From contig JAPEHQ010000002.1 in NCBI GenBank assembly GCA_027405735.1, forward strand, positions 682,001 through 746,000: a stretch of 64,000 nucleotides of DNA, given 5' to 3'. Below are positions 1 through 64,000 of the stretch, one piece after another. A program made the position numbers and the translations under genes. Position 1 is the first letter of the stretch. Each line of letters opens with the position of its first letter. A model generated the notes under the pieces. That model was given only the letters and a program-made list of their open reading frames with translations. It was not told the origin of the DNA and did no database searches. This DNA comes from Mucor racemosus (Eukaryota; Mucoromycota; Mucoromycetes; Mucorales; Mucoraceae).

Positions 1-140
1 GGAGCACCTCTCTTGCGTTCTTTCTTAGATCTACTGGCTTTTGAGGTCTGACCGACGACACCAGCAACTTGAAGGGACTTTTTAAGTCTTTTCAAGGCTG
101 ATCCACCACTTCCTTTAGGCTGTTGATTTGTTGCAACCAT
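1..140 (-). CDS. NOP14: NOP14-like nucleolar protein, N-terminal fragment (gene continues off the window)
   Basis: The minus-strand reading frame opens with ATG at 140-138 and stays open to the window edge (46 codons plus 2 nt). The residues GSALKRLKKSLQVAGVVGQT followed by a basic tail (SKKERKRG) match the start of Nop14, a nucleolar factor needed for 18S rRNA processing and 40S assembly. Its proteins typically begin with a short G/S-A-L-K-x-L-K motif and then a Gly-rich, basic stretch. Only about 46 residues are visible, so the call rests on this N-terminal motif alone. The gene is divergent from SAM50 and shares its 5' region. The ATG is the first in frame and the upstream sequence is T-rich non-coding. 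Confidence 0.6.
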   Translation of the reverse strand, partial: MVATNQQPKGSGGSALKRLKKSLQVAGVVGQTSKASRSKKERKRGA

Positions 141-609
141 GATATAATGACTTTTTTGACAAAAGAGAACAACTGTTAAAGGCTTTTTTTCAAGATCTTC
201 TTTCGTTTTTTTGGCTAAATTGACAGGTTTTTTTTTTTTCAATGAAAAAATTTCAATAGACGTCACTTTAGATGTACAGATATGAGCTTCCATGAATAAT
301 GAAAGTGATAAATGATGAATTTTACAATGAATCAAGCTCAAATTTTGATAAAAATTGGTTGCTAGGCAACCGATTTTGACATATTTATGAGAAAATTTTT
401 GATTTTATCATCTTTAATGATCAATTGATGGTTATATTTTGGCATGCCACCATGGCAACGTTGATTTCAATGGTTACATGAATAGGTTATTGTGACTGTA
501 CACATGTACATCCAGGTAATGGCAACTGGGCAGGAAAGGTACTGGAGATTTGCCCCAGCTTCAGCATATTTGTAACCCCCTCCTTTTTTACCTAATTACA
601 ACATAAATC
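141..609. promoter_or_regulatory. Divergent intergenic region between NOP14-like gene and SAM50
   Basis: The region is 469 bp of AT-rich sequence with no open frame of note. It contains poly-T and poly-A stretches near 187-240, which is usual for nucleosome-poor divergent fungal promoters. The repeated motif GGTTGCTAGGCAACC near 357-371 is a near-perfect dyad (GGTTGCTAGGCAACC reads the same on both strands). It resembles an X-box/RFX-type palindrome, which would be a candidate bidirectional site. The dyad is seen; its factor is inference. Confidence 0.45.
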
Positions 610-2273
610 ATGGAGGAAACCAAGGTAAAAAAAAAAAAAAACTACAAAAGATTCATTAAATTTGACGTTTATAACATGACTATTAGTTACCTACTGAAGA
701 GGAGCAACGTCAACGTGAATATCAAGCAGAAGCTTCAAGGCGCTTATTCGCTTTGGTAAATATATGGAGATTTCCTATCCAACATAGTCATTAAAACTAT
801 TTATAATTAGTTGGAACAATCAGCAGGGTCAAAAACACATGTCAATGCCATCACTATTCTCGGAACTAAACAAACTAGACCTGGTTTTTTAGAAAAAGCG
901 ACCAAGAATGTCTTGGAAGCCAAAACCTATGCAGATGTCATTAATAACGCTCAAGAAGTTGCCGACAAATTGCAACGATTTGACATTTTTGATGGTGTGC
1001 AAATCTTGTTGGACAATGCTTCTGATAGTGATCCTCTTGCAGCACCTGATTCAATTAATGTTGTATATCAAGTCAAGGAAAAGAGCCGTGTCTTCATCAA
1101 GACAGGTACTGAAATTGGCAATAATGAAGGCAATATGGTATATTCATGTAAACCAGCATTTGATAAATACGTTACTGATACTATATCTTAGAATGGATCT
1201 ATTACTGTTCGTAATGTATTTGGTGGTGCTGAATTATTGGAAACTGTAGCATCATTTGGTACAAGAAATAGTTCTGCATTTCAGGTAAAATAATTGATTG
1301 AATCAGAAAATACATTTCATCTAACGTAATGTCACAGTTCTCTCTTTCTAAACCAGTCAATGCATCTCCCGATTCTAAACTAGACATTAATGCACATAGA
1401 GTACTTTGTAACAACACATTAGCCTCATCTTACGAAGAATTAGCTCGAGGAGCAGGATTACGTTACAAGACAGTTTCAAAATTCGGTTACCACGAATTGA
1501 GTTACGACATGACATGGCGCTCTATCGACAGAGTGTCTCCCAATGCTTCGCTCAGTATTCGTCAACAAGTAGGTGATTCACTCAAATCTTCCATCAACCA
1601 TGTTTTTGTCCGCGAGCGTCGTGATGATATGCTATTACCCTCAAACGGCCATTATCTTCGCATTGCACAAGAATTATCTGGTTTGTTCGGTTTAGGCAAT
1701 GCACACTTTTTCAAAACCGAGCTTGAATCTCAATACTGCAAGCAATTTGGAGGTGGACATATTTTGATGGATAAGGAGAATAAGGAATTTTTGGGCGTTC
1801 ATCCTGGTTTTGTCATCAGTACTACATTTAGAGCTGGTTGTTTAGCAAACTTGAGTGATAGCGATAAAGCCTCTACCGTTTCGGATAGATTTTTGTTGGG
1901 TGGCCCACTTTCTGTGCGTGGTTTTAGAAATGCAGGCATTGGTCCCAGAGATTATAAGGATGCTTTAGGTGGTAACATGTATTGGGCTGCAGGTGTCAGT
2001 GCCATTGCTCCTTTACCCAAATTAGAAAGCAAAGCCTTGAGAGCACATGCCTTTGTGAACGCAGGTACAAACGTACCATGGCAATCAGGAACTTCATTGC
2101 AGGAAACCAAACAAGCATTATCACAATCTCCTAGTATCTCGGCTGGTCTCGGTTTAATCTATCGTCATAGTATTGCCCGTATAGAATTGAATTATTGTAT
2201 TCCCTTGACTGCTGCTAGAGGCGATCAAATCAAGAGAGGATTGCAATTGGGTATTGGATTGAACTTTTTGTAA
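610..2273 (+). CDS. SAM50: SAM50/Tob55, outer-membrane beta-barrel assembly protein (5 exons, 479 aa)
   Basis: The exons are 610-624, 687-755, 811-1137, 1192-1284 and 1338-2273. All introns are GT-AG and the total closes to 479 codons plus stop, the usual Sam50 length. The product is the Omp85-family core of the mitochondrial sorting and assembly machinery, which folds beta-barrels into the outer membrane. A single N-terminal POTRA domain (about residues 35-135) precedes a C-terminal barrel. The signature loop-6 motif SVRGF (VRGF at residues 361-364) sits in an LGGPLSVRGFRNAGIGPR context, as in the family. The in-frame TAG at 1189-1191 is not a break: it is the 3' end of a 54-nt intron, and removing it restores GNNEGNM-NGSITVRNVFGGAE. 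The penultimate intron ends at CACAG, 1337. The first ATG was chosen because exon 1 is only five codons and the frame stays continuous from it. Confidence 0.9.
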
Positions 2274-2600
2274 ATTAAATAAAATAAATAAACGTAATTT
2301 TTATTCAAATTGATGGTACTCTTCTACTGCAAATATATACCGTATATATAGGTATCATAGATGTGTTTTACCGTTAAATAAACAAGCAAAACTGCTGTAG
2401 TCGACGAATTGTTAATCTAGCATTGTGTTTTAAATGATCAAATAATTCTACGAAGGGAGATACTATAGATATCACACAATTTCCCTACTATAATCTTATA
2501 GTTAAAGTTGATCATCTTTTTCTTCATGAAATTTGACTACAAATTAACAAACCAACGGTATTTATGATTGTAAGGAATAACATCGACTACTTGTTACTGA
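2274..2600. other. Intergenic, SAM50 3' flank
   Basis: This is AT-rich sequence downstream of SAM50. AATAAA-like motifs lie just after the stop (near 2276-2290). I see no gene or recognisable repeat before similarity to the repeat arms begins near 2600. Confidence 0.5.
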
Positions 2601-2916
2601 AAATAATATGTGCAAATCTCACGAAAGACCTAAAAACACATGAAGTTCATTGTTTTTCTCTGCAAAACTGGGTTTAACTTTTCATCCCTGCACAACTTTT
2701 TTCCCACTTAATAACACTAAGAAAAAATTATATGTCAATGTACCTGAGATGTTCAACTTTAATTCAAAACCAAGTATCCGGGAATATCCTATTTTTTACA
2801 GTTGATACAACGTTTTCAGTGCTAATGTTTTAGAGTTTTACGCGTACTTCACTGCTAAAAACTAAAAACTTTGAGGTTTCATATCTCTGCAAAACATTAA
2901 GCTATACTAGCACTTT

Positions 2917-3207
2917 CTAATAATAAAACTTACTTGTTTTAAAGCACTTTATAACATATTTCAGTGTAAAAAAATTTAGAGCACTTTTATTCTTTTTTCC
3001 ATTTTTTGACATTTTTGTAATGGATTTTAAAATATTGGTTAAATTGAGCAATGCTTTTTTTACATTCATGTTATCCAGTTCGTTGATCTCTCTCGGACTG
3101 AATTTAGTTTGTTTCAAAATATTGATTTTTCGTGGAGATATTCTCAAAAATGTGTATAAAGAGGTACTTCCGTTTCTAGATTCAATTTTCCCCTTGTATA
3201 CCCTCAT
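2917..3207 (-). pseudogene. Unknown arm-encoded protein fragment (diverged, frame-interrupted copy)
   Basis: A 96-codon open frame carries the core LYTFLRISPRKINILKQTK followed by PREINELDNMNVKK. It matches the frame in the right arm (23,468-23,881), and at lower quality the third copy (59.76-60.04 kb, reverse strand), where a stop interrupts it. The upstream part of the right-arm frame is present here too, but shifted by one base at a T-run (8 versus 9 T), so this copy is broken. I do not recognise the family. Conservation of the same core in three diverged copies suggests it once encoded protein. Confidence 0.3.
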
Positions 3208-3937
3208 CCAAAATTCTGAAATTGAAAAAAAATTGACAAAAACCTTGTTTCCTCTACGAAAAATGCAGCTAGAAGCTTTAACAATAGCTCGATCGATAGA
3301 TAATTTTGTTGCACATCATTACTATAAACTATTTTAAAAACATGTTTATAAAAAGTGATGCGTATCTTCAAAAAACGTCCAAACTTTCAATGGCATTTTG
3401 TGCAAAATTTAATGTGAATCATTTGTTTGAACTTAATCTAGCTGAATGCAGAATCTAAAACTGTACCAAAACTATTTAATAAGCTATGTCAACTTACTTT
3501 GCAGTTCAGGAGCCATTAAACAATTTTGTTTTTTTCATCATTTTCTGATCGATTTGTCAGATCGATTTTGAAGCCCAGTTACCATAGGGTTAAGCTGTAA
3601 TGTAAACTATTATTTTGATTATCTCGACAAAAAATCAATATTTTTCGCTGAAACAAAAAATGCAAAGTAGCCTAGAGTTGGATCTATCTGGTGAATACTG
3701 TATAAAAAATCAATACTATAATTTAGATGCTCATGTTTTTATAATCGATTTTAGGTAAAATGGAAAACCTTTGTTTCTTGAACGGATTAATCTACTAATA
3801 ATTTGCAGTAAATAGTCAGCACATTTTATGCAACATTGTCTACCGGATGATTTTTAAATCTTCAAAAAATATTAATTTTTCATGGAGTTATTGATAAATT
3901 AAGATTTCATGATGAATAATTGATTTGATGCAAACTT

Positions 3938-4186
3938 GTGATGTACAAAAAATTTGTATTTGTGAAACCGTTTGAGGGGAAAATGTTTTGTTTAAAACCG
4001 TATATCGATTCAAAATTGAATGCGCTACAAAAAACATTTAATGATCAGGTGACGGTAGCTATACAGTTTTTTGTCAAATATTGGAAAGGTTTCCTAATCT
4101 CTAGTATTTTGCACATTTACGGCTTAAAACTAGACTGCAGCTTAAAGCGTGCAATTTCATTTAAAGTCCGAGAGGGTCAAATATGA
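3938..4186 (+). CDS. Hypothetical 82-aa open frame in left arm
   Basis: The frame starts with tandem Met codons and encodes a basic, hydrophobic-rich peptide (a run around ISSILHIYGLKL near residue 55). An identical copy is at 22,653-22,901 on the other strand. I see no domain. Identity between the arms reflects recent homogenisation and not selection, so coding status is doubtful. Confidence 0.15.
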   Translation: MMYKKFVFVKPFEGKMFCLKPYIDSKLNALQKTFNDQVTVAIQFFVKYWKGFLISSILHIYGLKLDCSLKRAISFKVREGQI

Positions 4187-4865
4187 AACAAGGCAATAAA
4201 TTTTTTTTTTCGAGATTTTGATAGAACGATATGATTGGCCGATTTATAGCCCAGAAAATCTGACGCTCTTTCAAATTCCAAGCAATATTAGTGGCTCCCG
4301 TCATTTGAATCATTTTTTGAAGATGTTTTTGATGCTATATTTGTCATTACTCCATGAAAAATGCAGCTACAATTAAGAAAAAAGTTGGAAATGAAAACGC
4401 CGCATTTGGCGTACATTACAGTATCCAAAAAACAGAAATGCAAATGCTTTAATGTTTCGTTTTGGATTGATTAAAATCATCAGTCATTTAGTCAATTTTT
4501 ATGGATTTGGAGATAATGTATCACTACTTGATCAAAATTGTAGCTAGCATCCAGCAAAATAATACAAATAAACAAAAAAAAATGTTCTGCATTCTGTATT
4601 TTCAAAAATAAAGACCTACAAGAGTCTTCGTGTTTTTTTTTTTAATTAATAAAAATGATCATTAATCAAGCTGATTTTTAATGATTTTTGTATAATCTAT
4701 CGTTACTCCACCAAAAATGAGCTTACGATTAACCAATCAAGCAGAATAACGTAAATAAAGCTGTAAATTTGCATGAAATTGAGGCATTCAGAAATACAGC
4801 TTGAAAAAAGACATAATGCTATTTACTCGAGCTTTCAGAATAACCGATCTTTTGGCTAGGATTGT

Positions 4866-4925
4866 TGTCGAACCCAGCATATACGAGTAAATTCTGCTGG
4901 CAAAACCCGGCTCAATACCAATGCT
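4866..4925 (-). repeat. Short GC-rich hairpin repeat, copy 1
   Basis: This is one of four copies of a ~52-60 bp dispersed motif (others near 16.19, 21.93 and 50.73 kb). The complete form has stems TGTCGAGCC and GGCTCGACA around a loop containing AAATTTACT. Here one stem is altered (TGTCGAACC), and the motif is mirrored in the right arm. Confidence 0.6.
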
Positions 4926-5220
4926 ACATTTGACAAATTTAGCATTTTTCTGGCTATTTCAAATGCCAAAAGCTTTTGATATGTCAAACATCTAACAGTT
5001 ATAAATTCAAAAACCATTATTAGAATCCGATGTCGATCATTAAAATCCAACATGAGATAACATTTAGTAGCTAATATTAAATGCCATACCGAACCATCAA
5101 TATATCAGTATTAATAACAAATATGAATAAACAAAACCATAATAAACAACAACAAAACAAAGACAATCCCAACATTTAAAACAGATGTATATCAAATCAC
5201 TAATTACCCCAATCTTATGT

Positions 5221-5612
5221 ATTAAATACTATATAATAATCTCTCCGGAAGCCAATCTAACTCGGAGATAGCTGGTATTCAGCAAAGTATATTTTGGTAT
5301 GCTGTCCTTCGTTGATGTATCATTCTTAACCAGAAGATGTCAAATCCAAAAGCAAAACAATAGTTCAGGAACCAAAATCCAAGTCAAGGGAACCACAGTT
5401 CCAGCATAGTGGTCCAGCATGATATTAAAGCATAATGTTCCATCATCATCATATCGCGTTAGTATAATAGATAACACCTATAATCCTTATCACATCATCT
5501 CCTCCCTCAATTCATCAATTAATATATAAACCCTCTTTATTTCCTTTTAATAAACGACATCTCTTTACTTGATTAAATTTTCTAGTTTTATTTAATATTA
5601 ACATATTCTGAT
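5221..5612 (+). mobile_element. Candidate solo LTR in left arm (ends not proven)
   Basis: A TATATAAACCCTC box near 5,524 is followed by AATAAACGAC and then a ...AATATTAACA end. This is the same promoter-to-polyA spacing as in the delimited LTRs of this window. A related box and polyA arrangement occurs in reverse at ~11.14-11.18 kb. I could not find a matching target-site duplication or an empty-site copy, so the limits are approximate. A mirrored identical copy lies at 21,227-21,618. Confidence 0.35.
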
Positions 5613-5841
5613 AAATTATTCGTATCTGTAAACTGGTACCAAATCCATATTTATACCCTCAACATATAGTATCTTTATAATTATTAACATAATAATCATA
5701 TTATAATCATTTAGAGAACATATAAATAGAAAACATCAATAAATTAATAAAATGTATTTTTTAGCAGAGTATCTTTTATTATAGCATTTTCTGATATAAT
5801 CAGCGGCAGGCACTTCTAAATTCTAGTGTCGATTCACAGAA

Positions 5842-6174
5842 TTACAAAAGATTTAACCTCTCCGAGTTGCTGCGGAAATGTGTAAATAAAAATTCATACT
5901 TGTTTAAGCTACTTTGCATGTATTGTTTTGGATACTCTTTGAAGTTTTTTATAAAATCAAATAATGTTTTGAAATTGAATTTTGAAATTGCACTTAGTGC
6001 ACAGTAAATGTAAGAAGAGTATATCTTTATTTCATTATCCAATTGCTCTTTTTGAAGGATTTTTGGGCATGTTTTTTGGGGAAAAAAGCCTTTTCTTCTG
6101 TTTGAAAGAAATTTAATCACTGGAAAGACGCTAGAAATCAATGAATATTGATCTAAATAGGCTGCGAGTTTCAA
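5842..6174 (-). CDS. Hypothetical 110-aa open frame in left arm
   Basis: The open frame extends upstream of its first Met-like codon for about 21 further residues (WDAKIISLLDNIISTAVVYI), so it may be an exon of a longer element gene. The composition is Lys/Phe/Ser-rich with no recognised domain. An identical copy is at 20,665-20,997. The third arm copy resumes just past this frame, at 61.41 kb, and lacks it. Confidence 0.25.
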   Translation of the reverse strand: MKLAAYLDQYSLISSVFPVIKFLSNRRKGFFPQKTCPKILQKEQLDNEIKIYSSYIYCALSAISKFNFKTLFDFIKNFKEYPKQYMQSSLNKYEFLFTHFRSNSERLNLL

Positions 6175-7127
6175 AATATATACTACAGCTGTAGAAATAA
6201 TGTTATCCAGCAGTGATATAATTTTAGCATCCCATTTATTTGCTAGTTAAATCAAAGAAATCAAGCGCCCACTTTTTCCTAGTTGGTTTTATGGATTAGT
6301 GGACCATTTTAAAATTAGAAATAACGAATAACAATAAATCAACCAAAATCAGCATATATGACATATGACAATGTCAACTACCGAAATTAATAAGCAAACG
6401 TTCTCTTCATGTATAATCGAAGTTGTAGCGCAGTGTGTTCTGCATTCATTTTTTCCAAAAAAGAATCATGCTTCAAATATTAATTTAAATAACTATAAGC
6501 AAATAAATAAGTATTAAAAAAGTATGGATATGTAAGTAAAACTTTTATAAACTATTGATACATGCGTATTTATTGATAGGTAAACCTTTGGGATCATATT
6601 TCTTCTATTATAAAAATAAACTGTCTTTTAAATGTTTGCAGTTATATTTTGGATCGAATTGGTGGTTATTATGGTTATAATTGTGTGCTTCTAAATTGGA
6701 ATTATATTGAAGGTGTATTGTTTGAAGTTTAGAGGCAATTGATTCACTGTAATTATTGAATCCACTGGTATTTAACCTCATTAAGAATGTAAATTAGCTG
6801 ATTATCTATATAATGAGTAATAAAAAAATAAAAAGACAATAGTAAGTATAAATATAAAAAAATTGACGTTAAGTTCATTTTGTGGGGACCATCATTAAGA
6901 GTGACAAAATTCATCAAAATACAGATACTAACACATTTGATTATACCGTAAAAGTAGAAGAAGTAAAAGTAGAGCAAGTAACGTTTTATTGCATTGCTTA
7001 CTGATACAGTAAATGTAGTTTAAGACTAGAAAAACTGTCTATTATATCATACATTCATTGAAAAAAATTGGAAAATTTAGCCCGCAGAGCGACGCCATAG
7101 TTGAGCGTAACCGTAGCGAGATCGAAC

Positions 7128-7559
7128 TGTGGAACAGGTAGAGATATTCACGGAAAAAAAGTATAAAAAAACAATAGGAATTCGACTAGATAACGTTAGG
7201 CTTTTATTATCAAGTAGAACTTAATTGACTCTTCTTTGAAAGGAAGATGTCCTTCTATTTATACACAATTTCTAATCTATATTATAAATCAATGAGAACA
7301 AATAGGAACATGCCATTTCCATAATCTACCCGATATCTTTAGGTCCTGATTTTATCATGAATGAAATCAGGCCATATTGAATAATGGTGTATTTATGATT
7401 CAGGTCAATAATTATAATTTGCTAGGATCCACATCTCGGTTATAAGATTATTTGCTGTATCAATCAGACATGTCAAATCAAAGTGATTCCTGATTTATCC
7501 CAGCGGTAATTCAAGTTAGACACCAGATGAAATGGAGATCTAAATGGATGTAGTCCACA
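7128..7559 (-). mobile_element. Solo LTR, 432 bp, with target duplication CGAAC
   Basis: The ends are TGTGGA and TCCACA (perfect 6-bp inverted termini of TG...CA type). The element is flanked by CGAAC at 7,123-7,127 and 7,560-7,564. The right arm (19,712-19,716) and the third arm copy (near 62,470) both show the uninterrupted site GATCGAACGGCTAG, which proves insertion. On the minus strand a TATAAATAG box is followed by AATAAAAGCC, giving the transcriptional orientation. It inserted after the two arms became identical. Confidence 0.9.
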
Positions 7560-7594
7560 CGAACGGCTAGGTGTCTTTTATGCTATATGATATA

Positions 7595-8127
7595 TCGAAG
7601 TTTTAAATAAAAAAGTTTCTTTTTTCAATTTTTCTTATACTTTACCATGTCTGGTCTGAAAATTCAGTTTTTGTAGCGGACATTTTCGGGGCTCATTTTA
7701 TCCTTACCAACACTCATGATTTTGATCAAAAAACAGAAAAATCAATTTTTGATACCAAAATCAACGTTTAAATATACTATATTGTGAGAGAAAATTGTAG
7801 CCATAGCTAATACACATTTTATAAAAGCTTAATATTAAATGTTAAATAATGAAACTTTGTACTTTTGGCCCAAAAACGGGTTTTTGGTTAAAGGATTTTC
7901 ATGTAATATTTTGCAATAAAAAGGTTTGTTATTTTTTATTGAGAAAATAGAGTGCTAAATTCTGTATATGTGTATATTTTTTGTTTTTATAATTAGTAAT
8001 ATAATTAACTCTAAATCTTCAAAATCAGAATTTTTTTTTGAAAAATGTCAAAATTGATGATCTGGACAAGAATAATTTTTTAAATTAATATTCCGCTTAT
8101 AAGCCTTGTAAGTCTTAAAAATAAGAG
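7595..8127 (+). repeat. ~535-bp arm-inner repeat, copy R1
   Basis: The segment contains CATGTCTGGTCTGAAAATTC and ends before AAGAGATTT. Related copies are at ~10,128-10,665, ~13,178-13,712 and 19,149-19,680 (reverse), and ~45,699-46,236 and ~62,508-63,043 (forward). All copies are non-coding in every frame that I checked. Confidence 0.8.
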
Positions 8128-8132
8128 ATTTC

Positions 8133-8388
8133 TGTAATGTCCGAGATATTATGTTATTTAGAATAAAGAATAATTGTTTATTGATTGATTATTTACTCGC
8201 TATTTATACTATTATGTTAATTGACTACGGATACATGGTTGTTAATCATGTACCAATAGATTACTTCTAGAAGGTGTCTATGCCTTGGTCTTGCTACGCA
8301 TGCTTACCAAGCAACCTTCTCGTAGATTCTAGCAGTGTCTCTAGCATTAATGATTGGTTCACTTTCCGAAGGCCTTGGAGCCACTACA
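8133..8388 (-). mobile_element. Solo LTR, 256 bp, with target duplication ATTTC
   Basis: The ends are TGTAATG and CACTACA, flanked by ATTTC at 8,128-8,132 and 8,389-8,393. Copies at ~46,236 and ~63,043 read AGATTTTATAATACTTG straight through, so they are empty sites. The minus strand carries TATAAATAG and then AATAAACAATT. The same insertion is in the right arm (17,836-19,143), so it predates the arm duplication or homogenisation. Confidence 0.85.
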
Positions 8389-8489
8389 ATTTCATAATAC
8401 TTGTGAACTTTTTCACGGATTTACGATGCTGTACCCACTTGATTCAAGCTTATTACTGTAAATCGTTATACATAGTAGGTATATTAACT

Positions 8490-8605
8490 ACATATAATTG
8501 AAGAACGGTCAAGTAACAATTGATGTTGTCCGGCAAGAGGCACAAAATCTGTCCGGAACACAATAATTGTGCCTGGCTTTGTTTCTTCGATTTCACCTGT
8601 CAGAA
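8490..8605 (-). pseudogene. Short unrecognised coding-like remnant
   Basis: The minus strand reads an uninterrupted stretch with PGTIIVFRTDFVPLAGQ in its centre, ending at TAG near 8,490. Its composition is protein-like and unlike the surrounding AT-rich repeats. It is too short to assign. A possible splice acceptor (TCTGACAG) precedes it. Confidence 0.25.
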
Positions 8606-8689
8606 ATACCTAATAATAGTAATAAAATATAGACATTATTATAGTATAAATAAATTAAAAAGTTTTTTCTACTTCTTGCAATAATAACA

Positions 8690-9355
8690 ATGAAAATAAA
8701 AACTACAAATTCTGTTAGTGAAAGTTCATCTTCCTCTTCATCTTCGATTTCTTTTTTTAGCACAACTAGATCATCTACTAGGTCATCTCTTCTTCAAAAT
8801 GCTACAGAAAACGAGCCCGAAAACGAGATAGACAACGATAAATACCTCGATACAGAATTCGAGACAGAAGATCAGGCTGAAATCAATCTTCGAAACAAAA
8901 ATGATCCCCAAGCTGTGAAACAAGATGTTGTTACGACAAATGATAATCATACACCTAAGAATACTAAAAATAATTATGCTTCTAGACCAAAAAAATTTAA
9001 GGTAAATATCATGCGCATTATTATTACAAGGTATGCAATTGAGAAACGTCGTTCCTTCATGCGAATTTTATACATTTCCAAACGATACAATATATAGAAA
9101 TGGTGTAAGGAGGTTCGCAAATTTGAGGATGGTTCTTACGTTGATGAAGAAAAGCTTTTGCTCTGGCTCAAGCATGTCAGTGAGATCGGCAATAAATTTA
9201 GTGATAATCCTCTTTCTTTGGAATCGATTAAGATGCATACCAAGGCTCTTATCAATCTTTGGGAGCATCAGAAGCTCCTCATTGTACTAATTCCTATTAA
9301 ATTGCATGATTTGATACGCAAAAAACTCTTAAAGCATTCATTCTTTTTTTTTTAG
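8690..9355 (+). pseudogene. N-terminal half of an Ndc10/Crypton-like tyrosine recombinase gene
   Basis: Exon 8,690-9,001 encodes a Ser-rich, then acidic, N-terminus. It is followed by a GT-AG intron (9,002-9,097) and an exon beginning KWCKEVRKFEDGSYVDEEKL and running to LINLWEHQK near 9,276. That pattern (a W-C pair, a K-L-L-x-W/F-L segment, then an S-x-K-x-x-x-x-A-L-x-x-L-x-x-x-Q helix) is the SAM-like N-terminal DNA-binding part seen in fungal Ndc10/GCR1-type and Crypton recombinases. After residue ~165 similarity stops and the frame runs into repeat sequence. The catalytic half lies 2.4 kb downstream on the same strand (11,686-12,790), separated by a D repeat copy and LTR-like sequence, so the two are probably halves of one disrupted gene. 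Confidence 0.45.
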
Positions 9356-9359
9356 CAGT

Positions 9360-10973
9360 ACTACAAATCATCGTTTAATATGACTGAATATTAATGAATT
9401 AGAGAAAATACAACTGATACCCAATGTGCATCGAGGTCAAGGTTGCTAAAAGGTGCATTCATTGTGTTGTAGTGGAAATTGCAAAAACATTCTGATAGAT
9501 AGAAACTACAGGAGGACCAAGGTGTTGTATTTGCCTCAGGATTTATATAAGAGTTTAAATTGCATACTTCATCAAACTTACTTAGATGTTAAATACTCAC
9601 CATGTGTTATTAGTATCACCTTGTTTTTTAGTTAATTGCTGTATTATTAAAAACCAAACTTTTCATAGCTTATAACAATGACAATGGGATATTTCTGATT
9701 TTAAATTGGCATTCATCATGAGGCAGGCTAATGATACGTTTGATATTACTGTAGATGGAACCAGCCAATTTAATTTATGGAATTTGAATGCAAATACCGA
9801 GAAACCATTTGTAAGTACTACTGAAGTTGCCTCTGGTAAAGCATTGAATAAATAGGCTTGGGATAAAAAGAGTAAAAAGGTGGTAATACTGTAGGTTCTT
9901 CCAGTGATGATGGCCAAGTTTATGTTTATTATGGTTTATGATATTGGAGAAGTAAGACTAAAGCTCAATGTAAATCACCTCTAGCGCATTAATTATAAAG
10001 TAATACTATATCATCATCAAATAAACTACCACACAATATTAACATGTATAAAGATTTACAGTAATAAGCTTGAATCAAGTGGGTACAACATCGTAAATTC
10101 TTGAAAAAGTTCACAAGTAGTTTAAAATCTCTTATTTTTAAGACTTACAAGGCTTATAAGCGGAATATTAATTTCGAAAATTATTCTTGTCCAGATCATC
10201 AATTTTGACATTTTTTAATTTTTTTTTTCTGATTTTTCAAATCAAGAGTTAATTATACTACCAATTATAAAAAAAAAAAATATACACATATACAGAATTT
10301 AGCGCTCTATTTGCTCAATAAAAAATAATAAATATTTTTATTGCAAAATATTACATGAAAATCCTTTAATCAAAAACCCGTTTTTGGGCCAAAAGTACAA
10401 AGTTTCATTATTTAACATTTAATATTGAACCTTTATGGAATGTGTATTAATTATGGCTACAATTTTCTCTCACAATGTAGTATATTTAAACATTGATTTT
10501 GGTATCAAAAATTGATTTTTCTGTTTTTTGATCAAAATCATGAGTGTTGGTAAGGATAAAATGAGCCCCCAAAATGTCCGCTACAAAAACTGAATTTTCA
10601 GACCAGACATGGTTAAATATAAAAAAAGTTAAAAAAAAAGAGATGCTTTTTTATTTAAAACTTAGGTATTCCATACTATAAGAAACTTACCGATTCGATC
10701 TTACTATGCTCAATTACGGTATCGCTCTATGGGCTCGTTTTTGCAATTTTTTAGTGAATGTATGATATGATACACGGGGTTTCTGTTAAAAAAAATGTAT
10801 GTTTCGATGATAACAGATATTGCTTATTTTGTTTAATCTATGGTTCATGCGTTGTGATGCTGCTTTTACATTGGCTGAAATGTGCAATTTAGCAGGGTTT
10901 TAATTGCGCTAAATAATGTAAACCCTTGTAAATCCTTTTCTCCGTGTGTTGTTTCTTTTTGTTTTCATATTCC
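9360..10973 (+). repeat. D repeat, copy 1
   Basis: The copy starts near ATCGTTTAATATGACTG. It runs through a dynein-intermediate-chain-like remnant (9,722-9,950) into the ~535-bp repeat in reverse (10,128-10,665) and then ~300 bp ending at TTTTCATATTCC. The segment 9,911-10,973 is repeated directly at 12,938-14,023, with high identity through most of it. The two direct copies bracket the recombinase C-terminal half. Confidence 0.75.
9722..9950 (+). pseudogene. Dynein intermediate chain-like WD40 remnant (copy 1)
   Basis: The frame reads VDGTSQFNLWNLNANTEKPF, then KALNK-stop-AWDKKSKK, then (after frame changes) GQVYV and YDIGE before a GTAAGA splice-donor-like end. The order VDGxxxxxLWNLNxxTExP, ALNKxxW, GxVxVYDxGE matches the last WD40 repeats of cytoplasmic dynein intermediate chain. 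An internal stop and at least one frame change make it non-functional. Of the five copies this one keeps the best reading frame across the middle of the segment. Confidence 0.55.
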
Positions 10974-11054
10974 AAAAATTGCTCTGAAACGAAAAAAAAC
11001 AGAGGGAGAAATTTGTTCATTGTTTGTTTATTTACTTTCCTCCCCCCTCATGAT

Positions 11055-11610
11055 TATCTCATTTAGTATAAATAGCGTCTTCCTCATTGATTTATCGAAA
11101 GGTAAATCGTATAAAATTAATCAAATGAAAAAGTACCGTTTTATTATGAGCTTCTAGAGGGGGTTTATATACTAATTGAATGAGTGTATTAAATGTGAGT
11201 TATAATATAATTAGAATGAGCATTTGGATATTATGTGGATATATTGGAATCGTGCTTCTATGATTCAATAGTAGCATGATGATAGACGCATGGAATATGA
11301 CCTTGCTTGACTTGCATGTTGAACATCATGTTTTGACGGATGTTCTAAATTGGTAATTCGGTAATTCCTAATTCTGATAGATCACTCATGCCGCAATGAT
11401 TGCTATTTATCTGTTCAAAGATTAAAAAGTGTCATTGCAGTTGCAATTATTAGAATAGAAACAGGTCAATCAAACTCAATCATCCAATTCAACTTTCAAA
11501 ATACAATACTATATTCAATTGTCTCCCAATTCAATTTAAATATCAAATAACTCAAAATCTCCCAGCAAATATTTTATCCCCGTAACATTTGGTGCGGCTA
11601 ACGTGGATGA
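11055..11610. mobile_element. LTR-like sequence with possible primer-binding site
   Basis: On the minus strand, TGTTACGGGG starts at 11,588 and a TATATAAACCCCCTC box (~11,173) is followed by AATAAAACGG (~11,140), as in the other LTRs here. Alternatively, on the plus strand, an LTR end CCCCGTAACA is followed two bases later by TGGTGCGGCTAACGTGG, which looks like a Ty3/gypsy primer-binding site, and then an ATG. No target duplication or partner LTR was found, so orientation and limits are unresolved. Confidence 0.35.
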
Positions 11611-11685
11611 ATCCAGCTCATTCAATAACAACAGTGGAGAAAGCAGCAATTTAGCATACAGCCTGAGAAGACAAACCCCACCATC

Positions 11686-12790
11686 CTCGAGGATATGGTG
11701 TCAAAATGTTTGAAGGAAATCTGGATAAAATCTATCATGAAATCAAATAAAAGCCATTTGCTGATACTGCTAAAAAAAAGTATCCAAGATGGTTACACCT
11801 ACAAAGAGTACATTGTTCTATCAATGTACTATTTTAAGAAGAGATGTGGTGGTCAGGCCTCATATCGTAATTGAATGACATTGATTTGCAATCACTCGAT
11901 GTTGTTGCGAGGTGAGAACTTGAGAGGGTCTAACTTGCAACACTGCTCAATGGTTGTATTTGATAATGAAGGCGCTACCAAGGATTGTCCTGCTTTGGTC
12001 TTTCAATTTGCTGGCGGTAAGAAAAATCAGAGCCACAAAACGCAGTACAGTGGAGCTATTAGGCATAAGGATGTGTGCCTTTGTGCTTGGGGCTCGGTAG
12101 CATTTTATTTTTTCTACCGTTTCATGATCGAGGGGGAGGAGTTTTCTGATTTTACTACTAACAAGAATTGGTATAATATCAAGGTTCTCAAGCCTGCCAA
12201 GACCCCTAGAAAGGAAGAGATGTCGTATGCTGCTCAGAATCAATCGTTGCATCGTGCGTTTACTGAAGTTGGTGTCAAAAGCTCCCATACCACACATGCT
12301 GGTCGTGGTTTAGGTGCCCGTATTGCGGAACTGAATGGAGCCTCTTTGGATATAATTTATCGTATGGGTAGATGGAATAATGGAAGTCTTGAAAACAGCA
12401 GCTATCTTGCTCACTTCAACCGAGAGGCCATTAGGATATGCAATGGGTTTCCCTGTCCAATTGGTTCTTTTTGGCTGCCTCGTGCTGGCGTTGAGCCTCC
12501 TTTGGAGTTACAAGAGCAGGTTTTTCCTGAAATTGAAGGCTGGCACGTTTGTTTGGACGATCTTGATAATGCTGCCTATAACTCGAGCCGGTCGGCATTC
12601 GCCTTTCTTTACTTCATGTTGAAATTAAGAAAGATATTGCTTCAAGATTCAGTTCTTATGAGAAAAGAAGATCCAGCAAATTCAATTTTTAAGCATCGTA
12701 TTTTTTAAAGCGATGCTTACAAAGATTTTGAGACTGATGTCTTGGCCCACATCGAGACTACCCCTGACTCCAGCATCCATGATCCTCCGT
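11686..12790 (+). pseudogene. Catalytic half of an Ndc10/Crypton-like tyrosine recombinase
   Basis: The open frame 11,875-12,708 reads NHSMLLRGENLRGSNL, then GKKNQSHKTQYSGAIRHKD, FYFFYRFMIEGEEF, THAGRGLGARIAELNG, YRMGRWNNGSLENSSYLAHF and FWLPRAGVEPP. This is the order seen in the Ndc10-II/Crypton tyrosine-recombinase domain. The box I Arg (LLRGENLR), the HxxR-type HAGR and a candidate nucleophile Tyr in SSYLAHF are all present. The frame is open further upstream (DGYTYKEYIVLSMYYFKKR near 11,790-11,850) but is broken by TGA at 11,872. It continues past the TAA at 12,706 (SDAYKDFETDVLAHIE) before another stop. With at least two nonsense codons and the N-terminal half displaced, it is a pseudogene, although the catalytic residues survive. 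Confidence 0.6.
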
Positions 12791-12937
12791 GACACCATGC
12801 CAATCATTGAGCAACGTCTCAACGAGGTTCTTTTTGCTCCACTTTAGATCCTCTTCAAAATTTAAAATTTATAAAATCAGCTCTGTTTGAGGACAACTCT
12901 ATCTTGCTGCGCTTGATTATTATTGTCTCCACTCTCT

Positions 12938-14023
12938 AGTGATGGCCATGTTTATTATGTCTATCTTTATGACACTGGAGATAATATAGAGGAGGTAGAG
13001 GTAAGACTAAAAATTAATGTAAATCAACTCTAGCCTAATAATTAGAAAGTAAAGATTCATTGTCATCAAATAAACTATTGCACAGTATTAAAAGATGTAA
13101 AAATTTACAGTAATAAACGTGGATCGAATGACCACGACATCGTAGATTCTTGAACAAATTTTCAAGTATTGTAAAATATCTTATTTTTAAGACTTATAGG
13201 GCCTATAAGCAGAATATCAATTGAAAAAATTATTCTTGTCCAGATCATTAATTTTGATATTTTTCGATTTTCTTTTTCTGATTTTGCAAATCAAGAGTTA
13301 ATTATACTACCAATTATAAAAAAAAAATACACATATACAGAATTTAGCGCTCTATTTGCTCAATAAAAAATAATAAATATTTTTATTGCAAAATATTACA
13401 TGAAAATCCTTTAATCAAAAAACTGCTTTTGGGCCAAAAGTACAAAGTTCCATTATTTAACATTTAATATTGAACCTTTATGGAATGTGTATTAATTATG
13501 GCTACAATTTTCTCTCACAATATAGTATATTTAAACATTGATTTTGGTATCAAAAATTGATTTTTCTGTTTTTTGATCAAAATCATGAGCGTTGGTAAGG
13601 TTAAAATGAGCCCCCAAAATGTCCGCTACAAAAACTGAATTTTCAGACCAGACATGGTTAAATATAAAAAAAGTTAAAAAAAAAGAGATGCTTTTTTATT
13701 TAAAACTTAGGTATTCCATACTATAAGAAACTTACCGATTCGATCATACTATGCTCAATTACGGTATCGCTCTATGGGCTCGTTTTTGCAATTTTTTAGT
13801 GAATGTATGATATGATACACGGGGTTTCTGTTAAAAAAAATGTATGTTTCGATGATAACAGATATTGCTTATTTTGTTTAATTTATGGTTCATGCGTTGT
13901 GATGCTGCTTTTACATTGGCTGAAATGTGCAATTTAACAGGGTTTTAATTGCGCTAAATAATGTAAAGCCTTGAAAATTCTTTTCTACGTGTGTTGTTTC
14001 TCTCGTTTTGTTTTCATACTCCA
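12938..14023 (+). repeat. D repeat, copy 2 (truncated)
   Basis: This is a direct repeat of 9,911-10,973. It begins inside the dynein-intermediate-chain-like remnant (GTGATGGCCATGTTTATTATG, 12,938 onward), includes the ~535-bp repeat in reverse (13,178-13,712), and ends near TTTTCATACTCC. Differences from copy 1 are scattered and small in most of its length. Confidence 0.75.
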
Positions 14024-14760
14024 GTGATATATTCACCGTTTGATAAGGCATATCAGACGATCAAGCTGGTATTATTTTGATTTATCTGAAGACGCATTCT
14101 AACAACATAAGAAACTAATGTTTTCAATATAAGTAGCAGTCTATATTAAAGACTGATATTTTTATTTAAACTCATTTTAAGATCAAATATCATCGTTTAC
14201 TACTGCATTGTTGAACGTATTTCTTGATTAACCAGATCCAATCGAAGGCAATGATATTTATAATATCTAATCAATGAGAAGCTAGAATTGTCTACAAACC
14301 CATGAAATGCTCCAGAAAAGTGATAAAATTTCAAATGATATAGAAACAAAAAAAAAAAGAATAACTTAATGTCTTGCCTAATAACTATAGTTTTGATCGT
14401 AGCTATAGTTGAAAACAAATCTTTTTACAGCTGACAATTGTAAACCAAAATAGTAAGTTTAAAGAAGGTTAATTTGTTTAAATTTTATAAGTGATAAAGT
14501 AACATATATCATCTTAGATTTGGCTTGCATATAAGTTTAAGCAGTAAGTGTTATTTAATTTCGTGTTCAAGCAAAAACCATTGTTTCTGTAAACATTATA
14601 GCTATAAACTTATTTACAAATGATGATAATCGTAAATATATTGGTTCTTGCATGTATTGCTCTACATCAACACCGTATTGAATTGTATTATTGTCTATAA
14701 TCTATATTAAATAAAAGCAAACGTAATTTAAAAACCCATTCCAGTAAAAAATGAAATGAA
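14024..14760. other. Unassigned AT-rich sequence
   Basis: I see no gene, terminal repeats or similarity to other parts of the window. Small open frames here have no protein-like features. Confidence 0.4.
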
Positions 14761-14774
14761 ATTTTGAGAACGGC

Positions 14775-15005
14775 ACAATGCTCATGTACAAACAAATTTG
14801 TGCCCATACAATCAGCTCATTATGCTCATGGTCAGATTTTATTTTTATGCACAAATAGGAATAATTATACGGTTATGGGCAATTCTACTATTATGCACAC
14901 ATAGGATTAATGTCATGCACACGGACAGAATCTATAATTCTACACATACAGGCTTTCTGTTATGCTCGTGTGCAGTTTCTTTTGTTGTGCCCATGTGCAT
15001 CTTGT
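14775..15005. repeat. Degenerate short-motif array around TATGCnCA
   Basis: About ten variants of a 12-14 bp motif occur at intervals of 18-28 bp. Examples are ATGCTCATG, TGTGCCCATAC, TATGCTCATGG, TATGCACAAATAGG, TATGGGCA, TATGCACACATAGG, ATGCACACGGACAG, TACACATACAGG, TATGCTCGTGTGCAG and TTGTGCCCATGTGCAT. The spacers are unrelated AT-rich sequence. An old tandem array or a cluster of binding sites would both fit. Confidence 0.4.
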
Positions 15006-15479
15006 TATCTTCTTTTTAGCCATTATTTAGTGGGCGCAGCAGACTCATCAGACTATAGTGTGCAGCACAGGTCGGCCGCAGTGCTTTTATATATAAAACC
15101 TTTAAATTTGTGATTTTATAGACTTTTTTTGAATCCGGTTGTATCATATTATACTTTTCAAGTTAAATCCGTTATTAGACTAATAACGTTGTTGTAGGTT
15201 GTATTTATGCTTTACTTAAAATAAGCCTTTGAATAATTAATAGTAATACAGTCGAATCTTAATTTTTGTATGAAATTTCGAAATCTGCATCTTATAGCTG
15301 CTTGGAATATTTAAACAACCGCGTCCGGGCTCCCCGGTGATTTGTTTTAGAAATTTAAAGCTTGGAAATATTATTAGATGGCCGCTTCCGGAGATTGTTC
15401 GGCTTTTTTTGGAAGAATAACCATTGGAAAAAATATGAATCATATACTATGTTGCAATGCACCAACTACCATATGTTAT

Positions 15480-15905
15480 CACCTTCTACAGTATCAATAC
15501 ACCTTACAATCTATTGACTACGACATGTATTCAAGTGCAAAGCCGTGATATCGGATATAAGAAACTCCTAGTGTTGTACTAAGTTTAATCCAGTAATTAC
15601 CAAGAACGCTTAGACCTCAATTACGACACCATATTCTTTCATCCGAGCGGTTAATCAATCAAGTAGCTATCAAATCAACATCCAATCACAATCAGCGCAG
15701 CATTAAAACAAGAAAACTCACAAGCTCTGCAAGCACGGTTAAATTATGATTGATCCATTTCAATCCATAGATTACTATCAAACAGATCTAATGGTTCAAT
15801 AATGCCTTAAATTACATCTCAGGATCTCAATGTCAAATCAATAATATAAAAAGCCATACTTTTATATCTAAATAAACGATACTGTATCTTGTTTTTATTA
15901 TACAG
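15480..15905 (+). mobile_element. Possible LTR remnant
   Basis: An AATATAAAAAGCC box near 15,845 is followed by AATAAACGATAC and a TTTTTATTATACA end at ~15,905. This is the promoter, polyA and CA-end arrangement shared by LTRs in this window. No start with a matching 5-bp duplication could be found. Confidence 0.25.
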
Positions 15906-16182
15906 TTGAATAACTAATTAATTACTCATTCTCTTTTATTGTATTCTTATTTAAGTATTATTCATCAAACCTGAAAGTATACAACAAGGCTAAACCTTTT
16001 GCAATTATGCGGATCAGCGCTTGTAGAAGTACTTGCCATTGCAACGGGAGGTCATTTGGATTATTATTCATATTCGATAAAAAGAACCGGTAGGCTTGTT
16101 GATCTTAATAGGTGTACGTAGCAGGTAACCGAATTGTTGCTCGAACTGGCTGAACGTACAATGACCCATGGATGCTGGTAGT

Positions 16183-16230
16183 ATTGGTGTCAAGCCGGGT
16201 TTTGCCAGCCAAATTTACTAGTATACCTAT
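16183..16230 (+). repeat. Short GC-rich hairpin repeat, copy 2 (truncated)
   Basis: The sequence GTGTCAAGCCGGGTTTTGCC continues to AAATTTACTAGTATA and then loses the second stem. The GC-rich left stem is clear against the AT-rich surroundings. Confidence 0.5.
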
Positions 16231-16387
16231 CATATGTCATATGTATTAATGAAAAAGGAAAAAATTTGCTAGACATATGCAAAACTTACTAATTAAGATA
16301 AAAAAAGGAGGGTCATATTCGATGAGAAGCAAAGTCATCGGAGATTCTCTTTCAAAATTCATATCCTAATACCAAAGGGCTTCCCCT

Positions 16388-16466
16388 TTGGCGGGTTTGA
16401 ACTCACGAATATGTGTGTCGCACTCAATTTGTAGCGCATGCGCTACCCGTTAAGCTTGTCACTCTC
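16388..16466 (-). repeat. tRNA-like / SINE-like Pol III promoter unit
   Basis: On the minus strand TAGCGCATGCG fits the Pol III A-box consensus (TRGYNNANNNG). GTTCAAACC, ~35 nt further, fits the B box (GWTCRANNC). The whole does not fold as a tRNA: the T-stem does not pair and the anticodon loop would have 8 nt. It may be a tRNA-derived SINE head or a dead tRNA. The A box lies in a perfect 16-bp palindrome (16,431-16,446). Confidence 0.3.
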
Positions 16467-16879
16467 CTTTGGTCTACAATTTTAATCCCCATACATGTGA
16501 ACATGCATTTATCAGTTTCTCACTATTTTGAGAAATGTAGCAAATTAATTTTTATTTTTTCTTTTTGGAAATGATACTAGAGTTTTCCAGAAATTAGTAG
16601 CAGACTTTATCTGGAAAGAATTTCAATTTTTGATGGAGATATAAACCAAACTCAATGTTAGTACATTAACATTAAGCTGTATAACACAAAAATTGAATAT
16701 GGACGAATGTAAAGCAATGTTTGCCAAAATGGGAGTTAGTATAACATGAGCTACAGCGCATAGAAACTCAAGTGATATTCAACAAATGAAGTTGCATTAG
16801 ACAATTCAGTTTTTAGGAGTAGAAACACCTACTAGAATTATACTGGAAAACCAAAGTACGCATTATTCATCAAACTAAA

Positions 16880-17835
16880 GACAGACACAAACTTCCAATC
16901 TACCAGTGTTAAATGCAGATATCAATTGTATAATCTCTACCAATGCGAAATAGTAATATGATATACTATATGAATCAATCAGTTTGACAATTATAATTAA
17001 TGGTAATAATAATAATAATAATAATAGGATCAAGTTTTTAAAGTAATAACAAAAGACTACCAACATTATACTCGTAAATTGTAATTTAACACACTATCGT
17101 TCAATATAGCTGAATATTAATGAATCAGGGAAAATGTAACCGGTGAAAAACTGATGCCCAATGTACATCTACTAGCTCAAGATTGATAAAAGATCATTCA
17201 CTGTGTAGTGGAAACCCTAACATTTGATGGATAGAAATTACAGGTCCAAGGTGTTGAGTTTGCCTCAGGATTTTTATTAAAAGGGTTTAGAAGCATACTT
17301 TATCAAACTTAGATGTTAAATACTCACCATATGTTATTAGTATCATTTTGGTTTTTATTTGGCCGTATTATTAAAAATCAAGCTTTTTATGTAGCTTATA
17401 ACAATTACAATGGGATGTTTCTAATTTTAGATTGACATTTATCATAAGGCGCGCTGATGATACGTTTGGTACTATTGTAGATGGAACCAGTCAATTTAAT
17501 TTATGGAATTTGTTGAATTCAAATACGGAGGAACCATTTGTAGGTACTTCAGTTGGTTTTCTAGTAAAGCATTGAATAAATTGGCTTGGGACAAAGAGGA
17601 TAAAAAGACGGCAATAGGTTTTAGTGATGGCTATGTTTATGCTTATGACATTGAAAACGTAAGATTAAAGCTCAATGTAAATTACCTCTAGCTCAATAAT
17701 TATAAGGTAAAACTATATTATCATCAAATAAACTACCACACAATATTAATATGTATAACGATTTACAGTAATAAGCTTAAATCAAGTGGGTACAGCATGG
17801 TAAATCCTTGAAAAAGTTCACAAGTATTATGAAAT
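16880..17835 (+). repeat. D repeat, copy 3, contiguous with the right arm
   Basis: The copy begins near CACAAACTTCCAATCTACC, a sequence that also closes the window at ~63,975-64,000 in reverse. It passes a (TAA)n microsatellite at ~17,008-17,028, carries a dynein-intermediate-chain-like remnant, and then runs directly into the right arm via a nested LTR. This shows that D repeat and arm belong to one longer repeat unit. Confidence 0.7.
17452..17661 (+). pseudogene. Dynein intermediate chain-like WD40 remnant (copy 3)
   Basis: The frame reads VDGTSQFNLWNL with NTEEPF, then after a frameshift SSKALNKLAWDKEDKKTAIG and FSDGYVYAYDIEN, followed by GTAAGA. It has the same motif order as copy 1, with an independent set of lesions. 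The WD-repeat ending GYVYAYDI is well kept. Confidence 0.55.
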
Positions 17836-19143
17836 TGTAGTAGCTCCAAGACCTTCGGAAAGTGAACCAATCATTAATGCTAGAGACACTGCTAGAATCT
17901 ACGAGAAGGTTGCTTGGTAAGCATGCGTAGCAAGGCCAAGGCATAGATACCTTCTAGAAGTAATCTATTGGTACATGATTAGCAACCATGTATCCTTAGT
18001 CAATTAACACAATAGTATAAATAGTGAGTAAATAATCAATCTGTTTAGGATATTGACTAAATATTGAGCTGGATTATGTAAGACTAATAATGAGCGCAGA
18101 ATGTATGGTTCATCGTAAGTTCTTAATATGTTATCTGGACATGATCATTATAGTTAGGAACTGGAAGGAATGATACATATCAACTTTATCTCAATTATGA
18201 AATAAGGTGGAGTGATTTTATTATATATTATATTTAGTCTAAGATGAGGTGATATTATTGAAGCTGAGCCAATGGAAATCGTTACCGACGATTCACATTG
18301 GTTTGTTCTGTTATAAAGAATATTCTATCTACTTAGCTTTGCATCCTCCTTGCCGGATGATCTGATTCTGGTCATATCTATTTACATCAAAACCTCATAC
18401 AACTGGTCTGAAGTGAATTAAGCTAGATTCCCATCATAAAATACCTAAATTAAATGTCATCTCATTTGAAACCATGCTATCAAAGATAAGACTATATAGT
18501 AAATAGACAATTGCATAAAGATAGCAAGGGTATAATATTCAAATAAGAGATGCTAAAATACTAAAGTAATGTGGGATATCCTAAATAAAAGATACAAAAA
18601 GTACATGCTTATCAAGTAGAACAAGTAAGGGCTGTTCTGAAAGCATGATTGACAAACTATATTTAAAACACCGTTCTTGATCCACCAAATCAATAACCCA
18701 ACAACCCAACATTTATACTCAAAATTAATGGAATCGTTGACAATTGCAATGCAATTGCAAGATAGTAAATAATCACCAAATAATATAAATAGAGACGTAG
18801 AATAACCATTTTATTGCACATTATCCATATTTTAATGAAGAAGGATTTTAACAGTATTCTTTATCGCTTTTTACATCCATATTTTACTGCATGGTCTCCC
18901 AACTTATGAAATCAAGATTCAACTATCGAATGTTATACCCTATATCCGCGCTCCTAAAACATATAAATACCTGATCTTTTTTATACTCATAGCTTGACAT
19001 CTTCATCTTTTTTCTTATACATATACTTAATAAATATATCTAGTTCTAATTGTACTTTAGCTGATTATCTTAAGTATATATATAAACACAATCAATAAAC
19101 AATTATTCTTTATTCTAAATAACATAATATCTCGGACATTACA
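17836..19143 (+). mobile_element. 256-bp solo LTR (right-arm copy), interrupted by a nested LTR
   Basis: This is the reverse complement of the left-arm 256-bp LTR. It is flanked by GAAAT at 17,831-17,835 and 19,144-19,148. Subtracting the nested element and its duplicated 5 bp (1,052 bp) leaves exactly 256 bp. Confidence 0.85.
18042..19088 (+). mobile_element. Nested solo LTR, 1,047 bp, with target duplication CAATC
   Basis: The ends are TGTTTA and TAAACA (perfect inverted termini), flanked by CAATC at 18,037-18,041 and 19,089-19,093. The left arm shows the empty site TAATCAATCAATAAAC. A CATATAAATACC box (~18,958) and AATAAATATATC (~19,030) give plus-strand orientation. The length suits a Ty3/gypsy or Ty1/copia LTR; no internal region remains. 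Confidence 0.9.
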
Positions 19144-20664
19144 GAAATCTCTTATTTTTAAGACTTACAAGGCTTATAAGCGGAATATTAATTTAAAAAA
19201 TTATTCTTGTCCAGATCATCAATTTTGACATTTTTCAAAAAAAAATTCTGATTTTGAAGATTTAGAGTTAATTATATTACTAATTATAAAAACAAAAAAT
19301 ATACACATATACAGAATTTAGCACTCTATTTTCTCAATAAAAAATAACAAACCTTTTTATTGCAAAATATTACATGAAAATCCTTTAACCAAAAACCCGT
19401 TTTTGGGCCAAAAGTACAAAGTTTCATTATTTAACATTTAATATTAAGCTTTTATAAAATGTGTATTAGCTATGGCTACAATTTTCTCTCACAATATAGT
19501 ATATTTAAACGTTGATTTTGGTATCAAAAATTGATTTTTCTGTTTTTTGATCAAAATCATGAGTGTTGGTAAGGATAAAATGAGCCCCGAAAATGTCCGC
19601 TACAAAAACTGAATTTTCAGACCAGACATGGTAAAGTATAAGAAAAATTGAAAAAAGAAACTTTTTTATTTAAAACTTCGATATATCATATAGCATAAAA
19701 GACACCTAGCCGTTCGATCTCGCTACGGTTACGCTCAACTATGGCGTCGCTCTGCGGGCTAAATTTTCCAATTTTTTTCAATGAATGTATGATATAATAG
19801 ACAGTTTTTCTAGTCTTAAACTACATTTACTGTATCAGTAAGCAATGCAATAAAACGTTACTTGCTCTACTTTTACTTCTTCTACTTTTACGGTATAATC
19901 AAATGTGTTAGTATCTGTATTTTGATGAATTTTGTCACTCTTAATGATGGTCCCCACAAAATGAACTTAACGTCAATTTTTTTATATTTATACTTACTAT
20001 TGTCTTTTTATTTTTTTATTACTCATTATATAGATAATCAGCTAATTTACATTCTTAATGAGGTTAAATACCAGTGGATTCAATAATTACAGTGAATCAA
20101 TTGCCTCTAAACTTCAAACAATACACCTTCAATATAATTCCAATTTAGAAGCACACAATTATAACCATAATAACCACCAATTCGATCCAAAATATAACTG
20201 CAAACATTTAAAAGACAGTTTATTTTTATAATAGAAGAAATATGATCCCAAAGGTTTACCTATCAATAAATACGCATGTATCAATAGTTTATAAAAGTTT
20301 TACTTACATATCCATACTTTTTTAATACTTATTTATTTGCTTATAGTTATTTAAATTAATATTTGAAGCATGATTCTTTTTTGGAAAAAATGAATGCAGA
20401 ACACACTGCGCTACAACTTCGATTATACATGAAGAGAACGTTTGCTTATTAATTTCGGTAGTTGACATTGTCATATGTCATATATGCTGATTTTGGTTGA
20501 TTTATTGTTATTCGTTATTTCTAATTTTAAAATGGTCCACTAATCCATAAAACCAACTAGGAAAAAGTGGGCGCTTGATTTCTTTGATTTAACTAGCAAA
20601 TAAATGGGATGCTAAAATTATATCACTGCTGGATAACATTATTTCTACAGCTGTAGTATATATT

Positions 20665-20997
20665 TTGAAACTCGCAGCCTATTTAGATCAATATTCATTG
20701 ATTTCTAGCGTCTTTCCAGTGATTAAATTTCTTTCAAACAGAAGAAAAGGCTTTTTTCCCCAAAAAACATGCCCAAAAATCCTTCAAAAAGAGCAATTGG
20801 ATAATGAAATAAAGATATACTCTTCTTACATTTACTGTGCACTAAGTGCAATTTCAAAATTCAATTTCAAAACATTATTTGATTTTATAAAAAACTTCAA
20901 AGAGTATCCAAAACAATACATGCAAAGTAGCTTAAACAAGTATGAATTTTTATTTACACATTTCCGCAGCAACTCGGAGAGGTTAAATCTTTTGTAA
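20665..20997 (+). CDS. Hypothetical 110-aa open frame in right arm
   Basis: The frame is identical to the minus-strand one at 5,842-6,174 and opens ~21 codons earlier. It is Lys/Phe-rich with no recognised domain. It is a possible exon of an unknown element-encoded protein. Confidence 0.25.
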   Translation: MKLAAYLDQYSLISSVFPVIKFLSNRRKGFFPQKTCPKILQKEQLDNEIKIYSSYIYCALSAISKFNFKTLFDFIKNFKEYPKQYMQSSLNKYEFLFTHFRSNSERLNLL

Positions 20998-21226
20998 TTC
21001 TGTGAATCGACACTAGAATTTAGAAGTGCCTGCCGCTGATTATATCAGAAAATGCTATAATAAAAGATACTCTGCTAAAAAATACATTTTATTAATTTAT
21101 TGATGTTTTCTATTTATATGTTCTCTAAATGATTATAATATAATTATTATGTTAATAATTATAAAGATACTATATGTTGAGGGTATAAATATGGATTTGG
21201 TACCAGTTTACAGATACGAATAATTT

Positions 21227-21618
21227 ATCAGAATATGTTAATATTAAATAAAACTAGAAAATTTAATCAAGTAAAGAGATGTCGTTTATTAAAAGGAAAT
21301 AAAGAGGGTTTATATATTAATTGATGAATTGAGGGAGGAGATGATGTGATAAGGATTATAGGTGTTATCTATTATACTAACGCGATATGATGATGATGGA
21401 ACATTATGCTTTAATATCATGCTGGACCACTATGCTGGAACTGTGGTTCCCTTGACTTGGATTTTGGTTCCTGAACTATTGTTTTGCTTTTGGATTTGAC
21501 ATCTTCTGGTTAAGAATGATACATCAACGAAGGACAGCATACCAAAATATACTTTGCTGAATACCAGCTATCTCCGAGTTAGATTGGCTTCCGGAGAGAT
21601 TATTATATAGTATTTAAT
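21227..21618 (-). mobile_element. Candidate solo LTR in right arm (mirror of 5,221-5,612)
   Basis: The sequence is the same as the left-arm candidate, with the TATATAAACC box and AATAAACG now on the minus strand. The limits are approximate for the same reason. Confidence 0.35.
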
Positions 21619-21913
21619 ACATAAGATTGGGGTAATTAGTGATTTGATATACATCTGTTTTAAATGTTGGGATTGTCTTTGTTTTGTTGTTGTTTATTAT
21701 GGTTTTGTTTATTCATATTTGTTATTAATACTGATATATTGATGGTTCGGTATGGCATTTAATATTAGCTACTAAATGTTATCTCATGTTGGATTTTAAT
21801 GATCGACATCGGATTCTAATAATGGTTTTTGAATTTATAACTGTTAGATGTTTGACATATCAAAAGCTTTTGGCATTTGAAATAGCCAGAAAAATGCTAA
21901 ATTTGTCAAATGT

Positions 21914-21974
21914 AGCATTGGTATTGAGCCGGGTTTTGCCAGCAGAATTTACTCGTATATGCTGGGTTCGACAA
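21914..21974 (+). repeat. Short GC-rich hairpin repeat, copy 3
   Basis: This is the mirror of the left-arm copy: GAGCCGGGTTTTGCCAGC, then AATTTACTCGTATATGCTGG and GTTCGACA. Confidence 0.6.
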
Positions 21975-22652
21975 CAATCCTAGCCAAAAGATCGGTTATT
22001 CTGAAAGCTCGAGTAAATAGCATTATGTCTTTTTTCAAGCTGTATTTCTGAATGCCTCAATTTCATGCAAATTTACAGCTTTATTTACGTTATTCTGCTT
22101 GATTGGTTAATCGTAAGCTCATTTTTGGTGGAGTAACGATAGATTATACAAAAATCATTAAAAATCAGCTTGATTAATGATCATTTTTATTAATTAAAAA
22201 AAAAAACACGAAGACTCTTGTAGGTCTTTATTTTTGAAAATACAGAATGCAGAACATTTTTTTTTGTTTATTTGTATTATTTTGCTGGATGCTAGCTACA
22301 ATTTTGATCAAGTAGTGATACATTATCTCCAAATCCATAAAAATTGACTAAATGACTGATGATTTTAATCAATCCAAAACGAAACATTAAAGCATTTGCA
22401 TTTCTGTTTTTTGGATACTGTAATGTACGCCAAATGCGGCGTTTTCATTTCCAACTTTTTTCTTAATTGTAGCTGCATTTTTCATGGAGTAATGACAAAT
22501 ATAGCATCAAAAACATCTTCAAAAAATGATTCAAATGACGGGAGCCACTAATATTGCTTGGAATTTGAAAGAGCGTCAGATTTTCTGGGCTATAAATCGG
22601 CCAATCATATCGTTCTATCAAAATCTCGAAAAAAAAAATTTATTGCCTTGTT

Positions 22653-22901
22653 TCATATTTGACCCTCTCGGACTTTAAATGAAATTGCACGCTTTAAGCT
22701 GCAGTCTAGTTTTAAGCCGTAAATGTGCAAAATACTAGAGATTAGGAAACCTTTCCAATATTTGACAAAAAACTGTATAGCTACCGTCACCTGATCATTA
22801 AATGTTTTTTGTAGCGCATTCAATTTTGAATCGATATACGGTTTTAAACAAAACATTTTCCCCTCAAACGGTTTCACAAATACAAATTTTTTGTACATCA
22901 C
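22653..22901 (-). CDS. Hypothetical 82-aa open frame in right arm
   Basis: The frame is identical to the left-arm one at 3,938-4,186. It has no recognised domain, and coding status is doubtful. Confidence 0.15.
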   Translation of the reverse strand: MMYKKFVFVKPFEGKMFCLKPYIDSKLNALQKTFNDQVTVAIQFFVKYWKGFLISSILHIYGLKLDCSLKRAISFKVREGQI

Positions 22902-23467
22902 AAGTTTGCATCAAATCAATTATTCATCATGAAATCTTAATTTATCAATAACTCCATGAAAAATTAATATTTTTTGAAGATTTAAAAATCATCCGGTAGA
23001 CAATGTTGCATAAAATGTGCTGACTATTTACTGCAAATTATTAGTAGATTAATCCGTTCAAGAAACAAAGGTTTTCCATTTTACCTAAAATCGATTATAA
23101 AAACATGAGCATCTAAATTATAGTATTGATTTTTTATACAGTATTCACCAGATAGATCCAACTCTAGGCTACTTTGCATTTTTTGTTTCAGCGAAAAATA
23201 TTGATTTTTTGTCGAGATAATCAAAATAATAGTTTACATTACAGCTTAACCCTATGGTAACTGGGCTTCAAAATCGATCTGACAAATCGACCAGAAAATG
23301 ATGAAAAAAACAAAATTGTTTAATGGTTCCTGAACTGCAAAGTAAGTTGACATAGCTTATTAAATAGTTTTGGTACAGTTTTAGATTCTGCATTCAGCTA
23401 GATTAAGTTCAAACAAATGATTCACATTAAATTTTGCACAAAATGCCATTGAAATTTTGGACGTTTT

Positions 23468-23881
23468 TTGAAGATACGCATCACTTTTTATAAACATGTT
23501 CTCAAAATAGTTTATAGTAATGATGTGCAACAAAATTATCTATCGATCGAGCTATTGTTAAAGCTTCTAGCTGCATTTTTCGTAGAGGAAACAAGATTTT
23601 TGTCAATTTTTTTTTCAAATTCAGAATTTTGGATGAGGGTATACAAGGAGAAAATGGAGGCTAGAAACAAAGATATCTCTTTATACACATTTTTGGGGAT
23701 ATCTCCACGAAAAATCAATATTTTAAAACAAACTAAATTAGATCCGAGAGAGATCAAAGAGGTCAATGACATGAATGCAAAAAAAATGTTGCTCAATTTA
23801 ACCAATATTTTAAAACCTACTATAGAAATGCCAAAAAAAAAAATGAAAAAAATAAAGGTGCTCAGAAATTTTTTATATTAA
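23468..23881 (+). CDS. Unknown arm-encoded protein, 137 aa (least damaged copy)
   Basis: The frame is open from Met at 23,468. Its core is SLYTFLGISPRKINILKQTK, then DPREIKEVNDMNAKK and LLNLTNILKP, with a Lys-rich C-terminus. Diverged homologous frames exist at 2,917-3,207 and in the third arm copy. The arm is not identical in this outer part, so conservation of the frame is informative. I do not recognise the family. Confidence 0.35.
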   Translation: MKIRITFYKHVLKIVYSNDVQQNYLSIELLLKLLAAFFVEETRFLSIFFSNSEFWMRVYKEKMEARNKDISLYTFLGISPRKINILKQTKLDPREIKEVNDMNAKKMLLNLTNILKPTIEMPKKKMKKIKVLRNFLY

Positions 23882-24253
23882 AATATGTTTTAGAGCACTT
23901 CAAAACAAGTAAGTTTTATTATTAAAAAATGTTCGTATAGCTTAATTTTTCGCAGACCTATGAAGGCCCAAAGCTTTTGATTTTAACAGTGAATAAGCAG
24001 TAAACATCTGAAACATTAGCACTGAAAAATTAATACCAACTGCAAAGAATACGATACTTCCGGATAAACTTTTTTAGATTAAAGGTGAACATTTCAGGTA
24101 CATTGACATATAATTTGTTCTTGGTGTTATTTAGTGCAAAAAAAAGTAGAGCAGGGATGAAAAGTGAGACCCAGTTTCTAAGGAAAATGCAGTAAATTGC
24201 ATCTGTTTTTGAGTTTTTCGTGAGATATAAAATAAATTTAGGAACAGGTATTA

Positions 24254-24421
24254 TAATGCGACCAATTCATATCTGTTTATCAGTGTTTAAAGTATATGCT
24301 AAAAAGTGTTTAGTATTAGGCTAGTTATAGAGAAAAGGGCTCGCTCCAATTCTGAAGACTATCAACTATATATGAAAATCAATTTTTATATACACATTGC
24401 CTTTCTACCGCTTTGGAAATC

Positions 24422-24454
<33 letters not shown>

Positions 24455-24774
24455 ATTACGAAAACTGTTTCCATGAATGGAAGGCTTTTAATTACTTTGC
24501 ATGAACTTCGGTCAGTTTACTCGGGTATAGTCTATTTGTATATGTAAGCAATTCAAAATAGAAATTAAGACCATGAGGACATCTCAGAGTTTATTCACAT
24601 TTGGTAAATTACGCACTGATTTAAGCAGGTATAGGAAAATATAGGATTTATACATGTTTGAGAGACAATAAGAATAAACTGAAACAATGAATTACTATAT
24701 GTATATGGTATTCGCATTCTTTGTTATCGTATGTAAGTGCTTGGAATATTTACATTGGTATTATTTACTGATAT
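24254..24774. other. Intergenic with A30 homopolymer
   Basis: The sequence is AT-rich, with an uninterrupted run of 30 A at 24,423-24,452. No gene is visible. It forms the 3' flank of the CM1 gene; the first ~100 bp still resemble the outer arm. Confidence 0.5.
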
Positions 24775-27048
24775 TTAAAAAGAACTCATGGCTGAATCAG
24801 TTCTGTCGCGAAATGAGTGTCCTCCAGTTGCTTGTTCATACAATATATTTTCCATGAATTCGCCTTGTTCTTTCAGGGACTATAAATGTATTTATATAAT
24901 GGTTGGCACAGGAGATTATAGGTTATAATAAAGGAACTTACATCACGAGCTAATAGTGAATTGGTCAGCATGGTTTCTCTTCTTTCCAATTGCTTCTTCA
25001 ATTGGTTATTCAATTCAACTTGATCTTGAAATTTCTTTTTCTCCATATCTAAATGTCTATCACGATCTTCCAACTCTTTTCTTAATTCGTGATTCAATTT
25101 TGACAAAACAGTATATTTATCTGTTCTCTCATTATGTTCTGATTTCTTATTTTGATCCAAAAGTGAATTCAAAAGCGCATTCTTTTGAGTAGAAGATACT
25201 AATTTTTGTTTCAGTAATCGCACTTGTTCCATTTGTTTAGAAAGTTGCTCTGATGTTTTACGTTGCTCTCGCTTAGCCTCTTTTAACCTTGTTCCTAATG
25301 CTTGCTGATATTCATTTTCCTCATTATTATCTTGATTTTGCTTCAATTGCTCATAAACATGTCGTAGTTTATCTTGTACTTCTTCCATTTCTTCTTGTAA
25401 CAATTCTTTTTCTCTTTGCATTGTGTCTGTTTTTTGTTCAAAATTACCTTCCAATGTTGCCATTCGCACTTCTCTATCTCGAATTGTAACAATCAATTCA
25501 TTATACTGTTTTTCAAGCAATTCTTCAAATTCTCTCTTTGAGTCTTCCAATTCCAGTAAAAGATTTTTATTTTCTTGGTCTTTCTTTTCCATTTCATCTT
25601 GTGTTTTAGATACATGCTCTTCAAATGCTTCAATATCGTTGTCATGCGCTTCGTTGACTGATTTTAACTCATTTTTCAGCATGTCAATTTCTTCCTCCAA
25701 CTGAATGGTTCGTTCATCTGATTCTTGAGTGTCTCTGCCTCGCTCATTTTCTTTTTTCTCCAAGTGTGACAACAGTTTGACCACTTCTGCTTCTAATGCT
25801 TCAATTTCTTGTTCGCGATCTTGAATTTCGTTTGCCAACTCTTCATTTTCATCTTCAAGCAGACGGACATTTTCAATCAGAGTACCCATATTTTCATTGT
25901 TTACCCTTAAATCCTCGTTTTCTTCCAAAAGTTGATCACATTCCATTGCCTTGTTTCGTAATTGTTGTTTTGTTTCATGTAAATTACGGTTATATTGATC
26001 TAATTCAAGCTTTAAACTATGTATTTGCAACTTTTTTTCTTGTAAATCCTGTACTATGTTGTCGTTTCTCTCTTTTTCCAACTGTAATTCATGTTCAAGC
26101 TGTCTATTTAGTTTTGTATTCTTTGTTATAATGGCATCTCTGTCAGATAATATGGATTTTAGCAAGTGGTCATCTGTTTGATTATTATTGCTGGTTGTGC
26201 TATTGTAACGATTAGATTGTTGAATTATTCTTTGTTGTTCCTCTATTTTTAATTTGGCTTGTCTGTATTTACGCGATAATTCTTGATAGTCTTCAGTGCT
26301 ACTTGTGCTATTGTTTGAAGATGAGACATCAGTTGTTGAACTAGTGTTTCTTGATCGAATCGTGGTTCTTAATCTGACATTTTCTGACGATACTTCTGCC
26401 AGCAATCTGCTTAAATTATCGTTTTCATCATGAAATTGCTCTGCTTCTGACTTTACTCTTTCGAATTCCTCTCTTTCTTGCTCTGTCATACCATGCTGCT
26501 TTGTACATGGCTGATTCTTCAATATATCAAGGCCTTGATTTAATTCCAGTATAATGTTTTTATATTTCTTCAATTCTTGTGTAAGCTTTTGGATCGTAAC
26601 TTTGAGGTTAACATTCTAAAAGAATCCTTTTAAAAAACTAGTAGCGGTTTTCTCTCTTGGTTTTCATACCTCTTTTAAAGCATTATCAATGCTATCACTC
26701 GACATATCATTCAGTCTTTGCTCATAAAAGTACAAACTAAGTCTTAAATCAAAGTTTTCTTTTTTCAAGCCATCCAATGTCTACAACAACAGTTAGTTTT
26801 TTTTTCAAAAAATCAGAGCTAGTTTTCTTTTTTATTTCATTTACATGCTCCTGATGTTTCAAAGCTAAAGAACCATTTCGAACATAATCTTTTGGTTTTA
26901 AACTTGGTGATTCAGAACCATCATTATGCTCCTTTAGAGGTTTTTTACTAGCAATAGATAACGGAGAAGCCATTAATGGTCTTGAGGTATGAGTATCATC
27001 AATAAGTGAGACGTTTGTTGTAGACATTTCATCATCAAAACGATTCAT
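24775..27048 (-). CDS. CM1-domain (centrosomin-like) gamma-tubulin-complex-binding coiled-coil protein, 697 aa
   Basis: Exons in coding order are 27048-26845, 26780-26670, 26615-24942 and 24879-24775. They total 697 codons plus stop. Joining exons 1 and 2 creates LKHQEHTLDGLKKENFDLRL followed by YFYEQRL (about residues 62-88). This is the CM1/Cnn_1N motif, which recruits and activates gamma-tubulin complexes in Mto1, Pcp1/Spc110, ApsB and centrosomin. The remainder is a long Gln/Glu/Lys coiled coil (residues ~85-650) with a Ser/Thr/Asn linker near 170-200. Intron 1 (64 nt) carries a CTAAC branch site before GTTGTTGTAG; without splicing it the frame would appear shifted by 10 nt. The role is expected at the spindle pole body or other MTOC. 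The start lies only 101 bp downstream of the dynein stop on the same strand. Whether it is Mto1-like or Pcp1-like cannot be decided here. Confidence 0.8.
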
Positions 27049-27149
27049 TTTTTTAGGTATATTTAGATGAAGAAAAAGAGGAAAAAAACAACAATTTGTG
27101 ATTACTGAGGTTAAATAAGATATTTATTGAAGGAGTAAAAAATTAATCA

Positions 27150-30100
27150 TTAGAATGAAATGACCAAAGCAACAGCTCTTTGAGGAATTCTATCTTTTTC
27201 ATTGGAATTAGCAGGTACAGAAATTGTAAATAATAAATCACTTCTATCAGAATTGAGATAAACTGGTAATTCAACTAAATTGTTAACTTCTTGCTTTTGA
27301 TCCTTCTTTATCCATCGAATGGCAATTTGAGGTAATTTGCTAGTTGGTTCTGATGTTAATTGAATTTCGTTGTCTTGCCATTTACCACCTTCCATTTTCA
27401 TTCCACGAATATGATATCCTTGAGTTTGCTTTAAATCTCCAATATCGACATCTAATACAAGTTCTTCTAATGACCATTTAAATCTTTGTGCTGTCGCTTG
27501 TCTTGTTGCTGTAATGTAAGCTTCAGGAGTAAATAAACTACCAATAGAAATCTCTACTTGATCAAATGACGACTCCTGTGCAAGTGATTCAACTTGTTCC
27601 AAACGTAGTTTGAGATCTGCAAGCCAGGCATTCAGTGAGATACTCTTGGGCACCTTGTATCGCTTCCAGTGATCAGGAATTAACCCCTTATTCAACCAAC
27701 TCATTAATTGACGTAAATGATTTGTTTGTTTGAGTTCTCCAACGCACACCTTTTGTAAATGACTTAAATCTTCGCGTATAATACTGAGTAATTTACGACC
27801 AATTTGATTTTCACGCTCAAAGAATCTAAACAGAGGATCCATAATACCAGAACTATCACGTTGCATGATCTTAATATGAGAAGGCAATAAGTTTAACCAG
27901 TTGGTGATAGATGTATTTAATGCGCGCATCCAAGCAGGTTGAGCATTGTTGGCAACTTGTTTTGTGTTTGATCCTCCACTTGCAGCACCAGTGTCTTGAG
28001 TATATGCTGTTTCATCATCATCACTTAAACTCTTCATCTTGCGAACCTTGGATAACATGTTGTTACCCTTCAATGTTAACAATACTCTTTCAGCATTGGA
28101 GGGCAAACCAAGCCAGGTAGGGGGCTCACGATCAGGTAATTTACCAACCCAATCAGTAAATTGTTCCATCTTGGTTCCATCAGGTACAACAATTGATTTA
28201 TCGTTTTCACCATCACCTTTAACAAGTTCGAAGTCAATATCATAACATTCAGGTGTGAATAAAGTATTAACAAAAGAATCTAAAAGACGTTGATCATATT
28301 CATTATCAATGCGACCACCATAAATAGATTGCTTCAAGAGAGAGCGGATAGCATCCCAAGGGATCTTTTCAGGGGAAATGTTGGCTCTACCACCAGATGC
28401 AGTGTCTAACCATTTATCAATTGTATTAAATGCACAATCTTGATCAGAGTCATTGAATTCATAAACCTTGGTCCAACCTAATGGAACATAACGAAGACGC
28501 TCTTGAACAACAGCATGCAACCATGCCAACATAAAGTAGAGACGAGAACGTTCGGTAGGACCACGAGATAAACGAGAAGGAGGAATACTATGAAGAGATT
28601 CTTGAAGATTAGCCTTAATTCCTGGAGGAGGCTCAAACATCAAAACACGAGACATTCTCAATAAATTGACAGGCACCTTGGGATTCGTTTCCATTGTCAA
28701 GAAGAGTCTGAAACTACGGTGAGGTTTCATACTATGTAACTTCTTTTCAAGTTGACCAAGCCATGAAGGAGCAAGATGTACATTCTTCAACATGACCCAA
28801 TTACCAGTTTTAATAGCAGTAGAAATAGCTTGATCTGCCAATGCAAAACCTTCCGCAGAACCCATAGCAACAGATGTACAACGCATTTTAGATTCAGAAA
28901 CCAAATTGTCAACACGGTAACTAGCATCGTAACCAGGAACCGAACAAAGAGCCAAAGGAGTAGAACTACCAACTTCATCATTTACAACCTGTTGTAAATT
29001 CAATTCACCAATGTTCATAAATTCTGAATCAAAGATTTCAGTAGCAAAAATGGAAGCAGCAGGAAGAAGACGATCAGATCTAAAGCATTTAATGACCAAC
29101 ATTTTACGAAGAGAATCCAAAGAACCTAATGAAATCAAATGTTAATCAGCTCGATTCATTTTAAAAAAAAAATTTTTCAGGGTTTACTTACGATTACTTC
29201 CAGCATCTTCCCAGCACAATGGTACAACAGTTTCAGGTTGATTATGTTCCATGAATATTCTCCAATTATCTACGTTTTCATTAATGTGATCCATCATCTT
29301 GTTAAAGCAATTTAAGGTAGAAAATTCCTTGACACGTTGTGCAGTTTCATCAGAAATGAAATCGGGTAATCCCATATTAGCAGCAGTTAATGCAGATCCG
29401 ACTACAGCATCACCACCACTCAAAAGGAAATCGTATTCAGTTTCATCCATGTTTTCTTGAGAACCACGGATACGAATTTGACAAAGCAAAACTGCATACA
29501 TGGTATAATCTTCATGTACCAATGTACGAGAAGCACGCTTATAGGCAGCAGAGAACAAATCTCTGGACAAGATTTCTAAACGTTCAGTAGGGTCTGTAAT
29601 GCCCTTCAAATTAGGGTTGGCAAGGATAACATACTCAAAGATTTCATAAAAGAAATCAAGAGAGAATTGATAAAAGTGATTAACTAAATTAAGTTGTTCC
29701 ATAGCAAAGAAGATGGAACTACAAGCATGAGCCAAAGGAGTATAGATTGCGGTTGTTTGTTCAACTTCCTGCATGACAGTATTAGTTTCGTCAACCTTGC
29801 GAGTAATTTCAGCAGCTTCTTTCTTGAGAGTTTCCAAAGTATCAATGACCTTGTCGTCATCCAAGATATTACCCTTTGATTCATTCAATGCTTGAAGCAA
29901 TGACTTTTCAAGATGACGCAGTTTAAGTTGGAATTCACCTTGTAATTTGATTAAATCTGTTCTCTTTTGATCAACGTCAGGTCGCTCAGCCTTTAGTACC
30001 TTGTTCAAACATTGACTTTGCAAACTGCCACGAGTAACAGTAAAGTTGACAAATGTAACACGAGAACAAATATCAGGTACAAAGTTTACAGAAGGATCAC

Positions 30101-33100
30101 GAGTAGACAAGAACAATGTAAATGCAGGCGAGAAATCAATGTCTTGATTACCCAAACGAATCAATACACGACCACCAGTACGACGAAGTTCCTTATTGAG
30201 AACAGGATTCAAGATAGGATCCAAATGTTCAACATCTTGAATAAGAATAGGATTACCGAAACGCAAAGCACTTTCAAGATTCTTGATAAAACTATCATCC
30301 AAGAAACTAGTAACTGTAATTTTACGATCCTTGTATTCATTGATCAAGAAATTAGTAGCTTGGCCAGAAGGATCAATAATCAATGGATATCTATCAAAAC
30401 GCTTAAGCATGATGGCATTTTCGATACAAAGTTGATCAGCAGGAAGAGAATTAGCTTGCCATGAAAGACGTTCATCAGCAGTAGAAAGATATTCAGTCAA
30501 AGAAACCTCGTGCTTAAATTGAATGTTGGCAGCCAAGAGATGGTCCATCCATTTCTGCATCAAAATATCACGATATTGTTGATCAAAGTAACCACCATAA
30601 GCCATAAAAGCAGCAGCTAACAATACATCACCTACAATAGTACCCATTTGACTTTCAAATGCTTGACTAGCAGATTCCCAACGAGTCTTTTCAGAAGACA
30701 ACGAACTTAAAAGTGTGATACTACGATCAACCTTAAACTTGACACGCTCCATTTCAGATTTAATCAGTTGAGTTTCACCAACGAGTGCAGCATATTCTTT
30801 CTTGTAACGACCAATACTAGTCTCCAAGTCAGAAATCATTTGCTCAATTTCGACAGCTTGAGTCTTTGTATCATCAGAACTTGTTTGCAATTGATTCAAT
30901 TCCTCACGAAGAGGACCAACACGATCTAAAATTTCAGAAAAGTTACATTGAGCGGATACCCATTTGAAAAGAGGACCACAAGCCTTGGAAGCACGATTAA
31001 CCATATCATATTCAAAGTTGGGATTATTGAGGAAGTTTTGACGCATGTAGTGTCGCAATTGCTTTGTGATTTGCAATTCAGTGTTGTAATTTACAATACT
31101 AGAAATGAAATCATCACGACGAATGATACTTTGAACAGTCTTCCAACTGTCAATCTTGTGACCAAGCATAGTACATACAGATTCCATAGTAAGTTTAACA
31201 GCTTCAGGAGGATTACTCATGGAACGGACTTCTGTCAAATGTTGTCTCTTGATACTTCTAACACTCTGTTCAGCTTCTTTAACAGCAGGCTCAGCATTAG
31301 CCAAATCATTATCGACAACTCTACGACGAGCTTCAATTTCCTATAATCAAATATTAGAAATTCATCATCATAAACCGATTAAATTACAATCTCTTACCTT
31401 GTTTTGAATCTTCAAATTAGCCTTGATTTCGAGGGAATCAGCCTTCTTTTGTTCAGTAATCTTTTCATCGACCAACATTTGCGTAATCTTTTCGTTTGCT
31501 TGATTTTCCTTCAATTCTAATTGATTCTTCTTGATAGCAAGACTCTTTCTTAATTCTTCAACCTTGATAACAGTATCCTTCAACTTTTCTAAACCAACGT
31601 TAAGATGGCGCTGTTGTTCTTCCAAATCTTCACGTTTTTCATTGTACAAACGGACGTAATGAGAGATGAAATCGAGGAAATGACGAGGTGTGGCATAATT
31701 GTGGCGACCTTGACGCTTACTAAGTTTAGCATTGATCTCATATAATGATTGATGGACATACACAAGAGCATTGACAACAGCTTCACGATGACTAGGAGGA
31801 ATAGGCAAGTTGCGGTATGCAATAGGAAAGTTGAATGCAGGTGCAAAGTTAGGAACATCAAGATCCAATGTCTTGGTAAACTCAATACCCACTTGATAGA
31901 AAGCTTGATCTGGCCAATCACCAAACCAATCGAGAACACAACGATTGAACAAAGCAGGTGAAGTAGCAGCACGAGATGCAAGACCACCCTCAGGAGGATT
32001 CATTGTAAATACAACATGGAGATTTCTCATAACTTGTTGATTGAACCATTTGTAGAGCTCTTCATTTGAATCAAGCATTAATCCATCACGTTGAGCACCT
32101 TCCTTACAAGCTGTCATGAGAGATGCATATTCATCACCTTCAAACAAACCAGGTACTTCAGCATTAGCAAGCAATGTATTCATACGTTCCAAGAAACCAG
32201 AATCAAGAACATTAGATTCATCCATAATGAAACAAATCTTTTCTCCTTTACAACCAGCACGACGAAGAACGATACGAAGATCATCATCAAAATCTGCACC
32301 TGTATATTTATTGTGGACCTTGATTTGGAAGACACTCAAACCATTCATCCAAGCAACAAAACGAGACAATGTAGTCTTACCGGAACCACTGACACCAATT
32401 AACAACAAATGACCTTGTGGTTGTCTAAAAACACGATCGATACGAAGTACATGTTCAAGTACATCATTAAAGAGTACAAGAGCAACATCCAATTCTTCTT
32501 CATAGAATACCTTGAGACGAGCCTTTGCAAAATCTCTCAATTGTTCACGTTTAACAGGTACATAATGCTTAGATAACCAATTGGAGAAAAGAATAGGCCT
32601 TTCAAGAGCTTCCTCTTGATTGAGAGCAGGGAAATGCTTCATAGCAATGGAATCAATCATATCATCAGTCCATTTACGCTCTTCTTCATTTACCAAACGA
32701 TCTTGGAAAAGACGTAAAGCTTCGTGAGCCCAGATACGAACCAAACCTTCTACAGTCAAGGTTTCTAATGGCTTGATAGCCTCATAGATACCACGAACCC
32801 AACGGGTTAATTCACGGGGAGAGTAGATATAATGAGCTTGAATATCAGGAGTGAAACGCTTTTGAGATGCTAAATAAAGATCGACCATAGCAGCAGTAAG
32901 AGGTTCAGAATAGCCTCTTAAGTTAGGCACAACCTTGAGCATTGCACGAGTAAATGTACCGTAAATTTGCATAAGAGATAATTGACCTGCATAATCAACC
33001 ATTACCAAAGGAGCATGGCGCAAGAAACGATGAGAGAGAGGTACACGACCAGGATCTGTAGGAGGATTACAAGCACCAACAAATTGGATACGTTCTAATG

Positions 33101-36100
33101 TAACCCAAGCCTTATCAGAAGTTCTCCAGAAACCATTGTATTCTACCAATTGTCTAAGGAAAGAAATAACACGTTGTGTAAAGTATTTATCAGTAGCAGG
33201 CAAATTAATTTCATCACAGAATACAACAAGCCAACGACCGATCATTGTAGGCGACAAAATAACACCATTAGGTGTCTTTCTGTACTCACAATGCTGTTCA
33301 AATGTCTTGAGAATCAATTCAGGAGTAGTAGCACTAGAGAAATTGAGGCCAACAACCTCCATATCAGGAAGTTTACGAAGAGCACTGAACAATGTCATTG
33401 TTTTACCAGAACCAGGAGGACCACAAAGAATGAGCGGCTTATGTTCAGATAACCAAGAGTACAATACTTCTTCATGACGAATAGTATCGACAGTGGGAAT
33501 GATCATATCGGCATCAGAGACCTTGTGTGTTTCAATTTCAACAACAGGAACCTTGGATTCCCAAGGAACCCATTGACCAGTATTAACTGCAATGTCATAA
33601 TCAATGATACTAGCATCGTTTGCAACGGGGGGCAATTCATATGTAGTTACACCACGAACATAATCACCAAGTACAGTACGAAGTTCAAGCTTAGCATCAC
33701 CAGAGAAACTCCAAATGACAGAGTAAATGACACGTTTAGTGATATACCCCTCTAAATGATCACCTGTCATTGGGAAATCAGGATGTTGAGAGTTGTATTC
33801 AAGTACGTTACGGACAGTCTTATTAAGCAATGAGAAGAATGTAGACAAAACACGCATACGAGTGAAATCCATGATATGCTCCAAAGTAGAAGCGTAGTCC
33901 AAACATTTAGCTACTAAACAACTCTCATCAGAGAGATCAGGAGCCATGATAGCAGCAATTGCACGCTGAGTAGCAAGATTAGGGGATACAGAAGTACCAT
34001 CCTCTACAGCGGCAGTGTTGGCATCGGCAGTACGACGAGAAGATGTAGGACCTTCTTCTTCAATTTCATCCATAGGAACATTGCGCAATGTTTCCAAATA
34101 GTTGGAAAAGACCATTGGAAGAGTAATAATATCTTCACTAAACCAAACCATACCACAACGAGAAACGGTAGCCAAAGTGGCATACTTTAATGTCTCTACT
34201 TCAAACATAATACGAACATTAGGAGGTAAATTGAGACGTTCACCGTTAGGCAATGTCAATAAACGATTATCATCAAGAACTGAATTCAAATTCTCAACCC
34301 ATTCAGGATCAACATCACCATCAAAGATAATCCAATGTCTCTTTTGACTTTCACCACGAACATTATCAACAATCTTACGAAGAATATGAGTAAATAAACC
34401 ATCAGTCCATTCACGGGTAGTAGAATCCAAGGTACCATACAATGCATCCTTGGGAATAGCTTTAGGATCAATGTTATAAGCAATACCTTCCACACCTTCC
34501 ACACGTTCAAGAGCAGTTAACAAAGTCTTCCAAGCAGTAGATTTACCTGCACCAGATGGACCAACCATCATCAAACCGTGATGAATGTTTTGGATTTGAT
34601 ATAATTGAATAACCTTATCCATCCAAGCATCTCCAGGAACATAACGACGTTCTTGACAAACTTTACGCAATTCTTCCTTGAGACGATCAAGGTTGACAGG
34701 AGCATAATGAACACCAGGAAAGACATCTGCAAGCAAACTAGTCAAAAGAGGAATATCCTCAGCAACCAATTTAGGTTCAACAGTTTCCCGAATACTGGAA
34801 ATGAGCAATTGTTGTTCAGGAACAGGCTCAGAAATGGTGGTATACTCAGTTTTATCAGCTTTACCACTTTCAATATCTTGACGAAGTAATGCCAAACGAT
34901 CACGCTTCAAATTACCAGCACTTACTAACACACTCTTGAGGGCACGCAAACCAAAATCATAATGGGATTGAGGAGAAAGTTGTTCTGCGCACAAGTTAAA
35001 GAGAGGTACAACCTTGGAAGCCAAGATTTCTGCAGTACGGAAACCTTGAGAGTAAAGCATAACTTGGGCAATCAGCTCACGATCAGGCTTGGTCATTGCC
35101 ATACTTCTAAACAGCTTCTTCAAGTTATCAGGTAGATTAGAACGACCAGCATAACCGGGATTCATAGTAATGAAGATACCAGTATCTGTGTTGACTCGAA
35201 CATTGCGACCAACCAATTCAATTTCATGGTTAGGATTAGTTGTAGCTTCTTTGAGACCCAATTGAATAGTTTGAACCTGTTGAGATACAGCAGACAAGAT
35301 ACGTTCTTCAAGACGATTGAATTCATCGAAACAACCCCAAGCACCTACTTGACAGAGACCAATAAAAATACGACCCATAGCTTGGAAATCAAATGTCTCA
35401 TCACAACAGAAAACAAGCACAAATCTACCAAGTTGAACACCTAAAGCCTTGACTGATTCTGTTTTACCAGTACCTGCAGGACCAAATGGCGAACCACCAA
35501 GACGTTGTTCCAATGCTTGAGTCAATGTCAAATAACAACGATCAGTTAATGGTGTTTGTACAAGACGATCAACTACACCAAGATACTCATAACCATAGAA
35601 GAATTGAGCATTGGCCATGTTAATTGTCAAGCGCTCAATTGGATTTTCAACAGCATGATTGAAATAATAACGCATTTGATACAACCAATTAAAGTCTTTA
35701 GGAGAAGATATGTTATCAGCAGCTAATTGACGAGTAACATCTCTTTGATGAACAAGTTCTGTAACAAGATGTTCACATTTTCTACGCTTATTAACCTGCA
35801 AATCCAATAAAACTGCATCAGCCAAAATGTTAAGATTTCTCTCAACAAGCATCACAGAATGTAACAATGGTGCTTGATCTCCAGTAGCAGATTCGCTAAT
35901 AGTTGTTAATGATTTATCAACAGATTGTGTCCAAATGATTTGTGCTGCCAGTACAACAAGTTGGGCAGGATAACGATCGATCCATTCCATGAAATCTGGC
36001 GAACTCATCTCTTCAGCATTATAAATGGCTTCGAGTTCAGTAACAGCATCATTCAAAAGCAAAGCGAGGGAGACGCGCATCTCATTTTCAAGCATAGTCA

Positions 36101-39100
36101 ACCAGTCATTGATCTTTGGATTCTCTTTTACAGATACAGGAGTCTTGAAGAATACCTCTTCACCTTCTTTGGAAGCCATACCTGTAATTGAGGTATGTTC
36201 TTCATCCAACAAAATGGTAGCAATACCTGCAAACATTTTCTTGAAATGCTTTTGAATACGCAAAATGTCCTTACTGTTACCAATAATTTCAAGTAAATCT
36301 TCATCACCAACAAAGTAGAAACGAGGGAAAGAGGAACGTTCACGTTCAAGATATTCACCAAGAGCCTTTTGGATCTTACTCAACAATTCAGCAAGACGTT
36401 CCAAAGATTTTTGAATGTTTGGAATGTTCAAAACATCCATTACAAAAGGTGATTTGTAGACTTTCTTCATAACGGTCAAGAATTCGGTATTAATACTTGA
36501 GAAACGAGATGTTTCAACAGGTAACAAGTGCTTGATATCAACACTACCGCTGAAAATACCTTCCAAATAAACCCATTGACGTTGAACATCAATCCATACA
36601 TCAAACAAGACATGAACTCGGTTCAATTTATCTTCCCAAGCGGCGGCATCTTCTTCAAAGACCTTATAGTAAGGAGATAATTTCATAGCAGTAAGAGAAT
36701 TGATATGCTCACTTGATTTATTGAATAAATCATCCCAACCACGAATAAGACGACAACGATTCTGATAATTGACGAGGTCTAATACGTATCCAGTCCATGT
36801 TTCCTTGATTTGTTTCAAGAATTCTTCCAAAGCCATTTCACCTTGGGCTTGCAAGATGACATCCTTAATAACAGCTTCATTACGCTTGAGATCAAGATCC
36901 CACAAATGGCCAATAGTCATTTCAGACAAAGTAAATCGGCCTTCAACACGAAGAGATTTGAAGATTTGGCGCCAATGACGCTCACGAAGAGCTTCAGATT
37001 TCAAATCACCAACAAGAGGATTGACTCTCAAGAGTTGACGCAAAGTATCTTGCATGAATTCATAGGCAGCATATTGTCTCATACGATTAGGCATTTCTTT
37101 GGTAGAGTTAACAAGCTCATCGATATGTGAACGGACCTTACGGGGCACAACAGAAGACCATGGAGTATCACGAATCTCATATACGGATTGCCATACACGA
37201 GCAAGTGATGTCCATACAGATTTCAAATCTCGAAGTTCTTCCAGGACGGGATCCAAGCGATCTTCAGATGTTTGCTCCAAATCAAGAGCCTCCTTTGCAC
37301 GACAAACCATATCATATTCTTCCTTGAGACGTGTAACACGACCTTCAAAGATAGAAAGAGTATTGGTAGCAATATCGGGCTTGATATCACCTTGAACAGG
37401 CTTGCTCTTTTCCCATTCTGCACAAATGTCCCTAATCTTTTGTTCAACAACCTTATCTTCAGCTACAATCTTCATCTGTAAACCAGCAATTTGTTCTTGA
37501 ATAGCGTTATTCTTTCTACTCAAAATTTCATTGAAAGCACTCCATTCGCCATCTACTTGATCTACGTAGACCCAATCATTGGGGAATTGGAAGCGTTGAC
37601 GTTCCAATGTCTTTTGACCTTGTCTAAAAAGATCAACATCTTGACTCCATTTGGCAACCTTACGCTTCAAGTCTTGAACAAAGGTAATAAATGTAACAGC
37701 TTCACCAGTAGAATTACTCTCAATTGATTGCTGCTCCAATTCATATCGAGCTTTGGACACATTTGTATGGAAATCTTTCATGGAAGAACCAAGAAGAGAG
37801 CCGAATTTGTTCAAAATCTCACGTTGCCATTGATCATATTTTTGATTAACCTTGCTTTGAACTTGTTCGTAATCAATGACGAGAGGGCCAAAAGATTGCT
37901 CAGTTTCAGAATTATCAAATGTAGATCTAGCCTTCTTGATTTCCAACAAGATTTGCTGCCATTTACCAAGATCATCTTCAAGAATAGAAAAGACATGGTT
38001 AGATTCTAAATCCCAGAGAGATTGATATTGAAGCCAGATATTAACATAATCAGATACTTGACGAATCTTATCTTCGACAATCTGATAAGCATGCTCAAGA
38101 GAATTATCGCCCATGCGAGTCAATAAGCTTGCGTATGTCTTTTCAATAGATGGATTGTCCTTGACACTTAACCCACCTTCGTATCTAGAACTTTGAATAC
38201 GAGGCAAATGACAGACCACAGCTAACCAATCGTGAAGTTGGAACCACCAGCTAGTACGAGCTTGCTCAATAGGAGGATCGAGATACATCAATTGATTACG
38301 AATACGAATTTCATGAACAATAGTTTGAAGTGCAGGTTTAACATCGGGCGACTTTTGTTGCTGAACTAAAGCATTTTCCTCAGTTGCAGCCACGATACTA
38401 TCACGACCAGCCTTTCTCTTACGTCTGCTCTTGGAAGCACTGACCTCAGGAACAATAACATCTTCTGTAGTGACACCCATAAAGGCACTAGTCCAGGATT
38501 TAATAGCTTGTTGAAGACGAGAAATCAAGACAGTTTCAATACGTTTATCTAATCCTGCTACCCATTGATCGAGATTAGAGTAATTTTCCAAATTCAAACG
38601 ATCAATCAGCTTTTGAACACGACTAAGATCGTCTTCAAATCGTTCTGCTTGATAAGGACAAGCCTTCATTTCATCAACACCCTTTTGAATTTCATCATAG
38701 TAACCAATTAAAGAATCTACTTTGTCTTGGAATACAGAAACTACATTTGCGAATTCACGAACAAACATAACATGTCTATTTTCACGAGCATCTAAAGGAG
38801 TACCTGTCATGAAAGACAATGGACGATGATGGGCATCGTATGTATTAACAAAGTAATCCCAACGTAAATTAATACCCTTTGTAATCATATTGTGAACTTC
38901 ATGACGATAGCCAGCGACTAGGGTGGAGATTTCTAAATTGCGGTTGACCTTATGTACAGTCTGAGAAAATGTACGAACAGTTTCCATCAAACTAACAGCA
39001 AAAGGATATACGCGCTTGGCATCTTTAGCGACATTGGAGATAGTATGAGGTACTTGAAAGTTGAGCCATAATAAATTGCGAACTTCTTTAAACAGTGTGA

Positions 39101-42057
39101 TGATTTGACCATCAAAGTTAACACCTAATTGAAGTGCATTCTTTTGAACACGATTACGAGTGATCTCAAAAATACGACCAGAGACAGATAAATCTCGTTT
39201 AGTGATTTCTTGAAGCCAATTCTCATAAATAAGACGAGTATCCAACTTTTTGCGGAAACTGCTGCTTTCGATTTGAAGTTTTTGACCTTCTGCATAAAGT
39301 TCCCAGCCTTTACCAAGCACATCTTCAACACGCTTCATGTACAAAGATAATTGACGGTCAATTTGACGAGCCCAAATGATGGCACCAGAAATAGGAGGCA
39401 AATCACGCAATTGTGCCATATGATAAGCTTCAGAATTTCTGTATTGCATCTTGAATTTATCATGCAACTTATTAATATCTTCCTTGACACTATCAATTAA
39501 TTGTGTCTGATATTCTTGAATAGCACCACGAATCTTGGGGCGAACAAATAATGCATTAAACTTGCTAAAAACACGGAACATCTCATTAGCACTCTTGGCT
39601 GTACCTAATCTATCACGCAATCTAGCAATGATTTGATTTTCAACTCGAGATACACGCTCGTTATATGCTGTTTCTGCTTGCACCCAAATCTCAGTACCTT
39701 CAGGGGAAACATCGAGAACATCAATGTTTTTTACACTTTCATAAGCAAGTTTGACTTCCTCTACTGCATTAATATCACTGATACTAACGCTCTCCTCTTC
39801 TTCCATGACACTCTTGATTTGCCCATCAACAACAACAGTGGCCTTCTTGGCACGAGGACTTGTCATAACACGAACAATAGTTTGATGAAGTTGTTCGTGT
39901 TGCTTACGGAAAGCACGAACAAAAGTAACGCGTTCTTGTAATTTAGCATGAGCAGGATTAATCTTGATAGGCAAGAATTTCTCTGATCTTTTACGGGTTA
40001 CATCTCGAGCTACATTTGTAAACTCTTTGATTAAATCATCCCATGTATGAAATACGGATTCTGCACCTGCAGTGGTACGTTCGAAATCATCATATTCCAT
40101 GTACATCATACGACGACTGCCTAAAACCTTCAAAAGTTGATCATTCAAATCTCTTGAAATAGCTTCCACCAAAGGTAATGCACGACGAATAGGGTAAGGA
40201 CTAATGATTCAAATTGGATGAGATACTTAAGCATTATCTAATAAGATTGATATACTTACGATAACTTGAGTTTCTTGTTCAAATGACCAAAGATCATATG
40301 CAAGGATTCTCTAATCTTGTCCAAATCAGTGGCAGACAAAAGTTCATTTAAAGGGAAATCTTTCATCAACTGATTGTACTTGTGAACAAGTTCCATGCCT
40401 TCCTTCAAACCAGTATCAGCAATAAAACTAACAGTAGCATGGAAACGTTTAGCATGCTTCAAAATATCGAGTGTCAAAGCTATAGTTAAATCATGTTAAT
40501 AATGATACTATTAAATCAAATAGAAATCCATTTTTTAGACATCCTCATTTCATAAAAATAATGTGGTTCTTTTCATTGATTTTGCCTCTATTTTAAAGAA
40601 TTTCTCCATGCTTTCAGTTTGCTATTTCAACATGAAACGGATCAATGATATACATAACATCTGAGCGATATTTGTGTATTTTTGTTTCCACAAATCCACG
40701 AAATAGTGTATCCGCCTTTAATGGTTAAAATTACTCTATTGCCATACATGTGTATATATTTCCAACTTTTGAGGGCTGCTGAGCGAAAACAAAAATACCA
40801 GAGTATGATTTGCATGCCAATAATTGTATTAACTAGTTGTATTATCTAACCTCTTGCTTCTGAGCACATGTAGAAATTCTTTAAAAAAAGGTAAAAATCA
40901 ACGGATTTTTACATTTGACGGCCCAACGATTTGAAATGAAGGTTCCTGAAATAAATTCCTGTATCAAAAGCTTAATACTTACTAATCTGATCACTCTTTA
41001 GTTGCTCGTCAATCTTTTCTAATGCTCTTTCCATACTCAACCAAAAGTTGATTTCTTGAATAGCAGTTCCACTAGCAGGATCTCTAGACATTTTAGTAAC
41101 TTTTTGAATTTCTTTAATCCAACCATTCACATCGCTTTGCAATCTATTTAGAAAAGAAGAATCCGAAAAGAGTGTAGGATCAACAGCTTCAACAGTAATT
41201 CGCTTGTTCTGTTCACGACACTATAACAATAAATAAAAACATAAGTAAAATGCATGTATTTTTTATAACAATCTTCTTACTTTATCGACAGCCTTTTGGA
41301 CTACAGGATGAATATTGAGTGAAATTTCAGGAATTTCAACATTTTGTTGCAAATGAAGTAAACTCAATTCAAGTTCTGCCATCTTCTTCTTGGCCATGGG
41401 AACACCCATTTTATTATCTTCATTCTTACTCTTTGATGAACTTGCCTCATTTGATTTACCATGTCTAGCATTGACATAGGCGTTGAAATAAGGGCTCACA
41501 GCTAAATGAATGTAAGAGTGCAAAAATTCATAAGCGCTGGTTTGACCGGGTTCACCCGAATTGGGCGCACCAGGTAAATTAATAAATTGAAGTTGATTTT
41601 GAAGTGGTCTTGACTGATCCAATGTTGGTAAACGCTTGATGACAGCTAAAGAACCAACATGAGTTGGAAGATAGGTAATCTCATGAGATACGGTATAAGC
41701 AAATGTTGGAGGTAATGCGGCATCATCTATTTAGAAAACACGCGGTTAGTTGAATATTCAGGTACAACAACGGTTTTATATAATACCTTCGTTACTACCA
41801 CCTTCCTGTTCTTTGAGAATAAATATAACAGGTGTTTGTGGATCATTAGCAAATCGTTTAAATTTTTCCACTGTATCAGGATAAGTAAAAAGTGTATTCT
41901 CCAAGTCAACAATTTCAGCATCCAAGACCAAAGGCAGCAATTGCTCGAAATATTCTTGCAATTTACGATGATCAAAAGATAGTAATGCCTCTGCAGCAAT
42001 AGCACCAGGAGTAACTATAGATGAAGAGGAATGGAGAGAGGTATCCTCGTCAAGCAT
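27150..42057 (-). CDS. DYN1: Cytoplasmic dynein heavy chain, 4,700 aa (7 exons)
   Basis: Exons in coding order are 42057-41787, 41726-41281, 41220-40983, 40479-40260, 40200-31398, 31340-29192 and 29125-27150. They sum to 14,103 nt, exactly 4,701 codons. The product is the motor subunit of cytoplasmic dynein, which walks to microtubule minus ends for nuclear and vesicle movement. The tail contains [20 protein letters not shown]. Walker A motifs are AAA1 GPAGTGKT (~residue 1963), AAA2 GPSGAGKS (~2271), AAA3 GPPGSGKT (~2651) and AAA4 GVSGSGKT (~2993). The stalk begins near residue 3,320, with a microtubule-binding domain around [21 protein letters not shown], then AAA5, AAA6 and the C-terminal domain. 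It is slightly longer than typical fungal chains (~4,300-4,400 aa). A basic [11 protein letters not shown] insert in the tail and a Ser/Thr/Ala-rich insert between AAA2 and AAA3 contribute. Intron 4 (40,480-40,982) is 503 nt; the other five are 57-66 nt. Confidence 0.95.
40480..40982 (-). other. Unusually long intron in the dynein heavy chain gene
   Basis: At 503 nt this intron is about eight times the length of the other five in the gene. It contains a perfect 9-bp inverted repeat GTAAAAATC-AACG-GATTTTTAC (~40,890-40,911). A GAAATAGTGT word also occurs twice in the 52.9-53.05 kb intergenic region. No open frame of interest is visible. It may hold an old small insertion. Confidence 0.6.
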
Positions 42058-43838
42058 TTTTTCTTGATGTGTTTTTTTTTTTTTAGTTTAATAAACGAGA
42101 TTTTAAGCTTTTTGTGATATATATATATATTAAAATGTATTTGGTATATTTTGGATTTAAACGTTCTACTTGTTCTATAACCTTCTTTCTTTGATTTACG
42201 CGTAAAACAAAAAGAAATTAGAGCAAAATTGCAAGTGGTATAATGCCCTGTTTTTTCAAGAAAAAAGAAATGAACAAGTAAAGAAAGATGGTAAAAGGAA
42301 GGGGAACTGCGAGTTCTACACACTGAAGAAAGGCAACACAGTAAATTAGACCATCATAAACTGATTGGCAAACTGGGTTTCAAGCATAATTAAAACATTA
42401 CCATGCCAGGAGCAAGCAACTGCAAAACAAATAAATGAAAAAAAGAGTTTCAAATGTATACAAAGATTGGAAGCATTGATACGACCCATGACACACAAAA
42501 TACATTAAATAATAACGAATAAATGAATAGATAAAACCAAGCTGCACTTTATAGTTTTAAATCTGCAAGTTTATACATGGTGTTTATCTTTTTGGCAACA
42601 TGAAAACGTTCGAATTACTGATGGCATTTGTTCCTCCGCAAAATATATCAGTTTAAGGTTTGCTTTGTTGCCATTGGTTGCTATGCTGTTCCTGGTTGCT
42701 ATGCTGTTCCTAGTTGCTATGCTGTTCCTAGTTGCTAGATTGTTCCTGATGCTAATATATTGATACAGGATAGCTTTACTCAGTTCTTGTGGAAACCATG
42801 ATTTAATCTAGTGTAAATTAAAGATTTGATCTCGGCATATGTAACATTTGTAATTTTAAAAATAGAATTATTTGTTATTAGCGTTTTAACCTCACATTCT
42901 AAATGTTGAGTAGCATCGTAAGACGGATTACGTTTCCGTTATTTTTGTTGTAAGGTTATTGTGTGAGATCAAATTCATTTTGTACTACAACTATGAAAAA
43001 AAAAGGCACTGGTCATGATTGGCCTTTATTATTGAATGTGATGAGTGTTTCAATACTCAAAAAGAGTAAATTAAGCAAAAGAAAAAAGTAGACAACTGAT
43101 ATGATGATTGATAATTGGTCCCCAACAGTATATGCCTCAATTTAAAATTTAAGCATAGTATTAATCTTAAAACCCTTTATAATATCGCATAAAATAATGC
43201 GTATAGTTAGATCGAGAATGTTATGCTTGTATATATATATATATACATGTGTGTGTGTGTGTCTGGGAGTAAGATTACATGTTACATGTTGAATGTTACA
43301 AGAAGAATGTCTTATCTTTCTATTTCGCTAAAAGGTCCAATGCATAAAGTTTTATGGAAAAATGTCAATTATAATATGAGTAATTTTTGTATTGAATCAA
43401 GGCTTACTACTATTCTATGTTTGCTTAGATGCAAAATATGGCCCCGTGGCTTTTTATTTTAATCATCAGCAGATTTATGTATACAACAACAAAGAAGATG
43501 ATAATTTTGTATCGTATGTAAAGTGTTCTTTAACTCAAAGAATAAAATAGTTCTCATCATTACACTAATATTCAGTACATGCGATCGTCTCTTTCTTACA
43601 ATACTTTTTGCACGCATATATTTGAGGCTAAGTTGAACTGAAACGGGAATCTTTTGTTCTGTCCTACCTTGTACATTTTACTTTTTGTATGAATGACCCA
43701 TTCTAAATCCCTTTTTTGATCTTCGAGTTACATCTCATTTTGGGTTTAATAACAATTGGCCCGCGCGCTTAAATTCTCATAAAAACTGTACATTTTTCTC
43801 TTCTTTCTTCTTTCATCTTTCATCTTTCATCATAAAAC
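42058..43838. promoter_or_regulatory. Divergent intergenic region between dynein heavy chain and bHLH gene
   Basis: The region is 1.78 kb without a supportable gene. Poly-T and (AT)n tracts (42,070-42,130) adjoin the dynein start. A (TA)n(TG)n microsatellite lies at ~43,230-43,262. The bHLH start is preceded by a pyrimidine-rich leader with three CTTTCAT units (43,810-43,832). Confidence 0.5.
42676..42747 (+). repeat. Four tandem 18-bp repeats
   Basis: The unit is RGTTGCTATGCTGTTCCT. Units 1-3 (42,676-42,729) differ only at the first base, and unit 4 (42,730-42,747) has three further changes. The array lies in the dynein/bHLH divergent promoter region. Confidence 0.85.
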
Positions 43839-44986
43839 ATGAACCAGCAATTCACTAATAACAACAGCCAAACGCAGAGCCGTCTAGCAAATCCGACAAC
43901 TTACCATATGCAACAAATGAGGTATAAAGACTCCTCTTCGATGGGAATAGATCCATCGCAAATGCTCGATAATGCTCATTTGCTATTCACTCATCAACAA
44001 CATCAAAATCAGCAGCAGCAAGATTCTCCAAACCTATCCGATTTAGATTATTCAGAGCTTGCAAACTCTCCCAATAATGGTGAGTATCATCCTCGAACAA
44101 CTTCATCATTATACCGCCAAAATGGGAGTGATGGTTACATATTTGATGAAACAACAATAAAGCAACAGCAAAATCATCACCACCATCATCAACATCAGCA
44201 GCAAACAAATTTTGGTGGATACGCAGTACAAATGAAACGATCTACAACCGATGTAGATGCCTCAGCCATTGGTGGTTTAGCAGGATATGGTTCACATCAT
44301 AATAATTACTATCCAATCTCTTCATTTGATCATAATAATAGTAACAGCGATAGCCGGTTAACTAAACAAGTAGCTGGTAGTGCACCTTCCAACATGGGCT
44401 TTCATGGCTATTCCTCTTTTGCTGGATCAGATGACATGATCTCCGTAGCAACATCACAGCAATCTTCCAATGTGATTGCTCCGAGTAACAATGATATGTT
44501 AGATGATCCTAATTATAACCCGGAAGACTATTCTACTCAAGCAAAGTAAAATGTTTATTAGAACTTGTTGCTTGTAAATACTTTTTTTATTTATTTGTTT
44601 GTCTTTATTTTAGTATGCAAGCTATCATGGAAAAGAGACGTAGAAGAAGGGAATCTCATAATGCAGGTAAAACATAGTATATCTTTTTTGGATAACAAAA
44701 GATTTGATAATAATACCGAATAGTTGAAAGGAGAAGAAGAGATAATATAAATGATAGAATTCAAGAATTAGGAACACTTTTACCCGATGCTGTCGATGAT
44801 GGTGTTAATCGAATGAATAAAGGTACCATACTGCGCAAGAGTGTGGAACAAATAAGGAAATTACAAAATGATGTAGTTCAATATCAACAAAGAATAAGAG
44901 ATTTAGAAATGATTTTACAGCAAGTGCGACATACTCATGGAGGAGGAGGTGTTTTAATGATGGGCAGCAATACTCATATGTCCTGA
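43839..44986 (+). CDS. bHLH transcription factor, 340 aa (3 exons)
   Basis: The exons are 43,839-44,545, 44,614-44,666 and 44,724-44,986, with GT-AG introns, and the frame closes to 340 codons plus stop. The N-terminal two thirds is low complexity (Gln/Asn/His/Ser-rich, with [10 protein letters not shown] near residue 115), typical of an activation or scaffold region. The basic region [19 protein letters not shown] (~residues 243-261) carries the His-Glu-Arg pattern that contacts E-box CANNTG DNA. It is followed by helix 1 [13 protein letters not shown], a loop, and helix 2 [17 protein letters not shown], which continues into a leucine-rich coil ([19 protein letters not shown]). This order fits the USF/MITF-type bHLH-zipper class and not a specific orthologue. 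The first intron interrupts just before the DNA-binding part, so the long first frame alone lacks it. Confidence 0.85.
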
Positions 44987-45698
44987 TAACATTTCTTTAC
45001 CTTTCCCTTTGTATATTTTCCTCATAACGCTTTTCAAATTTGTATAATCGCTTTTTGCTATCTACATATATATATATATATATATTCCTTTCTTTTATAT
45101 ATACACACATCCATATAACAGTAGCAGAACGCTTAATTGTTTGTATATCATAATATCTATTATTGTTAAATAAATTAATTTTCATTTATAACATTTAAGA
45201 TTGTGTTTCAAGCTATGAGAATAAAAGCTTAATAGATTGTAAATATTTGCTTTAGGTATATACTATATGCCTGTTAAACATGATTTATACATCCCTCTAT
45301 ATCTTTGCGATAATTAAACATTGTATTCAAGCGTTGCTGCGGTTTTAAATATTATTAGACCAAAAGGCTCTCCTGATCAGCTGTCGATCTATTGTTAGAA
45401 ACTCCATGTTAATCATAATCAGATTGTTTGAATACGAGTGAATCAGTAATCTGCTAAACAATAGCGCACAAGAAGACTAAATCTAACGCAATTATGCTTT
45501 AAGGATCCCAGTTCTACGAGAAAGCATATTTTAGGATTGAAAACAGGCATTTCCTGCAAATGAATTCAAAGCATCAATTATATACCAAATTCCATCTCTT
45601 TTGACACGCCAAAGACTACAAACATAGTTTACTACGATAAATCCCCAATCAGATGTACTGTGCCTTATGTAGTAATAATATCTTTTAAGCTCATGTAC
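44987..45698. other. Intergenic, 3' flank of bHLH gene
   Basis: This region holds an (AT)n tract at ~45,064-45,084 and AATAAATTAATT near 45,170 (a likely polyadenylation region). The rest is AT-rich sequence with no recognisable gene up to the D repeat. Confidence 0.5.
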
Positions 45699-47145
45699 CT
45701 AAGTTTTAAATAAAAAAGCGTTTTTTTTTTTAACTTTTTTTATATTTAACCATGTCTGGTCTGAAAATTCAGTTTTTGTAGCGGATATTTTCGGGGCTCA
45801 TTTTATCCTTACCAACACTCATGATTTTGATCAAAAAACAGAAAAATCAAATTTTGATACCAAAATCAACGTTTAAATATACTACATTGTGAGAGAAAAT
45901 TGTAGCCATAGCTAATACACATTTTATAAAAGCTTAATATTAAATGTTAAGTAATGAAACTTTGTACTTTTGGTCCAAAAACGGATTCTTGGTTAAAGGA
46001 TTTTCATGTAATCTTTTGCAATGAAAATGTTTGTTATTTTTTATTGAGCAAATAGAGCGTTAAACGTTGTATACGTGTATATTTTTTGTTTTTTTAATTG
46101 GTAGTATAATTAACTCTAAATTTGCAAAACCAAAAAAAAAAATTAAAAAATGTCAAAATTGATGATCTGGACAAAAATAATTTTTAAAATTAATATTCCG
46201 CTTGTAAGCCTTGTAAGTCTTAAAAATAAGAGATTTTATAATACTTGTGAACTTTTTCAAGAATTTACGATGCTGTACCCACTTGATTCAAGCTTATTAC
46301 TGTAAACCTTTATACATGTTAATATTGTGTGGTAGTTTATTTGATGATAATATAGTCTTACCTTATAATTAATGCGCTAGAGGTAATTTACATTGAGCTT
46401 TAACGTTACATTTCTCAAATCATAAACATAAACATGGCCATCACTGAAACCTATTGCCGTCTTTTTATCCTCTTTGTCCCAAGCCAATTTATTCAATGCT
46501 TTACTGGAACACCAACTGAAGTACCTACAAATGATTCCTCTGTATTTGCATTTAACAAATTCCATAAATTTAATTGACTGGTTCCATCTACAATAGTACC
46601 AAACGTATCATCAGCGCGCCTTATGATAAATGCCAATCTAAGATTAGAAACATCCCATTGTCATTGTTGTAAGCTATGAAAAACTTAATTTTTAATAATA
46701 CAGCAATCAAATAAAAAACAAAATGATACTAATAGCATATGGTGAGTATTTAACATCTAAGTAAGGTTGATAAAGTATGCTTTTAAACCCTTTTAATAAA
46801 AATCCTGAGGCAAACTCAACATTATCTTGGTCCTATAATTTCTATCCATCAAATGTTGCGATTTTCACTACACAATGAATGCACTTTTATCAATCTTGAC
46901 CTCGATATACTTTGTGTATTAGTCTTTTCCCATTGTATTTTCTCTGATTCATTAATATTCGGTCATATTGAACGATAGTGTATTAAATTACAATTTACTA
47001 TTGTACTGTTGGTAATTTTTTGTTATTGTTACTTTAAAAACTTGATCCTATTATTATTGTCATTTATTATAGTCATCAAACTAATTGGTACAGTATATCA
47101 TATTACCATTTCGCGTTGGTAGAAATTATACAATTGCTATCTGCA
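45699..47145 (-). repeat. D repeat, copy 4
   Basis: In reverse orientation relative to copies 1-3, this copy contains the ~535-bp repeat (45,699-46,236) without the 256-bp LTR, i.e. the empty site. It then has the dynein-intermediate-chain-like remnant and the flank ending near TCTGCATTTAGATGC. It lies on the other side of the dynein heavy chain block from copy 3. Confidence 0.75.
46412..46620 (-). pseudogene. Dynein intermediate chain-like WD40 remnant (copy 4)
   Basis: The minus strand reads CSSKALNKLAWDKEDKKTAI and GFSDGHVYVYDLRN before a donor-like GTTACA (GTAAGA in other copies). Upstream, VDGTSQFNLWNL is in another frame. The GHVYVYDL end is the best-preserved WD motif of the family. 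It is not functional because of the frameshift and truncation. Confidence 0.55.
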
Positions 47146-47279
47146 TTTAGATGCACAAATCTACATCAAAGTGAAGACTATGCTAACGAGTTTGTTTCCC
47201 GTTATGGTGCAAAATCTGGCCCTCCCTTTCCTCCTCTTCTTGGCATATAAAGACAGAAGACTACTACCAAATTTCATCC

Positions 47280-47328
47280 ATGGCGGTTAAAGCTGTTAAA
47301 CCCAAATACACTTTTCCTTCAGCGGAAG
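47280..47328 (+). pseudogene. Orphan first-exon-like fragment, possibly isoleucyl-tRNA synthetase
   Basis: A promoter-like stretch (pyrimidine-rich, GCATATAAAGAC near 47,243) precedes ATG and 16 codons, MAVKAVKPKYTFPSAE, ending at a perfect GTAAGT donor. The YTFPSAEE pattern resembles the start of cytoplasmic isoleucyl-tRNA synthetase. No continuation in frame was found downstream: joining to the acceptor at ~47,601 gives an immediate stop. It is probably a 5' gene fragment left by rearrangement next to the D repeat. The family call is weak. Confidence 0.25.
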
Positions 47329-48558
47329 GTAAGTGATTTTGCTTATCTTATAATTTGATACAATGTACCAACCTTTTCTTTTCCATACTTTATATTCATC
47401 CTCCTTTGCACCTTTTTACTTAAATTTTATATTTAACTATTGCGTATATCTTAATTTTGAAAATCCTGATAATTTTACAAATAAAGTGCATAGCAAGTAG
47501 ACTTAGCTATATTTTTATTATCAATCCTAGCTTACAAGTAACGGTTTTCAGGTTGAAACATTGTTAATATTTATCTCTTTTTGTATATATTTGTTTTATA
47601 GAATGAAGCGCTTATAACAGATACAATTTGCCAAAGCATAAACACTTGGAGTAAGCAGAAGCCTGGAAATCGAATATATTCAACCATTGAGGTGTATTAT
47701 GAACTCATTTGAAACACTACTGCTTACATAATCAAATTATGCAGCGTAAATCCAACAATCAAGCCTATGAATGCCCTTTATTTCTTGCTCTATTGAAAAG
47801 TGGAGCTTCAGTTACCAGAATTATGCCAAAACTAGACATAAAGTCTCGAGTATTACAGTACAAAGTGGATACAAAAGCCTACCTGGAACAATTCCTACTA
47901 TAAATACTATATATTGAGACCCTGTAGTTTAATCATGTAGCAATAATAAATTAGTATTGTAATTGGAATAAGCAAATGCAGGTTTTACAAATATATACAG
48001 TTTTTTTAACAATAATAGGACCGGGTGTGTTGGATGTCAATAGTATATTTGGTTTGTAATATGTTGCATACCATTGCCATGTTTCAGATTGGCTTTTCAG
48101 CAGGATCTTCTAATCAATGAAACCACATGGTATAATTCAGTCAAACGGAACTACTGATAAGTCATATCTGGTAGGAATATTTGCCGTTCGTAGTAAGAAA
48201 AACTATAAATATGTAAAACCTTTTCTGCACATATTTCAAAATTAACGTTTGGTGTAACTATTTTAATGAATCTCCTTGAAAAAATTACAGGCGTGATATT
48301 GCCATTTCAAATTGCTTAAACGGATAGCACAATTAGGAACCGAAAATCAATGCTGATTTGTATAATACATCATTATTGTAATCTCATCTCATCTCATCTC
48401 TTCAGTTTTATGAACTTCATTATTGCTGTCTCAATACACAACAGCCATAGTATTCATCCACAAAATCAAACTGATAATGATGGATAATTTCATAATAACC
48501 CTAAGACATACTTTACATGTACTAATACTGTACACTGTTATCATTTACTATACATATG
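47329..48558. other. Intergenic, no supportable gene
   Basis: The sequence is AT-rich. A small open frame at 47,709-47,903 has no recognised features. A (TCATC)n microsatellite lies at ~48,381-48,402. Confidence 0.45.
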
Positions 48559-49335
48559 TCAAAAGAGTCTATTGACCCAATTCTTTATTTTATTAATTGT
48601 TTTCGTGTAATGAATTTTTTCAATGTTATTACTAGTATCAGAATTCAGGGCGTCTAGTTTAAGCAAGTGCTCAAATCCGATAGTGATGTTAATCGGTGTC
48701 AAGGAGTACTCTGGTTTTTGTTTATCCGTGATTCTGTAAGCCAATTTCCATGAAGATTCATGGTTGGTTGAGCGAGGTGACACTTGAAGAATATGAAAGC
48801 CTTCCTTTTGCGCAGAAAGTTTTTTTGCGTTACCAAGGTGGTACACGGGAATGGAATCAAAAGGCGCGGTTGTGTAGCTTGGTTGCTTAGCAACGGATGA
48901 GGAGTCGCTGCCAACCAAAGTTGCGGATGATGATACTATTGATTCAGAAGACGGCTGAATATGACAAGCATCTTCAATTGCCATTGAGCGAATAACTGGA
49001 TACGCTTTATCTGTATAATATCGTCTTGCAGTAGGTTTATTTGATGTAAATAATGTATTTAAGGATAATGGACAGAAATGACTAAATTTGAAACTTGATG
49101 TTATTTTACTCTTTCCTTCTTGATCTACAGTCAACGATATTTGCATAGCAGGTAATCTATTGCATTTCAGTACATGGATACAAAGTCGACGCATTCTTGA
49201 AGATACAGACATTAATACTTTTAAAGACCTTAAATCAATTGCATGTTGTGTAAGAATAAGAATGATAATTTCATCGGGAAAAATATCTAGTGTAGTAGTG
49301 ATATTCAAGGGTATAGCTTGATATTTAATTGTCAT
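48559..49335 (-). CDS. Small F-box-like protein, 258 aa
   Basis: The single-exon frame is read from ATG at 49,335. An ATG 16 codons upstream exists, but the bases between look like an AT-rich leader (TTTATTTATTTATTTATTAA), so the inner start is preferred. The N-terminus LDIFPDEIIILILTQHAIDL followed by LKVLMSVSSRMRRLCIHVLK (residues ~14-58) has the spacing of an F-box, the Skp1-binding motif of SCF ubiquitin ligases: an initial hydrophobic-Pro-x-Glu-Ile and a later Val-Ser-x-x-Met/Trp helix. A Ser-rich linker (SSESIVSSSATLVGSDSSS) and a charged C-terminus follow. I recognise no substrate-binding domain. The product could equally be an unassigned lineage-specific protein. Confidence 0.6.
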   Translation of the reverse strand: MTIKYQAIPLNITTTLDIFPDEIIILILTQHAIDLRSLKVLMSVSSRMRRLCIHVLKCNRLPAMQISLTVDQEGKSKITSSFKFSHFCPLSLNTLFTSNKPTARRYYTDKAYPVIRSMAIEDACHIQPSSESIVSSSATLVGSDSSSVAKQPSYTTAPFDSIPVYHLGNAKKLSAQKEGFHILQVSPRSTNHESSWKLAYRITDKQKPEYSLTPINITIGFEHLLKLDALNSDTSNNIEKIHYTKTINKIKNWVNRLF

Positions 49336-51114
49336 GTTTAATAAATAAATAAATAAAGGAGAGATCAATTTGAAAAGAACCATTTCATATTTATTTGCAT
49401 TTTTTTTTTTTTTTTTTGTTATACAATCGTCATGTATGAGGAAATGTGAGAACGCTGAGAATGGACAGAAAAAGGAAAATGTGAAAATTGAAAATACACA
49501 GGGTTAAAAATTTGTAGTATTATACTTCCATTCATATAATACACTCGTGAAAAAACATACAGATAATCGACTTATCCTTAAGGTTATGCACTCAATATGA
49601 TCTGTAATTTCTCTGTATTGTTCATAATATCAACGCTGTATCTAAATTGCATGTCTGCAGTCGATTATAAATGAAAAATTTTCAGGATAAACGTATCTGA
49701 TCCCCATATACTTTATTCTTGAGGCGTAATGGCAATGTGACAGATAGCGCAAATCACCACGCAGTTGCTTGCATTTCAAATCCATTGTAACATTGTACAA
49801 ATCCAAAAAAAAGCTTGATTGTACTACCAAAACGTGCAAATATTGAATGAGCACGATTTATCACAATAAACTATTTTATACAAGACGAATTGTGATTGTA
49901 AATGAAATGAAGGGCATATATCTTTATATGGATTCCCCTTCAAAGCAGCTCATCTACCCCTTCATATTGGCGGAAATATTCTACTCTTTTATTAATTGAT
50001 TGAATATAGAAACTTGGCAAGGTTAGAGATATACGCAATTTTTACACCCATTTGAAATAAGGCAATCATCATAAATCAATTAGAGATACGTCAAATGGTA
50101 TGTCTAAGCTATCTGCATATTTTTCTAATGGTGCAAACTAGAATATCTGGCAATTTTTCAAATCGTTGTGGTTTAAAATCTATTTGCACAACTAAAATAT
50201 TCGGATTTGGTGATTGTATTCTTGAGGATGGCAACTCTTTTTTCAGAAATTATTGAGGATTATTCAAATGTATAGCAGATTTTGCATTGCTATTTGAATT
50301 GGGTTTTTTGTCAAGAACGTTAGGATAAGGGGCTGCAATTACAAGTTTTGGATATTGGAACAAAATCTCAATCGTAAGTGGTTATTGCTTCTAAACAGCC
50401 TAAAAACGTATGCACATTTTGTGTTGTTTAGAAGGACACTATCAATATAGATTGAGATGCTATATATACTAGAAATCCCTCTTCTGTAGCCTATAAATTA
50501 TTATTTGCATATGAAAAGCAAATGTGCTCCTACTCACATTTGATCTTCTCATTTTGACAGCATTTGAAAATGCACAAACCAAATAATGCCTTTGCTTTGA
50601 TAAGGCTTCTTCTTTAGATCGAGGTAGTCCTCTGCGTCAAGTAAAGCTTACAAATCTGGGTTTTATGGAAAACTCCAACTGAGAAACCGATATTTGCTCA
50701 TATTTACTACTTGAAATTAGCATTGGTGTCGAGCCGGGTTTTACCAGCCAAATTTACTAGTATAAGCTGGGCTCGACAGCATCCCCTACTTGAAATCCAC
50801 AATTGGCGGCGGGATTTACATATCTGGGAAGAAACAATTTATCATGAAAAACATGCCAATTAGGCAGGCATGAGATATCTGGGCATAGAAATACGTTTAA
50901 CATAAATTCACCGTGTGAGAATAAAAAGTTGAGTATCCAATCATCATGTTTGCATTAATAGCTTGAAGCCTGACTGATCTTTTCCATTTTAGAATAGAAA
51001 ATACCAACACAACTGAAAAAACTAGGGTGATTTCTCTCCAAAAGTCACCTTTCTTTTTTTCTTCAGTTCTTTCTTTCCCACCCACCAACATACAAAACAT
51101 ATACAAACTACAAA
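49336..51114. other. Intergenic region
   Basis: The region is 1.78 kb between a minus- and a plus-strand gene. A long T-run lies at ~49,401-49,419. A copy of the GC-rich hairpin repeat is at ~50,725. A pyrimidine-rich leader (CTTTCTTTTTTTCTTCAG) sits directly upstream of the next start. No further gene is supported. Confidence 0.5.
50725..50780 (+). repeat. Short GC-rich hairpin repeat, copy 4 (complete)
   Basis: TGTCGAGCCGGGTTTTACC, then AAATTTACTAGTATAAGC and TGGGCTCGACA: the outer 9 bp (TGTCGAGCC/GGCTCGACA) pair perfectly. It is the only copy in the window with both stems intact. Confidence 0.65.
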
Positions 51115-52527
51115 ATGTCTTCTGCTTTTATCGATGTAAGCTCTCATAACTTGTTGGATTCGAGCAATGCTATCAGTGAAGAAGTAGAAGAAGGCCAAGA
51201 TCAACAACAATTTTTAGGCCAAGATTTGGCATCTGACTTGAGAAATTGTTCAATTTCATCTACTGGCAGTATTGACATTGATGGCCAACCCGTTAGTTCA
51301 GATATTCTAGTTGCTCTTTTGGATAGGCCAGGAGAGATGAAAGGTTTAGCCACTCGTAATTCTCAGTTTTATGAAGCCTTAGAGCATTACATTACAGAGA
51401 CGCAAGGAAATATTGCTTGGCAACGTTTTCAAGATGTTGTGTATAAACCTCGTGATAAATTATCAGACCGTGCATGGATGGCTCAAATTACTCATTTTTT
51501 GGTTCATAATCCTGTCTTTTTAGTTAAATTTAAAGAGAGTGTTGGTTATGTAGATGATGAAGAGTTGGCATCTACACCAAGCACTCCATCAATTGCACCA
51601 CCTCGCAAGTTGACTTCCTCACAAAGCACAGGCTCTATCAATACAATAGGAAGTAGTGGAGGCGGAGCCGGACGCCGTAGAAGCCGAAGATTATCTAGTA
51701 TGAGTTTAGGCGATGCTCTTGATTTTAATGATGATGATACTGTTTTATTTGATGACGCCCCAAAAGTAACAGAGGGCATGTTTGCTAGTGAGGACCAATT
51801 TTATCACCAATATCAACAACAGAATGTACCTGCTGGTGGTTTCGGTGGAAGAAGACGTCGCTCATCATATCATTCCATTCAATCTGAGCCTCATCCTACC
51901 TTTGTTGAATCTAAAATTGACGAAGTAGATGAAGCAAACATTGAAGTAGAAGCTCGAGAAGAAGATGAAGATAGTGATCATTTAGCTGATCTTTTAGATA
52001 GTGAAGATGATGAAGATGATGAAGATAATGATGTCAATAACTTGAGAACTATGAATGACAGAATCAAAGATATTGGAGCAGGATCTTCAACCCCAACAGG
52101 TAAAGGCCGAAGTTCCCGTAATTTTTGTGATATGGATTTAATCAAATTGAGAGATTACCCTAATTTCCAAGCGAAATTGCCACAAACACATGCAACTTAC
52201 TTTCGTAAGGCTAAACAATTATTATCAATTGCACCATCCTCTCGTCGTTTTTCAGCAACTGTAAGACGTAATTCTATCTTGGAAGATGCCATGCCACCTA
52301 GTCCAGTTACAGAATTAGATGAGCCTCGCTTTCAAACTTGTTCCGAAACTGACGGAGAAGATACGGATGGTAATAGTTTAGCTCGTCTTATTTGTACTAC
52401 TCGCAGGCAACAGCCAGACGATATTGCTTGGTTGAATAGTATAATGGAAGCTTTAGCTGGCTGGCCTGAATTAGTTGATCGCTTGCATGACATTGTACAA
52501 GAATCCCTGGAGGACAGCACCAAGTAA
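51115..52527 (+). CDS. Unrecognised acidic protein with internal duplication, 470 aa
   Basis: The intronless frame runs from ATG at 51,115, the first in frame after a pyrimidine-rich leader. I do not recognise the family. Two halves share a pattern. Residues ~65-155 hold ALLDRPGEMKGL and FYEALEHYI, then DRAWMAQITHFLVHNPVFLV. Residues ~343-466 hold KLRDYPNFQAKL and YFRKAKQLL, then DIAWLNSIMEALAGWPELVD. Between them are a basic RRRSRR stretch (~residue 190), a Gly/Arg-rich GGRRRRSS (~245) and a strongly acidic tract (DDEDDEDND, ~residues 290-310). The absence of a signal peptide or membrane segment suggests a soluble, nuclear or cytoplasmic protein. The duplicated helical unit could be a protein-interaction module; this is inference. 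Confidence 0.75.
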   Translation: MSSAFIDVSSHNLLDSSNAISEEVEEGQDQQQFLGQDLASDLRNCSISSTGSIDIDGQPVSSDILVALLDRPGEMKGLATRNSQFYEALEHYITETQGNIAWQRFQDVVYKPRDKLSDRAWMAQITHFLVHNPVFLVKFKESVGYVDDEELASTPSTPSIAPPRKLTSSQSTGSINTIGSSGGGAGRRRSRRLSSMSLGDALDFNDDDTVLFDDAPKVTEGMFASEDQFYHQYQQQNVPAGGFGGRRRRSSYHSIQSEPHPTFVESKIDEVDEANIEVEAREEDEDSDHLADLLDSEDDEDDEDNDVNNLRTMNDRIKDIGAGSSTPTGKGRSSRNFCDMDLIKLRDYPNFQAKLPQTHATYFRKAKQLLSIAPSSRRFSATVRRNSILEDAMPPSPVTELDEPRFQTCSETDGEDTDGNSLARLICTTRRQQPDDIAWLNSIMEALAGWPELVDRLHDIVQESLEDSTK

Positions 52528-53224
52528 ATCAAAACTATACCTAAATATCATTTCATTCCATTGTCTATATATTAAAATAAAATTCGAAAATTGTTCTTTT
52601 CTCCATATTTAAAGGTTTTTTAATGCTTTAATAAACCCCTGCCATCTTAGTTTTGTCTATTTTCTGAAGAGAGATGTGGTTGTAGTAGGAGTCTTATCAC
52701 AAGCGGGTGTGATTTGCGAGTGTAAATTTCTCTCAGACGTCGCTTTAAAGTGATAGAATATGCAATTATTGCATATAAATTTTAATTATAATAAAATATC
52801 AATAAATATATTACATGTTTATTATTATTTCTAAAAGTTGTTACAGTTAATTATCTGTCTTCAAGCGCGTGTAAAAATCCATTGATTAATGTAATAGAAT
52901 CATGTATTTTCCAGTTTTTGATTCCCGCGAAATAGTGTTGTTTGACCTTCCTCATAGGGGCAATTTCATTAGAAAAATTGCATAGGAAATCTATAATGAT
53001 ATATTACATATATTATATTGGTGTAATTTATTATAATAAGGAATTTCGAAATAGTGTTGACATTTGTTTCTTGAATAATTGCTAGTTAATTAGCAAGAAA
53101 AATAATAGGGGAAGGGAATTTCATCATATTTAATTGGTATATATATGAGTATATAAGGTTTTTATACTTGTGGTAAAGGGTGACATATAAAAAGGGAAAT
53201 AGGGTAATAATATATATAATTGAT
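52528..53224. other. Convergent intergenic region
   Basis: This is the tail-to-tail spacer between the 470-aa gene and kinesin. AATAAAATTCG near 52,577 probably serves the upstream gene. The word CGAAATAGTGTTG occurs twice (~52,932 and ~53,047). No gene is visible. Confidence 0.45.
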
Positions 53225-56200
53225 CTATCTTGAGCCCATAAAGCCAGGAATCCAAGAATTACGCTTATCACGCTTTTCAGTAGGTGAAGTAGGAGAGTTT
53301 TCGCCATTCTCGACAACAGCTCCTCCTCCACGAAGAGGTTTAGCTACACGACCAAAGTTCAATGCCATTGAATTTTGAGATTTTTGTGAACGAGCTTGTT
53401 CGAGACGCTCACGAACTGCTTGAAGCTGTGCTTCGAATTTTTGGTTTTGATTGATCAATTTCTCTTGAGCATCTTGTAAGAGAGTTTCCAAGCTTTGAAT
53501 ACGCTCATTACGAGCGATTAATTTACGTTCAGCGAGAGCGACTTCCTTCTTTAATGAAGAATTTTGTTCAACAAGCTAGACAAAAAGGTTAAAACATCAA
53601 TGCAACAAACAAATGACCTGCATAAACATGCTGATTTCTTATTTACCTGCTTTTGTACATTGGTTAATTGTTCCAAATTACGTTCCAAGAATGCCATCTT
53701 CTTTTGCTGTGCCTTATTGTTACTTGCTCTCAAGACATTGTTGTATTGCTCGCGAGTTTCATCCAAGGACATTTCAAGCTCGACTACCTTTTCGCAACGA
53801 GTTTGAAGATCTCTCATTAACACCTTCTTCATGGTCTCAAAATCAGCCAATTCTTTAGCCATACTCTTGCGCATACGTTCCAATTCCTTTTCACGTTCTG
53901 ACAAGTCTCCATTTTGAGCTTGGATAGGTTGGTCAGAAAGAGCACTTTGAAGTTGATCGTTAGCATCCTTGAGATCAGAAAGAGAACCAGTAAGTTTATG
54001 AAGATTTTCGTTCTTTTCGCTAATTTCTTGTTGGAGGTCTTCAATTTCCTTTTGCTGCATCTCTTTCTTGGTTGCATATTGTGCCTCTAATTTGCTCTAA
54101 AAGGTCATTTATTTTTGGGATGTTTTAGCAACTGTACATCAAAAATGATAAACACATGAATGTTACTTTTACCTTTAATGTAGAGATTGTTTCTTCCATA
54201 TCTGCATTCTTCTGTGCAGCAACTTCTTCTTCAGCAATAGTCTTATCAAGAAGCTCTTCAAATTCTTGTTCAAGAGTACCAAATTTGGCATCAAGCTCAA
54301 CTTTCTTCTTTTCAAGTGCTTCTTTTTCATAAGTAATATCAGTAATGGTCTTACTGTGTTGATCTAATAAGATTTTAGATTCTGAAAGATCACGACGAAG
54401 AGCAACAAGTTCTTCTAAACTTAAAGAACCATGACCTTCACTTTCAATCTTGTGGAGTGAATCACGAATTTGACGTTCTTTTTCATTAATCTCACCCTGA
54501 AAAAGAAATATGTGTTATACAACATGATACAAACATACATACATTATAAATAAACAAACAAACGTACAGATGGATCCAATTTGAACATAATCTGGGCCAA
54601 TTTTTGTGCCTTTTTCTTTTCTTTTTCATTGTCAGAATTATCTTTATGAGCAAGGCGAACATCCATAAGATTCTTTTTGAGCTCTTCTAACTCTGCAATC
54701 AATTCTTGGTTTGCTTCTTTAAGAGAATCCACATTGATAGCATTTTCTTTGCTCTCATAAGATATTTTTTGAAGCTGCAATCTGAGTTCACTCAACTCAG
54801 ATGTCATCTGTTGATTCTCTTTAGTGACAATAGTTTCTTGCTCTTTATAGTATCCCATTTCTTCCTTTAAGGATTCCAATAGTTTTTCACGATTAGCGAG
54901 TTCGGTTTCTTTTTCTGCAATTTGATCCATTAATTCATTCTCACGTTTTAATAATTCTTCACGTTCATCTTTTTCTAAAACGACAGATGGTGTTGTAGGA
55001 CGAGAAGCGTCTTCTGTAACAGATGAAGCTCTAAAATTTGATGCAGGAGGTAACGCAGAAAAGTCGCCCTTGGTGATCTTTTCCATAGACACCCATTTAT
55101 CTTCAGGCAAAGTATTACCGCCACGCCATACTGTAACTTCACCTTCAAGTGCAGAAATGTATGTTTGGAAAGTAACTGTCTCTGATTTGACCTTTTTAAG
55201 TAAAGCTTTGAGTTCAGCAGGTGAAAGATCTGCATTAACTTTCGCCTTATTCTTGATAGATTTGGCTCTCATACCAAATCTTAGAGTAGAAATAGTTTCA
55301 GCTTCATTATAAGATGATGGAGAACAATTGATAATTAAAGTAGTACGAGAATTACCACCGAGAGATTCTTGTAAAATACGAGTTAATTTTGAATCACGGT
55401 AAGGAATATGGCTTGATTTTCCATCAGTAAGAGAGTTGATAACCATACCAAGAGCAGTTAAAGATTTGTTAATCTTTTTTGCTTCTTCTAGTGTTTGACC
55501 AGAAGCACCGGTTTTACCAACCTTATTTTGGCGAAATTGTAAGTATAACATGTATGAATATGATTTACATTAGCTTACTTTTTCTGAACCAGCTAAATCA
55601 ACCAAATAAAGTTTACCACTTTTTGCAGCACCTGTATCCAAGTTCTTTTGTGTAATTGTAATAACCACAATGGAATGGGATCGAGAACTTTCAGCATTCA
55701 TGTCTATGTAAATAAAGCTATTAAAATGTATGAAACAGTAAAAATACAATCATTCCAGCATACTTGTATAAGCAACTACACGATTACTGCTACCATTCTT
55801 CATTGCTTGATAGACTTCATCTGTATTTGCAACATAAATTTCATATAAATCTTTAACATAAACACCACGCGTTTTATCTTCATGGATAGCTAAATTATCA
55901 GATGATGCTATATACATGATATCGTGAATATTTAATATGAGATAATGTAAAAATATGATATTTACGATTGAATAAATCTCTGACTTTTTCCATATAAATT
56001 TCCATATAAGATACTTTTACGGTAAATTCAATATTACTCGGTGCATCATTGATACTTGTAAAGATTTGTTCGATGATACGAGGAATAATACCCTTTGTAT
56101 TTTCATCGTCGATATCAGCACCCTAAAAAATACTCTTCTTTTTAGTAGAGGATTAAATGTAGAATGTATTATTAAATGTTTACCATCATGGTGAATGTTT

Positions 56201-56596
56201 TACCAGAACCTGTTTGACCATATGCAAATACAGTACCATTGTAACCTGCAGTAACATCTACAACAATATTCAATGGTTTAACAATAATGTCACACAAGAG
56301 AGAAAAGGAAACTTTACCATCTACAATACTCTTGATAGAATACTCAAACACATCTTTTTGGGGTGTATTCATACCAAACACTTTATCAAATGCAAAGTTA
56401 CTAGTCGCTTCACCCTATAATTTGTTGCTATGTTGGTACCTGAATTTCAATTTTTTTTTTTTTTTCAGCAACCAACCTTGAGTTGTACATTAGTTCCTTC
56501 ATCATCTATATGGAGAATAGGAACACCACCCTCTCTATTTTCGAGTGAATTTTGAGGACGGAAACGACAAACAACTTTGATGTTGTTTCCAGACAT
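53225..56596 (-). CDS. KHC: Kinesin-1 heavy chain, fungal type, 931 aa (10 exons)
   Basis: Exons in coding order are 56596-56477, 56414-56318, 56257-56184, 56122-55966, 55907-55764, 55703-55579, 55521-54568, 54496-54173, 54096-53647 and 53575-53225. They total 2,796 nt, exactly 932 codons. The product is the plus-end-directed conventional kinesin for organelle and vesicle transport. The N-terminal motor has [17 protein letters not shown]-loop GQTGSGKT (residues 86-93), switch I NAESSRSH (~200-207), switch II DLAGSEK (233-239) and [13 protein letters not shown]. The neck linker and stalk are coiled coils (~345-850). The tail has VAKPLRGGG, the fungal form of the auto-inhibitory IAK motif. Introns are dense in the motor part. 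The intron at 56,258-56,317 is 60 nt and free of stops, so its retention would add 20 residues just before the P-loop. The start is the only Met fitting the family. Confidence 0.95.
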
Positions 56597-56791
56597 TTTA
56601 TATTACAGATCAAACAGAAAAAAAAAAAGAAAAAGGAAAAAGAAAAGGAAAAAAAAGTAAAAGACAACACACAAAAAAGAAGGGGGAAGTTTTGAGGGTT
56701 TTAAATTATCAACAACACAACAAGGTTACTCAAATTGTGACATTTTGTTTGTATTATATTATCAACTATGCATTTTCTTAAATTGTGGTGA

Positions 56792-57992
56792 TCAGGTGTC
56801 TTTGTCTCTTAAGCATCCTCCAGGCAAAAGAAATTTAAACCTTTCAGCATTTTCCAATAGTGAGGATGGTAACCCTACACCTGACATGGAATGTTCAATG
56901 CTTAGTTTAGATACCATGTCCTTGTAACTGTATGATTCAGGCGGCATGTCAAATATATCTGTTCCGTTACATATAGTCTTTTGAATTCTGTCTGCTGATA
57001 GTAATCCTTCATGTCGGACTCGATCTGAATGAGAGTAGCTTTTCATTTTGAACTGAAATTCTTGTATTGTGCGGAAACAAAAAGAGCAATGCCAACCTAC
57101 ATGTTGGATATATTGAGTATATGGGGGGGGGGGGGTTTTTTATTTCTCGGTTCTAAATACCTGCATCAGATAGTAAATCTTCGGTAATTTGTCCATGTGA
57201 ATAAAAAGTAGATCCTGCATTGTATTTGACTATATGAGCTCTCCAAGAACTGCTGTCTATGTAGAATTCGAATGAATACATGTAATTCCTTAGCTGTAAA
57301 TGTAAGTTATCGGGAACTCCTTGACAACTGTTGACTATGTTGATCGTCTGAGCCCTTGGTATTTCATCAACATCCGACATGATGATCAAATCATTGGTTT
57401 TTACACCTGCATCTACAAGTGCTTGATCCATAGCTGTACGCATTTTGCCTTCGTTATAAAAAGGGCCTTCTCCAGCAGGTAGTTCATATTGATCAATCAT
57501 AACATGATGTATTTTTGAGGCTGCGAATTTAAATCGGTTTTTATGCTCATTAAATGTCAGGTTTTTGGATACTCCGGTAAATGTTGCATTTGATTCTAAT
57601 ATCACAAACTTGTCAACGACATCCCATAATTCTTTGATACGTATTTCTAGTAAGTCTAGTTCTACACTAAATATGATAGCATCGTATACTTTGTCGGTGG
57701 TTTGGTCTTGTTTAAGTTGCCAACCATGAAGTTCGCACAATATTTCCATTGGTACATTTTCGGCGTAGTAATGTGGAATTGTTTTGAATGTGTTCGGGTC
57801 CCTGTCCCACAATGGCCGTGTATAATATCCAATGTTCATGACAACAGTCGATCGGAATTGGATCAAAAAAATTAAGCTACTTGTAATAAAAGTTAGAAGC
57901 AAGAGTAGGCGCACACAGCGCTTATTACTTTTGCTTATTAAAAATGAAATGTTATTGCTACCATTCATCATTTTTGTTGATTTCTGCTGCAC
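56792..57992 (-). CDS. GT17-family glycosyltransferase (MGAT3-like), type II Golgi membrane protein, 378 aa
   Basis: The exons are 57992-57161 and 57096-56792, closing to 378 codons plus stop. A short cytoplasmic N-terminus is followed by one membrane anchor (RLLLLLTFITSSLIFLIQF, residues ~29-47) and a luminal catalytic domain. Family motifs include YDAIIFSVELDLLEIRIKEL, FVILESNATFTG, GPFYNEGKMRTAM and the metal-binding-type IIMSDVDEIPR (~residues 202-212). After the splice come GWHCSFCFRTI and a C-terminal helix region. GT17 contains beta-1,4-mannosyl-glycoprotein N-acetylglucosaminyltransferase; the exact acceptor in fungi is not known to me. The 64-nt intron holds a run of 13 G on the plus strand (57,123-57,135). 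The gene ends 195 bp upstream of the kinesin start on the same strand. Confidence 0.85.
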
Positions 57993-59250
57993 AATTTGTC
58001 GCTGTAAATATTTATATCAGCGCTATATGAATAGCAGGTGTTTGTGTGTATATGTAATCAACTTTGGTGCAAATGTATGTGCGTACAATTAAAATAAAAT
58101 AAAAATGAGTACTTGCGATACTTAATAAGAGTAAAAAGTGAATTTTATTCAATGTGCTGTAATATGAGATTATATAAAGGAGACTATCAGGTGATACAAT
58201 AATAAGTAATAGTGTGACAATAGAAGAGATCCTAAGAATAGTAGTACATTAGTTCCATGTCCAATTTCTGATATCATTGTATACAATATGTACTTGTTTC
58301 AAAACATTTAAATGTATAAATATATTTTCAAGCAGTAAAAAAATAATATACGTGCTTGAAATTGTTAACAGAAGCAAAGATGAAGACGAATTCAAGGAGA
58401 TGTAATAATTTTAAGGATATTGAAAAAATTAAAGTGGATAAATATTAAGGGGCTTCTCCAGCAGTTGCCAAAGGAATGAAATCCTACAGCGAACTAATTA
58501 TATGCCCACTCTAATTAACGTTTCTCCGATTAACCTTTTCTGCCAATTGTTGCTATGCTAAGCATAGCTTATTATCTGATTGTGATTTAGGATTTGTAAA
58601 AGAAGACTATATTTAGAAATAGAGAATATCCCGGGAAGTTCTGTATTTCTATAAATAGCAAGTTCGAAATTCCCTTTAAACCTTCTCGTATATTTACAAC
58701 AAAAGCATTTTTGAATCCTTTTATTGTATCTTTCAATATTAACTACAAGCCAAGTTTAGTACTTATAAAATATATAACCAGAAAACTTGATTATGTATTG
58801 ATTCCTTTATTACGTATTATCACTTGATATTTTGTGTCTGAGGGCCTACAAACGTTATTTATTTTAAGCCCGAATTCAGGGGTAAACCTCAACCTCCACT
58901 CAAATATGTACATATTGATCTACAACATCAAGCATTGATATTTGAATTTACAGCTTGATAATTTACAATAAGTTATTTACCAAAGTCGCTAGTCTTCAAA
59001 ATCAGAGTGCACCCTGAAAGTTTATAGATATATAAGTTGTTATTTATAGAAAGAATAATAATAAAGACGACTAGTACATTTATCATGGAGAACGTGGGCT
59101 TTATTACTAGAAAAACTAATGGTAAAAGAAAGAACCAAGAGCTTCTAGGTCTTGTTTTAAAAGACTATTTACAAGAATTACATCTCAATATGAGTTAGAA
59201 ATGGAATTGGCTCCAAAATTGGCTGTTTAATATCCTCGAAAACCAACACA
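57993..59250. other. Intergenic with LTR remnant
   Basis: No gene is supported. The segment ~58,105-58,290 resembles the 180-bp LTR at 61,873-62,052 (AATTTTATTCAATGT, then GAGATTATATA and TATCAGGTGATACAATA) and ends TTCTGATATCA. No target duplication was found, so it is a diverged remnant. Confidence 0.5.
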
Positions 59251-59254
59251 CCCT

Positions 59255-60500
59255 CCTTTCTATAGCTAACCACACACTAACTGCTTTTAGGGTATTTCTA
59301 GGCACTGTTAAATAGATATAAATTAGTCCCTTTATGCTACCTATTCCTCAATTTATTTTATATCCTATGAAAGACTAAAAACAGGTAAAATTCACTGCTT
59401 TATCCATGAAAACCGGGTCTCACTTTTCGCCCCTACTCTACTTTTTTTTTATTAAATAACACCAAGAAAAAATCATATGCCAATACACTTGAGACAATCA
59501 CCTTTCATCTAAAAATGCGTTTCCGGGAATATCCTTTCTCTAACAGTTGGTATAAATTTTTCAGTACTAATGTTTCATATTTTTATAGGCATTTCACTGC
59601 CAAAAATTAAAAACGTTGAGGCTTCATATCTCTACAAACAATTAGGCCATGCTAACATTTTTTATTAATAAAACTTACTTGTTTTAAAGCGCTCTATAAC
59701 ATATTTAAGTATAAAAAAATTCTGAGTATTTTTATTTTTTTTTTTCACTTTTATGACATTTTTGTAGTGGATTTCAAAATATTCGCTACATTGCGTAGCA
59801 TTTTTTTACATTTATATTATTGAGCTCGTTGATCTCTCTTGGATCCAATTTAGGGTTTTGCAAAATATTGATTTTTCGTGGAGATATCCTCAAAAATGTG
59901 TGCAAAAAGATATTTTCGCTCCTACCTCCCAATTTTCACTTGTACACCCTCATCCAAAATTCTGAATATGAAAAAAAGATTCACAAAAATCTTGTTTTCT
60001 CTACGAGCAATGCAGCTAGAAGGTTCAACAATAGCTCGATCGATAGAAAATATTGTTGCATACTATTACCATAAACTATTTTAAAAGTATTTTATGAAAC
60101 GTGATGCATATCTTCAGAAAACCTCCAAAATTCCAATGGCATTTTGTGCAAAATTTAATGTGAAGCATTTGTTTGAATTTTGTTTAGCTGGATGTAGAAT
60201 TTAAAACTGTACAGGAATCATTTAATAAGCTATGTCAACTTACTTTGCAGTTCAGGAGCCATTAAACAATTTTGTTTTTTTGATCATTTTCTGGTCGATT
60301 TGTCAGATCGATTTTGAACCCCAGTTACTATAGGGCTAAGCTGTAGTATGACCTATTATTTTGATTATCTCGACGAAAAATCAATATTTTTTGCTGAAAC
60401 AAAAAACGTAAAGTAGCGTAGAGCTGGATCTATCTTGTGGATATAAAAAATTAAAGTATTAATTTAGGTGCTCATTTTTTTATAATCAATTTTAGGTAAA
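59255..60500 (+). repeat. Third copy of the island arm, outer part
   Basis: This segment is diverged but collinear with 2,640-3,757. It includes AACTTACTTGTTTTAAAGCG, the SPRKINIL-type reverse-strand frame (here with a stop after the fifth codon), GCAGTTCAGGAGCCATTAAA and TTGATTATCTCGAC. Outward similarity to the right arm extends to ~59,255. Confidence 0.8.
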
Positions 60501-61412
60501 CCTTAGTCAATTTTGGTCAATATTTGGCCAGCGCACTAATATTCTAGAATTACTATTTCTATTTTCCAAGAGATATTAATGGCCTATAAAGTGAGGGTAC
60601 ATCTTTGAAGATTTTACGTGATTTGACTGAATATTAAGCGAAAACATTTGAAAAGCATTTAAACCGACCTTTAAACCCTGATCTATCAGAATTACAACAT
60701 TCGATATATAAAAAATCTCCGACAAATCTAGCAGATCTTATCTATCCAGTAACTGGTTCCTCTCACCCAGAAACTAATAATGAAACATAATTTTTTATAG
60801 CAATATTACCACTGAAACACAACATGTTATATCCATACACATTAATAATAATATCTATTGTCACATCTAATGGATCCCTGTCCATTAGATCTTATCACAC
60901 AATTCCAATAACTATATAAACCCATATTTAATCCATTCTAATAAATGGCACTTTTTACGCTGATTTTAATTTACAAAGTCTCGATAAATCAAACCCCATC
61001 TGGAACATATTTTCCTACAGCCGTAAAACCAGACAACAAAAACCTTATCTCGATGAATTTCAATCCTATTAACTTCCAACTTTACACGAGGGTAGGTACA
61101 CACTTTGGACGCGATAATCTCAAAGGGCAACTATTACAATAATCTACTGGGTGTCGAGAAAATTAATTCCAAAATGCACCTATAATTTACTGCGTCATTT
61201 TAATGAAAACAATTAAAAATGCGATCTTTATAAATAATAATCCAAGTAAGCTACCACTCTACATCATGAGTCTAGGTATGGGTGTATAATCCAAGAATAT
61301 CCAATATCAGCTTGCATAGATCATTGTGTATTTGGTAAATTTGAACAAAAAGTTGATTACCTGCCGTTCACGCCCACTAAAGTCAGTAAGCTCACTAGTT
61401 CTCGCCAAATAT
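60501..61412. other. Sequence replacing the middle of the third arm copy
   Basis: The segment corresponding to 3,757-6,262 of the left arm is missing here. Instead there is unrelated AT-rich sequence with an LTR-like box and polyA (TATATAAACCC ~60,913, then AATAAATGGCAC ~60,940). A 65-codon open frame (60,945-61,142) has no recognised domain. Confidence 0.45.
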
Positions 61413-63043
61413 ACAAAGAAATCAAGCGCCCACTTTTTCCTAGTTGGTTTTATGGATTAATGGACCATTTTAAAATTAGAAATAACGAATAACAATAAAT
61501 TAACCAAAATCAGCATATATGACAATGTCAACTACCGAAATTAATAAGCAAACGTTCTCTTCATGTATAATCAAAGTTGTAGCGCAGTGTGTTCTACATT
61601 CATTTTTTCCAAAAAAGAATCATGCTTCAAATATTAATTTAAATAACTATAAGCAAATAAATAAGTATTAAAAACATATGGACATGTAAGTAAAACTTTT
61701 ATAAACTATTGATACATGCGTATTTATTGATAGGTAGACCTTTGGGATCATCTTTCTTCTATAAGCGCAAACTGTCTTTTAAATAGATTGTATTTATATT
61801 TTGGATCAAATTGGTGGTTATTATGGTTATAATTGTATGCGTGTGTCTAAATTGGAATTATATTGAAGGTGTTGTTTTACCAAAACTAATAAGAATTAGA
61901 CAAGAGTAAAAGGTGTAATTTTATTCAATGTAGAGAATGAGATTATATATAGAAGAGATTATCAAGTGATACAATAGCTATTGATGGTGTAACAATAACA
62001 ATATCTTGATAATACAACTACTGTAGCGCTATATCTAGATTCTGATATAACAGGTGTATTGTTTGAAGTTTAGAGGCAATTGATCCACTGTAATAAATTA
62101 TTGAATTCACTGGTATTTAACCTCATTAAGAATGTAAATTAGCTGATTATTTATATAATTACTAATAAAAAAATAAAAAGACAATAGTAAGTATAAATAT
62201 AAAAAAATTGACGTTAGGTTCATTTTGTGGGGACCATCATTAAGAGTGACAAAATTCATCAAAACACAGATACTAACACATTTGATTATACCGTAAAAGT
62301 AAGTAGAAGTAAAAGTAGAGCAGGTAATGTTTTATTGCATTGCTTACTGATACAGTAAATGTAGTTTAAGACTAGAAAAACTGTCTATCATATCATACAT
62401 TCATTGAAAAAAATTGGAAAATTTAGCCCACAGAGCGACGCCATAGTTGAGCGTAACCCGTAGCGAGATCGAACGGCTAGGTGTCTTTTATGCTATATGA
62501 TATATCGAAGTTTTAAATAAAAAAGTTTCTTTTTTCAATTTTTCTTATACTTAACCATGTACGGTCTGAAAATTCAGACTTTTTAGCGGACATTTTCGGG
62601 GCTCATTTTACCCTTACCAACACTCATGATTTTGATCAAAAAACAGAAAAATCAATTTTTGATACCAAAATCAACGCTTAAATATACTACATTGTGAGAG
62701 AAAATTGTAGTCATAGCTAATACACATTCTATAAATGCTTAATATTAAATGTTAAATAATGAAACTTTGTACTTTTGTCCCAAAAACGGGTTTTTGGTTA
62801 AAGGATTTTCATGTAATATTTTGCAATAAAAAAGGTTGTTATTTTTTATTGAGAAAATAGAGCGCTAAATTCTGCATATGTGTATATTTTTTGTTTTTAT
62901 AATTAGTAGTATAATTAACTCTAAATCTTCAAAATCAGAATTTTTTTTTTGAAAAATGTCAAAATCGATGGTCTGGACAAGAATAATTTTCTAAATTAAT
63001 ATTCCGCTTATAAGCCTTGTAAGTCTTAAAAATAAGAGATTTT
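61413..63043 (+). repeat. Third copy of the island arm, inner part
   Basis: This segment is collinear with 6,262-8,127 and continues through the ~535-bp repeat (62,508-63,043). It lacks the 432-bp and 256-bp LTRs, so it supplies the empty sites, and it carries its own 180-bp LTR. An 8-bp length difference (one copy of GACATATG) separates it from the left arm near 61,520. Confidence 0.85.
61873..62052 (-). mobile_element. Solo LTR, 180 bp, with target duplication GGTGT
   Basis: The ends are TGTT and AACA, flanked by GGTGT at 61,868-61,872 and 62,053-62,057. The left arm reads GAAGGTGTATTGTTTG at the empty site (~6,712). The minus strand has TATATAATCTC and then AATAAAATTACACC. A diverged relative is at ~58.1-58.3 kb. 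Confidence 0.88.
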
Positions 63044-64000
63044 ATAATACTTGTGAACTTTTTCAAGGATTTACGACGCTGTACCCACTTGATTCAAGCT
63101 TATTACTGTAAATCGTTATACATATTAATATTATGTGGTAGTTTATTTGATGATAATATAGTCTTATTTTATAGTTATTGCGCTAGAGGTAATTTAAATT
63201 AAGCTTTAATCTTACGTTTCCAAAATCATAAACATAAACATGACCATCACTGAAACCTATTGCCGTGTTTTTATCCTCTTTGTCCCAAGCCAATTTATTC
63301 AATGCTTTACTAGAAAACCAACTGAAGTACCTACAAATGGTTCATCTGTATTTGCATTCAACAAATTTGATAAATTAAATTGACTGGTTCCATCTACAAT
63401 AGTATCAAACGTATCATCAGCGCGCCTTATGATAAATGTCGATATAAAATTAGAAACATCCCATTGTCATTGTTATAAGCTATGAAAAGCTTGATTTTTA
63501 ATAATACAGCAATCAAATAAAAAACAAAATGATACTAACAGCATATGGTGAGTATTTAACATCTAAGTAAGTTTGATAAAGTATGCTTTTAAACCCGTTT
63601 AATAAAAATCCTGAGGCAAAAAACTCAACATCATCTTGCCCCTTTAGTTTCTATCCATCAAATGTTGCGATTTCTACTACACAATGAATGCACTTTTGTC
63701 AGTTTTAAGCTAGTAGATGTACATTGGGCATCAGTTTTTTACCGGTTACATTTTCCCTGATTCATTAATATTCAGCTATATTAAACGATAGTGTATTAAA
63801 TTACAATTTACGAGTACAATGTTGGTAGTTTTTTGTTATTACTTTAAAAACTTGATACTATTATTATTATTATTATTATTATTACCATTAATTATAATTG
63901 TAAAACCGATTGATTCATAAAGTATATAATACTACTATTTCGCATTGGTAGAGATTATACAATTTATATCTGCATTTAACACTGGTGGATTGGAAATTTG
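63044..64000 (-). repeat. D repeat, copy 5 (continues beyond the window)
   Basis: The copy follows the third arm without a break, as copy 3 follows the right arm. It ends at the window edge in sequence matching 16,880-16,915 in reverse. It includes an (ATT)n microsatellite near 63,860. Confidence 0.75.
63216..63426 (-). pseudogene. Dynein intermediate chain-like WD40 remnant (copy 5)
   Basis: The minus strand reads VDGTSQFNL, NADTEEPF-like residues, then (shifted) SSKALNKLAWDKEDKNTAIG and FSDGHVYVYDFGN before GTAAGA. The same frameshift between the two parts occurs in copies 3 and 4, so it was inherited within the repeat. Copy 1 lacks it. Confidence 0.55.

What the first reader, a model, noticed from the sequence alone, without database searches (positions are those of the whole stretch)
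2600..24253. 21-kb palindromic repeat island with an identity cliff between its arms
The two arms are collinear without net indels over at least 4.8 kb of core, and identical wherever compared. They are ~4% different immediately inside (8,184-8,388) and much more diverged outside (2,640-3,300). A simple old transposon with terminal inverted repeats would diverge evenly. A recent gene-conversion tract or break-induced inverted duplication explains a sharp-edged identical core better. The inner edge coincides exactly with the insertion point of the 1,047-bp LTR in the right arm, as expected if heterology stopped strand exchange.
Basis: partly seen in the sequence, partly recalled or inferred. 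Interest (0 to 1): 0.75.

Follow-up and report, generated by a model that had tools for sequence, protein, structure and literature searches.

The report
Inverted repeats homogenised by gene conversion
Two mirror-image blocks of old mobile-element DNA in a Mucor-like fungus share a nearly identical 5-kb stretch with sharp edges, best explained by one copy having been overwritten by the other, and some other neighbouring mirror-image copies in the same genome look similar.

Summary
Arms 2616-8477 and 24226-17747 (inverted) differ by 20% at 2616-3191, 2.2% at 3192-3548, 1 event in about 4.2 kb at 3549-8187 and 4.1% at 8188-8477; then homology ends. The inner edge lies within 12 bp of the right-arm insertion, which is an LTR (18042-19088) with a 483-bp solo LTR nested in it.

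Homology continues in register at higher divergence on both sides of the identical tract, so recent, probably repeated, arm-to-arm gene conversion between existing inverted copies explains it best. The left arm looks like the recipient: its outer end is 94% like a copy 16 kb upstream, and the likeness stops at the tract edge.

It is not unique. A second palindrome starts at 59432 (3.45 kb without a difference). The 8 measured inverted neighbours of this family (of 13 listed) are 97-100% identical, the 3 measured direct ones (of 7) 86.7-94%; the sample is partly selected. A long-TIR transposon born identical remains the main rival, above all for other pairs. No reads or sister strain were available. 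New member of a known kind.

The parts
2616..8477 (+). left arm of the palindrome
   Evidence: in-register inverted homology to 24226-17747
17747..24226 (-). right arm of the palindrome (the family sequence continues outwards to about 24360)
2616..3191 (+). outer diverged zone, left arm (mate 24226-23649): 116 events in 576 bp; 94% like C2:667932
3192..3548 (+). intermediate zone, 8 events in 357 bp, read as the margin of an older conversion
3549..8187 (+). nearly identical core, left arm (1 event; left-only LTR 7128-7559 inside it)
19089..23290 (-). nearly identical core, right arm
8188..8477 (+). inner diverged zone, 12 differences in 290 bp (mate 18036-17747)
7128..7559 (+). 432-bp solo LTR in left arm only, TSD CGAAC at 7123-7127 and 7560-7564; its first 427 bases score the same as copies on C7 and C5, so young
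18042..19088 (+). LTR-type insertion in right arm at the inner tract edge, TSD CAATC, about 559 bp without its nested insert
18409..18891 (+). 483-bp solo LTR nested in the previous one, TSD TGGTC; about 99% identical to many genome copies
8133..8388 (+). 256-bp solo LTR, TSD ATTTC, at the same site in both arms; right-arm copy at 17836-18041 and 19089-19143, split by the insertion
8478..12836 (+). spacer: crypton-like (NDC10_II) gene remains interrupted by repeats at about 9278-11654; the NDC10_II ORF is 11875-12708
12935..17746 (+). spacer: repeat-family modules shared with many loci
59432..63494 (+). left arm of a second palindrome (mate C2:748309-752369, outside the window): 86/538 outer, 0/3450 core, 6/75 inner

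Best explanation
The island is two inverted copies of a composite repeat block in a Mucor-like genome that were recently made identical over about 5 kb by homologous copying from one arm to the other (gene conversion, for example synthesis-dependent strand annealing). Shown: the zoned divergence, in-register homology beyond both tract edges, and the mosaic left arm. Inferred: the right arm was donor and the left arm recipient at least for the outer edge; an older tract (edge about 3192-3224) was followed by a newer one (edge after 3548); and the inner end of the tract was set by the LTR already present in the right arm. The left-arm 432-bp LTR landed later.
For: Zoned rates 20% / 2.2% / 0.02% / 4.1% with collinear homology across the outer edge and, apart from the right-arm LTR, across the inner edge of the tract. 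The left outer zone is 94% like C2:667932, but that likeness falls to about 65-83% inside the tract, while the right arm keeps about 85-94% likeness to L013 on both sides of the edge. The next best match to the left outer zone among the 40 scored copies is 85%, so a recent import of the outer zone from elsewhere is not seen. Two copies on other contigs score the same as the left-only LTR over the 427 bases queried, as expected if it came after the conversion. The LTR nested in the right-arm insertion is about 1% off its family, as expected if that insertion came before. A second palindrome 35 kb away shows 0 differences in 3450 bp with diverged in-register flanks. Long matches to the arm elsewhere are 81-92% (40 of 6642 candidates scored); pieces shared with the second palindrome reach 95.9%.
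Against: Only one assembly, no reads and no sister strain. The first 75 bp of the left arm (2616-2690) match neither the right arm nor C2:667932 well, so the left outer zone has its own mosaic history. Direction of the newer event is unknown; the 7 substitution sites at 3192-3599 do not favour either arm as the older state. The 256-bp LTR at the same site in both arms cannot serve as evidence of common descent, because that family sits at this site in other loci too. Likeness between direct copies also exists: 94% for C6:900218 and, by eye, a run of about 217 identical bases between the left arm and C2:667932, so homogenisation is not strictly between inverted copies.
Confidence: 0.77

Rival explanations
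1. A recent insertion of one long-TIR DNA transposon whose arms were identical at birth; the outer and inner zones were later overwritten by other copies.
For: Of the 8 measured near-identical neighbour pairs 7 lie + then - (A ends outward, pointing in), as TIR ends would. C3:2576402/2589582 and C6:915691/929543 are about 99-100% identical without a long diverged homologous zone like that of this island.
Against: The left outer zone has no recent donor among the 40 scored copies; the best is 94% with mismatches on both sides of an identical run, which does not fit an overwrite younger than a 0.02% tract. No target-site duplication or conserved end motif was recognised by eye at the A ends. No ATG ORF of 120 aa or more lies in the arms; degenerate transposase was not sought.
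Confidence: 0.12
2. A recent inverted duplication by break-induced replication or fold-back template switching made the second arm.
For: At C8:819606-824972 the A sequence continues past the left arm but unrelated sequence follows the right arm, the form expected for a fold-back copy. Fold-back and BIR at inverted repeats are reported in yeast (PMC6103520, PMC10164571; abstracts and outlines seen).
Against: For this island the sequence beyond the core is still homologous and in register on both sides, at 20% (or 2.2%) and 4%.
Confidence: 0.07
3. Assembly or polishing artefact: one arm duplicated, or both arms given one consensus.
Against: Arms keep a left-only LTR, a right-only nested LTR, 20% outer and 4% inner differences; a second island and several other loci show similar sharp edges.
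Confidence: 0.04

Closest known systems
Primate Y-chromosome palindromes (e.g. human P6; PMC3723533, abstract and outline seen)
   Same: Inverted arms, near-total arm identity, multi-kilobase conversion tracts, repeated events.
   Different: Here the arms are repeat debris of a fungus, not part of a sex chromosome; the homologous flanks are 4-20% diverged, so single tract edges are visible; rates and inversions could not be measured.
Foldback / Galileo-type long-TIR transposons (recalled; Tetris, PMC4079207, seen only as a search listing)
   Same: Long inverted ends that differ between copies more than within a copy.
   Different: No end motif, target-site duplication or transposase recognised here; the outer ends are the diverged part in this island.
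Inverted-repeat fold-back and BIR in yeast (PMC6103520, PMC10164571; abstracts and outlines seen)
   Same: Widely spaced, diverged inverted repeats can interact in cis.
   Different: Those assays score rearrangements (PMC10164571 in a mutant with long single-stranded DNA), whereas this island shows copying between arms with flanks kept.

Membership tests
Gene-converting palindrome | Inverted arms nearly identical over kilobases | tested here: met
   1 event in about 4.2 kb
Gene-converting palindrome | Identity well above that of other copies of the same family | tested here: met
   Long matches elsewhere 81-92% (40 of 6642 candidates scored); pieces shared with the second palindrome up to 95.9%; A-module medians 81-88% over the loci held, self matches included
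Gene-converting palindrome | Tract edges inside homologous sequence | tested here: met
   In-register homology at 20% then 2.2% outside and 4% inside
Gene-converting palindrome | Mosaic arm showing donor and recipient | tested here: met
   Left arm against C2:667932 and L013; the first 75 bp do not fit
Gene-converting palindrome | Conversion seen between individuals or strains; spacer inversions | not testable with these tools
   No sister strain or reads held
Long-TIR DNA transposon | Defined terminus with target-site duplication | tested here: inconclusive
   Ends fade near a TTCAAAAT stretch, no duplication recognised by eye
Long-TIR DNA transposon | Transposase, own or in relatives | tested here: inconclusive
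   No ORF of 120 aa or more in the arms; a crypton-like NDC10_II fragment in the spacer; degenerate sequence not searched further
Long-TIR DNA transposon | Even divergence of the two ends since insertion | tested here: not met
   Zoned rates, likelihood ratio 505 with zones chosen afterwards
LTR solo insertion (18042-19088) | TG...CA ends and 5-bp duplication | tested here: met
   CAATC on both sides, nested LTR with TGGTC

The most novel reading that the evidence does not exclude
In this Mucor-like genome, neighbouring inverted copies of one repeat family are systematically kept or made identical by arm-to-arm conversion far more than direct and dispersed copies are: an orientation-dependent concerted evolution of transposon debris, with tract edges that recur at one conserved position of the repeat (3191-3224 in island 1, equivalent to 3222 in island 2).
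Probability: 0.3. Interest if true: 0.62.

Novelty: new member of a known kind. Interest (0 to 1): 0.42.

Why it matters
The diverged homologous flanks make single conversion tracts readable base by base, with a set of nested LTR insertions around them that orders the events. If the orientation bias holds genome-wide, it would give an early-diverging fungus as a model for how inverted repeats evolve outside sex chromosomes, and a warning that identity between transposon arms does not date their insertion.

Tried and rejected
Even-age palindrome: rejected by zoned rates. Import of the left outer zone from another copy after a birth-identical insertion: searched genome-wide with 2480-3191; the best of 40 scored copies (of 2989 candidates) is 94%. 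Use of the shared 256-bp LTR as proof that the arms descend from one duplication: dropped, since the family lies at this same repeat site in 13 of 20 loci by my hand count of the listing (the two arms included; the query carried the flanks, which favours such loci). tRNA (bacterial settings) and Rfam scans of the window: 0 matches. A fragment resembling dynein intermediate chain in the repeats: weak only (E 0.075 to that chain; better E-values went to designed proteins). Terminus and target-site duplication of the A module: not resolved. Literature: seven searches listed no paper on arm-to-arm conversion of nuclear transposon palindromes in Mucor; only the listed rows and starts of abstracts were read there. 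An eighth search added nothing used.
Full report
ORGANISM. The window is eukaryotic, on contig 2 of a 53.2-Mb, 54-contig assembly. Its Omp85-domain gene (1329-2273) is 94-95% identical to proteins of Mucor fragilis, M. lusitanicus, M. velutinosus and others, with one unnamed metagenome protein at 98%, so I call it a Mucor-like fungus; no call names the species. Neighbouring genes include a dynein heavy chain in three ORFs (27150-40109, minus strand), a kinesin fragment and a family-17 glycosyltransferase.

OBSERVATION. Self-BLAST finds 2616-7127 against 24226-19712 at 97.4%, then 7560-8187 against 19716-19089 at 100%, then 8183-8477 against 18041-17747 at 95.9%. Counting one event per difference or gap, the zones are 116/576, 8/357, 1/3574, 0/628 and 12/290 (events at 7120-7127, where the pieces were cut, were dropped). 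The left arm alone has a 432-bp insert at 7128-7559 flanked by CGAAC. The right arm alone has 18042-19088 flanked by CAATC, and this contains 18409-18891 flanked by TGGTC. All have TG...CA ends; I read them as LTRs. For the nested one the genome search listed eight same-orientation pairs about 5.88 kb apart, the layout of whole LTR elements.

ORDER OF EVENTS (inferred). The nested LTR is about 99% identical to its family, whose other members are mostly 99.6-100% alike, while the core differs by 1 event in about 4.2 kb, so the right-arm insertion most likely precedes the conversion. The left-arm LTR lies inside the tract and copies on C7 and C5 score the same as it over the 427 bases queried, so it most likely follows. 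The tract ends between 8187 and 8199, next to the right-arm insertion, as expected if heterology stopped strand exchange. The 2.2% zone next to the 0.02% zone suggests two events.

DIRECTION. The outer left zone is 93-100% like a direct copy at C2:667932 from about 2700 to 3190, and 65-83% like it inside the tract. The right arm stays at 85-94% to L013 on both sides of the edge. Of the sites that differ between the arms at 2690-3099, the left arm agrees with the C2:667932 copy at 75 of 83 (38 of 45 plus 37 of 38); at 3100-3191 at 10 of 13; at 2616-2689 at only 6 of 17, so this outermost part has another history (gap sites not counted). At the 7 sites of 3192-3599 neither arm is favoured (3 and 3). 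A search with 2480-3191 found that copy at 94% and the other scored copies at 85% or less. Hence the left arm is probably the recipient.

SECOND PALINDROME. Window 59432-63494 matches the reverse complement of C2:748309-752369 at 97.7%. Zones: 86/538, 0/3450, 6/75. Its outer edge maps to position 3222 of island 1, whose own outer step lies at 3191-3224. Of the 30-bp bins printed the one at 3210 is the best conserved (the alignment includes the paired arms, so this is slightly biased). Two islands are too few to claim a hotspot.

OTHER LOCI. L051 (C2:327500-334000) has 98.5% arms; L053 (C8) 99.9% and L054 (C26) 99.8%; L055 (C1) 99.9%. All four were fetched because listings already showed inverted neighbours; only L052, the continuation of the window, was not. 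In an all-against-all comparison of the loci then held (at least 95% and 400 bp, the 80 longest rows printed), the long pairs above 96% outside LTR families were local and inverted. Other rows: a direct pair C2:1097066/1103118 (734 bp, 99.7%), which I take to be an LTR pair without testing it; 95.8-95.9% matches between the two islands in both orientations; a 529-bp match between C5 and C9 at 97.4%, which lies in the solo-LTR-like module 15450-15987; and many LTR rows on different contigs. Two C7 pairs are 96.6% and 97.2%.

NEIGHBOUR PAIRS OF THE A MODULE. From the listings plus the second palindrome I compiled 110 copies; 20 adjacent pairs lie within 25 kb, 13 inverted (9 + then -, 4 - then +) and 7 direct. 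Measured inverted, 8 of 13: island 1 97.4%, island 2 97.7%, C2:327753 98.5%, C9:680475 99.4% and C7:1617610 97.2%, C6:915691 listed 100%, C3:2032809 98%, C3:2576402 listed 100%. Measured direct, 3 of 7: C8:1544892 88%, C2:667932 86.7%, C6:900218 94%. The sample is partly selected: searches were run because an inverted neighbour was already seen. Of four copies queried without that knowledge, one had a near-identical inverted partner and three had none. The unmeasured inverted pair C1:4233319/4247293 scores 87% and 81% to the same query over different ranges and is probably not homogenised. An inverted copy 31 kb away (C6:883377) is 93% to the query. Later listings hold further copies and neighbours, inverted and direct, that are not in the 110 and were not measured. 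In the window, short inverted matches such as 7598-8131 against 10663-10125 are only 91.7%. So the rule is not absolute.

EDGES ELSEWHERE. Outer edges differ (by eye): the C6:915691 and C3:2020565 pairs appear to pass into diverged A sequence, C3:2576402 is near-identical almost to the end of the recognisable family sequence, C9 and C7 pass into unrelated flanks near the start of A. C8:819606 ends on unrelated sequence on one side. Conversion explains the first kind best; the others also fit an identical birth or a fold-back copy.

MECHANISM AND PLACE. Arm-to-arm conversion with tracts of 2068 bp on average and above 9 kb at most is reported for human palindrome P6 (PMC3723533, abstract). In a yeast mutant with long single-stranded DNA, inverted repeats 30 kb apart interact, and only heterology beyond 25% suppresses this (PMC10164571, abstract), so the present geometry is within known limits. 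What I add is a case in repeat debris of a Mucor-like fungus in which tract edges lie in diverged homology. This is a new member of a known kind.

LIMITS. One assembly, no reads, no sister strain, identity of several pairs taken from search listings (rounded) rather than from alignments, and a genome search that scores at most 40 candidates per query.

Noticed in passing
window 59432-63494 (mate C2:748309-752369): A second palindrome with 3450 bp free of differences and diverged in-register flanks.
   Followed up: yes
window 8133-8388 and other loci: A young 256-bp LTR family lies at one and the same site of another repeat in 13 of 20 loci by hand count of the listing (6 in the same, 7 in the opposite orientation; the query carried the flanks, which favours such loci): it looks like an LTR retrotransposon with a preferred target site.
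   Followed up: partly
window 8478-12836: A crypton-like (NDC10_II) gene is interrupted by about 2.4 kb of repeats; three loci, two on C5 and one on C8, have the two parts side by side.
   Followed up: partly
window 9370-10119, 16888-17835, 46233-47149, 63039-64000: Related repeats, one of which carries a degenerate stretch resembling the end of dynein intermediate chain (17572-17664; weak, E 0.075), near a dynein heavy chain gene.
   Followed up: partly
window about 5090-5679: A stretch present in both arms for which the genome search listed no other copy (40 candidates scored), so conversion may also have carried otherwise unique sequence.
   Followed up: no
C8:819606-824972 (L053): Arms 99.9% identical; A sequence continues past the left arm while unrelated sequence follows the right arm, more like a fold-back duplication than conversion.
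   Followed up: partly
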